Source: Nitrospinaceae bacterium (GTDB lineage Bacteria > Nitrospinota > Nitrospinia > Nitrospinales > VA-1). Taken from it: a DNA stretch of 46,773 nucleotides. The stretch lies in NCBI GenBank assembly GCA_029261455.1, contig JAJDBH010000230.1, forward strand, positions 1 to 46,773, given 5' to 3'. Positions within the stretch are counted from its first letter, which is position 1, and each line of letters starts with the position of its first letter. Shown one piece after another: positions 1 to 46,773 of the stretch. The translations under genes and the position numbers were made by a program. The notes beneath the pieces are model-generated. The model ran no database searches. It worked only from the letters and a program-made list of their open reading frames with translations, and was not told the origin of the DNA.

Positions 1-324
1 CATATTTTTGAGGAACTCTTTGTGACCGGGCGCATCGATGATGACGTATTTACGTTGTGCGGTGCTGAAGAATATCTGCGAAGTGTCAATGGTGATGCCT
101 TGTTCCTGTTCTTCTTCCAAGGCATCCAGCAAAAAAGCAAATTCAAATTCCTTGCCCTGTTGCTTGCAGATGTCGTGAATGAAATCGAGCTTGCCTTCTG
201 GCAGAGACCCGGTGTCGGAGAGAAGACGTCCTACCAGGGTAGATTTTCCGTGATCCACATGACCAACGATGACCAGCCGTAAAAGACGACTGGAAAGTTC
301 TGTAGTGCTTCCGTTATTGCCCAT
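1..324 (-). CDS. cysN: Sulfate adenylyltransferase large subunit (GTPase), N-terminal part
   Basis: The first 108 residues of an elongation-factor-like GTPase are present; the rest lies beyond the left edge. The P-loop is GHVDHGKST near residue 21, and the G3 motif DAPGHKEF lies near the cut end. This is the pattern of CysN, the GTPase that drives ATP sulfurylase (sulfate + ATP to APS) together with CysD in the cytoplasm. The ATG abuts the stop codon of cysD with no gap, so the two are co-transcribed and probably translationally coupled. Whether an APS kinase domain is fused at the C terminus (CysNC) cannot be seen. The role is either assimilatory sulfate activation or supply of APS/PAPS for sulfation. 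Confidence 0.93.
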
Positions 325-1131
325 TTACATATATCCTCGGGCTCGCAGTTTCTGCATGGCATAGGTGTTTTCCTGGTCCTGTGCCCGTCCGGAGCGCTCT
401 GATGTGGTGGTATTGTTTTTAAGTTCCTCTACGATTTCGTCAACGTTTTTGGCAGTGGATTCAATAGTGCCTGTGCAAGGGGCACAACCTAAAGACCGAT
501 AACGTTTCCCTTCCGGGGTGGCAAAATAGAGATCAATAATAGGGATTTTCTCCCTCTGTATGTATTCCCAGACATTCAGTTCCGTCCAGTGCAGAATCGG
601 GTGAATGCGGATATGTGTATCATCAGCAAAACTGGTTTTATACTGGTCCCATAACTCAGGAGGTTGGTCCTTGAAGTTCCATTCGAAGTTTTTATCCCGT
701 GGGGAGAAATAACGTTCTTTGGCGCGGGTTCCTTCTTCATCTCTTCTGATGCCTAGAATCAGTCCGGTATAACCATGCTCTTCCATGATGCAGTGCAGGC
801 CATTGGTTTTTAATGCTTCGCAACAAACCATTCTTCCTTTTTCGTGATTCATGCCTTCATCCAGTGCCTTCTGGTTCTTGCCGACCACCAGATTCAGTCC
901 CCATTCTTTGGCGACTCGATCCCGGTATTCAATCATAGCGGGAATCTTGAAAGTCGTGTCGATGTGAACCAACGTAATTGGACAATGACCAAAAAAGGCT
1001 TTACGTGCGAGCCAGACCAGAATGGTGGAGTCCTTTCCGATTGACCACAGCATCGCCAGATTATTGAAGTTTTTATAGGCTTCACGCAGGATAAAAATGC
1101 TTTGATTTTCTAATTCGTCTAAATGATCCAT
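325..1131 (-). CDS. cysD: Sulfate adenylyltransferase small subunit
   Basis: The protein has 268 residues, a little shorter than the usual 300, and belongs to the PAPS-reductase/ATP-pyrophosphatase fold. The nucleotide-binding PP-loop variant [16 protein letters not shown] lies at about residues 30-45. Other family markers are the segment around [16 protein letters not shown], the motif FHPILHW-like [15 protein letters not shown], and the terminal [10 protein letters not shown] region. CysD catalyses adenylation of sulfate to APS, with energy from the CysN GTPase encoded immediately downstream. The 135-bp space upstream separates it from the DUF2851 gene and may hold its own promoter, though I see no convincing boxes. 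The identification is firm. Confidence 0.95.
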
Positions 1132-1266
1132 TAAAACGGGTCTTCCTTAATGATTAATGGGGGAAAGCATCACTTTATCTCGAAAGTTCAATACAATCAA
1201 GGGGGATGTCGATTTTAGGGGAAATTGATGGATTGCGCAATGGGATTGATGTGTTTTTTTGTTTTT

Positions 1267-2769
1267 TTAGGAAAAATACTTGTTTACCACATCGGGAAAT
1301 GGGCAATGCAGGCAATTATTCTCGTTCTGGGTACAGAAATCCTGATAAACCTGCATCAAACCCTGATTTTGTTTTTCAGAGTGCAGGACACGGAGCATTT
1401 GTTCCTGGTTGCCAAAAATATAATGTTTCATGAATCGAAGCAGTTTATGATCGCTGGTGCTCTTGCCCGTCTGAAAGAGGGCATTCAACCCTGTTTCCAG
1501 CTCTTTGAATTTTCCGGCCTGCGCAAAAATCAGGCCGATAGGCAGTCCAATGTTGATAATGATTTCGCGGGATCGTGCTGAGCCAATCAATTGTTGGGAT
1601 TGCGTAAGGGTCTTGCCATCGGGAGTGTAATGGTTTGCCCAGTAGTCATCGGCCGCCAGACAAAAGAAATCGTTGAAAGAGTTTAAAGATTTTTTGTCGG
1701 GAGCTTCTTGCTTGGAAGAGGCGAGAATTTTTTGATAGGTTCCCACGAAGTCGGCAAACATTCCTTCTTTCTCGTGGCGCAAGATCAAGTGGGCTAAACC
1801 TGCCAATCGCCTGTATGGATAATTGGCGGGTCGGATTGCGCGGAAACTCCAATCCTCTTTCCTTAGAGAGGAAGTGGGAACCCGGTCCTGGTAAGATTTC
1901 CATATTGGCAGGAGTTTGCGGAACCCGGCTTTTTTTTCCGCGTCCTCATTCATCAAACCCGAGACACCGAAAAGTAAAGCCTGGTAGTGCAGAGCTCTTT
2001 CTTCCATACGAATTTTTGCTGGCACCAAATTTTTTAACTCGGTCAAAGGTAGCGTGTCGGCCAGAGTCTGAAACGGTTGCTTGTTTTCTGGGTAGCCTAG
2101 CGCTTCCGCAACGCCTCGATAAAAAGTCTGCTCGTAGCCTTCGACGATGATTGAATCGTGGAACCTCTCCATTTTGGTGAACACGCGCGCTTCACCCGCG
2201 GCATTTAAAAGGTGAGTGAGCTTTTCTTCCGATAGTTGTGCCAAGGGTTGATGGCAGAAGCCAACATTGCAGGAGTTCAAAGCCGGGTAACTTTCAAAGT
2301 CGAGTTCATTGTTGAGATCAAGGATGCCTTTGGTCAGATAATCTTTGATTTCAAACTGAAACGGAAGGTCTTGGTGTTTTGCTTGCGACCGAGATTCTTT
2401 GCCCCGGCCCTGCCACATATAGACATGCAGGATAACGTTGTCGAAGTCTGGGTTTTGAGAGTGTCCGTGAGCCTTCCAATCTGTGGCGTAGACATGCAAC
2501 TCGACATCGCCTTCATAAACTTTTCCATTCACCTTGATGGTGGCACCGGTGAAGTCGGGGCCTTTACCGAAATTCCAGTATCCGGGATAAATGATCTCAA
2601 GGTTCTGGTTGTCTTTAGTTTTGAGGGAGGGTGTGCAAAATAGTTGATCGTTCCAGATGCAGCGTATGACTTTTTCCGGGACCCGGATGGTGTGGTCTTC
2701 TTCCCGGACTTGTAGTTGATTGTGGATGTTAGTGAACTTCAGGTAGGCGTCAGAAAACGTTGCCGTCAT
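1267..2769 (-). CDS. DUF2851 family protein
   Basis: The protein has 500 residues. The family signature is in the first 130: a segment reading IIYPGYWNFGKGPDFTGA, then GDVELHVYATDWKAHGH and an ILHVYMW strand. DUF2851 proteins occur mainly in Bacteroidetes and some other phyla, and their function is unknown. The C terminus holds a small cysteine cluster (CTQNENNCLHC) that could bind a metal. I choose the ATG at 2769 because it overlaps the cysS stop as ATGA and has GGAAG at good spacing; an in-frame GTG four codons upstream (2781) is the alternative. Translational coupling to cysS is likely. No signal peptide or membrane segment is visible. Confidence 0.85.
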   Translation of the reverse strand: MTATFSDAYLKFTNIHNQLQVREEDHTIRVPEKVIRCIWNDQLFCTPSLKTKDNQNLEIIYPGYWNFGKGPDFTGATIKVNGKVYEGDVELHVYATDWKAHGHSQNPDFDNVILHVYMWQGRGKESRSQAKHQDLPFQFEIKDYLTKGILDLNNELDFESYPALNSCNVGFCHQPLAQLSEEKLTHLLNAAGEARVFTKMERFHDSIIVEGYEQTFYRGVAEALGYPENKQPFQTLADTLPLTELKNLVPAKIRMEERALHYQALLFGVSGLMNEDAEKKAGFRKLLPIWKSYQDRVPTSSLRKEDWSFRAIRPANYPYRRLAGLAHLILRHEKEGMFADFVGTYQKILASSKQEAPDKKSLNSFNDFFCLAADDYWANHYTPDGKTLTQSQQLIGSARSREIIINIGLPIGLIFAQAGKFKELETGLNALFQTGKSTSDHKLLRFMKHYIFGNQEQMLRVLHSEKQNQGLMQVYQDFCTQNENNCLHCPFPDVVNKYFS

Positions 2770-4205
2770 TTCAGCTTCCACTCAGTACCATTCGGAGTGT
2801 CCTCGATAAGAATTCCCATTTGGGTCAGGTCATCCCGGCAACGGTCAGCTTCTGCCCAGTTTTTGGATTGGCGTGCCGAGTTGCGATCTGCGATCAACTG
2901 CTCGATTTTGCTGACATCCAGATCCAAGTCAAGGTTCTTGGTTGTAAAAAGTTCGTTTTCAAATTCTTCGGGAGTGCGGGCAAACAACCCAAGAATTTTT
3001 CCTGCCGACTCCCATGCTGCTGTTGCGATGGCAAGGTCTTCCAGAGAAGTCTCGTTTTTGCCAAGCACAGCAGTGTTGATGTTTCGCAACTCTTCGTTCA
3101 TATGAGCTATTGCAACTGCTGTGTTCAAGTCATCGTTCATGGCAGCTTCAAATTTTTTCGTCAAGGCATGGCTCTTAACTTTTTCATGGAAGTCCGGGGT
3201 AGCTGCCAGATTTGCAATTTTTTTGCGCGCGCCAGCCAGTCCTTCATAAAACCGGGAAAGCACTTTGGTAGCGTCGTCCAGATTCTTTTCCGAAAAATCA
3301 ATGGGACTGCGGTAATGACTGCTGATGAGAAATAAGCGCAATACTTCTGGATGATACTTTTTGTACACTTCTCGGATAGTGAAAAAGTTGCCGAGAGACT
3401 TGGACATCTTTTCTTTATCGATGTTGACGAATCCGTTGTGCACCCAGTAACGAACAGGTTTTTTGCCGGTGCAACCGCAAGATTGCGCGATTTCATTTTC
3501 GTGATGTGGAAAGACCAGGTCCTTACCCCCGCCGTGAATGTCGAAGGTGTCGCCAAGATATTTTTTGCTCATTGCTGAACATTCAATATGCCAGCCTGGT
3601 CGGCCTGGTCCCCAAGGACTTTCCCAAAAAGGTTCCCCCGGCTTGCTCTTCTTCCATAATGCAAAGTCCAAAGGATTGCGTTTGGTTTCGTTGACCTCGA
3701 CACGGGCCCCAGATTGCAGGTCGTCGATGTTTTTCCCTGAAAGACACCCATAGTCTTTGAAAGATTTGATCGAGTAAAAGACATCTCCTGCAGATTCATA
3801 AGCCTTGTCCTGATCGACCAGAGACTGGATCATGTCGAGCATTTCAGGGATGTGGTCGGTGGCTTTTGGTTCTTCGGTGGGGGAGGCGATATTCAGTTTT
3901 CCCATATCCTCATAAAATGCCTCGATATATTTGTGATTGACCTCTTGCCAATCTACGCCTGTTTCATTGGCTCGGTTGATGATCTTGTCGTCGATGTCGG
4001 TGAAGTTGCGGACGAAATTAACTTCGTAACCGGCGTATTGAAAATAACGATAAAAAGTGTCAAAGACGATGGCGGCGCGGGCGTGCCCGACATGGCAATA
4101 GTCATAGACGGTGACCCCACATACGTACATGCCGATCTGGTTTGGTTTTAGAGGAACGAATTCCTCTTTTTTCCGTGTCAGGGTGTTGTAGATAAGTTGG
4201 CTCAT
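2766..4205 (-). CDS. cysS: Cysteinyl-tRNA synthetase
   Basis: This 479-residue class I aminoacyl-tRNA synthetase charges tRNA-Cys. Visible landmarks are the zinc cysteine in MYVCGVTVYD near residue 29, the HIGH-type signature HVGHARA just after it, further zinc ligands in HIECSAMS and HHENEIAQS (about residues 210 and 235), and the class I loop KMSKSLGNF near residue 270. The C-terminal helical DALR-like region follows. Length matches the family. The stop codon overlaps the start of the DUF2851 gene, so the two form one transcriptional unit. A strong hairpin upstream separates it from the TPR-cupredoxin gene. Confidence 0.97.
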   Translation of the reverse strand: MSQLIYNTLTRKKEEFVPLKPNQIGMYVCGVTVYDYCHVGHARAAIVFDTFYRYFQYAGYEVNFVRNFTDIDDKIINRANETGVDWQEVNHKYIEAFYEDMGKLNIASPTEEPKATDHIPEMLDMIQSLVDQDKAYESAGDVFYSIKSFKDYGCLSGKNIDDLQSGARVEVNETKRNPLDFALWKKSKPGEPFWESPWGPGRPGWHIECSAMSKKYLGDTFDIHGGGKDLVFPHHENEIAQSCGCTGKKPVRYWVHNGFVNIDKEKMSKSLGNFFTIREVYKKYHPEVLRLFLISSHYRSPIDFSEKNLDDATKVLSRFYEGLAGARKKIANLAATPDFHEKVKSHALTKKFEAAMNDDLNTAVAIAHMNEELRNINTAVLGKNETSLEDLAIATAAWESAGKILGLFARTPEEFENELFTTKNLDLDLDVSKIEQLIADRNSARQSKNWAEADRCRDDLTQMGILIEDTPNGTEWKLK

Positions 4206-4291
4206 GGTGGTAAAATATCACTCTCTAGTGAGGGAAGCAAATGAGCAAAGACTTTCTTTGCCGAAAAGGTGGTTTTTGTGGGAATAAAGAC

Positions 4292-4335
4292 AAATCAGCC
4301 CAACCCCCTTCGGAGAAGAGGGGTTGGGCTGATTT
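4292..4335 (-). terminator. Strong hairpin, likely terminator after the TPR-cupredoxin gene
   Basis: A perfect 16-bp inverted repeat (4292-4307 with 4320-4335) is separated by a 12-base loop. The stem is GC-rich at its core and begins with AAA and ends with TTT, so either strand could terminate. It lies 20 bp past the stop of the minus-strand TPR-cupredoxin gene and about 87 bp before cysS. The U-tract on the minus strand is short (TTT then GTCTTTATT). Confidence 0.75.
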
Positions 4336-4354
4336 AGATCTTTCGATATGCAGG

Positions 4355-6316
4355 CTAGTTGCCTGGCTTGTCTGGTTTGAGGCGGGCTTCTAGTTCTTTG
4401 ACGTTCAGGCGCAGTTGTGAGACGGCGAACTTGGCTTGGGTGATGAGTGAACTCTCGGTGATCTCCACGCCAGTTTTGCCATATCCGGAAATTTCTTTGC
4501 GAATCTTATCCAGCTTCTGTTCCAGTTGGATGCTACGCTTGGAACTGAAGCTTTTAGCGATCGCGCCTTTCAGGCCTTCCCCATCATAGTGTTTGGTGAT
4601 AGCCATCAGCATGCGCTTGCGGGAGATAAACTTTTTGCCATTTTTCCAGTCCTCAATGGCTTGAAGCATTTCTTTTTCGATGTTATCCACAATAGCGTTG
4701 TAATTGGTCGGATCGGTCATGTCATGGATTTCCCCCGGAACCGAAGCAGACTTGATATCGAAATCCAAGACTTGGTCAACGCCGGTCAGATCGGCAGACT
4801 TGAGATTGGTAGCGACCTCATCGGGACTGAGTATCGGATCCCAGACCTGCATGATGTAGCCTTCGCTTTTGATTTTATCGAACTGGTAATCTCCATTGGC
4901 ATTGGGCTTGGTGTAATAACCATTGGGCACAACGAACAAAGTTCCAATCATGTCTTTATGCATATTGCATCTCAGCACTACAGGTCCCGCCTGAGTGAAC
5001 TCGACAGTTTTGAAGGAGCCAGATGCCATGGCTCCGAGATTGAATTGGTTGCTTAGAGACTTGGAGAAAATATTGTGCACCTCACGGTCTTCATTGGAGA
5101 ATGTGACGGTGGATCCCACCTGCACAACCGAGTGTTGAGGGCTAAACTTTAAATCGTTCTGGCGTATGGTCAGTTTCTGGGATTTCTGTTTGCCTACCCT
5201 CAGCTTGCTTTTGGTTTCTAAAAATACCAGTGTATTGGGTCCGGGCACACGACCATTGATCTTGATATTGCCCTTTACTGTGGTCGTGTTTTTAACCTTC
5301 TTGGACCCTTCTTCCATCTTATGGTCAGAGCCAGAGCCTTCAGGCTTTTTATCAGCGCTGACTTTTTCTGCAGCTGGAGGCATGTCCACTTTTGCCTGCT
5401 GCACTGGTTCTGGAGCTTTTGGTGTGTCTTGCTTGATCGGTTTTTCAGCCGCAGGGTCATATAGCCCCAGTGCGGTCAGCATTTGGATGACGAAAGGTTT
5501 TTCGAACTGCTTATCCAACTCAATAGCTTTGAGGAAATGCGGGCCGGCAGATTCAAATTTTTTCTGGATGCCCAATACAATGCCAAGATTGAAATGTCCT
5601 TGGGCAAAATCCGGTTTGATAGAAATGGCCTTTTTGTAAGCGGACTGTTCTTCTTCATACATTTTCTCGCGGCCATGGGCTTTTCCCAACATGTTGTAGG
5701 CCATATAGTTGTTGGGAGAAAGTTTTACAGTTTTTTGAAACAGACGTATGGCTTCCTTGGGATGGTCAGCTTCTAGCTCAGTCATGCCCCAGTTAAAAGT
5801 GATCTCCTCATCGTTGGGTGAAAGTTCATGGGCTCGGGCAAAACGTCTTATGGCCCCTTCAAACTTTTTTGACATGCGTAGTGCTGCACCCCAGATAGAA
5901 AACAATTCTGGTGAATTGGGGCTGATTTTGGCGGCCTTTTCAAACTCCATATCCCCGGCATTGAATTTCCCTTCCTCTGTTAATTGCATGCCTTTCTGGA
6001 TATGCTCCAGGGTTTCTCGAGGCAGTTGCGATCGTGCGGATGGATGGGATGTGGCGGTTTTGATCAGCTTTCCTGTGTCCAAGTCGCTGGGGAGAGTGAA
6101 CTCGGGCTGCTTTTTTTCAGGCTCAGGGGCTTTCTTTTCTGGGTTAACTATGGCTTCTTGAATATTTTTATAAGATTCCAGGTTACTTTCAGGGGCTGAA
6201 TAATGCATCAAGGCCCACAGTCCAACGCCCAATACGCCCAGCCAGGTAAACATCATGAAAGAGCGTTTCAGGGGGCTGTTTTTTGGAGACTCAATTTTTT
6301 TGTTTTTGGAGCTCAT
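4355..6316 (-). CDS. Membrane-anchored TPR protein with cupredoxin-like domain
   Basis: The protein has 653 residues. One transmembrane helix (about 18-38) is followed by a proline/lysine-rich linker. A TPR array (about 103-270) with typical PNN/PDF turns comes next, then a low-complexity stretch (290-343). A beta-rich domain (about 344-470) carries His414, Cys450, His453 and Met456, the last three as CNMHKDM. That spacing (C-x2-H-x2-M) resembles the type 1 copper site of amicyanin. The remaining 180 residues are largely helical and unassigned. I infer a periplasm-facing copper or electron-transfer module on a TPR scaffold. The partner is unknown. It is monocistronic, ending at the 4292-4335 hairpin. 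Confidence 0.7.
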   Translation of the reverse strand: MSSKNKKIESPKNSPLKRSFMMFTWLGVLGVGLWALMHYSAPESNLESYKNIQEAIVNPEKKAPEPEKKQPEFTLPSDLDTGKLIKTATSHPSARSQLPRETLEHIQKGMQLTEEGKFNAGDMEFEKAAKISPNSPELFSIWGAALRMSKKFEGAIRRFARAHELSPNDEEITFNWGMTELEADHPKEAIRLFQKTVKLSPNNYMAYNMLGKAHGREKMYEEEQSAYKKAISIKPDFAQGHFNLGIVLGIQKKFESAGPHFLKAIELDKQFEKPFVIQMLTALGLYDPAAEKPIKQDTPKAPEPVQQAKVDMPPAAEKVSADKKPEGSGSDHKMEEGSKKVKNTTTVKGNIKINGRVPGPNTLVFLETKSKLRVGKQKSQKLTIRQNDLKFSPQHSVVQVGSTVTFSNEDREVHNIFSKSLSNQFNLGAMASGSFKTVEFTQAGPVVLRCNMHKDMIGTLFVVPNGYYTKPNANGDYQFDKIKSEGYIMQVWDPILSPDEVATNLKSADLTGVDQVLDFDIKSASVPGEIHDMTDPTNYNAIVDNIEKEMLQAIEDWKNGKKFISRKRMLMAITKHYDGEGLKGAIAKSFSSKRSIQLEQKLDKIRKEISGYGKTGVEITESSLITQAKFAVSQLRLNVKELEARLKPDKPGN

Positions 6317-6553
6317 AGTTTTTTTCGGAACCTTGCTTGGGTGAACGTTAATAAGACCGATCGACTTAAGATCGTCTGAAAATGATTTTTATTCCTTTGA
6401 TTTAGAATAATCATGTTGAATTATTTTGAGTAATACGATTAAATCATAGCCTCAAACTGCCTGTCAACTGGGTGTGCCTATCGTAAGGGCAGTTTATTTG
6501 CCAAAAATAGCTTGTTTTAGGACGGATTTCCCAACAGTATACTGAAATTTTTA
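6317..6553. promoter_or_regulatory. Divergent intergenic region with possible near-leaderless promoter
   Basis: This 237-bp AT-rich spacer separates the minus-strand TPR-cupredoxin gene from the plus-strand deaminase. A TATACT -10-like box lies at 6538-6543, only 10 bp before the deaminase ATG at 6554, and there is no Shine-Dalgarno sequence. If the box is real, the mRNA would be nearly leaderless. A weak inverted repeat (AGACCGATC with GATCGTCT) lies at about 6352-6375. No gene is visible. Confidence 0.3.
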
Positions 6554-7735
6554 ATGAACTCTATAGCAGAAAAGAAAATATTGGAAACAGATCTGATGGC
6601 CTATTTAGAGGGAAAGCCTGGATACCTTCCCTGCCAATTGATTGAGCAGGTGCATCGTCAGGGGATGATTCACTCCCGTGAGCCGATTACTGATTCCCAG
6701 ATTCAGCCCGTGAGCATGGATTTACGGCTGGGGCCCAAAGCTTACCGAATCCAATGCAGTTTCCTTCCAGAAAATGAGCCAGTGGAAACAAAGCTCAAGG
6801 AGGTCAGCCTTTACGATTTTGATATTACCGATGGCGGGATATTGGAAAAAAATGCCATTTACCTGATTCCCTTGATGGAGGAGTTGGCTTTGCCACCTTG
6901 CCTGTATGGCTTGGCGAATCCAAAAAGCTCGACGGGCCGGCTGGATATGTTCACCCGAGTCATTGTGGATGGTGGGCACCGGTTTGATGAGGTCCCGCTT
7001 GGTTATCACGGTAAGTTGTATTTGGAGATCATTTCTCGCTCGTTCCCTGTGAAGATTCATGCGGGGTTGTCTTTGAACCAATTACGGCTTTCGAACGTGA
7101 CATCGCAGAGTCTGAATAAAGAGAAGATGATGCTCAAGTATGAGAAAAATCCTATATTATTTGATCAAGAAGGAACTGCCATTCCTGTCGATGAAGTGAA
7201 GGTGGAGGAAGGGGTTTATGTCAGCGTGGATGTTGCGGGAGATCAGCCTGAGTCGATCATTGCCTACAAGGCCAAGACCAACTCCACTGTTATTGATCTA
7301 TCTAAAATCAAGCATTACAAGGCAGAGGAGTTCTGGGAACCAATATACAAGAATAAAAAGAATTGGTTGATTCTGGAGCCGGAAAGTTTCTATATAATGA
7401 TGTCGAAGGAAAGAGTGTGTATTTGGCCCGACTGGTTAGCGGAAATGATTGCTTATGAACCCAATAGTGGGGAACTTCGCACGCATTACGCGGGTTTTTT
7501 CGATTCCGGGTTTGGTTGGAACGGAACCGATGGGATCATAAATCAAGGCACCCGGGCGGTGATGGAAGTGAGGCCTCACGATGTCCCTTTTATGGTAGAA
7601 GACGGTCAAACCTTCTGTCGCCTGAAGTTTGAAAAAGTGGTGGAACGGCCAGAAAAGTTGTATGGTCTGTCTCTGAACTCAAATTACCATTCGCAAGGTT
7701 TGGCGCTAAGTAAATACTTCGACCCGGACCACTAA
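6554..7735 (+). CDS. dcd: Two-domain 2'-deoxycytidine 5'-triphosphate deaminase
   Basis: The protein has 393 residues, about twice the length of ordinary Dcd. It fits the long dCTP deaminase family in which two dUTPase-like beta domains are fused. The N-terminal half holds the substrate-loop pattern ANPKSSTGRLDMFTRV near residue 122. The C-terminal half holds FDSGFGW and GTRAVMEVRPHDVPF, matching the conserved core of a second dUTPase-like domain. The reaction is deamination of dCTP to dUTP, feeding dTMP synthesis. No Shine-Dalgarno is seen before the ATG. The gene starts a run of plus-strand housekeeping genes. Confidence 0.85.
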   Translation: MNSIAEKKILETDLMAYLEGKPGYLPCQLIEQVHRQGMIHSREPITDSQIQPVSMDLRLGPKAYRIQCSFLPENEPVETKLKEVSLYDFDITDGGILEKNAIYLIPLMEELALPPCLYGLANPKSSTGRLDMFTRVIVDGGHRFDEVPLGYHGKLYLEIISRSFPVKIHAGLSLNQLRLSNVTSQSLNKEKMMLKYEKNPILFDQEGTAIPVDEVKVEEGVYVSVDVAGDQPESIIAYKAKTNSTVIDLSKIKHYKAEEFWEPIYKNKKNWLILEPESFYIMMSKERVCIWPDWLAEMIAYEPNSGELRTHYAGFFDSGFGWNGTDGIINQGTRAVMEVRPHDVPFMVEDGQTFCRLKFEKVVERPEKLYGLSLNSNYHSQGLALSKYFDPDH

Positions 7736-7858
7736 CCACTCGGCGTGGGGCCGACTGGCAATGACTTTTACTGGCAGGCAAAAGTTTCTATCGGCTTGAT
7801 TAGGTTTTTCCCCCTGATAAGGGGAACAGAGGGGGTTTACTAAAATCGCAAAGGAATT

Positions 7859-8494
7859 ATGGAACGAGAAGAATTAAAATCTATTGTTGAGAATGTTTTG
7901 TTGGCGGCAGACCAGCCGATCAATGCCAGTGAGCTATGTAAAATTTTTCTAGATGGAACAGATAAAGACGAGTTGCAATCCATTCTTGATGAATTGAGGG
8001 AAGAGTATAGTTCGCGCAATTTGCAGGTCACCGAAGTGGCGGATGGCTACCAACTGTGCACCCGGCATGAATATAATGATTACATTCGCAAGTTTCTGAA
8101 GCTCGATCGTTCCACCCGCTTGTCTCAACCTAGTCTGGATACCTTGTCGATCATCGCCTACAAGCAACCGCTCACCCGCCAGGAGGTGGATGAGATTCGT
8201 GGGGTGGATTCAAGCGGAGTGATCAAGACCCTGTTAGAGAAAAAGGTGATTGGTCCCGCTGGTCGGAAAAAAGTTCCCGGACGACCTATTATGTATCGAA
8301 CGACTCAAAAATTTCTTGAGTATTTCGGCCTGAAGGACTTGAGCGATTTACCCACTCTGGAAGATTTGAGAGAAGAGTTGGAAGGAGAAGAAGTTCCGGT
8401 TCAAACTCAAATCGAATTTTCAGCCTCGGAGGCTTCCGAGGCCTCGACCAATGAGGTTGAGCCTGTCACCGAAAGCGGTGAAGACCTCCTCTAG
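7859..8494 (+). CDS. scpB: Segregation and condensation protein B
   Basis: The 211-residue protein matches ScpB, the kleisin-associated winged-helix subunit of the SMC-ScpA-ScpB condensin needed for chromosome segregation. Two winged-helix domains can be traced: residues 1-85, then the highly characteristic second domain with LSIIAYKQPLTRQEVDEIRG near residue 98 and RKKVPGRPIMYRTT near 143. The C-terminal 40 residues are acidic and variable, as usual in the family. ScpA is not next to it in this window. It is followed at 88 bp by a pseudouridine synthase, a pairing common in many bacteria. Confidence 0.96.
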   Translation: MEREELKSIVENVLLAADQPINASELCKIFLDGTDKDELQSILDELREEYSSRNLQVTEVADGYQLCTRHEYNDYIRKFLKLDRSTRLSQPSLDTLSIIAYKQPLTRQEVDEIRGVDSSGVIKTLLEKKVIGPAGRKKVPGRPIMYRTTQKFLEYFGLKDLSDLPTLEDLREELEGEEVPVQTQIEFSASEASEASTNEVEPVTESGEDLL

Positions 8495-8581
8495 TGCCCC
8501 GAAAGGGTAAAAGTTCTATTGCTCGCTAGCGGAGACTCTCCGTTGGTTTTATTCCATGTCTCATAAATTTCTTATATTGTC

Positions 8582-9346
8582 ATGAAGATTCGTTTGCAAA
8601 AAATAATTGCCGAGGCCGGGCTCGCTTCCCGCCGTGAAGCAGACAGATGGATTGAATCAGGTACGGTCTCTGTGAATGGTCTGGTTGTGACCAAGTTGGG
8701 TACACTTGCTGACCCGGCTAAAGACGACATCAAGGTGCAGGGAAAACTCATTCCTCGCCGGCAGGAACCCGCCTACGTTATTCTGAACAAGCCCACTGGC
8801 TGTTTAACGACCATGGATGATGACAAACGGGATCGAACCACTGTTATGGAATATGTCCGAGTGGTGGAGGCTCGAGTTTTTCCCGTTGGTCGTCTGGATT
8901 ACAATACCCAGGGTGCATTGTTGTTCACCAATGATGGCCAGCTTGCAAAGAAACTGTTGGACCCCAAGTATGCAGTGCCGCGCACCTATAAGGTTAAGGT
9001 GTCGGGGGTGCCAAATGAAAAAACTTTAAAAAGACTGGCCCGAGGGGTGCACCTTGAAGACAGCAAGTTCAAGCCCATGGAGGCAAAGGTAGGGAGGGTC
9101 AGCGGCAAAAACTGTTTCCTCATTTTAACGTTGGTGGAGGGAAAAAACCACCATATCAAAAGAGTGTGTGAGCATATTGGTCACCCGGTGATCAAACTAC
9201 AGCGCACTCATTTTGCAGGGCTGAGCCTGACAGGGCTTCCTTTGGGGGCCTGCCGATTTCTCAGCACCAAAGAAATTAAATCGCTGAAAAAACTGGTCAT
9301 GAATGACCCTGCACCGATTAAGCCAAGGAGAAAGAAGCGGGCATGA
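8582..9346 (+). CDS. rluB: 23S rRNA pseudouridine synthase, RluB/RsuA family
   Basis: The 254-residue protein has an N-terminal S4 RNA-binding domain (about 1-60, with AEAGLASRREADRWIESG) and a RsuA/RluB catalytic domain. The catalytic motif GRLDYNTQG has Asp106 as the expected nucleophile. KNHHIKRVCEHIGHPV lies near residue 190, and the C terminus is lysine/arginine rich. The family isomerises uridine in ribosomal RNA; RluB acts on helix 89 of 23S rRNA, but RsuA- or RluE/F-type specificity cannot be excluded from sequence alone. It follows scpB, and its stop overlaps the next gene start (ATGA), indicating coupling. Confidence 0.9.
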   Translation: MKIRLQKIIAEAGLASRREADRWIESGTVSVNGLVVTKLGTLADPAKDDIKVQGKLIPRRQEPAYVILNKPTGCLTTMDDDKRDRTTVMEYVRVVEARVFPVGRLDYNTQGALLFTNDGQLAKKLLDPKYAVPRTYKVKVSGVPNEKTLKRLARGVHLEDSKFKPMEAKVGRVSGKNCFLILTLVEGKNHHIKRVCEHIGHPVIKLQRTHFAGLSLTGLPLGACRFLSTKEIKSLKKLVMNDPAPIKPRRKKRA

Positions 9347-10317
9347 ACACGACGAGGTATTTTCTTTCTCTCCTTGTGGGGTTATTGTTGCTCATAGCGG
9401 GCGGATTTTTCAATGCCGATGTGTTTGCGCAACAACAGTTAAGAGATGTTTATGAGGGAACTGCCACCGTTCAGGTGCAAGGAGAAAATTATGTGGTTGC
9501 CCGTAAAAAAGCCGTGAACCAAGCTCTGAAGAACGGTTTGGAAGAAGCGTTGAAAGAAATGATGGGTGAGGAAGATTTTGAAGCCAGTCAGAGAGACCTT
9601 CGGAAAATTTTAAGACGTGCTTCCGGTTATGTAAAAAGCTACCGTTTTGCAGAAGCACGTGATGACCAGTTCGACAAGACCAGTGAAGTGAGATTAGAAA
9701 TGCGTTTTTTTTCCTCTGCTGTGAATCAGGCTCTGGCAGGGTTGGGGGTGATCACGGGTCCGGTCAGTGAAAATAAACTGGTTGTGTTGATCAAGGAGAC
9801 AAGTTTTACTTCTGCTCCGTTGACTTCTTTTTGGGATATCTTTCCCATTTCTGAGACTCAGCTTGTCAAAAACATGATGGAGGAAGGAATAGAAGTAATA
9901 GGTCGGGAGCAGGTACGCGAAATGGTTTCAGAGTCAACAGTCCTAAAAGCCATCAAGGGTGACCTGCGTTCTGCCAGGAGTATTGGGTTGAAAACAGGTG
10001 CTGATATAGTTATCGTGGGTACGGCCTTATCCAGTCTGCGCGGGAAAAGTGCGGAAAAGGACATCAAAACCGTTCAAGCCAATATCAATGTCAAAGTGGT
10101 GTCGACTTTGGAGTCCTCACTGATTGCGGCCAAGACAGATTTTTCCACGATCAAGCATGAACATGCTTTGCAGGCAGAGCTGGAGGCTTTTGACATTGCC
10201 AGCAAAAAGCTTGCCGATTTTCTTATCCCTTCATTCCACCGGTATTGGGAAAAGGGTGTGGAGGCTCCGGTGAAGAAAGTCCCTGAAGCGCCACCGTTAT
10301 CTATGTCGGATATGTAA
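9343..10317 (+). CDS. Exported protein of unknown function, FlgT/LPP20-like N-terminal region
   Basis: The 324-residue protein starts with a clear signal peptide (residues 1-29, hydrophobic core SLLVGLLLLIAGG, likely cleavage after VFA). The following region (about 35-130) has an alternating pattern of V-x-G-ARKKAVNQALKNGLEEAL type, resembling the N-terminal domain of FlgT and LPP20-like outer-membrane-associated proteins. The middle (about 140-270) looks like an alpha/beta domain with VVLIKE and GADIVIVGTAL strands. I do not recognise a specific function; periplasmic location is likely. It overlaps the pseudouridine synthase gene by 4 bp and is followed 2 bp later by the transporter gene, so the three probably form one operon. 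Confidence 0.7.
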   Translation: MNTTRYFLSLLVGLLLLIAGGFFNADVFAQQQLRDVYEGTATVQVQGENYVVARKKAVNQALKNGLEEALKEMMGEEDFEASQRDLRKILRRASGYVKSYRFAEARDDQFDKTSEVRLEMRFFSSAVNQALAGLGVITGPVSENKLVVLIKETSFTSAPLTSFWDIFPISETQLVKNMMEEGIEVIGREQVREMVSESTVLKAIKGDLRSARSIGLKTGADIVIVGTALSSLRGKSAEKDIKTVQANINVKVVSTLESSLIAAKTDFSTIKHEHALQAELEAFDIASKKLADFLIPSFHRYWEKGVEAPVKKVPEAPPLSMSDM

Positions 10318-10319
10318 AT

Positions 10320-11390
10320 ATGAATCAGGAAAAAAATAAAAACCTGTTATTTGTTTCCTTAGCAGTGACTCTAGGGGTCTGCATCGCGCTTTATTTTTCA
10401 CGGCGCGTAGTGACCCCTTTTTTTATTGCGTTTGCACTGGCTTACTTGATGGACCCTCTGGTAGACCGGCTGGCTGCTTTTAAACTTTCAAGGACCTTGT
10501 CCGTATTGTTTTTAATGCTGACTTTTTTCTTTCTGGCTCTTGGGTCTGTGGTTTTGTTGATCCCAATTTTCAGCATGCAGGCAGAAAGTCTCGCCAAAAA
10601 CATTCCTACTTATGTCGGGATTTTTCAGGAATGGTTTCGCCCGATTCTTGATTTGATCAGCGGATTAGACCCGGCTAAGGTTGAAGAGTTTGTTAATGAA
10701 GGGTTGTCGCGTTTTGGGGAGTTGCCGATGAAGATTCTGCAGTTTTCCAGTAAATTTATCTGGGGCTCGATTTCTAACCTGTTCAATATTGTTTTGATGT
10801 TTGCCAACCTGGTGATTATTCCGGTTGTGATGTTTTATTTGCTGCGTGATTTTGATTCGATCAACGAGAAATTGTTGAAGCTTGTTCCTCCCCGATTTCA
10901 GGACAAGACAAAAGACGTAGTTACAGAAATTGATCAGGTGCTCTCAAAATTTGTGCGCGGACAATTGATGGTCGCCACTTTAATGGGAGTGATGTATTCG
11001 ATCGGTCTGTTTTTATGCGACACCCCCATGAGTCTGTCGCTTGGAATGATGGCCGGGCTGGTCAATCTGGTCCCCTATCTCGGGTTGGTTTTTGGTTTTG
11101 TGCCTGCCGCATTTTTAACCTATATGCACACTCAGGAGTTGATGCCGGTCCTGGCGGTTGCAGGGGTCTTTGGCGTTGTTCAGGCAGTGGAAGGCATGGT
11201 CATCACGCCTCGAATAGTGGGTGAGAATATCGGCCTCCATCCGGTAGCTGTTATCCTCGCTGTTTTATTGGGCGGAGAATTGTTTGGGCTCACGGGTATG
11301 ATATTGGGTGTGCCTGGAGTAGCCGTTCTCAATGTCCTCATTTCTCGTGGTATTGTGCAATATAAGTCCTCCTCGCTTTACTCTTCCTGA
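10320..11390 (+). CDS. AI-2E/PerM family membrane transporter
   Basis: The 356-residue polytopic protein has about seven to eight hydrophobic segments in the arrangement of the AI-2E transporter family (PF01594). Two N-terminal helices lead to FFIAFALAYLMDPLVDRL, a large soluble insertion (about residues 85-150), and the C-terminal core with LVNLVPYLG, VVQAVEGMVITPRIVG and a final LGVPGVAVLNV helix. Members include TqsA, proposed to export autoinducer-2, and PerM; some are Na+/H+ antiporters. The substrate here is unknown. It is the last gene before the accessory island. Confidence 0.88.
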   Translation: MNQEKNKNLLFVSLAVTLGVCIALYFSRRVVTPFFIAFALAYLMDPLVDRLAAFKLSRTLSVLFLMLTFFFLALGSVVLLIPIFSMQAESLAKNIPTYVGIFQEWFRPILDLISGLDPAKVEEFVNEGLSRFGELPMKILQFSSKFIWGSISNLFNIVLMFANLVIIPVVMFYLLRDFDSINEKLLKLVPPRFQDKTKDVVTEIDQVLSKFVRGQLMVATLMGVMYSIGLFLCDTPMSLSLGMMAGLVNLVPYLGLVFGFVPAAFLTYMHTQELMPVLAVAGVFGVVQAVEGMVITPRIVGENIGLHPVAVILAVLLGGELFGLTGMILGVPGVAVLNVLISRGIVQYKSSSLYSS

Positions 11391-11419
11391 TAAACCATTG
11401 TTTTTTCTATCCTTTTAGC

Positions 11420-11448
11420 TTGACCTTTTGTAACGCATTGATTATATT
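11420..11448 (+). promoter_or_regulatory. Sigma-70-type promoter for the recombinase gene
   Basis: TTGACC at 11420-11425 and TATATT at 11443-11448 are separated by 17 bp. The gene ATG lies about 130 bp downstream with GGAGA before it. There is no ORF in the 187 bp between the transporter gene and the recombinase. Confidence 0.5.
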
Positions 11449-11577
11449 AGTCTTTGTGTAGGGGAACCCTGTGTTCCGCTAACCATCCTGCGGCAGAAAG
11501 ATCCCTTTCTCTTAAGGAAACTATCTTTCCCGCTCTACTTTCTACCTATAGAACCCCTTATTTCTGGAGAATTCATC

Positions 11578-12363
11578 ATGAATCGCGTTACATCTCATCC
11601 CTTATCCCTGACAAGATTATTTGGAGCCATTCAGGGCAATCTTGAGCAACGTGCTTATAGCCCACAGACCATCAAAGCTTACCTTGGGCAGTTACGGCAT
11701 TTTGTGCGAGACATAAACCTGACCAATCCACAAAATGTTTCAGGGGACGATATCAGAACTTATTTAGAAGGTCTTGTTACGGAGGGGAAATCAAGGTCAA
11801 CAGTGGACCAAGCCTATAACGCGCTCAGCTATTTTTACAAAGCCGTCTACAACCATGATCTTATTCTGGATGGATTCAAGCGACCTCGAAAGAAAAAGTT
11901 GAAACCGGTAGTGCTGACAGTCAGCGAAGTGCGAAAAATAGCCGTCTCGGCAGAAAATCTAAAACACAGGCTGATGATTGAGTTGGCTTATACAGCAGGT
12001 TTGCGAGTTTCTGAATTGGTAGCGGTCAAGGTTCAACATGTGAACCTCGAAAAACTGATGTTGTTTGTTCCGGGTATAGGAAAACTGGATACACGCACAA
12101 CCATACTTTCCGCTAGTCTTAAAGATGCACTGCAAAGGCAGATCGGTAATAAAAAACCGGGCGACTACTTATTCCCCAGCGAACAAGGTGGCAACCTGAC
12201 CACTCGTAGTGTCACCAAATTTTTTAAAGTCGCATTGACCACTTCCGGTGTGGAAAAGCAGGTCACGCCGCATTCGCTCCGACAGTCGTTCACGGCCTTT
12301 ATGCTGGCTAAGGGAACCGATCGCGTCGCAGTGCAAACCCTGCTGGGTCGCAGAGCGCTCTAA
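11578..12363 (+). pseudogene. Tyrosine recombinase lacking the catalytic tyrosine (truncated)
   Basis: The 261-residue product has the N-terminal SAM-like core-binding domain (about 10-95, RAYSPQTIKAYLGQLRHF) and most of the XerC/D-type catalytic domain. Arg143 (GLRVSEL), the beta-hairpin Lys169, and His232/Arg235 (PHSLRQSF) are present. Residue 258, where the family has the second histidine (LLGH), is Arg (LLGRRAL), and the reading frame stops three residues later. The helix with the nucleophilic tyrosine is missing, and I cannot find it in the other frames downstream. The protein is therefore probably inactive. It has its own promoter and a GGAGA ribosome-binding site, and it sits at the left boundary of a cluster of foreign-looking genes. 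Confidence 0.75.
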
Positions 12364-12535
12364 TCTTAATAAACAAGGTAGTGTCTTGCGACCCATTTAA
12401 TTTAATAGGGGACTTTAGTGCCTAGATTATTTGCTCTGTTTGACGTCAGCTAATAGTGGGCCGTGTGAGGTGAAGAACTAAGAGAGACTTTCTGCTAAAT
12501 TTTGCTCTGACGGGAATTACTGTAAACGCTTTTCT

Positions 12536-13543
12536 TTACTTAGCCACGATATGATCAATAATTATGACTACTTTTCCTTGGGTGTGCCCTTCTTCAAGAT
12601 ACCGGAGCGAGTCGCCGACTTCATGTAACGGGTACCGTCTATCTATCACGGGTACTACTTCTCCGGTTTCAAGAAGGTCTTTTATAAAAGCCAAATCCTG
12701 TTTGGTTGCGTTCGTTGTGAAGTTTGTCATTTTCTTACTTCCGGTCATTGAGATCCACGGTCCCAGGAACATGGCTTGGACGAATTGAGCCATAGAACCT
12801 CCGACCATGACATACCTTCCCTTGGGACGTAATGCCCGCTGGTAATCCAAAATCGAACGATTTCCTGCAGCAGCAAGAATAAGGTCATAACTCTGCCCAT
12901 TCTTGGTGAAATCTTCCTGCGTGTAATCAATGGCGTGGTCGGCACCAAGCGCGAGCACCCTGTCTACATTCCTCGTGCTGCACACGCCTGTCACTTCAGC
13001 TCCGAACGATTTGGCAATTTGCACTGCAAACGTTCCTACTCCACCCGACGCCCCATTTACCAAAACCTTTTGTCCTGACTGAATCTTTCCATAATCCCGA
13101 AGACCTTGCAGGGCTGTGAGTGCCGCCAGAGGTACAGCGGCTGCTTCCTCAAATGTCATGCCGACCGGTTTCAACACTAAGGCTATCTGCTCAGGAACAC
13201 ATACGTACTCTGCAAAACCGCCTAAACCACATTCGAATATATCTCCAAACACCTCATCACCCGGCTGAAACTCGTTAACGTTTTTACCAACCGCTTCAAC
13301 CCGTCCCGCTATGTCAGCTCCAAGTATCTTGTGTTTTGGTTTTAGAAGCCCCGCGAAAAAGCGAACCAAGAACGGGTCAGCTTTTAGGAGACGCCAGTCA
13401 ACTGGATTTGCCGATGCCGCATGAATTTTTATCAAGACTTCATCGTCTTTGGGAGTCGGCTTGTGGACTTCTTCAAGTTTAAGAACATCGGGCGACCCAT
13501 ATTCATGGCGAACCATAGCTTTCATGAGTTCTCTTTCATACAT
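12536..13543 (-). CDS. NAD(P)-dependent zinc-free MDR oxidoreductase (quinone reductase-like)
   Basis: The 335-residue protein belongs to the medium-chain dehydrogenase/reductase superfamily. The GroES-like N-terminal domain (about 7-125) has SANPVDWRLLKAD and GADIAGRVEAVG. A Rossmann domain (about 140-280) has VNGASGGVGTFAVQIAK, the dinucleotide-binding loop. The cysteines and histidine of zinc-dependent alcohol dehydrogenases are not in place, which favours a quinone oxidoreductase or alkenal reductase. The ATG at 13543 has GGAG nine bases upstream; the family usually starts at the internal MKAM (13525). The start abuts the stop of the next upstream gene. The first 20 codons recur in degenerate form at about 14045-14103. 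Confidence 0.85.
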   Translation of the reverse strand: MYERELMKAMVRHEYGSPDVLKLEEVHKPTPKDDEVLIKIHAASANPVDWRLLKADPFLVRFFAGLLKPKHKILGADIAGRVEAVGKNVNEFQPGDEVFGDIFECGLGGFAEYVCVPEQIALVLKPVGMTFEEAAAVPLAALTALQGLRDYGKIQSGQKVLVNGASGGVGTFAVQIAKSFGAEVTGVCSTRNVDRVLALGADHAIDYTQEDFTKNGQSYDLILAAAGNRSILDYQRALRPKGRYVMVGGSMAQFVQAMFLGPWISMTGSKKMTNFTTNATKQDLAFIKDLLETGEVVPVIDRRYPLHEVGDSLRYLEEGHTQGKVVIIIDHIVAK

Positions 13544-13606
13544 CTATTCGTTCTCCATACAAAAGTCCTCTTCTTTGCTTTTTATGGATTTTAAATTCCA
13601 TTTCCA
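13486..13606. repeat. Direct repeat copy A (about 120 bp)
   Basis: This stretch spans the 3' end of the DUF6326-like gene and the first 20 codons of the oxidoreductase gene. It aligns without gaps to 14045-14165 at an offset of 559 bp. The aligned part from 13501 to 13600 has roughly 85% identity by eye, with the stop codons of the two C-terminal tails in register. Confidence 0.75.
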
Positions 13607-13978
13607 GGCAATGCAAATCACTGCTATCAAAGCTAAAAATTCAATAACCATGAAGAAGATGTTATCAAGGTCGGGTTTAAGGTTGTTCATCACAACGATT
13701 GCTATGGCAACAGCGCCAGCAAAGATATTTGCACAGCGGTTAATTTTATAATGCAGAACTCGAGATAACAAAACCATCAGGATAGGAACTTCAATCATAA
13801 TTCCACCGAGCAACATAAGCTCTTCTGTGATGGTTACGCCATCAACTACTCCCGACATCACTTGCTCGAGCATTCCCGGCCTCCCCAACTCATGAAGATC
13901 TCTTGCAAAAATATTAAGCAGAACAAAAATCCATAAGCTTGAAAGTATTGCTTTTGTGTTGATATCTTCCTGTTTCAT
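13544..13978 (-). CDS. DUF6326-like integral membrane protein
   Basis: The 144-residue protein has four predicted hydrophobic helices (about 10-28, 50-72, 80-97, 103-125). The pattern of a short N terminus, then SSLWIFVLLNIFARD, PGMLEQVMSG, PILMVLLSRVL and NRCANIFAG resembles the small DUF6326 membrane family; I assign it tentatively. The last 20 residues are hydrophilic and end KSKEEDFCMENE. That tail is shared with the lipoprotein gene upstream, which shows a local duplication. AGGAA precedes the ATG. It abuts the oxidoreductase gene, suggesting an operon. Confidence 0.6.
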   Translation of the reverse strand: MKQEDINTKAILSSLWIFVLLNIFARDLHELGRPGMLEQVMSGVVDGVTITEELMLLGGIMIEVPILMVLLSRVLHYKINRCANIFAGAVAIAIVVMNNLKPDLDNIFFMVIEFLALIAVICIAWKWNLKSIKSKEEDFCMENE

Positions 13979-14044
13979 AGAAAATTTCCTGTTTTATTTT
14001 TAACGCGTTCTAAATTTGAAGAGAAAAGTTTAAAAAGAGAGAAT

Positions 14045-14165
14045 GGTCGGATGATTCATATTCATAGCGAACCATAGTTTTAATGAGTTCTCTTTAATAC
14101 CTCTATTCGTTTTCCTTACAAAAATCCTCTTCTTTACTAGTTACCGTTTTTAATTTCCATTTCAG
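14045..14165. repeat. Direct repeat copy B (about 120 bp, diverged)
   Basis: This is the second copy of 13486-13606. Here the part equivalent to the oxidoreductase start has lost its initiation codons (the positions of the first two ATGs read CTT/ACC-type and ATT changes), so it is a dead fragment. The part equivalent to the C-terminal tail is in frame with a different gene, the small lipoprotein. Confidence 0.75.
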
Positions 14166-14330
14166 TTTCCCTGTTTTTTCGTCAACAGCATTGAAATGAC
14201 AGAGCGTATAAAAATACACCGTTTTCTCCGATACAACGGGAGCAGGAACCTCTAATTCCGGGTTGAATGAACAGCCAGTCAGTAAAGAAATACTCATTGT
14301 GAAAATTCCTAAAAGTTTATTATGTTTCAT
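14103..14330 (-). CDS. Small lipoprotein with a duplicated C-terminal tail (chimeric)
   Basis: The 75-residue product has a lipoprotein signal peptide with lipobox LLTGC (Cys20). A short variable part follows (EVPAPVVSEKTVYFYTLCHF), then a tail reading KWKLKTVTSKEEDFCKENE. That tail is almost the same as the end of the DUF6326-like membrane protein downstream. The gene therefore seems to be a chimera made by a local duplication. GGAG lies six bases before the ATG, so it is likely translated. Function is unknown. It could also be the truncated remnant of a longer lipoprotein. Confidence 0.55.
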   Translation of the reverse strand: MKHNKLLGIFTMSISLLTGCSFNPELEVPAPVVSEKTVYFYTLCHFNAVDEKTGKLKWKLKTVTSKEEDFCKENE

Positions 14331-14351
14331 TTTAGTCTCCAGTATTGAATG

Positions 14352-15158
14352 TTATAGAGAATGTGAATAAGTCTGACGATGCTTTGATGGCTTGCGTCGG
14401 TGCTCTATCACGAACCCCGGCACACCCGGTTTCCTACCAACACAGGCCACACTCATCCGCTGACAAAACGAGCGGTTGTCAAACGACAGGCATTTGGTGT
14501 TTTCCAAGCCAATTGCGAGCAGCCAGCTTTCCAACTGGGAGGGCGTCACCCTATGCGTTCGCCATTTGAGATGCACCATTATTCCCAGGACTGTACGGCT
14601 GGTGAGGCATGCGATGAGGAGACCGCCGGGCTTCAGCACTCGCACCATCTCGCTGAGTGCTATGCTCGGATCGACGAGGTGTTCCAGTACATGAGAGGTC
14701 ATCACAAGATCAAAAACGCCATTATCGTAAGGTAGCTCACGCACGTCCCCCAGACGAAGCGTCACATCGAGGGTGGTATCGCGAAGACTTTTGCTTGCCA
14801 GCTCGAGCATGCGAGGCGAAATATCGATAGCATCGAGCTTGAACGGAGTAGATAACATACGGGCAAGCGCGACTGACAGCGCACCTGTGCCCACACCACA
14901 ATCTAGTACGCGATGTTGCGCTCCGCCAACTTTTAGCATTTCATTGCTCAGCACTTGGCGAAGCAACGTCTCGTAGCCGGATGGATAACCGAGCCGATCG
15001 AGCGTTTGACCCCATCCCGGCGCAGCCTGGTTGTAGAGATGGGTAAGCTCAGGAGAGCTGAATGGCAGACGCTGTAATGAAATCTGCCAAGAACCAAACC
15101 TCCGGGCAAAAACGGGAATAGTCTCATTGGTATTTCGAACTTTGCCTAGCTTGTCCAT
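14352..15158 (-). CDS. Class I SAM-dependent methyltransferase
   Basis: The 268-residue protein has a Methyltransf_11-type fold. Motif I is VLDCGVGTGALSVAL, the acidic motif II is LDAIDISPRML, and later motifs are LGDVRELPYDNGVFDLVMTSHVLEH and MVRVLKPGGLLI. I choose the ATG at 15158 because AAGGAGAA lies just upstream; the frame is open for 35 more codons upstream but without support. The substrate is unknown. The gene is divergent from the histidine kinase gene. Codon choice here and in the kinase pair looks richer in GC-ending and CGA/CGC arginine codons than in the flanking housekeeping genes, a sign of transfer. Confidence 0.82.
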   Translation of the reverse strand: MDKLGKVRNTNETIPVFARRFGSWQISLQRLPFSSPELTHLYNQAAPGWGQTLDRLGYPSGYETLLRQVLSNEMLKVGGAQHRVLDCGVGTGALSVALARMLSTPFKLDAIDISPRMLELASKSLRDTTLDVTLRLGDVRELPYDNGVFDLVMTSHVLEHLVDPSIALSEMVRVLKPGGLLIACLTSRTVLGIMVHLKWRTHRVTPSQLESWLLAIGLENTKCLSFDNRSFCQRMSVACVGRKPGVPGFVIEHRRKPSKHRQTYSHSL

Positions 15159-15519
15159 AGACTTCTCCTTACATGTACCTGAGCGTGGTGATTTTGTTGC
15201 CCGTGACGTCTCTATTCGCTCACTCGAAACGCCTCTTGATTCTGAGTTGTTTGTTCGTTTCATTTACGATTCATCCCCCGATGTATGATTTATACAGAGC
15301 AAAGGTATCGCAGCTGGCCGTTGCCGTCATCGCTCTGGAGATGTATTTTGTCCCCCTCCAAAAGATGGATGAGGCAAGTTTGGTGTCAGTGAATCTCCTC
15401 CTTAAGGAGGAGACCCAAATCCATCTAAATTGGGGTGACGGAGTCAGGAGAATATCGTACGATAGTTATAATTTTTACTCGAACCCTCTAGCGGGCACCA
15501 AGTGTGCCTTTACTAAACA
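15159..15519. promoter_or_regulatory. Divergent regulatory region with 20-bp palindrome
   Basis: This 361-bp gap between the methyltransferase and kinase genes has no convincing gene. A perfect 20-bp palindrome (TCTCCTCC-TTAA-GGAGGAGA type) occupies 15394-15413. A consensus -10 box TATAAT lies at 15467-15472 on the plus strand, with no good -35 box at the right distance. This arrangement suits an activator-dependent promoter for the kinase/regulator pair, with the palindrome about 75 bp upstream of the likely start site. An open frame at 15173-15526 crosses the region but lacks a ribosome-binding site and resembles no family. Confidence 0.5.
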
Positions 15520-16737
15520 ATGTTAAACCGTACGGCTTCGGACACCCAGATACTACTTAGTCACGTGCCACAGCAACTGCGCGGCCCGTTTGCTCGTTGG
15601 CCGCGTGTCTCAGATTTAGCCCTCGCTATCGTTATGTTCCTGGGTTCGGTGTTCGTTACATCTAACGACTCTAATCAAGACCTCGTTATCCGCAACCTGA
15701 GTGAAATTCCGATCAGTGCACTGTGTATCTTTTCGGTGGCTAGCGGAGCCCTATACTGGCGGAGGTCTCAGCCACTGATTGTGATGGGGCTGAACCTGAT
15801 TGCAAGACTGGCTTTGTTGATGGGATTAGGGTTCCCGGATCTATGGGCGATGGGGGTCGCGTTGTACAGCGTTGGCCGATACGTCAACAACGATCAATGG
15901 AGTTACTACTGTGTCGGTACGGCGTTAGTTCTAGATGGATGTGAAGTCTTCAAAGATACTAAGTCAGTTGCGGACATCGGGTTTGGGTTCGTGGTCGCAT
16001 TCCTGATTTGGTACATCGGTCGGTATCTCCGAATTCGCAGCGATTACCTGAGACTTCTCCAAGAGCATGCTGAGCAACTCGAACGGGAACACATGGCCGA
16101 TGCCCGCCGAGCCGTGGGTGAGGAGCGATCGCGGATCGCTCGCGAGCTACACGATGTTGTTGCCCATCGAGTGAGTTTGATGACGGTACAAGCTGGCGCA
16201 GCCAAGACGGTAGCGGCCGAAGACCTGGATGGTGCCTTGCGAGCGATGGAGGCAGTGGAACAGGAAGGGCGCCAAGCACTCGGTGAGTTACGCCACCTAC
16301 TCGGTGTACTGCGGCCAGAAGTTGAGGCTAACGGCCTTGGTCCTCAACCCGGTTTTGCCGATATCCCCCGGCTCGTCGAACATCTTCGAGAAATGGGCTT
16401 AGATGCCACGCTCACGATAGACGGTGCCCAGGCCAATCTCCCGGCTCGCGTAGACCTCTCCACGTATCGCATCGTCCAAGAGGCGCTGACAAACGTGCTC
16501 AAACATGCCGGACCAAACGCCCGGACCGAGGTCCGGCTCAACACCAACAACCGTGAAGTTATTATCGAGGTGCTTGATCGCGGGCACGGTGTTACCATCT
16601 TGCCTGGGTCGGGACATGGGATCACCGGTATGCGTGAACGAGCACAGCTATTAGGTGGAAGCTTCGAAGCAGGGAAGCGTCTGGGCGGAGGATTTCAGGT
16701 CGTAGCTCACTTACCCATCGAGGAGAAACCATTATGA
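15520..16737 (+). CDS. NarL-type sensor histidine kinase
   Basis: The 405-residue protein has four to five membrane helices (about 30-170) that leave little room for a periplasmic sensor. A coiled-coil linker (170-200) leads to a HisKA_3 dimerisation domain with ERSRIARELHDVVAHRVS; His211 is the phosphoacceptor. The HATPase domain (about 300-400) has the N box region YRIVQEALTNVLKHA and the G box GSGHGITGMRERAQLLGG. The style is that of the two-component kinases abundant in Actinobacteria and Chloroflexi. The signal is unknown. Its stop overlaps the start of the response regulator (ATGA), so they form one pair. The ligand-free membrane input suggests sensing of membrane state. Confidence 0.92.
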   Translation: MLNRTASDTQILLSHVPQQLRGPFARWPRVSDLALAIVMFLGSVFVTSNDSNQDLVIRNLSEIPISALCIFSVASGALYWRRSQPLIVMGLNLIARLALLMGLGFPDLWAMGVALYSVGRYVNNDQWSYYCVGTALVLDGCEVFKDTKSVADIGFGFVVAFLIWYIGRYLRIRSDYLRLLQEHAEQLEREHMADARRAVGEERSRIARELHDVVAHRVSLMTVQAGAAKTVAAEDLDGALRAMEAVEQEGRQALGELRHLLGVLRPEVEANGLGPQPGFADIPRLVEHLREMGLDATLTIDGAQANLPARVDLSTYRIVQEALTNVLKHAGPNARTEVRLNTNNREVIIEVLDRGHGVTILPGSGHGITGMRERAQLLGGSFEAGKRLGGGFQVVAHLPIEEKPL

Positions 16738-17411
16738 GCATTCGTGTCGCAGTTGTTGATGATCAGGCATTGGTGCGGGGCGGGTTCGCCATGGTACTTG
16801 GACATCAGGATGACATTGAAGTCGTGGCTGAGGCCGGAACCGGGGTCGAGGCGATTGAGGTTGCTCGAACCCATCACCCGGATTTGATTCTCATGGACAT
16901 CAGGATGCCGGAGATGGACGGCTTGGAGGCGACATCCAAGATCCTCAAGGAAGCAGACTGGCCAGTGCGGGTGATAATCTTGACAACATTCGACCCCGAC
17001 GAATACGTCTACAAGGCGTTGCGTGCTGGTGCCAGTGGTTTCGTGCTCAAGGACATACCGCCTGAAGAACTCGTGACTGCTGTTCGCACCGTGGCTGACG
17101 GAGGAGCCTTGCTCGCCCCTTCCATCACAAGACGTCTCATCGGTCAGTTCGCTGAGCGCCTCGCCGTGGACACCAAAGTGTCCTCACGTCTCGAACGTCT
17201 TAGCAACCGCGAACGCGAGGTGTTGACCGAGATTGCCCGTGGCCTCAATAACACAGAAATTTCAGATAAACTCTTTATCGGTGTCGCAACGGTGAAATCC
17301 CACGTGTCGAACATCCTTAGTAAGCTTGGTCTCCGTGACCGTGCTCAAGCTGTCGTTTTCGCCTACGAGAGCGGGCTCGCCGAGGCCGGCGACCATGACA
17401 TCGGTTATTGA
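16734..17411 (+). CDS. NarL/FixJ-family response regulator
   Basis: The 225-residue protein has a receiver domain (1-120; acidic pocket VVDD, phosphoacceptor Asp55 in LILMDIRMPEMDG, switch threonine in ILTTFD, lysine in FVLKD). The LuxR-type helix-turn-helix is at about 160-215 (LSNREREVLTEIARGLNN, then VATVKSHVSNILSKLGL). It is the cognate partner of the kinase it overlaps. It probably binds as a dimer to inverted sites; the palindrome at 15394-15413 is a candidate. No drug-exporter (ABC) genes, often linked to this kind of pair in Actinobacteria, are adjacent. It is the last island gene before the minus-strand mqnC block. Confidence 0.94.
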   Translation: MSIRVAVVDDQALVRGGFAMVLGHQDDIEVVAEAGTGVEAIEVARTHHPDLILMDIRMPEMDGLEATSKILKEADWPVRVIILTTFDPDEYVYKALRAGASGFVLKDIPPEELVTAVRTVADGGALLAPSITRRLIGQFAERLAVDTKVSSRLERLSNREREVLTEIARGLNNTEISDKLFIGVATVKSHVSNILSKLGLRDRAQAVVFAYESGLAEAGDHDIGY

Positions 17412-17466
17412 TAGCGTGCCATATCCGGCACCTTCATTCTGACAAAAACCATACACTAACGCATTA

Positions 17467-17502
17467 TGCAAGATGTGTGTTGTACTGCAACACGATCTTG
17501 CA
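17467..17502. terminator. Hairpin between convergent genes
   Basis: TGCAAGAT (17467-17474) pairs with ATCTTGCA (17495-17502), and GTGTTG (17477-17482) pairs with CAACAC (17488-17493) around a 5-base loop. There is a small internal loop and no long T-run. It lies between the ends of the response regulator and mqnC genes and could serve both. Confidence 0.45.
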
Positions 17503-17538
17503 GTCATTCTTATGGCTTTTCCTTATTGGCGACTTAAT

Positions 17539-18627
17539 TTAGCCTTTGTTCACGGGAGTGGGGAGGTAATCGTATTTCATGTTGCGGCGTTGGGGAAGGA
17601 AGCCGCTGTCGGTGATCAACCGTTTGATTTCTTCTTCGTCCATGCAATAGACAGTTCCTGCGGCGGCGACCACATTTTCTTCCATCATGGTACTGCCCAT
17701 ATCATTAGCTCCATAGTAAAGCGAGACCTGCCCTATTTTTGGACCCTGTGTCACCCATGAAGATTGTAGATTATTGAAGTTGTCGAGAAATATCCGGCTG
17801 ATGGCAAGGGTTTTCAGGTATTCGAATCCGGTCACGGCGGTTTTTATTCCACTGTCCCCTTGCAGTTGTGTATTTCCTGGCTGAAAGCCCCAGGCGATGA
17901 AAGCGGTGAAGCCTTGGGTTTTATCTTGCAACTTTCTGAGCCGATCCAAGTGTTCAATACGCTCTTCCAGTGTTTCGACATGTCCGAACATCATGGTCGC
18001 GGTAGTGGGGATGCCCATTCCGTGTGCATGTTCCATGACCTCCAGCCATTCATCTGCTGTGCCTTTTTTGGGGCTGATAATTTGGCGAACGCGATCAACG
18101 AGAATCTCTGCCCCGCCGCCGGGTATGGAATCTAATCCGGCTTGCTTGAGTCGGGTGAGAGTTTCATCAAGAGAGAGTTTGGATATTCGACTAGTATGAA
18201 TGATTTCTGAGGGAGACAGGGCATGGAGGTGAATGCCAAACTGTTTCTTAATTTTTTGAAACAAATCCTCAAAATAATCTATTTTTAAATTTTGGTGATG
18301 TCCGCCTTGCAGAAGAATCTGGTTGCCACCGGCTGCTACGGTTTCTTCAATTTTTTTTGCGATTACTTCATAGGGCAGAACATAGGAGTCTGCGTCCGAC
18401 TCCTTACGGTAGAATGCGCAGAAAGAACAATCCGTAACGCAGACATTAGTGTAATTAATGTTCCTGTCCACGATATAGGTGATGGTTTTATCGGTTCTTT
18501 TTTTTCGAGTTAACCTGGCGGCGACGTTTCCGAGAAGCAGGATATCTGTTGAGGAAAACAACTCCAGAGCTTCTTCTGGCTGGATTCGTTGACCCGCAAG
18601 AGCTTTTTCGAGGATGGATTCAATCAT
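17539..18627 (-). CDS. mqnC: Cyclic dehypoxanthine futalosine synthase
   Basis: The 362-residue radical SAM enzyme has its 4Fe-4S cysteines at 63, 67 and 70 (CVTDCSFC). The following QILLQGGHHQNLKIDYFEDLF, SPSEIIH and GLDSIPGGGAEIL segments are hallmarks of MqnC. It converts dehypoxanthine futalosine to the cyclic form in the futalosine route of menaquinone synthesis. Paralogous MqnE differs in these regions, and CofH/CofG contexts are absent. Length is normal for the family. It ends the pckA-pdxA-rsmA-cobA/hemD-PPIase series; other mqn genes are not in this window. Confidence 0.93.
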   Translation of the reverse strand: MIESILEKALAGQRIQPEEALELFSSTDILLLGNVAARLTRKKRTDKTITYIVDRNINYTNVCVTDCSFCAFYRKESDADSYVLPYEVIAKKIEETVAAGGNQILLQGGHHQNLKIDYFEDLFQKIKKQFGIHLHALSPSEIIHTSRISKLSLDETLTRLKQAGLDSIPGGGAEILVDRVRQIISPKKGTADEWLEVMEHAHGMGIPTTATMMFGHVETLEERIEHLDRLRKLQDKTQGFTAFIAWGFQPGNTQLQGDSGIKTAVTGFEYLKTLAISRIFLDNFNNLQSSWVTQGPKIGQVSLYYGANDMGSTMMEENVVAAAGTVYCMDEEEIKRLITDSGFLPQRRNMKYDYLPTPVNKG

Positions 18628-18723
18628 GAGTGATATCGCACCGGATTTCGAGGTTATATCGATTCAGGTTGCTGACAGTGAGGGTGATGGGGTGAATGCT
18701 GTGCATGCTGTGTATGTAAACTG

Positions 18724-19101
18724 TTAAAGGGTGCCGTCACCCGGTCCTAACGTAGTGCTCTTCAATCCATCGATGCCCATGTCTACCATTTGTTCTTCTT
18801 TGGTTAGTACAAAAATATGATAACCAAACTTGCTTTTGATCGGGCCTTGCACTTCACCTACTGGGGCCGCCATGGCGGCTCTTTCCAATTCGGGAGCGGC
18901 GGTATTGTGTTCGAGTAGACCCAGGTCACCACCTTTGTTGCGGCTTCCGCAGGCGCTGTATTTTTTTGCCAGCTTGGCAAACATTTTAAACAGCATTTCC
19001 TGGTCTTTATACTCATCCTCTCGGAGGTGGTCAAGAAGCACGTTGGCAAGCTCTTCGGTACTTAAAACAATGTGGCTGACTTGAATAGATCGTATAGACA
19101 T
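18724..19101 (-). CDS. Parvulin-type peptidyl-prolyl cis-trans isomerase
   Basis: The 125-residue protein is essentially one rotamase domain: QVSHIVLSTEELAN at the start, then LAKKYSACGSRNKGGDLG, ELERAAMAAPVGEVQGPIKS and KFGYHIFVLTKEE. These match the PpiC/parvulin fold, including the histidine near the start and in GYH. There is no signal peptide, so it is probably cytoplasmic, as is PpiC of E. coli. The C-terminal 20 residues are a short extension of unknown role. It lies in a minus-strand series between the cobA/hemD fusion and mqnC, with gaps of 107 and 96 bp. Confidence 0.88.
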   Translation of the reverse strand: MSIRSIQVSHIVLSTEELANVLLDHLREDEYKDQEMLFKMFAKLAKKYSACGSRNKGGDLGLLEHNTAAPELERAAMAAPVGEVQGPIKSKFGYHIFVLTKEEQMVDMGIDGLKSTTLGPGDGTL

Positions 19102-19208
19102 ATGGGCATCCCCGCCCTTAACGGACGTCGGTAAATGGTTTTATGTAATAAGAGTGCATTATACCCACTACTTGTGATGGTGGCAACCCACCCAACATGG
19201 CCCAGATC

Positions 19209-20741
19209 TCAAGAGTTGGGCTGAAAAAATGCTTCGATTGAGTCAAGGAGAGACGAAACAGTGTATTGCTCTGGTACGATTTCTACATTTAACCCTGCTT
19301 CCTGAGCGGTATTTTTGGTGACAGGCCCTATGCAAGCGATCTTTACTTTTTGAATTGCGGGTAGGAGTTTGTCACCGGCCAATGCTAAAAAGTTTTTAAC
19401 GGTTGAGGAAGAGGTGAAGGTGATGACATCAATGCTCCCTGCTTCGAGTCTCTTGGATAATTCATCGACCTGTGGAGCAGGAAGAACTGTTTGATAAGCA
19501 GAGACGACATCGACGATGGCTCCCATTTCCCGAAGTTGTTCAGGCAGAATTTCACGAGCGACGGCAGCGCGAGGCAAAAGAAACTGTTTACCTTCGATAT
19601 TTTCCTTGCCGATGCTTGAGATCAGGGATTCGGCGACAAAATTTTCGGGCACCACATCTACACGGATTCCCAAGTCACGAACGGCTTCGGCGGTTTTAGG
19701 CCCGATGGTGAAGACTCGAAGCCCTTTCAATTCTCGGATGTCCTGATCAATTGTTTTGAGTCTCTCGGCAAAAAACCGTACTCCGTTGACGCTGGTGAAT
19801 ATCAGCCCATGGTATTGGGAGAGATTGTTCAGCGCATTATCTAGAGGAGACCAGTCGTCTGGGGCGATGGTTTCGATCACAGGAAAAAAGAAAGGCTCGG
19901 CACCCAGTTCCCGCAGTCGGTCGATCATGGATTCGGCCTGATCACCTTTTCGCGTAACCACAACGGTTTTTCCAAAAAGCGGAAGGTGTTCATACCATTC
20001 GACGACGGGTTTCAGGTTAACCACTTCCCCAATTATAGTCAGGGCAGGGGGCAGAATTTTATCCTTTGCTGAAATCTCAACAATAGTGCCGAGAGTGCCA
20101 ATCCAGGTTTTCTGTCGCGCTGTTGTTCCCCATTGCACAACGGCGATCGGAGTATCAGGACTTTTGCCGAAGCTCATGAGTTTTTCGACAATCAAAGGAA
20201 GTTTGCGTGCGCCCATGAGAAAAACCAAAGTCCCGGCTCGAGCGGCTATTTTTTCCCAATCGATATGAATGTCGCCCTGATTCTTTTCGTTACTTCCGGT
20301 AATGACAGAAAAAGTAGAAGAAAGATCGCGGTGCGTGAGTGGGATGCCGGCATAAGCGGCAACGCCGGTTACAGAAGTTACTCCGGGAACAATGATGAAG
20401 GCAATGCCCGCTGCCTGGACAGCTTGAATCTCTTCTCCTCCGCGCCCAAACACGAAAGGGTCTCCACCTTTTAGGCGAACAACCGTTTTTCCTTCGCGGG
20501 CTTTGCTGATGAGCAGACTATTGATCTTCTCTTGCGCCATGGAGGCGACGCCTTCTTTTTTCCCGACATAAATTATTTCCGTCGATTTTTGTGTGAAGCG
20601 AATCATATCAGGATTGACCAGATGGTCGTACAGAACGACATCGGCTTTTTGTAGCCAGTGTTTGCCGTTCAAAGTCAACAGACCTATATCGCCCGGTCCG
20701 GCACCGACGAGAACCACTTTTTCTTTATTTGAATTTGTCAT
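19209..20741 (-). CDS. cobA-hemD: Uroporphyrinogen-III C-methyltransferase / uroporphyrinogen-III synthase fusion
   Basis: The 510-residue protein fuses two tetrapyrrole enzymes. Residues 1-240 are the SAM-dependent methyltransferase CobA/SumT: VGAGPGDIGLLTLNG at the start, VVRLKGGDPFVFGRGGEE near 83, and PGVTSVTGVAAYAGIPLTHR near 118. Residues about 250-505 are HemD: FGKTVVVTRKG, FTSVNGVRFF, and TFTSSSTVKNF. Together they close hydroxymethylbilane to uroporphyrinogen III and methylate it to precorrin-2, feeding siroheme and cobalamin, while unmethylated product goes to heme. The fusion is common in Firmicutes, deltaproteobacteria and related phyla. hemC is not adjacent here. It lies 56 bp after rsmA. 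Confidence 0.95.
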   Translation of the reverse strand: MTNSNKEKVVLVGAGPGDIGLLTLNGKHWLQKADVVLYDHLVNPDMIRFTQKSTEIIYVGKKEGVASMAQEKINSLLISKAREGKTVVRLKGGDPFVFGRGGEEIQAVQAAGIAFIIVPGVTSVTGVAAYAGIPLTHRDLSSTFSVITGSNEKNQGDIHIDWEKIAARAGTLVFLMGARKLPLIVEKLMSFGKSPDTPIAVVQWGTTARQKTWIGTLGTIVEISAKDKILPPALTIIGEVVNLKPVVEWYEHLPLFGKTVVVTRKGDQAESMIDRLRELGAEPFFFPVIETIAPDDWSPLDNALNNLSQYHGLIFTSVNGVRFFAERLKTIDQDIRELKGLRVFTIGPKTAEAVRDLGIRVDVVPENFVAESLISSIGKENIEGKQFLLPRAAVAREILPEQLREMGAIVDVVSAYQTVLPAPQVDELSKRLEAGSIDVITFTSSSTVKNFLALAGDKLLPAIQKVKIACIGPVTKNTAQEAGLNVEIVPEQYTVSSLLDSIEAFFQPNS

Positions 20742-20797
20742 GATTTGATGGTTGGTAGTTTCCGAGGCGGGTAAAGCCTCGATGGTTGTCCACCCTT

Positions 20798-21586
20798 TCA
20801 GGCGGCCGTGAGAGCATGAACATGGTTGGCAAGGTTTGCGAAGTCTTCGAGAGAGAGGGTTTCACCTCTCCGGCTAAGGTCAATGCCTGCTAATTGTGCT
20901 TGTCCGCTTTCTTGTCTGAATAGATACTCCCAGTCTTTTAAATTGTTTTTCAGCATTTTCCGTTTATGAAAAAACGCTGAATTCACCAGCTTAAAAAATA
21001 GTTTTGGATTCTCAACCTGCACCTTTGGCTGAGGCAGGGGCTTTAGACCGATGAGAGAAGAATCGATTTTAGGTTTTGGTGAAAACGCTGTGTTGGGTAT
21101 TTCAAGCAAACGCTGAACGTCGCAATAATATTGCACGTAGACCGAAAGTGAGCCGTATTCCTTTTGACCGGGATTAGCTGTCAACCGGTCGACCACTTCT
21201 TTTTGTAACATCAGCGTCATGGAGGAGATTTGATTCCGGTAATGGATCAATCTTTTCATTATATGTGTGGCTGCGTAATAGGGGAGATTGGAAACGACAT
21301 TAAGTCCCACTCCTAAAGAAGCATAATCAATTTTAGCGGCATCGCCTTCGATCAGTTTAAAAGACGGGGTATCACCAAAACGGTTTTGCAGGTCTTTTGA
21401 AAGACGGGGGTCCAGTTCAATAACGGTTAGAGAATCAGCTTGGTCGATCAGGATTTGTGTGAGGACACCCTTACCCGGTCCGATTTCAACTACTGGTTCG
21501 CCGGGCTGAATATTGGCCAGTTGGATAATATTCTGAGCGATGTTGAGGTCGATTAGGAAATTTTGTCCGAGTGGCCTCTTCCTCAT
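20798..21586 (-). CDS. rsmA: 16S rRNA (adenine1518-N6/adenine1519-N6) dimethyltransferase
   Basis: The 262-residue protein is KsgA/RsmA. It starts with KRPLGQNFLID, the conserved N-terminal signature; the SAM motif is VVEIGPGKGVLTQIL, and the catalytic motif is NLPYY (VVSNLPYYAATHI). The C-terminal helical domain includes FFHKRKMLKNNL. The enzyme dimethylates two adenines near the 3' end of 16S rRNA during 30S maturation. The start overlaps the pdxA stop by 4 bp; the pdxA-ksgA order is the same as in many Proteobacteria. Confidence 0.96.
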   Translation of the reverse strand: MRKRPLGQNFLIDLNIAQNIIQLANIQPGEPVVEIGPGKGVLTQILIDQADSLTVIELDPRLSKDLQNRFGDTPSFKLIEGDAAKIDYASLGVGLNVVSNLPYYAATHIMKRLIHYRNQISSMTLMLQKEVVDRLTANPGQKEYGSLSVYVQYYCDVQRLLEIPNTAFSPKPKIDSSLIGLKPLPQPKVQVENPKLFFKLVNSAFFHKRKMLKNNLKDWEYLFRQESGQAQLAGIDLSRRGETLSLEDFANLANHVHALTAA

Positions 21587-22587
21587 TTCATAGAGAGTGT
21601 GGATTGTGACAACCGGGTTGCCGTCCTCAAAGCCATTTTAAGGTTTTCGGGGCAGGCTCTATCTCTTCCTGCAATATCGAATGCAGTGCCATGATCTACG
21701 GAGGTTCTCAATATTGGCAGCCCCAAAGTAATGTTCACTCCTTGTCCGGCAGAGTCCATTTTGACTGGAATCATTCCCTGGTCGTGATACATGCAGACCA
21801 CCGCATCGTATTTTTGTGAGTCGGGTCTGCCGAACAGGGCATCGGCGGAAAAGGGGCCACTGGCCTGAATGCCTTCCGTCTGTACGGTTTTTAGTGCGGG
21901 CAATATAAAATCGGTTTCTTCCTTCCCGAAAATTCCGCCATCGCCGCAATGTGGGTTGAGTCCTACCACAGCAATATTGGGAACATCTGTCACATGGCGG
22001 TTCAGCCATTCATGAGTCAGGCGAATGGTGTTGAGCACTCTTTCTTCAGTGATAAGCGGTTGCACTTGCCCTAGAGGAACATGAGTGGTGACAAGCACGA
22101 CTCTCAGGCTTTTTCCTGCCATCATAAGTGCGGCCTGTTTAGAGCCTGTCAGATGGGCCAGTAACTCGGTATGCCCGGGAAACGGATAGCCAGCAAGGTG
22201 AAGGCTCTTTTTATTAATGGGGGCTGTAGTTATGGCTGAGACTTCGTCGTTAAGTGCCAGATCGACAGCGGTTTTGATGGCTTCATAGCTGGCCTGGCCC
22301 GCTTCGGCGCTGGGTTTGCCAATCGGAATATTTTCAGGCACATTTTTGAGGTCGATGACATCAATGGTGCAGGTCTGATACCAGCCCTCATCTGGCTTGT
22401 TGATGGAATGGACCAGAATTTCTGGCGCATATTTTTTTGCAGTTTCCTGAAGCAGGCGTGCATCACCAATGACTACCGCTCGGGATTGAAGTGGTAATGT
22501 GTCATCCTGGAAAGCCTTAACAATGACCTCAGGCCCGATCCCCGAAGGGTCTCCCATTGTTAATGCAATAATAGGTGTGGAATCCAT
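21583..22587 (-). CDS. pdxA: 4-hydroxythreonine-4-phosphate dehydrogenase
   Basis: The 334-residue protein matches PdxA of the DXP-dependent vitamin B6 pathway. Signatures are MGDPSGIGPEVIVKA at the N terminus, the metal/substrate site PFPGHTELLA, GLNPHCGDGGIFG, and the C-terminal YHDQGMIPVKM and RTSVDHGTAFDIAG, with the metal-binding histidines in HTE, HDQG and DHGTA. It oxidises 4-phosphohydroxythreonine before condensation by PdxJ. The stop overlaps rsmA. It lies 51 bp downstream of pckA, so it may share that transcript. Confidence 0.96.
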   Translation of the reverse strand: MDSTPIIALTMGDPSGIGPEVIVKAFQDDTLPLQSRAVVIGDARLLQETAKKYAPEILVHSINKPDEGWYQTCTIDVIDLKNVPENIPIGKPSAEAGQASYEAIKTAVDLALNDEVSAITTAPINKKSLHLAGYPFPGHTELLAHLTGSKQAALMMAGKSLRVVLVTTHVPLGQVQPLITEERVLNTIRLTHEWLNRHVTDVPNIAVVGLNPHCGDGGIFGKEETDFILPALKTVQTEGIQASGPFSADALFGRPDSQKYDAVVCMYHDQGMIPVKMDSAGQGVNITLGLPILRTSVDHGTAFDIAGRDRACPENLKMALRTATRLSQSTLSMK

Positions 22588-22638
22588 AGTTCAAACTCTA
22601 TTTAGATTAAGAAATAAACTCTACAAGTTGAAGGAAGG

Positions 22639-24294
22639 TTATTTCCTTAGCTTATGGATTTTCCCCTTGGATTTTTTTGACAACCCGGAAGGTCTTGGAC
22701 TTGCGTCCAGGATTTTTTTGTCCACGTTGCTTTCGTATTCCTTGAAATTTTCTATAAACTGGTTTGCCAGTTCATTGGCTTTTTCGTCATAGGTTTCAGG
22801 TTTTATCCAAGTGTTTCTCGGCTGCAGGATTTCATCTGGGACTCCTTTGACTTTAAGTGGGACATGAACACCGAAAACCGGGTCTTCCTGAGTTTCCACT
22901 TTGTCCAACTGTCCTTCTAGAATAGCTTTGATCATAGCTCGGGTATATTTGATTTCTATCCGGTGCCCGACACCATAAGGCCCACCTGTCCATCCAGTAT
23001 TCACCAGCCAACAGGATACATTGTGTTTCGCAATTCTTTCACCCAGCATATCTGCATAAACAGAAGGATGCAGGGACATGAATGGAGCTCCAAAACAGGT
23101 GCTGAAAATGGCAGTGGGTTCTCGGCTCATGCCTTTCTCTGTGCCTGCAACTTTTGCGGTGTAGCCTGAGATGAAATGATACATAGCCTGCTCAGGTGTG
23201 AGCTTGGATACCGGAGGCATGACCCCATAAGCATCGCAGGTCAGCATGATCACATTATCAGGGTGACCTCCCATTCCACTGAGTACAGCATTATTAATAT
23301 GGCTGATGGGGTAACTGGCCCGAGTATTCTCTGTGAGACTGGCATCATCCAGATTGAGTCGACGTGTATCAATATCCATGACTACGTTCTCAAGCAAGGT
23401 GCCAAATCGGCGAGTGCAGTCATAAATCTCAGGCTCTGACTTCTGGGACAGGCGAATCACCTTGGCATAACAGCCGCCTTCAAAATTGAAAACGCCTCTG
23501 TCACTCCATCCATGTTCGTCATCACCAATCAGCTTGCGCAAAGGATCGGCTGACAAAGTGGTTTTTCCTGTTCCTGAAAGGCCAAAAAATACTGAGGAGT
23601 CGCCTTTTTTACCGATGTTTGCAGAACAATGCATGGACAGCACGTTTTGTTTTTGCGGCAACAGGTAATTCAAAATAGAGAAGACGGATTTTTTGATTTC
23701 CCCTGCATAACTCGTTCCGCCGATCAAAACTAATTGTTTGCCAAAATCAACGATAACGAAAACTTCTGAATTGGTGCCATCAATAGCGGGTACAGCTTTA
23801 AACCCAGGAACCTGAATGACGGTGAAAGCGGGTTCGTGGGTTTCCAGTTTGACCATGTCGCGGATCTGGATGAACATGTTTCTTGCGAACAGGCTGTGCC
23901 AAGCTTGCTCGGTGATGACGCGAATATGGGTCTGGTGTTTGGGGTCAGAGCCGGCGCAACAATCCTGCACATAAACTTCTTTTCCCTGCAAATAAGACAG
24001 TACCCTGGAGTAGAGAGCTTCAAATTGTTCTACGGTGAAAGGTCGGTTGACTTTTCCCCACCAGATGTTTTCCTGACTGGAAGGTTCTTGAACAATAAAC
24101 TTATCTTTGGGTGCTCGTCCGGTATGTTCTCCCGTACTCACGCACACAGGACCTAGATGGGAAACATGCCCTTCTTCGTTCGCAATGATGTGTTCGTAGA
24201 GTTGAGGCGTAGATAAATTCCAGTGAATCTGTTTTAGATTTTTCAAGCCATGCGTTTCCAACCCAACTTTATGCTTCAAAACTTTTTGCGGCAT
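22639..24294 (-). CDS. pckA: Phosphoenolpyruvate carboxykinase (ATP)
   Basis: The 551-residue protein is the ATP-dependent type. The kinase-specific P-loop GLSGTGKT spans 238-245, followed by the metal site LIGDDEHGW. An N-terminal TGRAPKDKFIV segment binds substrate. The C-terminal region contains TGWTGGPYGVGHRI. The enzyme interconverts oxaloacetate and PEP with ATP; in an autotroph using the reductive TCA cycle it can serve gluconeogenesis. It is the first gene of the minus-strand block. The 232-bp AT-rich region between it and the divergent methyltransferase-like gene presumably holds promoters for both. Confidence 0.96.
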   Translation of the reverse strand: MPQKVLKHKVGLETHGLKNLKQIHWNLSTPQLYEHIIANEEGHVSHLGPVCVSTGEHTGRAPKDKFIVQEPSSQENIWWGKVNRPFTVEQFEALYSRVLSYLQGKEVYVQDCCAGSDPKHQTHIRVITEQAWHSLFARNMFIQIRDMVKLETHEPAFTVIQVPGFKAVPAIDGTNSEVFVIVDFGKQLVLIGGTSYAGEIKKSVFSILNYLLPQKQNVLSMHCSANIGKKGDSSVFFGLSGTGKTTLSADPLRKLIGDDEHGWSDRGVFNFEGGCYAKVIRLSQKSEPEIYDCTRRFGTLLENVVMDIDTRRLNLDDASLTENTRASYPISHINNAVLSGMGGHPDNVIMLTCDAYGVMPPVSKLTPEQAMYHFISGYTAKVAGTEKGMSREPTAIFSTCFGAPFMSLHPSVYADMLGERIAKHNVSCWLVNTGWTGGPYGVGHRIEIKYTRAMIKAILEGQLDKVETQEDPVFGVHVPLKVKGVPDEILQPRNTWIKPETYDEKANELANQFIENFKEYESNVDKKILDASPRPSGLSKKSKGKIHKLRK

Positions 24295-24526
24295 GGACTA
24301 TATTCCTTTATGATGTTGAGGGTAATGGATGTAACCCTTTGAAAGGGCATGGGTTCCCTTAATTCTTGGTCTGTTTTGATGGCTAAACTGCTAATTTGTA
24401 TTAAAAGTTTATCATATCTACGGAAAATGAAAACTGCTTTTTAACTCAGAAACCAGTCTTTTAGGGATTATTTTTTAGGGCTTGAGAATGCTTAGATTAT
24501 TTGGTGAAAAAAAGGAGGAGCCTCAG

Positions 24527-25405
24527 ATGAAGGTTCTGGCTAAGGAAATAACCAGATATAACGATATTTACGTCATCCAGAACGGGGAACACCGGGAACT
24601 CTGGTTTAAGGGCAATGGAGAATATTACCTGCAAAGCCGGGTGGATATCCAAGGGCAAAACCCTCTGGCCCTAGTGTACTCGCGTATGATGATGGCTTCT
24701 CTGCTGTTTTCGCAGAAACCAGCAAGAATGCTCATGGTGGGTTTAGGTGGAGCTGCGCTGAGTAATTGTCTTCTCCAATGGTTCCCGAATCTGCAGATAG
24801 ATATTGTGGAGGTGGATGGCAAGGTAATCGATGTCTCCAGGAAATACTTTTCCCTGCGTGAATCGAGTCGATGCCGCGTTTTTGAAGAGGATGGCAGAGT
24901 GTTCATTCAGAAACGAAAAGGGCAGGAACCTTATGACTGGATCATTCTTGATGCATTTAAAAGCGGATCGATTCCTTATCATTTGAAGACCTGTGAGTTT
25001 TATAAAGAAATCCGTGCGGTGCTGAGTCCTAATGGTGTGGTGGGTTCAAATCTTTATGGCAAGGGCAACACCCTGAAACCCCGGGATATTCAAACCTTCC
25101 TTTCGGTGTTCCCTCAGATTTATTGTTTTGAAGATGATGATCAGGTTGCAACGGTGCTCATCGCTACGAATGGGGAGCGCTGGAGTGAGGAAAAAATTCG
25201 TGACCAAGCGTCAATATGCCGAAAACTGCCGGAACCCTTCTCAATGGAAGAAATTGCAAAATCATATCGACCGGGGAAGTTTCTGGAGGATTCGGTCGCA
25301 ACATTTAAAGACCACTTTTCTGGGAACGGATTTCTACACGATGTAGAACGTGAAAACCTGCAAAGCTCCAAAGATCGCCGCTATCCCATCATTAACGTCT
25401 ATTGA
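24527..25405 (+). CDS. Spermidine synthase-like methyltransferase-fold protein
   Basis: I start at 24527 because AAAGGAGG lies eight bases upstream; the frame is open to a TTG at 24482 and an ATG at 24488 with weaker signals. The 292-residue product has the polyamine-synthase Rossmann core: RMLMVGLGGAALSNCLL, IDIVEVDGKVIDVSRKYF, a DGRVFI strand, and DWIILDAFKSGSIPYHL. True spermidine synthases have a DDxxG-like putrescine site, here altered, so the substrate is uncertain. The family contains both aminopropyltransferases and uncharacterised proteins near MFS-type fusions. It is convergent with the NHL gene, only 11 bp apart. Confidence 0.75.
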   Translation: MKVLAKEITRYNDIYVIQNGEHRELWFKGNGEYYLQSRVDIQGQNPLALVYSRMMMASLLFSQKPARMLMVGLGGAALSNCLLQWFPNLQIDIVEVDGKVIDVSRKYFSLRESSRCRVFEEDGRVFIQKRKGQEPYDWIILDAFKSGSIPYHLKTCEFYKEIRAVLSPNGVVGSNLYGKGNTLKPRDIQTFLSVFPQIYCFEDDDQVATVLIATNGERWSEEKIRDQASICRKLPEPFSMEEIAKSYRPGKFLEDSVATFKDHFSGNGFLHDVERENLQSSKDRRYPIINVY

Positions 25406-25416
25406 AATACAGGTTT

Positions 25417-28400
25417 TTAAGAGGAAAGATCAAAGATTTGGATTTTGCCTCCATCGGAGTTAGCCACTGCTAATTGATCGTTGAAGATGGAGAGCCCTGT
25501 CACTTTTCCAAGTTGTCCGGCTCTTTTTCCTGGTTTTTGGTAAACGTTCTGGACTTCGAGTTTATTGTTGAAGTGTACGATTTGGCTGTTCCAGAAATCG
25601 GAACCGTAGATGCCATATTTAGGATGCCAGGCCATAAAATAAATATCCTCCACTCCCCACTCGGCTCTATCAACCTTTTGGATCAAGTTGCCCGACACGT
25701 CAAAATGCTTCAGCAAAAATTCTGATTTGTCTCCCACCAGATATTCTCCATTTGGCAGGCAATAGACACTGACGGGTTCCTTTATGTTGAGTTCTTTGCC
25801 TTGCAGGGTTTTTAGGGTTTTGCCCTGATCATTCATAATCCATACTTGGTTATTCTCCGGGTCAGCGATCCAAAGATTGTCCTGGCTATCAATAGAAGGG
25901 CTGTATAATACACCCGATTGTCCCAAACTGAATTGCAAGAGAAACGTTCCTGTTTTACTAAACTTCTTAACGATTCTGTCTCCTTCTTTAACGATATATA
26001 TCGAGCCTTTGCTATCAATGGCTAGATTGCCGGGGTGTTGCAATTTTTCTGGCGCATTGCCCCATCCGCCAAAATAAAATTGAAAATGGCCCAGTGGGGA
26101 ATAGCTGTAGACCCGGTGGTCTTCAGAATTGATAACCAGCAGATCGCCATCCTGATTGTAGTGAATGCCATGAGGGTTCAGGGTATGGCTGATGTCTACA
26201 TCGGCTTTTTCGAAAATCCTGATTTCCTTAAAACCTGTTTTTTCGTAGGTTCTGGAAGGGGACAGTCGGCTGCGAAAATCCGCCAGCCTGTCCAAAATAT
26301 TTTTTATTCTGGAGTTCCTCTGATATTCAAACTCACACCGATCCAGGGCAATATGTGATCGTCTGTGTTCATTTTCAATTCTTGCAGAGTCTGAAATTTT
26401 AGAAATTTCATACTTGGAATTGAGTTCTTTGGCTTGGACAGCCAAGGAAAAGACCTTGAGTATATTTTCCTTACAGGATTTTGAATTTTCGCGGATTTTC
26501 TGGTTCTGTTGAGAATGGTAGTCGTTAAAGACCCCGAAAAATTGTTGAGCCTTCGAGACGTCGTTATCCGTCAGAGATAAAAAAGCACCTGCGAGAACAA
26601 GACGGTGAAGGTTGATCGACTGGTTGATATCCAGGCTCATGATCATTCTGCGAAGCAGATGGATTTGAAATTGTAGAATGGCGATATTATCGTTGATCGT
26701 AATGGGAGAGACTTTATCTTCTACTCGTATTTCTTTCAACTGGATTTCCAAATTAATCTGCTGATGTAACATTTCTTCCAATTGCTGAAAGAGCTCCTGG
26801 GCTTTTCCCTGATAGGTGATTTGGGTTGCCATTAATTTTAAAGTGCTATCAGCGAGCTCTTCTTTATGCTCCGGAAACTCTGGAAACTGGAACTCGTCCT
26901 GTCCCCAGATTAAAGTTTCATTTTCTTTGTTTAAGTGTGAGCCTTCTGCTTTAAGGGTGGTTAGGATGCTGGAAAAGTCAAGGTTCTCGGAGTCATAAGA
27001 AATGGGAGACAGGTCTCCAAGAGTAAGTTCTGTTTTTTGTGTTACCCCACCTGATGCCGGAGTTCTCAATAGGGCATCGAGTGAATTCAGGAACTGCTGT
27101 TCCAGTAGCGGGTAGGTCAACCAGTCTTCATGAAACCCGACCAGAATTTTCAGGATATCCTCAAAGGCGGAAGAATCGCCGGACATTTTTCCTGCGAAAT
27201 TTTCCAGACTGGTATTTGCTGGAGTATTTTCTACAAGTATTCTCAGGTTGAACCAGTGCGATTGCAGTTCAAATTGCAGGTGTGTTTGCAGATCCATGAT
27301 CCTACTGTTGGAATAAAACTGGGTGAGAAAAGCAGAGAGTTTGTCCGTTTCCCCCTGGGATTCCCCCAGTATTTGAACCATGGATTCCTCGCTTTTCTCT
27401 TTCTGCCCGAAATATTCTTTCATGAGGTTCAAGGATTCCCCCGTATGCCTGAGCAGAACCTCGTTCACGTGCGCTAATTGTGTCTTGGACAGATTGCTTT
27501 CAATTAAACTGTGGATAAGCCGGGAAAATTTTTGGACGGTTTCTCTAAAGGAATAGATTTCGTTCCGGGTCAGGCGGTAGAATTTTTTGTCTTCCTGCTC
27601 AGCGATGTGAAGGTCGAGGTTGAAGTCACGAATTCCATCCGGGTCTTTCACAATTTTTCTTTGTTCTTCATGCAAAAGGTCATTAAATTTCAAGGCCACT
27701 TCCTGCCACGACTCAAAGGCTTTTAATAATTCACCTCTGACCTGCCTTAATTGTTCTTCCGCTAATTTGCATGCAAGGTCAAGGGTGTTATCGTTGAGGG
27801 TGACACCTTGTTTTGACAGATGACTGAGTTCAAGCGCGGCATTTATTTTCAGGTCGATTGAAAGAGGAGTTTCATTAGGTGTGTTTTCGTTTAACAGAGC
27901 TAGGGTTTGTTCAATTGCTATCAGGGCTTGGGCGTTGTTATTCCCCTGTTCAAGAGAAAGAGCGTGGTAAAAAATATGAGCGGGATCCGGATTAGGAAGT
28001 GTGCTTAGGGTCTCGGTCAGGGTATTCTGAGAAACTAGTGGAATAAGATATTTGTAAATCTGCGTGTTGAAGGTAAAGCCAATATGCAAACAGCCTTTTA
28101 AATCTATTGCAGCCAGGCAGGGGGCTGCGAAAGTCTGTCCGGAACTTGCTTCGTCAATCGCGAATAAATATTGTCCGAATGGGGAAAACACCTGTACACG
28201 TTCATTATTCAAGTCGGCGACATACAGCAGATCATTTGGGGCTACCGTCACGCAAAGAGGATATTCGAACTGGCCCAGGGCAGATCCTTTTTCCCCGAAC
28301 GACATGATTTCCTGCCACTGGGAGTTGAATTTGCGAACCCGGTGGTTGCCGCTATCGGTAATGAAATAATTTCCCAAGCTGTCTTTAGCAATGGAAGTGG

Positions 28401-28953
28401 GTAATTCAAATAAGGGCGGAGCCAGTAAATTTTTTGGAGTTCTTTGGAGTTCCGCTAATTGCTCTTCTAAAACTGTCCCTCGATCTCCCACCCACCCTAA
28501 TGACACGCCTTGAGGGTCAAAAAACTGAATCCGGTGATTGTAGCGTTCCACTACAACCAGGTTTCCCGAGGGCTCCACCAGGATATCATAGGGCTCGTTC
28601 AATTCTCCTTTGCCATCTCCGCAAGAGCCGAAGGAAAGAAGATGCGTTCCTTTTGAGTCGAATTTTTGTACCCGATGGTTCCAGCTATCGGCGATATAGA
28701 TATTTCCGTCAGGGTCTACCGCGATACCTTTTGGGTATTGAAATTGACCTGGTTCCTTCCCCTTGCTCCCGAAACAATGCAATAGGTTAGATTGAGAATC
28801 GTAGATTTGGACGCGATGGTTGAAATCATCTGAAAGCAGAAGGTGCCCTTCACTTGAGAAACACAGGCCGGAAGGTGGAGACAGTTCTTCGCTGGACGAG
28901 TCTTCAGCTCGATAGGTGCTTTCAAGTTTTATGGAAAACAGGGGAGTTGTCAT
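25417..28953 (-). CDS. Large protein with NHL-repeat propellers at both ends
   Basis: The product has 1178 residues from ATG 28953 (GAGGG ten bases upstream); an in-frame TTG at 29058 would add 35. The N-terminal third (roughly 25-305) has at least five NHL repeats, e.g. PKGIAVDPDGNIYIADSWNH and SIAKDSLGNYFITDSGNHR. The middle 600 residues are mainly helical with coiled-coil-like stretches. The last 270 residues form a second set of NHL repeats (GNLAIDSKGSIYIVKEGD; PSIDSQDNLWIADPENN). NHL propellers bind proteins, RNA or cell-wall ligands. No signal peptide is visible, so location is unclear. It is the last gene of the minus-strand cluster that starts at 43224. Confidence 0.8.
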   Translation of the reverse strand: MTTPLFSIKLESTYRAEDSSSEELSPPSGLCFSSEGHLLLSDDFNHRVQIYDSQSNLLHCFGSKGKEPGQFQYPKGIAVDPDGNIYIADSWNHRVQKFDSKGTHLLSFGSCGDGKGELNEPYDILVEPSGNLVVVERYNHRIQFFDPQGVSLGWVGDRGTVLEEQLAELQRTPKNLLAPPLFELPTSIAKDSLGNYFITDSGNHRVRKFNSQWQEIMSFGEKGSALGQFEYPLCVTVAPNDLLYVADLNNERVQVFSPFGQYLFAIDEASSGQTFAAPCLAAIDLKGCLHIGFTFNTQIYKYLIPLVSQNTLTETLSTLPNPDPAHIFYHALSLEQGNNNAQALIAIEQTLALLNENTPNETPLSIDLKINAALELSHLSKQGVTLNDNTLDLACKLAEEQLRQVRGELLKAFESWQEVALKFNDLLHEEQRKIVKDPDGIRDFNLDLHIAEQEDKKFYRLTRNEIYSFRETVQKFSRLIHSLIESNLSKTQLAHVNEVLLRHTGESLNLMKEYFGQKEKSEESMVQILGESQGETDKLSAFLTQFYSNSRIMDLQTHLQFELQSHWFNLRILVENTPANTSLENFAGKMSGDSSAFEDILKILVGFHEDWLTYPLLEQQFLNSLDALLRTPASGGVTQKTELTLGDLSPISYDSENLDFSSILTTLKAEGSHLNKENETLIWGQDEFQFPEFPEHKEELADSTLKLMATQITYQGKAQELFQQLEEMLHQQINLEIQLKEIRVEDKVSPITINDNIAILQFQIHLLRRMIMSLDINQSINLHRLVLAGAFLSLTDNDVSKAQQFFGVFNDYHSQQNQKIRENSKSCKENILKVFSLAVQAKELNSKYEISKISDSARIENEHRRSHIALDRCEFEYQRNSRIKNILDRLADFRSRLSPSRTYEKTGFKEIRIFEKADVDISHTLNPHGIHYNQDGDLLVINSEDHRVYSYSPLGHFQFYFGGWGNAPEKLQHPGNLAIDSKGSIYIVKEGDRIVKKFSKTGTFLLQFSLGQSGVLYSPSIDSQDNLWIADPENNQVWIMNDQGKTLKTLQGKELNIKEPVSVYCLPNGEYLVGDKSEFLLKHFDVSGNLIQKVDRAEWGVEDIYFMAWHPKYGIYGSDFWNSQIVHFNNKLEVQNVYQKPGKRAGQLGKVTGLSIFNDQLAVANSDGGKIQIFDLSS

Positions 28954-29150
28954 GAACGAGCAAACCCTCAGTTGCGGAGGTTCAGTGCGGGGAAATCCTA
29001 ACAAATTGTCTCGCATTAAATCATAATCTGATTCCGATAACAATAGCCTACATTGCAAGCATAGCTATCTGTTTTTCCGGGGATCAGAGCGGCTTCTTCT
29101 AGAGAAGGAGAGATTGTTGTAGCTTTTACGAAATGCGTCGGTGATATGCT

Positions 29151-30653
29151 TCAGGAATTCATTGCCAGATATTTAGCATAAAGAGCACTGACCAGCTTGG
29201 AAGCGTCAAACTTTTCCCTTCTTGCTGGTATTTGTGACGGGGGATCTATCATGACCAGAAAATAAAGGTAAGCGAAAGCAAGATCATGCTCAAAATGGTA
29301 TTGCACTGCCAGTTCAAAATATTTTCGCGCCTCTGGATAATCCTTTTGATTTAATTCGATTTCACCCAGATGAAAATAGGCCCTGCCTTTGAGAGAGAAA
29401 TCGTGGTGATTTTTCAAGGATTTTAAAAATTCCTGCCGAGCACCACTCCAATTTTTTTCTGTCTTCATATTAGAAGCTAATCTATATATTGTCAGAGGGT
29501 CATCGCCCTTGCTTATTTCGCCAGAGTTTCTGGCCAATGATAAGTCAGCGTAATTTTTGAGGTTTGTAAGAATGCAGTGTTGGCATTGCATTGGCTTGTT
29601 CTCCTTGGGAGAGCAGAAATGCAGGTAACGCAGATATCGTATGGGAAACGAGTTCCAATTTTCTTTGCTGTCAAATCCTTCAATCGATTTCGGGACTTCC
29701 AATAAGCCATTACAAACACCTGCTTTTACAGTGGTAGGGCTTGTGCCTATCAGACTTAACCAGTTGTCGAGATAAGGACAGCTGCTTGCGTCATTAAAAG
29801 ACTTGGTGAATCCTGTTTGTGTTACATCGACTCCTTCACTATTCCATCGATCTAAAACGGCGTTGATCTTGTTTTTAGAGTTTTCAAAATCAGCGAAAAC
29901 AGTTTTCTTGAAATTCCGATGGTCAAAAGAAGTCATGGGGTCAATCGTGATTTCTTGTATGCCGTGTTGCTGGGCGGTGCTTATGAGATCACTCAACTCA
30001 TCCTGGTTGTCCTGACTAACAGTGATGTTGAGGGAGACCTTCGGAAATATGCTATTCATTTCCTTCTTCAAGTGTTCTACCCAATCGACTTTTTCCCAGA
30101 ACTTCTTGATATAGTCGGGGTTTCCAGAGCCGTGCCCCAGGGTTGTATTTCCATCAAATGAAAATGTGAGAATTTTGAGTTCGGCTTTAATAAGGTCGCG
30201 GGTTTTTTCTCGAGTTAAAGGAACACCACTGGTGTAAATGATAGATATCTTGTCTTGTATTTTCCCCAGGAAATTCAACATATGCGGTGACTCAAGGGTT
30301 TCCCCGAGTCCGCAAAAAATCACATAGGAAGAATTTTGAATCCAAGGCATGTAGGAGTCGAATTGTTCCGGGCTCATATGAGAATAATTTTCAAAGAGCC
30401 GGGTTTTACTTGAAAACCCTGTGCAACACATTTGGCAACCGACCCCACATGTATATGAAGGGAAGAAGATTACAAAATCAGGGTCATTTGCTTTGAGATG
30501 ACTCAATGGCAAAGCTTTTCCGTGAACACTGTCCATCAATTTGGCGAGCAAAGGCAATTCGTGTGGATTTTCCTTAAGTAGAAATGCGGCCTTTTCTAGA
30601 TCGTCAGTCAAAACAGAAGAAATGATGCTTTGTTCGAGATTTAAGCTGTGCAT
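29151..30653 (-). CDS. Radical SAM protein with C-terminal TPR (paralogue 1)
   Basis: The 500-residue protein has a helical N-terminal domain (1-60), then Cys69, Cys73 and Cys76 in YTCGVGCQMCCTGF, the radical SAM cluster motif C-x3-C-x2-C with an unusual filling. GLGETLESPHM and SFDGNTTLGHGSG lie further on. A set of extra cysteines (NDASSCPYL, GVCNGLL, HFCSPKENKPMQCQHC) looks like a SPASM/twitch-type auxiliary cluster. The last 100 residues are TPR (KGRAYFHLGEIELNQKDYPEARKYF in two parts). The substrate is unknown; SPASM radical SAM enzymes often modify peptides, but others act on sugars or lipids. Its paralogue lies 52 bp upstream. GGAG precedes the ATG. Confidence 0.82.
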   Translation of the reverse strand: MHSLNLEQSIISSVLTDDLEKAAFLLKENPHELPLLAKLMDSVHGKALPLSHLKANDPDFVIFFPSYTCGVGCQMCCTGFSSKTRLFENYSHMSPEQFDSYMPWIQNSSYVIFCGLGETLESPHMLNFLGKIQDKISIIYTSGVPLTREKTRDLIKAELKILTFSFDGNTTLGHGSGNPDYIKKFWEKVDWVEHLKKEMNSIFPKVSLNITVSQDNQDELSDLISTAQQHGIQEITIDPMTSFDHRNFKKTVFADFENSKNKINAVLDRWNSEGVDVTQTGFTKSFNDASSCPYLDNWLSLIGTSPTTVKAGVCNGLLEVPKSIEGFDSKENWNSFPIRYLRYLHFCSPKENKPMQCQHCILTNLKNYADLSLARNSGEISKGDDPLTIYRLASNMKTEKNWSGARQEFLKSLKNHHDFSLKGRAYFHLGEIELNQKDYPEARKYFELAVQYHFEHDLAFAYLYFLVMIDPPSQIPARREKFDASKLVSALYAKYLAMNS

Positions 30654-30696
30654 TGCACGTGCTCCAATGAAAGGGATATGCCTTCCGGATTTTTTT

Positions 30697-30736
30697 CAAG
30701 AATCATCATTCCTGATTTTCTCCAAGAATCATCATT
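30697..30736. repeat. Short direct duplication at the end of paralogue 2
   Basis: CAAGAATCATCATT occurs at 30697-30710 and again at 30723-30736, an offset of 26 bp. The intervening bases and stop codon mean the first copy lies partly outside the gene. The offset is not a multiple of three, so the duplication changed the C-terminal reading frame and now ends the protein at 30706. Confidence 0.7.
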
Positions 30737-32121
30737 AATAAATAAAGATAGGCAAATGCCAGTTGATGTTCATAATAGTTTTTAACGGTTTGCTGGAACA
30801 ATTCATAAGCTTCTGGGTATTTTTTTTTGCGAACTTTCTGTTCGGCTAGATGGAAATAAGCCCTGCCCTTCCATGTGGGGTCACCGCTTTTATCGATGAT
30901 GGTTTTATAATTTTTTTCGGCCTTTTCCCACTGGTTATTTTTTTTCAACTTCCCGGCTTCCAAATAAAGAGGATAGGCTTCGAAGGTGTTTTGACGAGGC
31001 TGCATTTTCTTGGCAAATTTCAGGGGATGCATCTCCCAGCAGGTATCACATGCTGAAGGTAAAGACTCTGATTCCCCTTGGTCATGCATATGTCGAAAAT
31101 ATCGAAAAGGAAAAGAATTCCAATAGGTATCAGGAGATTCATCTCTGATTTTTATAGGCATCTTGATCGGCCCACAACAAACGGAAGGGTGGTAACGATC
31201 CTCATTAAATGCAAGCATCCTGTCAACAGAGGAGCAGGGTTGCGAGTTCTTTATTTCATTTGCGTTGCCGAACTTGACCTGGAGACCTTTTTTGTTGCCT
31301 CTTTCAATCGATCTATTGATTTTAGTTTGATAATATTTGAAATCTGTAAAAATTGACTTTTTGTATAGATCATCGTTAAGAGGAGTCATAATGCTCAACA
31401 AGAGCAATATGGCATTTTTGGAAAGTGCCAGATCAACCATTTCATCCAGTTGATCCACGTTTTCATTGTTTAAAACCATGTTGATCATGATATGGGGGCG
31501 TTCCACGCCAAGTTCTTTTTTTGTAGCCTGTACCATATCGATCCTGTTTAAAATCGTTTTACTGTACTTTTCACTACCACTTCCATGTCCTGCGCTTGTT
31601 ATTCCGTCAAATGAAAAACAAATGGTTGTTAGATTTGAGTCGATCAGGCGTTTTACTTTTTCTTTGGTTAAAGGGACTCCGCTCGTTGTCAGGGTGGTGG
31701 GTTTCCCTTTAGCTTTTTTGACGAAATCGTAAATGTGCGGACTGTCGAGAGTTTCCCCTGTTCCTACATATACAACAAGACTTGCGGTATCTATCCATGG
31801 GAGAACTTCATCAAACTGTTCAGGGGAAACATATTTGTAATCGTCAAACTTAGAAGTGCGATCCGCAAACCCAGAACTGCACATTTGGCAGCCAATGCCG
31901 CAAGTATAGGAAACAGCAGTGGTTATTTCTTGGGGAAGTTGTGCGGTAAGGTTTTGCAAGGGAAGGGGTTTGTCGATCACTTTTCCCAGTAGTTCAGAAA
32001 TGCCACTCAGTGCACCATCATCCTGCTTCAATAACCTTTTGGCTTGCTCCAGATCATCCACCAAAATGGCTCTCAGGGCTTTGTTTTGCAGGTCAGGCCA
32101 GTCACGTTTCTCAAATTCCAT
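30706..32121 (-). CDS. Radical SAM protein with C-terminal TPR (paralogue 2)
   Basis: The 471-residue protein is a clear paralogue of the gene downstream over its full length, with the same order of modules. It has an N-terminal helical domain (VDDLEQAKRLLKQ), then the 4Fe-4S cysteines 74, 78 and 81 (YTCGIGCQMCSSGF). GTGETLDSPHIYDF, SFDGITSAGHGSG and C-terminal cysteines (PCSSVD, VCCGPI, ACDTCWEMH) follow, and then a TPR tail with KGRAYFHLAEQKVRKKKYPEA. Such pairs of divergent paralogues suggest two substrates or a heteromer. The stop region is a 26-bp short tandem duplication (see the repeat entry). Function is unknown. Confidence 0.82.
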   Translation of the reverse strand: MEFEKRDWPDLQNKALRAILVDDLEQAKRLLKQDDGALSGISELLGKVIDKPLPLQNLTAQLPQEITTAVSYTCGIGCQMCSSGFADRTSKFDDYKYVSPEQFDEVLPWIDTASLVVYVGTGETLDSPHIYDFVKKAKGKPTTLTTSGVPLTKEKVKRLIDSNLTTICFSFDGITSAGHGSGSEKYSKTILNRIDMVQATKKELGVERPHIMINMVLNNENVDQLDEMVDLALSKNAILLLLSIMTPLNDDLYKKSIFTDFKYYQTKINRSIERGNKKGLQVKFGNANEIKNSQPCSSVDRMLAFNEDRYHPSVCCGPIKMPIKIRDESPDTYWNSFPFRYFRHMHDQGESESLPSACDTCWEMHPLKFAKKMQPRQNTFEAYPLYLEAGKLKKNNQWEKAEKNYKTIIDKSGDPTWKGRAYFHLAEQKVRKKKYPEAYELFQQTVKNYYEHQLAFAYLYLLMMILGENQE

Positions 32122-32273
32122 GGCTTAGGTCTTTCTGAGAGTTAATAATAGGGTGTTCTGAGTCACTTCTTCCGTTTCGGTCTTTTCCTCGGACTTCTAA
32201 AGAGTGAGTACCAATACTTCTTTTTTTTCGGTTTTGTAAGCTTGACCTCCCTGGATGGGAAATTAAGCTTTCG

Positions 32274-32683
32274 TCAGCGCTCTTTTAGTTTGTTCTCGAC
32301 TTCCTCAAACTCGACAATTTCAAACGAGCTTTCAGGGGCCAGCTTTTTTTCAACGCCCCCTATTTCCATGTTCACGCAAAAAAAGGTAAGGCCAAAGCTG
32401 GGTTTCTTTTCCCAGTCGGGTGCATGAAATTCAGGGGGCAGGAGGGGTTCTTCGTAGGTGTGAGTCGGTAGCTCCTGCAGACCGCATTCAGGAAGCGGTA
32501 AGCCTTCTTTTTTGACAAGGTAAAATTTTTATCCAGAAAAAGCATGGACAGCCTGGGCAGGGATGTTGAGCTTTGTTCAGGGAGGGACGAAGGGATAAAC
32601 AGGATATATTCTTGCGCGCTCGAAGAAACAGGAGGGTCTAAATCGAAGGCCAATAAAAAGTTTTTTCTGACGAGTGTCGGCAT
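32274..32683 (-). pseudogene. Frameshifted partial copy of the adjacent methyltransferase N-terminal domain
   Basis: A ribosome-binding site (AGGAG) and ATG at 32683 start a frame matching residues 3-60 of the gene upstream (LLAFDLDPPVSSSAQEYILFI versus LLAFDFHIPDPSGTQEDILFI, in parts). At the run of A residues near 32512 one base appears to be missing. In the -1/+2 frame the match continues (GLPLPECGL, THTYEEPLLPPEF, FGLTFFCVNMEI, VEFEEVENKLKER) to a TGA at 32274-32276. It stops where the full gene has residue 138, so the methyltransferase domain is missing. A basic stretch in the same frame (to a stop near 32163) may be a further remnant. It is a broken duplicate. Confidence 0.8.
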
Positions 32684-32776
32684 TAATAAGAACTCCTGAG
32701 TTGTTTTTTCCGGGTAGGCCATTCAGTTTTTTCTAAACCCATGTTCTGATTCTCCCTAACTCTCTATAAATAAAAC

Positions 32777-33868
32777 TTAAACTTTGTTGGCCATGAAAAG
32801 ATAGTCTTCCCGCCGAAACTCATGATAATCCTCATTGCAAAGAAGGGTGTCATAGGCGGCTCTGGTTACGCCAAATACGTTTCCGTCAAAGTTGGCGCGG
32901 GAATAATCGTGGAGAGCGATGACTCCGCCGGGAACCAGATAGCGAGACCATAAGGTTATATCTTTATAGCACTGCTCATAGGAGTGATCTCCGTCAATAA
33001 AGAGGAGGCGAATTCTTTTATCCCTTCTCTCTTCCCAGTCCCGTACTCCATCTTCTGAGTTGATCTGATTGAAAACTATCCAATCTTCAACCTGGTTTTT
33101 CTTGAAATAATTTTCCTTTAAAGGGTATTGCTTGGGGTCGAAGGTATAAACTTTTTCTCTATTCTCTTTTTTTGAGCCCTTGCTGAGAATGATCGATGAG
33201 CCGCCAAGGAAATTTCCGATATTTACAATGGCTCCTTCAGCAGGTCCGTAACGTCCCAGATTAAACAGTTTACTTCTTTCTCCATGGCTCAACAAGGTCA
33301 GCGGTAAAAAAAGAGATTCCTCATCAAACTCCCACTTTGCTGACCATGCTTCCATGTCACGGTGAGTCAACTTCCAAACTCGAAAATTCTTGTCGATCAC
33401 ATAGGAATCTTCTTTTAATCCGGAATTTTCCAGAAAGTCGAGAATGTTTCCATAACGGTCTTTTAATTTATCTTCCACTTTTTCATATTCGACTTCCTCG
33501 ACCGAAGCATCGGGTTTGTCCATTTTCATGGACACTTTTATTTCCATATTCACGCAGAAAAATACCAGGCCGAACTTGCTTTCCAGGGATTGTGTTTTCC
33601 ATGCCTGAACATTGAATTCGGGAGGAAGATGTGGTTCGTTGTAGGTTTGAATTTGTATGTTTTGTAAGTCGTGTTCTGGAAAGGGGGCACCTTTCTTCTT
33701 TAAAAGAGTGATTTTTTTGTCCGGATATAGTTTTGTCAATCTGGATAGGGAAACTTCACTTTGATCAGGAGGGCTTGAATGGATGAACAGGATATCCTCC
33801 TGCGTCCCGGAGGGATCGGGAATGTGGAAATCGAAGGCCAATAAAAGGCTTTTACTGGGGATGGGCAT
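32777..33868 (-). CDS. Class I methyltransferase with unusual N-terminal domain
   Basis: The 363-residue protein has a strong ribosome-binding site (AAGGAGG). Residues 1-110 are an alpha/beta domain whose EDILFIHSSPPDQSEVSLS-RLTKLYPDKKITLLKKKG pattern resembles the first Rossmann half of GT9/GT-B glycosyltransferases; this is tentative. Residues about 205-350 are a Methyltransf_24-type domain: GAIVNIGNFLGGSSIILSKG (motif I), a VYTFDPKQY acidic strand, and LLFIDGDHSYEQC with IDGDH at 291-295. Members are found in glycan and antibiotic clusters and often methylate sugars. It lies 18 bp downstream of a GT2 gene. The N-terminal domain was duplicated next door. Confidence 0.78.
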   Translation of the reverse strand: MPIPSKSLLLAFDFHIPDPSGTQEDILFIHSSPPDQSEVSLSRLTKLYPDKKITLLKKKGAPFPEHDLQNIQIQTYNEPHLPPEFNVQAWKTQSLESKFGLVFFCVNMEIKVSMKMDKPDASVEEVEYEKVEDKLKDRYGNILDFLENSGLKEDSYVIDKNFRVWKLTHRDMEAWSAKWEFDEESLFLPLTLLSHGERSKLFNLGRYGPAEGAIVNIGNFLGGSSIILSKGSKKENREKVYTFDPKQYPLKENYFKKNQVEDWIVFNQINSEDGVRDWEERRDKRIRLLFIDGDHSYEQCYKDITLWSRYLVPGGVIALHDYSRANFDGNVFGVTRAAYDTLLCNEDYHEFRREDYLFMANKV

Positions 33869-33886
33869 AAAAAACCTCCTTAGATT

Positions 33887-35212
33887 TCACTCGGATTTGG
33901 CAATTGGGCTGATAGCTGCCAGGTAATGTCGGGCCTTTTGATGGGCCGGGTTGATTTTTAAACATTGTTCGAAGTGATCAATGGCCTGTGAAATTTTTTC
34001 TGATTTAAGAGAGACTTCGCCAAGGTGAAAATAAGCCCCGGCACAAGGTTCTTTTTGATTTTTATTGCAAGCACGTGTGACTTTGTTATAGAACTTTTTG
34101 GCGTTTTCAAAATCGTTGTTCTCTTTATAAATAGAGCCTATGGAATACATAACTTCGATGCTTTTGGATTTTAGATTTATCAAGGTACGTAATACTTGTT
34201 CCATTTTTTTTGGCATTTTATTTCTTAAATAGGCCAAGGCCAGCCTTGCCATGATCCGGTGTTTTAAATCGTGTTCGGCATAGGGCCAGGCTTCTTCAAA
34301 CCTGGAAATGCTTGCATCATAATTTTCCGATTTAAAATGAGTTTCTCCGATGCAATGAAGCTGAGACGACATTTCGTTCAACGTTGGCTTCAGGAGCACA
34401 TGGCGTTTTGCAGGATAGGGTCTGGTTTTTGGCTTTGAAGCTTTATTCATCAGGTCAATTCTATGCTTGATGAGCTCTACCTTCATTTTGGTGCATTTTA
34501 TCGTATCGGAAACAATTTTATGATACCCCTTCTTTTTGGATGCATCTATTCGAGGGTCACTGCCTAATTGCTTTTCAAATTCATCCTTCCATTCTTTATC
34601 TTTGAATATATTTGCGAGTGTCAGGTTTTCGTAATGGAAAAGTTTGTTTGCGATATTTTCATCGATTAAACCGTAGGAGTGGTTTAATTTTCTGGTTTTG
34701 AGTAAAATATCGGCCCCCACATCACTTTGATACCTGTACCCCCAGCGGTATTGCGGGACAAAGGTGCAATTATTTTTTTTGAAAAACTCTGTTTTTACTA
34801 ATAGACAATAAGGCAATGCACGTTCCTTGAATTTCCCCCAATAGTCACCTCTGTATTTTGGGCGGATTTCGCCTACAAAAGCCGCGTCATTTTCCGCAGC
34901 CTTTTTCAGTATATCCTTGAGCCAATTGAAATCCAGAATCTCTACATCGGAATCCATTGCTAAAAAATATTTTGTCCTGACCATTTTTACCCCTATGTCC
35001 AAAGCTCTTCCATGCCTTTCTCCCATTTTGATGCCGGAAATCATTACAACTTTTACCCATGGAAATTGTTCTAATAATTTGAGAGTGCCATCGGTTGAGA
35101 AATTATCTATCACTATTACCCGGTATGGGGCTTTTGTATATTTCCTGATAGAGAGCAGACAAAGGTGCAAAGCTTCTTTGGTATTTTCACTGGCAATAAT
35201 AATTGTGACCAT
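33887..35212 (-). CDS. Family 2 glycosyltransferase with C-terminal TPR
   Basis: The 441-residue protein starts directly in the GT2 fold (VTIIIASENTKEALHLCL). The nucleotide-binding site is VIDNFSTDGT and the metal-binding DxD equivalent is DSD at 87-89 (FLAMDSDVEIL). The catalytic domain ends near 240; the remainder (about 295-440) is TPR, ending GAYFHLGEVSLKSEKISQAIDHFEQC. The tail resembles those of the radical SAM proteins downstream (AYFHLGE). There is no membrane segment, so it is probably a cytoplasmic transferase using a nucleotide sugar. It lies between the B12-type radical SAM and methyltransferase genes with gaps of 57 and 18 bp. Confidence 0.85.
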   Translation of the reverse strand: MVTIIIASENTKEALHLCLLSIRKYTKAPYRVIVIDNFSTDGTLKLLEQFPWVKVVMISGIKMGERHGRALDIGVKMVRTKYFLAMDSDVEILDFNWLKDILKKAAENDAAFVGEIRPKYRGDYWGKFKERALPYCLLVKTEFFKKNNCTFVPQYRWGYRYQSDVGADILLKTRKLNHSYGLIDENIANKLFHYENLTLANIFKDKEWKDEFEKQLGSDPRIDASKKKGYHKIVSDTIKCTKMKVELIKHRIDLMNKASKPKTRPYPAKRHVLLKPTLNEMSSQLHCIGETHFKSENYDASISRFEEAWPYAEHDLKHRIMARLALAYLRNKMPKKMEQVLRTLINLKSKSIEVMYSIGSIYKENNDFENAKKFYNKVTRACNKNQKEPCAGAYFHLGEVSLKSEKISQAIDHFEQCLKINPAHQKARHYLAAISPIAKSE

Positions 35213-35269
35213 GGATTCGCTCGAAAAATCGTTTTCTTTTGAAAGTATCTGGTAGTGCGGTTTTTTTTC

Positions 35270-36784
35270 TTAGATCGACTTATTGTTTCTTTTGGCAAAT
35301 AAAAACAACTGGTAGTCTAACGGAAATCCGAACAGTTTATGTTCCCAGCGAAATTTGGCTATTCTGGCAAATAACTGATAGGCCCATACAAAGATGAGTT
35401 TCTTAACGGGATTTTTAATTCTTCCTTTTGCCCAAAGAATTGTGTCCGTATCGAGGAACATGAATATATAACTCGATATCATCGAAACCATGCGGGCCTG
35501 TTTGGAGGTGACCCAGGGTGTTTGTTTGTCGTAGAGTTTCATGTGAGCCCAGCCTTCCAGTTGTTTGGGTTCCTGGAATCCGAGCTCGACGGCGGTGTCA
35601 TATAATGGAGTGCCGGGATAGGGCATGTATATAAACATCTGCCCTCGGTTGCGGCTATCATAAGAGAGAAACTTGTCTAGCATGTTGATGGTAGAGCTGA
35701 TCTGTCCGTTTGTTTTTTCTGTCAATTCCTTATGTGTATGGTTCAGCATGGGAATGCCTACAAGAGTAGAAAAGATGACCTTGATGCCGTATTGGCGGCA
35801 CTTTTCCGCAAACTTGTAATTGTCTTCGACATCCATATCCTTATCAATAACATCCAGAGACTCCTGATCACCGGACTCGGCTCCACACAAAATGCTATAG
35901 GTTTTGGAATCTCGTAAAAGCTCCCAAAGCTCGTCATCGGCTTCTGCCAATTGTTTTGCACGTCCATCGAGGTTGCCGAGCCTGATGGTTAATCCTCGGT
36001 CAATGATGCCTTTCAGGATAGCTTTTGCTCGTTTAATATTCACAAAAAACAGACTGTCGTACAGGTTGACTCCGTTGACGTTATAAGTGTTCTGTAATTT
36101 TTCAAGATCGTCCAGAACCGCTTCAGGGTTCAACCCGACCCATCTCCTGTCGTTAACAGTGACTTCGCTACAGAATGCACACCGGTAGGGGCACCCGTAA
36201 CTTGAAACGTAGTTGATTGTCCGGGTTGCAAACTCTGTGACAACAACACATTTTTCTATATCGACGAGATGATATGGAAGTGGTGGCCAGTCGTCAATCG
36301 ACTCCAGTTCTCTGTTCGGATTGATATGTGTTTGTCCGTTTTCTTTCCAGAGCACTCCGGGGATGCCCTCATAGTTTTCACCTTTTTCAATTCGCTTGAC
36401 GACATCATAGAGAGCTCTTGCGCCCTGCCCTTTGATGACAATGTCTATGTAGGGGTTTTCCAGAACCTGCTCAGGGTGAACTGAAGGATGCCAGCCGCCC
36501 CATATTATTTTTATATCCTTATTGGCTTCCTTGGCAATTTTACTGGCCTTGATGCCCCCCTCTATCTGCAGGCCTGTCATGGCGGTTATTCCTAAAACCA
36601 GGCTATTTTTGGCAGACTCACGTATTTCCTCGTATGGATCGTCATAGAGGTTTTCAGCGATGATATTTATAGGGTAACCATCCTTGTCAAGAAATCGGGA
36701 TACGCAAATCAGGGGGATAGGAAGATCGACGGGCTTGTAATAGGGGTCGGGTCTTGGATTGAATAACAGGATCGATTTTTTCAT
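35270..36784 (-). CDS. B12-binding-domain-type radical SAM protein
   Basis: The 504-residue protein has an N-terminal alpha/beta domain (1-150) of the cobalamin-binding type (GITAMTGLQIEGGIKAS, IIWGGWHPSVHPEQVLENP, IDIVIKGQGARAL), though the cobalt-ligating DxHxxG motif is not seen. The radical SAM domain follows with Cys198, Cys202 and Cys205 (YGCPYRCAFCSE). The C-terminal region (430-504) has a hydrophobic segment. This is the architecture of BchE/HpnJ-like enzymes and many uncharacterised methyltransferases or cyclases. Absence of DxHxxG hints that cobalamin may be bound base-off differently or not at all. The substrate is unknown. Confidence 0.83.
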   Translation of the reverse strand: MKKSILLFNPRPDPYYKPVDLPIPLICVSRFLDKDGYPINIIAENLYDDPYEEIRESAKNSLVLGITAMTGLQIEGGIKASKIAKEANKDIKIIWGGWHPSVHPEQVLENPYIDIVIKGQGARALYDVVKRIEKGENYEGIPGVLWKENGQTHINPNRELESIDDWPPLPYHLVDIEKCVVVTEFATRTINYVSSYGCPYRCAFCSEVTVNDRRWVGLNPEAVLDDLEKLQNTYNVNGVNLYDSLFFVNIKRAKAILKGIIDRGLTIRLGNLDGRAKQLAEADDELWELLRDSKTYSILCGAESGDQESLDVIDKDMDVEDNYKFAEKCRQYGIKVIFSTLVGIPMLNHTHKELTEKTNGQISSTINMLDKFLSYDSRNRGQMFIYMPYPGTPLYDTAVELGFQEPKQLEGWAHMKLYDKQTPWVTSKQARMVSMISSYIFMFLDTDTILWAKGRIKNPVKKLIFVWAYQLFARIAKFRWEHKLFGFPLDYQLFLFAKRNNKSI

Positions 36785-36989
36785 AAACTTTCAGTAAGAA
36801 TATTGACCATTGGATGGGCCATCAGGTTATTAGCAACCCTGAATTCTTAGCGGTTTTTCCCTTTGAAACCTTAAACGGGTGGTATTTATGCAACTGATCA
36901 AGCGTTTCCAAAAGCTTGAATTGGACTCATAATTATAGTCCAAAATGCCTTTTTTGGGATGGAGAATATGCTTAAAATCAAATCTCTTC
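36785..36989. other. Gap between the small exported protein gene and the B12-type radical SAM gene
   Basis: This 205-bp AT-rich spacer holds no convincing gene or terminator. An out-of-register frame runs through it on the minus strand but overlaps the exported protein gene in the wrong frame. Confidence 0.5.
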
Positions 36990-37334
36990 TTAATGGCCAG
37001 GGTCTGCTTGTGAGATCGCCCCAGATAAATGTGAATTAATACTCTGAGTATCCAGCTCGTTCTCCTTTTGTGTTTTCGAGGGTATCTCCACTTCAGGAGC
37101 AATAGTTGTCGATTTGGCGTCGGTTGGTAAGTGGTCGTATTCGGGAGAAGCTGTTGAGAAGGCTCCCGATAAATGCGAGGTTGGGTTGTCAATTTCCTGT
37201 TGCAGCTCGGCATTCTCCTGCGCCGTGGCTATGGATCCGTAACCCTGTAACAGAATTGTTCCATAAATGTTGATAAAAAAACAAAGCAATGCCAAACCTA
37301 ATAGGGCTGTAAAATGAGTGCAAATATTTTTCAT
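36990..37334 (-). CDS. Small exported protein with repeated SHLSGA motif
   Basis: The 114-residue protein has AGGAGG before its ATG and a signal peptide (hydrophobic core FTALLGLALLCFFINIYGT; likely cleavage after ATA near residue 38). The mature part is short, polar and low in predicted structure. The octapeptide SHLSGAFS (53-60) is repeated at 101-108 as SHLSGAIS, and the protein ends six residues later. I know no family for it. It lies between the secreted beta-sandwich genes and the radical SAM gene, in the same direction. A short exported or leader-type peptide with a repeated core is compatible with a modified substrate, but the signal peptide also fits a structural component. Confidence 0.65.
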   Translation of the reverse strand: MKNICTHFTALLGLALLCFFINIYGTILLQGYGSIATAQENAELQQEIDNPTSHLSGAFSTASPEYDHLPTDAKSTTIAPEVEIPSKTQKENELDTQSINSHLSGAISQADPGH

Positions 37335-37419
37335 GTCAACACCTCCTGTTTATTTCTTATTTTTAACAAAAATACTTATGGTAGAGGAATAAGATGTAGT
37401 TTGAAATCTAAAGGTAGAT

Positions 37420-37450
37420 GCTCTCCACCCCATGGTTCGGGGTAGAGAGC
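37420..37450 (-). terminator. Hairpin downstream of the triplicated genes
   Basis: GCTCTCCACCCC (37420-37431) and GGGGTAGAGAGC (37439-37450) form a 12-bp stem with one mismatch and a 7-base loop. It lies 21 bp past the stop at 37471 of the last beta-sandwich gene. The T-tract on the minus strand is weak (ATCTACCTTTAG), so it may attenuate rather than fully stop. Confidence 0.55.
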
Positions 37451-37470
37451 ACCGTTGCTTGTTTAACCTT

Positions 37471-38058
37471 TTATGGCACAACTTGTATGGCAAACCAGGT
37501 GTTGTTGCCGGCAATAACACTTGTGGTTATTCCCGAATCCTGATCCGCATGCAACCTGATTATTTGTCCTTGGGAGACGTTCATTACGGCAGAGTGAACG
37601 GACTGCCCCATCACGTAGGATGGGGCCTTTTTATTTGCCGTTAGTGCTCTCCCTAAAGGTGCGAACTGATTGTCTGTTTTTGTGTATAGAAAACGTGACC
37701 CTGAGTTGGTGTTAGCACTCCAAAGCACGGACCCGGAAACCCGGACCTTGGTAACCCCGGCAGGGATGACAAAATAGTTGTTCGAACCAGAATGAAAATT
37801 GTTCGTATCATACTCTTCTGTATTCCACCCCAGGGCCGTATCTGAAAGATGCCCTACATTTTCATTTGAGGTTGACCCTATCAATGCCCCCTGGAAGGCG
37901 GTTGCGGTACTGGTCAGTCCGGGAAGGGAGAACGCGGTGGTTGCAGACCATTGCATGACAGAAATGGCAACGGCCAGGCTGAAAATGAGAAAGGGTCTTC
38001 TTAAAGAAGCTGGTATGTTTGACTTGTTTTCAAAACAAGTAGGATTTGCATGATTCAT
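37471..38058 (-). CDS. Secreted C1q/TNF-like beta-sandwich protein, copy 1
   Basis: The 195-residue protein has a basic N terminus and a signal peptide or signal anchor (about 18-44, FLIFSLAVAISVMQW). The rest fits a jelly-roll domain: FQGALIGSTS, LGWNTEEYDTNNFHSG, a FVIPAGVTKVRVSGSVLWSAN strand pair (in parts), MGQSVHSAVM and WFAIQVVP at the C terminus. This resembles C1q-like and phage/adhesin-type trimeric domains that mediate binding. No catalytic residues are seen. It is the downstream member of three tandem copies; AAGGAGA precedes the ATG. GTs next to it suggest an envelope or matrix role. Confidence 0.7.
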   Translation of the reverse strand: MNHANPTCFENKSNIPASLRRPFLIFSLAVAISVMQWSATTAFSLPGLTSTATAFQGALIGSTSNENVGHLSDTALGWNTEEYDTNNFHSGSNNYFVIPAGVTKVRVSGSVLWSANTNSGSRFLYTKTDNQFAPLGRALTANKKAPSYVMGQSVHSAVMNVSQGQIIRLHADQDSGITTSVIAGNNTWFAIQVVP

Positions 38059-38162
38059 TTAATTTTCTCCTTAATTAAAATTAATTCACAAGGAATTGCT
38101 GCTTGTAGCCTCTGTGTGTAGATTTTTTATGGCAAAGCAACAACATCTCCTTTGCTTTTTAG

Positions 38163-38750
38163 TTATGGCACAACTTCAATGGCAAACCAGGTGTTATTAC
38201 CTGCGATAATACTTGTGGTATATCCCGAAGTCTGATCCGCATGCAATCTGATAAACTGGCCTGGGGAGACGGTCATTACAGCAGAGTGAACGGATTGCCC
38301 CATTTCATAGGGTGCGGCCTTTGTATCTGCCTTTAGAGCTCTCCCTCGAGGTGCAAATGACCCGCCTGTTTTTGTGTATAGATAGCGTGAACCTCTGTTG
38401 ACGTTAGCACTCCAAAGCACGGACCCGGAAACCCGGACCTTGGTAACCCCGGCAGGAATGATAAAAAATTCGTTCCCTCCAGAATGAAAATTGTCCGTGT
38501 CATACACTTCCGTCTGCCAGGACAAAGCCTGATCGGAAAGGCTTCCTATGTTCTGATTCGCACTTTTCCCCACTAAGGCACCTCTGAAAGCGGATGCGAT
38601 ACTGGTGAATCCGGGAATGAAAAACGCGGCTGTCCCAGCCCAGTTAACAACTGAAATGGCAACGGCCAGGCTGAAGATGAGAAAGGATCTTCTTAAAGAA
38701 GATGGAATGGACGACTTGTTTTCAAAATAAGTAGGATTTATATGAGTCAT
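38163..38750 (-). CDS. Secreted C1q/TNF-like beta-sandwich protein, copy 2
   Basis: This is the middle copy, 195 residues, same start and stop spacing as its neighbours. The signal region reads LAVAISVVNWAGTAAF, and the domain shows WQTEVYDTDNFHSGG, FIIPAGVTKVRVSG and GRALKADTKAA. It is the most diverged of the three in the loops (for example GNEFF in place of SNNYF) while the strands and C terminus (GNNTWFAIEVVP) are conserved, the pattern expected of functional divergence under constraint. It has its own ribosome-binding site (AAGGAGA) after a 104-bp spacer; no promoter is obvious between copies, so co-transcription from upstream is likely. Confidence 0.7.
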   Translation of the reverse strand: MTHINPTYFENKSSIPSSLRRSFLIFSLAVAISVVNWAGTAAFFIPGFTSIASAFRGALVGKSANQNIGSLSDQALSWQTEVYDTDNFHSGGNEFFIIPAGVTKVRVSGSVLWSANVNRGSRYLYTKTGGSFAPRGRALKADTKAAPYEMGQSVHSAVMTVSPGQFIRLHADQTSGYTTSIIAGNNTWFAIEVVP

Positions 38751-38854
38751 TTAAATATCTCCTTAATTAAAATTTATTCATAAGGAATTGTTGCTTGTAG
38801 CCTGTGTGTGCAGATTTTTTATGGCAAAGCAAAAACTTTTCCTTTGCTTTTTAG

Positions 38855-39442
38855 TTATGGCAGAACTTCAATGGCAAACCAGGTGTTGTTGCCTGCGATA
38901 ACACTTGTGGTTGTTCCCGAAGTCTGATCCGCGTGGAGTCTGATTTGTTGCCCTGGGAAGACGTTCATTACGGCAGAGTGAACGGATTGCCCCATCACAA
39001 AGGCCCCGGTTTTTGTGTTTGCCGATAGAGCTCTCCCTTGAGGCGCAAATGCACCGCCTGTTTTAGTGTATAGATAACGTGACCCTGAGTTGGTGTTATC
39101 GCTCCAAAGCACGGACCCGGAAACCCGGACTTTAAAGACCCCGGCTGGGATGGTAAAGTAGTTGTTGGATCCACCATGAAAACTGTTCGTGTCATATGCT
39201 TCAATATTCCACCATATAGCCGTATCTGAAAGATTCCCTACACTTTGGTTGGTATTTGTCCCGACCAATGCGCCCTGGAAGGCGGATGCGATACTGGTCA
39301 GTCCGGGAAGGGAGAACGCGGTGGTTGCAGACCATTGCATGACAGAAATGGCAGCTGCCAAGCTGAAAATGAGAAAGGATCTTCTTAAAGAAGCTGGAAT
39401 GGATGGTTTGATTTCTAAACAAGTAGGATTTGAATAGGTCAT
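38855..39442 (-). CDS. Secreted C1q/TNF-like beta-sandwich protein, copy 3
   Basis: This is the first-transcribed copy, 195 residues. The signal region LAAAISVMQWSATTAF is nearly the same as in copy 1, and the domain contains WWNIEAYDTNSFHGGS, FTIPAGVFKVRVSG and WFAIEVLP. AGGAGG lies four bases before the ATG. A good promoter (39515-39543) lies upstream. Fold assignment to C1q/TNF-like jelly rolls rests on the pattern of IPAGV, YDT and terminal WFAI, which I have seen in secreted and phage-associated beta-sandwich proteins. The ligand is unknown. Confidence 0.7.
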   Translation of the reverse strand: MTYSNPTCLEIKPSIPASLRRSFLIFSLAAAISVMQWSATTAFSLPGLTSIASAFQGALVGTNTNQSVGNLSDTAIWWNIEAYDTNSFHGGSNNYFTIPAGVFKVRVSGSVLWSDNTNSGSRYLYTKTGGAFAPQGRALSANTKTGAFVMGQSVHSAVMNVFPGQQIRLHADQTSGTTTSVIAGNNTWFAIEVLP

Positions 39443-39825
39443 TTGGCCTCCTAATTTCGGTTAGTTTATAAACGTCATCTATTATATCGATTATCCAATT
39501 TATCCTGTTGGCGAAATTTAATCCCTATTCCATGTCTTGTCAAATATTTTTTACGACGTTGTTGAATAATCGATGGTTATGCTATTTGTGTGGGTTATTT
39601 GGCCGTAATGGCCGGGCGTATTGGTTGCGGTTGAAGACAGGTATGTAGTTCAAGGTGTGGGAACTTTAAGGGCCCTGTTTGGTAAAGTGAACTTTTTTTA
39701 AAATATTTCTATAGCTTAATATTTGTTTTTGGGGAAAAGTTCCCCATAGCATAATCTGAGTTTGTATGGCTTTTCCAAAAGGGGGTAATTTGTAAAACTG
39801 GCGTATCTGAGGAGGGGAGTTTTGT
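39443..39825. promoter_or_regulatory. 383-bp spacer with promoter for the beta-sandwich genes
   Basis: On the minus strand TTGACA (39538-39543) and TAAATT (39515-39520) are 17 bp apart, giving a transcript start near 39508 and a 65-base leader before the ATG at 39442. A perfect TATAAT on the minus strand at 39481-39486 is an alternative -10. Near the other end there is a 6-bp hairpin (39731-39736 with 39740-39745) without a T-run on the minus strand. No gene is visible in this spacer. Confidence 0.5.
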
Positions 39826-42800
39826 TCAATCAGTGATAATAAGTTTTTCGATTTGTTCGTCGGGTGCTGAACGTTTTGTTTGAATCTGGCAACGCCGGGT
39901 GAGCATTTGCGGTAACATTTTTAACGCATCCCATTTGCTTTTTAAAAGTACTTGCCCTTGCCCGCGATAGGTGAAATATTTGATATCTGCAAATTGATGC
40001 TTCCATATGGAAAACAGGTATTTGAAATACAAGCTGAGGGAATAGTTTTTGATGAAGACCCAGATGTCGTTGCGTTTACATAAATAGACGTATTTGTCGC
40101 TATACAGGCCTACCGTGGCGGTGCCAATGTGGTAAACCTTGGCCTTTGGCAGGTAAACGGCTTTGAGTCCCTTTAACTGTCCCCTCATATTTAGGTCGAC
40201 ATCTTCCGCGAAGATAAAGAAGTCTTCATCGAAAAGGCCTATTTGATTGAAGAATTCGCGCCGATAAATTCCGGCTCCGGCACAGGCGCCAAAAACATAA
40301 TCTTCCTCTTCATACTGGCCGGTGTCTTTTTCCCCTTGTCCTCTGCCGCCACCTGCAGACCAGCTATGAAACAGGTCGCCCGTATTATAAAAAACATCGC
40401 GGTTATCCAGAAACATCATTTTTGTGGTGCCCATTCCGCATTCTGGATGGCGCTCCATGCCTTCATAAAGTTCCTTCAGCCAGTCGCAGGTTACTTCGAT
40501 ATCATTATTGAGCAATACAATATATTCCGCGTTGGAGGCTTTGATCCCTTCATTACAGGCAATGGCAAACCCCATATTGTCGGGCATTTTCAGCAGTCTC
40601 ACCCAGGGGTATTGTTCCTCGATCATTTCGCGTGAGCCATCAATCGAACCATTATCGACCACTATGACTTCATGGCCATCGAAATCAAGCTGAGCAAGAG
40701 AGTCGAGGCACATGCCAACAAATTTCATTCCATTCCAATTGGGGACTACAATGCTGACTTTCAAGGGGTGACCTTTCTTAAAATTAGGGTTCGCTTCCAC
40801 CTTTTCGGTGTTTTCTCCTGACTCCTGAAGGGTGGGCCTCATAACTTTTGCCGTTTTAGTTATATTTTCCATTAAATCTTTTGCACCTTGATGGTAAGGC
40901 TGTTGCTTAAGACATTGTTGTAAAAGTTGGGTTTGTTGGTTTTGGGGAGCTAATAAAGCCATTCTGAACCAGGCATTGGCCTGTATGTGGGGATAGCCTC
41001 GATTGGATACAGCCAGTTCCTCAAATAAATTATAAGCCTCAGACGGATTACCGGATTTTTCCAGGGCAGAGGCGATTGCATAACGCATAATTCCATTTTC
41101 TGGATCTTTTTGCAGGTAAAATTTAAGAGTTTCGTGCTCGGGTCTCAGGTTGGATTCCAGTTGGGCAAGACTGTTAATGACCAAAGTTTGTAACCATTCA
41201 CGGTCTTTTGTGTTCTTGATATCCCTGGCTTCGTCGTATAGTCTTTTAAGGCCATCCCGGTTGTTTAAATTTAGCATGCATTCCGTGGAGAATTTCCAGC
41301 AATCTTGCCAATTGAGTCCTTGGCGGCGAACTTCTTCAAATCTTATCAGGGCTCCTGCATAATCTTTTTTGAGCCTTAAAAATAATGCATATGAAAAGGT
41401 GACTTCCAAATCAGGGTTGAAACGTTTTATTTCTTCCTCCAGTAAGGTCTGGGCCTCATCCAGCTTATTCAGTTTGACTTTAAGGGTGTGCAATTTTAAA
41501 CGTGTTTTAGGCCAATGGGGAGCATATTTCAGGACTTTTTCGAATGCATTTTCTGCCTTCTCGGTGAGCTCCAATGCATTATAAATGTTGCCCATATAAT
41601 CATAAGCTTCGGTGTCTTGTTTGTTCAGTTTGACAAGCTTTTTGCACTCCTTGAGGGCTGTGATTAGTTCTCCCCTTTCCTCATCAGAACGATTCAACCC
41701 CGGAGCATGCCAGTCTGCCTTAGTGAGAGATTCCAATTGGCGCATTTTTTCCTGCCAGCTTTGGGAAAGCAGATTTTCTGAACGAGACTCAATAGACTCC
41801 AAACGATAAACTGGGAACCGGGCCAGCACAACTTTTAACAGTTTGTAACGCAGGCCAGTGACTTCCTCCAAACGTTCCACATCTAGATCAGTAAAGCTTT
41901 TGATCAGGTAGCGAGGTTTGTGGTGCAAAAGTCCGCCTATGAAACTGTCGTAAAAGCCTTCTAGGTCGAGGGAATCCCAAGGGCCGATGGTGTGATGCAG
42001 GAAGTTGTCGGAAGCGGGTGAACCCGTCAAATGATAAAGCTGTGAAAAAGTCCCCCAGACAAAAATTCTTTCGCCGCTTTCACCACGCATACGCATCAGG
42101 CGTTTGAGAATTTTCCCCAGCCGGGGCAAGTAAAGGTATTGGTCGAATTTTTCGTAATGAACCAGGGTTTCAGGATCTGTAGGACGAAGATAATAAAAGG
42201 CCATGGATTTTAAATTCCAACCCAGCAAAGCTGCAAAACTGATCAAAATCATCCCTGATATTGAGGGCTTCAAAGGTAATACGGCTTCCATTCCCAAACC
42301 ACAACCTAATGTAAGTAGAGCAAATAATGGTAGGTAGTGGTATCTGGAAAAGGCTCGCTGAAAAACGATCATGCTGAACAGAGTCAGGGAAAAAACGACC
42401 AGCCAGATGTTTTGATTCTGTATACAATAAATTATGAGAGGGATGAGACCCAGCCAGATCGGAAGAGCCTGTTTGATAAGTTTTCCAACTTCAAGCAAGA
42501 CGCTGAAGTGCATTTTTTTGGTTCGGGTCAATCTTAAAGTAGTGGCCATCCGGGTTTTTAATTGTTTGCGTGATAAGTCGTCCCAATAGCCCATCTTCCA
42601 TTCGATCAGGTTGGAAACGGTCATCACTCCTCCCGAAGCCAGTGCAAACTGGACGGAGGCTAGTCCTCCAAACTCAAACCAGACCATAGGGGTCAAGACT
42701 CCCGCAAAAAGGGCGGTGGTGCATTTACCGATAGAAGCGAGGCCAAAACAAAGTCCTGCGGCGATCACCCACTCGGGTCCTGCTTGCAACAACCCCAGTC

Positions 42801-43224
42801 CGAAAAAAATAAATGGAATATAAAATTGCTCAAAATTGAAAGAGCCTGCCGTAAGATCGGGAGAAGTGCCGTAAAAGGAATAAAGCAATGCTCCGGTGAA
42901 ACTGGCCCAGGGGTTATGGGTAAAGCTCCATAAGGCTCCATAAATAGCCAGCGAACCAAGAAGGTGGAAGGCCGTTTGCAAATGACGGATGCGTTGAATA
43001 CCTCCCTCGACAGAGCCATAGAGTTTGTCCAGCAAGAGCATTTTCCACATGGGAATGCCAATGAGTTGCAGATCTTTTTTCCACTGGAATCCTTGTGACG
43101 CAAAACGAGCTCGGTAAGTGTAGATGGCAAAGTCATCATCCAGAGGGAAGTTCTGAAATGGCCTGCGACACAAAATTGCAGACAGGGAAACGATGACTAA
43201 AAATATGGGGGTTAAGAGGTCCAT
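39826..43224 (-). CDS. Three-module membrane glycosyltransferase: GT-C-like, TPR, GT2
   Basis: The 1132-residue protein starts with a polytopic domain (about 1-360) with an early acidic site (FPLDDDFAIYTYRARF) as in GT-C enzymes of the ArnT/PMT kind. A soluble part (about 380-470) with a typical post-membrane IFVWGTFSQLYHLTG strand comes next. A TPR array (about 510-800) follows, e.g. EAYDYMGNIYNALELTEKAE. The C-terminal GT2 domain begins at 822 (VSIVVPNWNG, VVDNGSIDGS) with LLNNDIEV near 905 and a DEDFFIFAEDVDLNMR region as in rhamnosyltransferases. GT-C enzymes use lipid-linked sugars outside the membrane while GT2 acts inside, so one chain may couple both steps. It is the first gene of the minus-strand cluster. 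Confidence 0.82.
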   Translation of the reverse strand: MDLLTPIFLVIVSLSAILCRRPFQNFPLDDDFAIYTYRARFASQGFQWKKDLQLIGIPMWKMLLLDKLYGSVEGGIQRIRHLQTAFHLLGSLAIYGALWSFTHNPWASFTGALLYSFYGTSPDLTAGSFNFEQFYIPFIFFGLGLLQAGPEWVIAAGLCFGLASIGKCTTALFAGVLTPMVWFEFGGLASVQFALASGGVMTVSNLIEWKMGYWDDLSRKQLKTRMATTLRLTRTKKMHFSVLLEVGKLIKQALPIWLGLIPLIIYCIQNQNIWLVVFSLTLFSMIVFQRAFSRYHYLPLFALLTLGCGLGMEAVLPLKPSISGMILISFAALLGWNLKSMAFYYLRPTDPETLVHYEKFDQYLYLPRLGKILKRLMRMRGESGERIFVWGTFSQLYHLTGSPASDNFLHHTIGPWDSLDLEGFYDSFIGGLLHHKPRYLIKSFTDLDVERLEEVTGLRYKLLKVVLARFPVYRLESIESRSENLLSQSWQEKMRQLESLTKADWHAPGLNRSDEERGELITALKECKKLVKLNKQDTEAYDYMGNIYNALELTEKAENAFEKVLKYAPHWPKTRLKLHTLKVKLNKLDEAQTLLEEEIKRFNPDLEVTFSYALFLRLKKDYAGALIRFEEVRRQGLNWQDCWKFSTECMLNLNNRDGLKRLYDEARDIKNTKDREWLQTLVINSLAQLESNLRPEHETLKFYLQKDPENGIMRYAIASALEKSGNPSEAYNLFEELAVSNRGYPHIQANAWFRMALLAPQNQQTQLLQQCLKQQPYHQGAKDLMENITKTAKVMRPTLQESGENTEKVEANPNFKKGHPLKVSIVVPNWNGMKFVGMCLDSLAQLDFDGHEVIVVDNGSIDGSREMIEEQYPWVRLLKMPDNMGFAIACNEGIKASNAEYIVLLNNDIEVTCDWLKELYEGMERHPECGMGTTKMMFLDNRDVFYNTGDLFHSWSAGGGRGQGEKDTGQYEEEDYVFGACAGAGIYRREFFNQIGLFDEDFFIFAEDVDLNMRGQLKGLKAVYLPKAKVYHIGTATVGLYSDKYVYLCKRNDIWVFIKNYSLSLYFKYLFSIWKHQFADIKYFTYRGQGQVLLKSKWDALKMLPQMLTRRCQIQTKRSAPDEQIEKLIITD

Positions 43225-43282
43225 GATAATTTGGAAATATTGTCTTTACGCAAACCCTGATATGGGCAATGGAAAACTAGTT

Positions 43283-43312
43283 TTGACTTGAGATAAACAG
43301 ACGGTCTCTTAT
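43283..43312 (+). promoter_or_regulatory. Possible prfB promoter
   Basis: TTGACT at 43283-43288 and TCTTAT at 43307-43312 are 18 bp apart, about 190 bp before the prfB ATG. The -10 box matches only four of six bases. The remainder of the 273-bp gap between the divergent glycosyltransferase and prfB holds no recognisable gene. Confidence 0.3.
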
Positions 43313-43497
43313 TGATCGGCTGATTTTCAAGGTTTCTTTAGCTTGGGCTGGTGCCGTATTCCTGACAGGATCGAACCTCATGAGTATAGAGAACGGAGCC
43401 CTACGTATCAACCCTTCAATATCGGACCAGGGTCAACTTGCTTTTCGCGGTGAGATTGAGGAGAATGCCTGTAACGTCAATGAAAAGGGAGATTTAA

Positions 43498-44617
43498 ATG
43501 CAAGAAGATTTGGCAAAAACATACAAAGAAATAGAGAACAGGGTTGGGCTTCTCAGGAGGTTACTTTGACGTTGATCAGAATATCAAGTCTGTCGAGTCT
43601 CTGGATGTGGAAACTGCTCTCCCCGGGTTCTGGGATGATAATGAATCCGCCCAAAAAGTTCTGCAAAGAAGGTCCAGCCTGCAACGTTCGATAGATATCT
43701 GGAAAAACCTGGAAAAAGAGAGAGAAGACTTGGAGGCTATGTTGGAGCTTTCTGCCGAGGAAGAAGATCCTTCTATGGATGAGGAGATCAGGACTTCTTT
43801 AACCCGGCTTAGCGAACAGGCAGCCAACGCAGAATTGAAAGCCATGCTTTCGGGGAAAACGGATTTCAATAACGCCTTCGTGGCCATAAATTCTGGAGCA
43901 GGAGGTACAGAGTCTCAGGACTGGGCGGAAATGTTGTTGCGCATGTACCTGCGCTGGGGTGACCGTAATGGTTATAAGACGGAAGTTCTTGATACTCAGT
44001 ATGGAGAAGAAGCAGGAATAAAAAGCGCGACTGTTTTATTTACTGGCGACTATACCTATGGATATTTAAAAGCGGAAATTGGAGTTCATCGTCTGGTGCG
44101 TATTTCTCCTTACGATTCCAACAAAAGACGCCACACATCGTTTGCTTCAGTTTTTGTTTATCCTGAAATTGACGATGAGGTTGATCTTGAGATCAAGGAA
44201 GAGGACTTGAAGACAGATGTCTATCGCGCCTCGGGGCCGGGAGGGCAGGGAGTGAACACCACGGATTCGGCGGTCCGGCTGACGCATGTTCCGTCAGGCA
44301 TTGTAGTCCAATGCCAAAACGAACGGTCGCAACATAAAAACAAAGCCTCGGCCCTCAAAGTCATGAAAGCTCGCCTTTATGAGTTGGAACAGGAAAAATT
44401 AGGTGAGGAAAAAAAGGAAATGGAAAAACAAAAAAAGAAGATCGAATGGGGCAGTCAGATTCGTTCCTACGTTCTTCACCCATACCAGTTGGTCAAAGAC
44501 TTGAGGACAGGTGTGGAAGCGGGCAATGTGGATGCGGTGCTGGATGGCGATCTACAACCCTTTATTCAGGCCTTTCTGCGTTTCGATAAAACCGGCGAGG
44601 AGGCAGGGAAGGAATGA
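43498..44617 (+). CDS. prfB: Peptide chain release factor 2 with programmed +1 frameshift
   Basis: RF2 is encoded in two frames: 43498-43566 (23 codons, from ATG with GGGAG upstream) and 43568-44617, joined by a +1 shift that skips T43567; the product has 372 residues. The second part continues LDVDQNIKSVESLDVETALPG in two pieces, as in RF2. The GGQ peptidyl-tRNA hydrolysis motif is in SGPGGQGVNTTDSAV. The stop-codon recognition tripeptide region reads VRISPYDSNKRRHTS, with SPY where RF2 usually has SPF. RF2 reads UGA and UAA. The gene overlaps the next one by 4 bp (ATGA). Confidence 0.95.
43555..43570 (+). promoter_or_regulatory. prfB autoregulatory +1 frameshift site
   Basis: An internal Shine-Dalgarno AGGAGG (43555-43560), a three-base spacer and CTT TGA C (43564-43570) reproduce the RF2 frameshift signal known from E. 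coli. Slow UGA reading at low RF2 lets the ribosome slip from CTT to the overlapping TTT and continue with GAC. The purine-rich hexamer and spacer match the canonical arrangement. Confidence 0.95.
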
Positions 44618-45618
44618 AATCGGGAATCCAACCAGCATTGATCAATGATCCGTTCGGAGACCCTGGACTACTGGTGCAATTTCTTCTGCAAAAGCGGGCG
44701 TTGTTGTTTGATCTGGGTGATTTGTCCGCCTTGTCAAATGGGGCCCTTCTCAAGGTTTCCCATGTTTTTGTCAGTCACACTCATATTGATCATTTCATTG
44801 GCTTCGACCGGTTATTGAGATCACTTTTTGGGCGGGAAAAAACGGTGACCATTTTTGGTCCGAAAAATATTATTCAAAATGTGGCGGGTAAACTGGCTGG
44901 ATTCACTTGGAACCTTGTTGATCAGTATGACGAATCGCTCACCATCGAAGTGGTTGAAGTACGGGAAAGTGGATTGCTGAAAGGCACCTTCCGAGCGATT
45001 GAACGGTTTCAACTTTGTGATGAGCGGCAAGAACCTTTTGTCGATGGCTTGATCGTCGACGATCCCACTTTCTCTGTGCGTACGGCGATACTGGAGCACC
45101 GAGTACCTTGTTTGGGGTTTGCGTTGGAAGAAAAACCACATGTCAATATTGACAAAGAAAGGTTGGAATCCATGAAGGCAGATCCAGGACCCTGGCTGAA
45201 TGAATTGAAGCAAAGCGTATTGAGAGATGAATCTGAATCCACACTCATTGAAGTGCCATTCAAGGAGCTTGGTGGTTTCCGTACGGAAGACCTTCCTATG
45301 GGGCAGCTCAAGAACGACTTGGTGGAGGTTTTTCCAGGACAAAAAATTGGTTATGTGGTGGATACGGTTTTTAACGATCGCAACAGAAAGAAGATTGTGG
45401 GATTAGTAGATTCTGCAGATATTTTTTTCTGTGAATCACCTTTTCTTGCCGATGAGGAAGAACGGGGGCAGGCGCGTTATCACCTTACGTCCCGGCAGGC
45501 AGGGATTTTGGCCCGGGAGGCGGGTGTTAAACAATTGCAGGTCTTTCACTTTTCATCCCGACACAAGGATTGTCGGGAACAGTTTTATAATGAGGCTCAG
45601 GAAGCTTTTCAAGGATAA
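44614..45618 (+). CDS. Metallo-beta-lactamase-fold protein, RNase Z-like
   Basis: The 334-residue protein starts like RNase Z. The zinc motif H55-T-H57-I-D59-H60 sits in VFVSHTHIDH, a further histidine occurs in AILEHRVPCLG, an aspartate in IGYVVDTVFND, and the last histidine in FHFSSRHKDC. These give a full two-zinc site. RNase Z cuts the 3' trailer from tRNA precursors; however, the protein lacks a clear flexible exosite arm, so a related hydrolase cannot be excluded. Its start overlaps the prfB stop by 4 bp, so expression is linked to release factor synthesis. Confidence 0.82.
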   Translation: MKSGIQPALINDPFGDPGLLVQFLLQKRALLFDLGDLSALSNGALLKVSHVFVSHTHIDHFIGFDRLLRSLFGREKTVTIFGPKNIIQNVAGKLAGFTWNLVDQYDESLTIEVVEVRESGLLKGTFRAIERFQLCDERQEPFVDGLIVDDPTFSVRTAILEHRVPCLGFALEEKPHVNIDKERLESMKADPGPWLNELKQSVLRDESESTLIEVPFKELGGFRTEDLPMGQLKNDLVEVFPGQKIGYVVDTVFNDRNRKKIVGLVDSADIFFCESPFLADEEERGQARYHLTSRQAGILAREAGVKQLQVFHFSSRHKDCREQFYNEAQEAFQG

Positions 45619-45630
45619 GAGAAGCAGAAA

Positions 45631-46650
45631 ATGAAGATTACAGTGAAATCCGCCAAAATGTTTCTGGCAATGTTCGTCATACTAGGGTTTAACTATGGCG
45701 TGAGCTTTCAGCAGTTCCTGCATTTTGACTGGACCGACCCGAGGGGATTGGGTGACTCGCTGAGTTACCTCGCCATGTCAAATGGCGATTCTGATATTGC
45801 CTCAATCCACCGCTATCGTATCATCCTTCCTTTTCTTGTAGACCTCGTTCGAGATGTGATCCGCCCCTTGATTTCTTCTGACCATTTACATTCGATTGAT
45901 GCGCTCAGTTTCTATATTGTCAATTATCTCATTACAAGCCTTGCAGGTTTATTTTTATATCTCTTTCTTATTGAGTTGAAGTTTAAACCTGAACGGTCTT
46001 TGATGGGAGTATTTATATTTTTAGGGAGTCGAGTTACAATTCTTTCGACAGGGGCCCCGATGGTGGACTCCCTGTACTATCTGGCAATTATTGTCATCGT
46101 CTACTTTTGTTTGACTCAACGTTCAATGCTGCTCTGCTTGCTGACGCCACTTTTAATTCTCACTAAAGAGACAACGGTGCCGTTTTTATTTCTTCCGCTT
46201 TTGCTAAAGAAAATAAATCGCAAACTTATACTTTTATCTTTGTCAGTGTCTTTTGCCATTCTCTTTTGGGTGAGGAGCTTAGTCACCGCTGCTTTACCTA
46301 ATGCCGTCAATTCAGAGGACCCAATACTTGTTACGATCGGAAACCATCTTTCATCGGGATTGGAAAACCTCAGTCAAAGTTATTTCTCATTAACAGGCTG
46401 GCATGACCTGTTTTCTCCGTTCTCTGTATTCTGGGTGATTGCCTTATTTGGGGCATGGCTTGAATACAAAAAGATTGATACCTATTATGAAATTCCACGT
46501 TTTCTCTTTTGGATCATTCCCATAGCATTTGGGTTTACGGTTCTAAGCTCCAACGCTGGTCGTATGTTGCATAGCCTCTTTCCTCTTGTGATTCCTTATT
46601 CTTTGATCGCAATTGATTATGTAATGTTTCGCAAAGAGGTGGCGGATTGA
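45631..46650 (+). CDS. Polytopic membrane protein, GT-C-like
   Basis: The 339-residue protein has about eight to nine hydrophobic helices. After the first helix a polar segment reads DPRGLGDSLSYLAMSNGDSD and then RYRIILPFL; an acidic residue in this first loop is typical of GT-C-type membrane glycosyltransferases and of related polymer-building proteins. Later segments include ILTKETTVPFLFLPL and LSSNAGRMLHSLFPLVIPY, again seen in such families. I can only call it a probable membrane glycosyltransferase-like protein of unknown substrate. It follows the RNase Z-like gene by 12 bp and probably shares its transcript. Confidence 0.6.
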   Translation: MKITVKSAKMFLAMFVILGFNYGVSFQQFLHFDWTDPRGLGDSLSYLAMSNGDSDIASIHRYRIILPFLVDLVRDVIRPLISSDHLHSIDALSFYIVNYLITSLAGLFLYLFLIELKFKPERSLMGVFIFLGSRVTILSTGAPMVDSLYYLAIIVIVYFCLTQRSMLLCLLTPLLILTKETTVPFLFLPLLLKKINRKLILLSLSVSFAILFWVRSLVTAALPNAVNSEDPILVTIGNHLSSGLENLSQSYFSLTGWHDLFSPFSVFWVIALFGAWLEYKKIDTYYEIPRFLFWIIPIAFGFTVLSSNAGRMLHSLFPLVIPYSLIAIDYVMFRKEVAD

Positions 46651-46666
46651 GCTATGGATTTGATGG

Positions 46667-46773
46667 CTAGTCGGTCCGTTGATATACGGTAACTCTATCG
46701 ACGGAAGAGGGTGAGCGAAACTCGTGTATCTGAATATCGTAGGTATTGTTAACCCAAATGGCCGGGGCATCTA
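46667..46773 (-). CDS. C-terminal end of an unidentified protein (partial)
   Basis: A minus-strand frame enters from the right edge and runs 34 codons to a TAG at 46667-46669. The residues include APAIWVNNTYDIQIHEFR and end VTVYQRTD. The beta-strand-like alternation suggests a real gene end, converging on the membrane protein gene, which stops 16 bp away. It is too short for a family call. Confidence 0.4.
   Translation of the reverse strand, partial: DAPAIWVNNTYDIQIHEFRSPSSVDRVTVYQRTD

Follow-up and report, generated by a model that had tools for sequence, protein, structure and literature searches.

The locus between prfB and a speE-like gene in a Nitrospina-like MAG consists of a constant frame and a variable slot, rather than of one conserved 18-kb unit. 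The window analysed here is a stretch of 46,773 nucleotides from contig C230 of this MAG (draft genome, 3.5 Mb), for which the nearest named record was Nitrospina sp. SI073_bin146, with 67% identity when radical SAM-TPR 2 was compared. The frame is composed of a GT-C-like/TPR protein and a GT2, which are fused in the window and split elsewhere, and a two-ended NHL protein; the slot holds twitch radical SAM-TPR, B12-radical SAM and other radical SAM enzymes, methyltransferases, GT2-TPR and exported beta-sandwich genes. The best explanation is a locus for glycan assembly and decoration, with a constant frame, a swappable tailoring slot and the tail docking proposed below (probability of about 0.6 for the explanation as a whole), and the glycan pathway with variable tailoring, taken by itself, is considered quite probable. 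The locus thus looks like a cell-surface diversification system of Nitrospina-group bacteria. No published literature on this gene combination was found.

The locus is bordered on the left by the spermidine-synthase-like gene (speE, 24482..25405) and on the right by prfB (RF2, 43498..44617), both on the plus strand. Between them lie eleven intact genes, all on the minus strand, as are all the other features described below, and in the order given in an earlier note based on the sequence alone; every gene listed there is open on that strand, and the protein sequences are conserved in relatives, indicating that these reading frames are real genes and not chance. Searches against Pfam and NCBIfam found NHL, radical SAM, B12-binding, GT2, TPR and Methyltransf_24 domains in the locus. 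Genes for a flippase, a polymerase, nucleotide-sugar synthesis or a ligase were not found within it, and the locus is therefore not self-contained.

The address of the frame, prfB-[GT-C/TPR-GT2]-slot-NHL-speE, is kept in genera g1, g6, g7, g8 and others, with prfB and speE bordering the locus across genera as conserved flanks; g7 and g8 have separate GT-C/TPR and GT2 genes in place of the fusion, followed by NHL. Among the 39 genomes having this GT2, 29 had it linked with the NHL gene (same contig, no more than about 15 kb apart), the pair was interrupted by contig ends in six more, and the two were apart in four (G025, G029, G038 and G047). These genomes are related and the events are non-independent, so that the weight of the counts lies in their spread over two or more families. 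The contents of the slot vary between related genomes (G000, G003, G004, G007, G010 and G015). Between the GT fusion and NHL, G007 has a radical SAM-TPR, G003 has radical SAM-TPR 1, G015 and G008 have a SPASM/twitch radical SAM of 388-392 aa followed by a radical SAM-TPR, G010 has a B12-radical SAM and a methyltransferase, and G002, G020 and G033 have the B12-radical SAM; in G030, the order is B12-radical SAM, SPASM radical SAM, GT2-TPR, methyltransferase and a second methyltransferase. The content other than radical SAM in relatives comprises TylF-like and Methyltransf_24 methyltransferases and GT2 enzymes, and PIG-L deacetylase, hexapeptide acyltransferase and sulfotransferase occur in more distant loci (in G039, the sulfotransferase gene is found outside NHL, between it and speE). 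It is mainly this set of methyltransferases, GT2 enzymes, deacetylase, acyltransferase and sulfotransferase that leads to the glycan reading. As the sample outside the class covers only a few tens of genomes, restriction of the locus to Nitrospinota is unproven.

The earlier note had suggested one pathway that builds or modifies cell-surface material. The conserved ends of the locus, the shared tail and the surface-glycan-type slot enzymes agree with this suggestion, whereas the 18-kb set did not hold up as a single conserved unit: in the synteny comparison that the note had called for, the ends of the frame were conserved across relatives, but the slot genes, including the radical SAM-TPR and beta-sandwich genes, varied between close relatives. 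Independent occurrence in relatives, which had been named as evidence against the suggestion, applies to certain slot genes, the radical SAM-TPR having another location in G010 and G035, but does not apply to the frame.

In the mechanism that we propose, the frame at the prfB-speE address would provide a membrane GT-C-like/TPR protein, a GT2 and a cytosolic two-propeller NHL protein, and the slot would provide the enzymes determining the chemistry of the product. GT2 enzymes would add sugars in the cytosol, methyltransferases would cap them, the twitch radical SAM enzymes, by analogy with BtrN, BlsE and DesII, may oxidise or epimerise a sugar or a sugar-linked group, and the B12-radical SAM enzyme may add a methyl group or rearrange carbon. 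The TPR tail would dock the radical SAM and GT2 enzymes on a common partner, which could be the acceptor or else a scaffold, the NHL protein, and transfer of the product or of a lipid-linked sugar on the outer side of the inner membrane would fall to the GT-C-like domain. Swaps of slot genes would then change the surface.

Such a locus resembles the replacement flexible genomic islands for surface glycosylation in aquatic prokaryotes, which were described within species and in which whole clusters are exchanged (PMC4033161): different genes of similar function occupy the same address, with signs of exchange between lineages. It differs from them in that the frame persists across genera and single slot enzymes are swapped, and in the dominance of radical SAM enzymes and the presence of a shared docking-like tail. 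Among the marine nitrite oxidisers known, Nitrospinota are the most abundant (PMC10839748); one comparative paper on their genomes mentions neither glycosyltransferases, surface structures nor radical SAM enzymes. With its many radical SAM enzymes, a family-wide locus of this kind would offer an entry to the surface chemistry of Nitrospinota, to recognition by phages and grazers, and to the reactions of radical SAM enzymes with sugars.

In the GT fusion (39826..43224), the GT2 domain (PF00535, 84.1 bits) and TPR were confirmed, and the GT2 domain is of the same Pfam family as that of the GT2-TPR protein, both above the cut-off. The 'GT-C' label for the N-terminal part, which was also part of the earlier description of this gene, is probable only. 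This part had no above-threshold Pfam match, a sub-threshold match to PMT_2 being obtained only with a distant relative (20.9 bits, cut-off 26.1), and a profile search against PDB gave no match. The N-terminal half is hydrophobic, and D29 and D31 in the first loop are invariant (DDD in most). In a structure search with the region, the Foldseek matches listed were helical-repeat proteins only, mostly TPR, and the model was mediocre (pLDDT 74.6).

The other frame gene, NHL (25417..29058; PF01436, E = 2.2e-46), has full-length homologues throughout the order. Its product has N- and C-terminal NHL propellers and a long helical middle, and relatives suggest that the true start is the ATG near 28953, giving a protein of about 1,175-1,178 aa. 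No signal peptide, hydrophobic segment or membrane segment was found in ten homologues. In G025, a radical SAM-TPR gene adjoins NHL while the GT genes are elsewhere, and this adjacency is the main hint that the radical SAM-TPR and NHL proteins work together; we infer that the NHL protein may be a scaffold. The radical SAM-TPR gene of G025 is preceded by sulfatase-like ORFs, as read from the sequence, and a type I phosphodiesterase. The radical SAM-TPR gene lies away from NHL in G010, G035 and G059.

The two radical SAM-TPR proteins (29151..30653 and 30706..32121) and the GT2-TPR protein (33887..35212; PF00535, 70.8 bits) of the slot share a C-terminal TPR tail, located at 29244..29495, 30724..30975 and 33914..34150, respectively. 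In the radical SAM-TPR family, this is a region of 85 residues with invariant Y5, K12, G38, F42, H43, E46, A57, H71 and L81, more than a generic TPR requires. When a profile built from the radical SAM tails alone was run against the whole genome, the two radical SAM proteins scored 127 bits (radical SAM-TPR 1) and 128 bits (radical SAM-TPR 2), and the GT2-TPR protein ranked third with 49.1 bits (E = 1.8e-12), every other match being at most 20.9 bits. The relationship of the three tails, noticed earlier from a recurring motif, is thus borne out, and generic TPR similarity is rejected as its cause. With 11.7 bits, the TPR of the GT fusion falls outside this type. In 80 genomes, in which generic TPR proteins start at about 31 bits, all matches above about 31.5 bits with frames read were radical SAM or glycosyltransferase proteins, namely radical SAM-TPR, GT2-TPR, GT-C/TPR relatives in sister families (those of G055, G073 and G074 being called so from partial sequence only), and a 955-aa fusion of B12-radical SAM, tail and GT2 in G038, which ties radical SAM chemistry and sugar transfer together. 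The C-terminal end of the B12-radical SAM of G037 (601 aa) is also TPR.

These distributions make a common docking of the enzymes through the tail a possibility with nearly even odds. A more specific and still tentative proposal is modular docking, in which one tail type fitted to unrelated enzymes (twitch radical SAM, B12-radical SAM, GT2 and the GT-C/TPR of sister lineages) would connect them all to one scaffold or acceptor, perhaps NHL, so that single-gene swaps in the slot would alter the chemistry of the product; that the NHL protein itself is the docking partner seems rather doubtful. The shared tail leads to a directly testable prediction, its binding partner. A TPR domain carried by a glycosyltransferase is also seen in FlmG, which glycosylates flagellins and whose TPR domain binds the acceptor protein (PMC7591256), but FlmG belongs to the GT-B enzymes and its TPR is N-terminal, whereas the tail of this locus is C-terminal and is present on radical SAM enzymes too.

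Radical SAM-TPR 1 and 2 are 36% identical; the former, with a twitch-type core, matches PF04055 below the threshold, and the latter matches it with 45.4 bits. In 15 homologues, the CX3CX2C motif (C74, C78 and C81) and four further cysteines (C296, C315, C358 and C361) are invariant, without the full seven-Cys SPASM set. The AF2 model of radical SAM-TPR 2 (pLDDT 88.6) has a partial barrel and a C-terminal twitch fold, and its best Foldseek match was SkfB (E = 1.2e-10), followed by BlsE and DesII, with modest TM-scores of 0.45-0.64. The seven invariant cysteines and these neighbours indicate that the radical SAM-TPR is a twitch enzyme containing a single auxiliary cluster, whose cysteine spacing presumably agrees with that of BtrN. 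Assignment to the radical SAM maturases TIGR04317 and TIGR04311 was rejected, as the scores of 83.0 and 66.4 bits were far below the curated cut-offs (380 and 400). The enzymes thus have the CX3CX2C motif, the four C-terminal cysteines and the SkfB-like fold in common with the twitch-domain enzymes BtrN, MoaA and SkfB (PMC6231123, PMC9012708) but add an N-terminal helical region and the TPR tail, and reach no curated family. BtrN oxidises an aminocyclitol (PMC9012708) and is the closest chemical precedent for sugars, with SkfB as the peptide precedent; both peptide maturases and sugar enzymes are among the Foldseek neighbours, and sequence clusters allow function to be predicted only with difficulty in this enzyme group (PMC6231123).

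The B12-binding radical SAM gene (35270..36784) matched PF02310 and PF04055 with 50.1 and 51.3 bits, both above the cut-off. In the 11 genomes in which orthologues were found by the search, including that of the window, the identity was 86-97%, and the gene adjoined the GT fusion or NHL in all 11 and was found at this locus only. Recent horizontal spread as the source of the high identity was rejected: identity to g6 at fourfold sites was 43%, near the 33-36% of neighbouring housekeeping genes, at a protein identity of 88%. Purifying selection is therefore the main cause, and the gene is old and constrained. The enzyme shares the B12-binding and radical SAM domains with HpnJ- and BchE-type enzymes but lies far below their equivalog cut-offs (98.3 bits against 577.6 and 101.7 bits against 481.35) and is not a member.

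These relatives bear on a different reading, in which the locus tailors a membrane glycolipid, the product being a modified lipid head group, for instance of a hopanoid- or cyclitol-type glycolipid, instead of a glycan linked to protein or the envelope. The curated enzymes most similar to the B12-radical SAM are lipid or ring-forming ones such as BchE and HpnJ, although all are far below cut-off; the conservation of the B12-radical SAM, which is like that of PEPCK, suits a conserved small substrate; and genes for polymer export are absent from the locus. Hopanoid genes are absent as well, however, and the sulfotransferase, deacetylase and acyltransferase, together with the recurrent swapping in the slot in relatives, better suit a variable surface glycan, so that we regard the glycolipid reading as unlikely.

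Three exported paralogues of 195 aa (37471..38058, 38163..38750 and 38855..39442) follow one another at a spacing of 692 bp between 37471 and 39442 with 72-77% mutual identity; copies 2 and 3 are 73% and 77% identical to copy 1 in amino acids, and all three have PHROG and PDB phage-protein matches. Their beta-sandwich of 140 residues matched residues 455-590 of PDB 9eul (E = 7.2e-14), and staphylococcal phage proteins matched too. This domain is common to the Staphylococcus phage ORF58/GP-PDE domain protein (PDB 9eul, 9euf), but the protein of the window is stand-alone, exported and bacterial, lacks the phosphodiesterase domain and has no phage genes nearby. Among the relatives searched, G004 has several copies, and the domain is also present in a collagen-like protein of G038 (278 aa) and in one surface-type protein of G008 (1,192 aa); the genes were slot content in the window and one relative only. 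The suggestion that these proteins are acceptors was not sustained, since they are missing from nearly all relatives having the frame and the fold recurs in unrelated exported and phage proteins; they are accessory to the locus. A further exported protein of 114 aa (36990..37334), with a repeated HLSGA motif and a hydrophobic segment at residue 11 (KD 2.30), has a copy with 74% identity in G004 and no family match.

With SkfB, a peptide maturase, as the closest solved fold and exported paralogues within the slot, the twitch enzymes might instead mature the beta-sandwich proteins or a small peptide. We consider this improbable, because almost all genomes with radical SAM-TPR lack beta-sandwich genes, and the beta-sandwich is a folded domain common to phage proteins and not a precursor peptide. 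By the RiPP criterion of a small precursor by the maturase, none was found in G007 and G003, where no ORF of at least 70 aa lies between the GT fusion, radical SAM-TPR and NHL.

Comparison with G004 revealed signs of exchange in the slot, possibly by homologous recombination. In this one genome pair, the block of methyltransferase (32777..33868; PF13578, Methyltransf_24, 69.4 bits), GT2-TPR and B12-radical SAM was 93-95% identical within flanks of about 86%: segment 32276-36874 had 93% identity, mostly 92-98% per 300-bp step, and segment 23267-30578 had 86%. The methyltransferase gene had 94% nucleotide identity, against 84.5% for NHL, and at fourfold sites GT2-TPR had 95% identity and the methyltransferase had 88%, compared with 66-69% for NHL, radical SAM-TPR 1 and speE. 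A recombination-prone prfB-speE spot gathering unrelated genes with no common pathway would fit the visible exchange and replacement and the occurrence of some slot genes elsewhere (G010, G035), but it is very improbable, as the frame persists from genus to genus, the slot is limited to a narrow set of enzyme kinds, and the tail is specific to those kinds, two of which are joined in one fusion.

G004 has two methyltransferases at this position and lacks radical SAM-TPR 2 there. In the window, the second methyltransferase is an N-terminal remnant (32276..32775) that corresponds in alignment to the 5' portion of the intact G004 gene (L048:7461-8591), changes frame inside and ends where the radical SAM-TPR 2 segment begins. 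Radical SAM-TPR 2 has thus overwritten most of the second methyltransferase, one slot gene being replaced by another. A recent gift of radical SAM-TPR 2 from G007 was rejected, the fourfold-site identity of 37% being no higher than that of prfB (39%). The methyltransferase remnant at 32276-32775 had gone unnoticed in the earlier note.

The TPR tail, an 85-residue C-terminal region common to the radical SAM-TPR and GT2-TPR enzymes, also occurs in the relative G038, where one locus (L122:9842-12709) encodes a 955-residue fusion of a radical SAM domain, this tail and a GT2 domain; judging by similarity, the radical SAM part would be of the B12 type. Another locus of this genome (L112:7323-9909) encodes an exported protein with a kelch propeller and, after it, a collagen-like protein, at the end of which lies the same beta-sandwich as in the exported proteins of the window.

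In G025, radical SAM-TPR and NHL genes form a locus separate from the GT genes (L041, contig C22, 6736-16153), in which they are preceded by two sulfatase-like ORFs and a type I phosphodiesterase (PF01663), and the ORF order in G029 (L050) resembles that of this locus. In G059, from another family of the class, the radical SAM-TPR gene is divergent from an adjoining GT-C/TPR gene with a sub-threshold PMT_2 match (L042:2339-6933), and no NHL gene was found beside this pair.

A tandem repeat in the window (30683-30736; unit 26 bp, 2.1 copies, 89% match) takes in the radical SAM-TPR 2 stop codon together with the gap ahead of radical SAM-TPR 1, and is located at the border of the window segment that G004 lacks. 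The slot of G004, the region of variable enzyme genes, contains on the opposite strand a gene (L124:11819-13180) for a membrane protein of unknown family, and this gene adjoins a SPASM radical SAM gene. The NHL gene of G002 (L096) consists of two overlapping ORFs and its GT fusion is also in pieces, and the B12-radical SAM gene of G012 (L119) has an in-frame TAG; these reflect either sequencing errors or decaying slots.

In prfB of the window, AGGAGG is followed by a short spacer and CTT TGA C (region 43498-43575), and the zero-frame ORF starting with ATG at 43498 continues in the +1 frame; this motif is the classic RF2 programmed +1 frameshift site. Beyond the cluster limits, 17539-18627 encodes a radical SAM protein whose C-terminal region is of the CofH/MqnC kind and which perhaps belongs to the menaquinone futalosine route.
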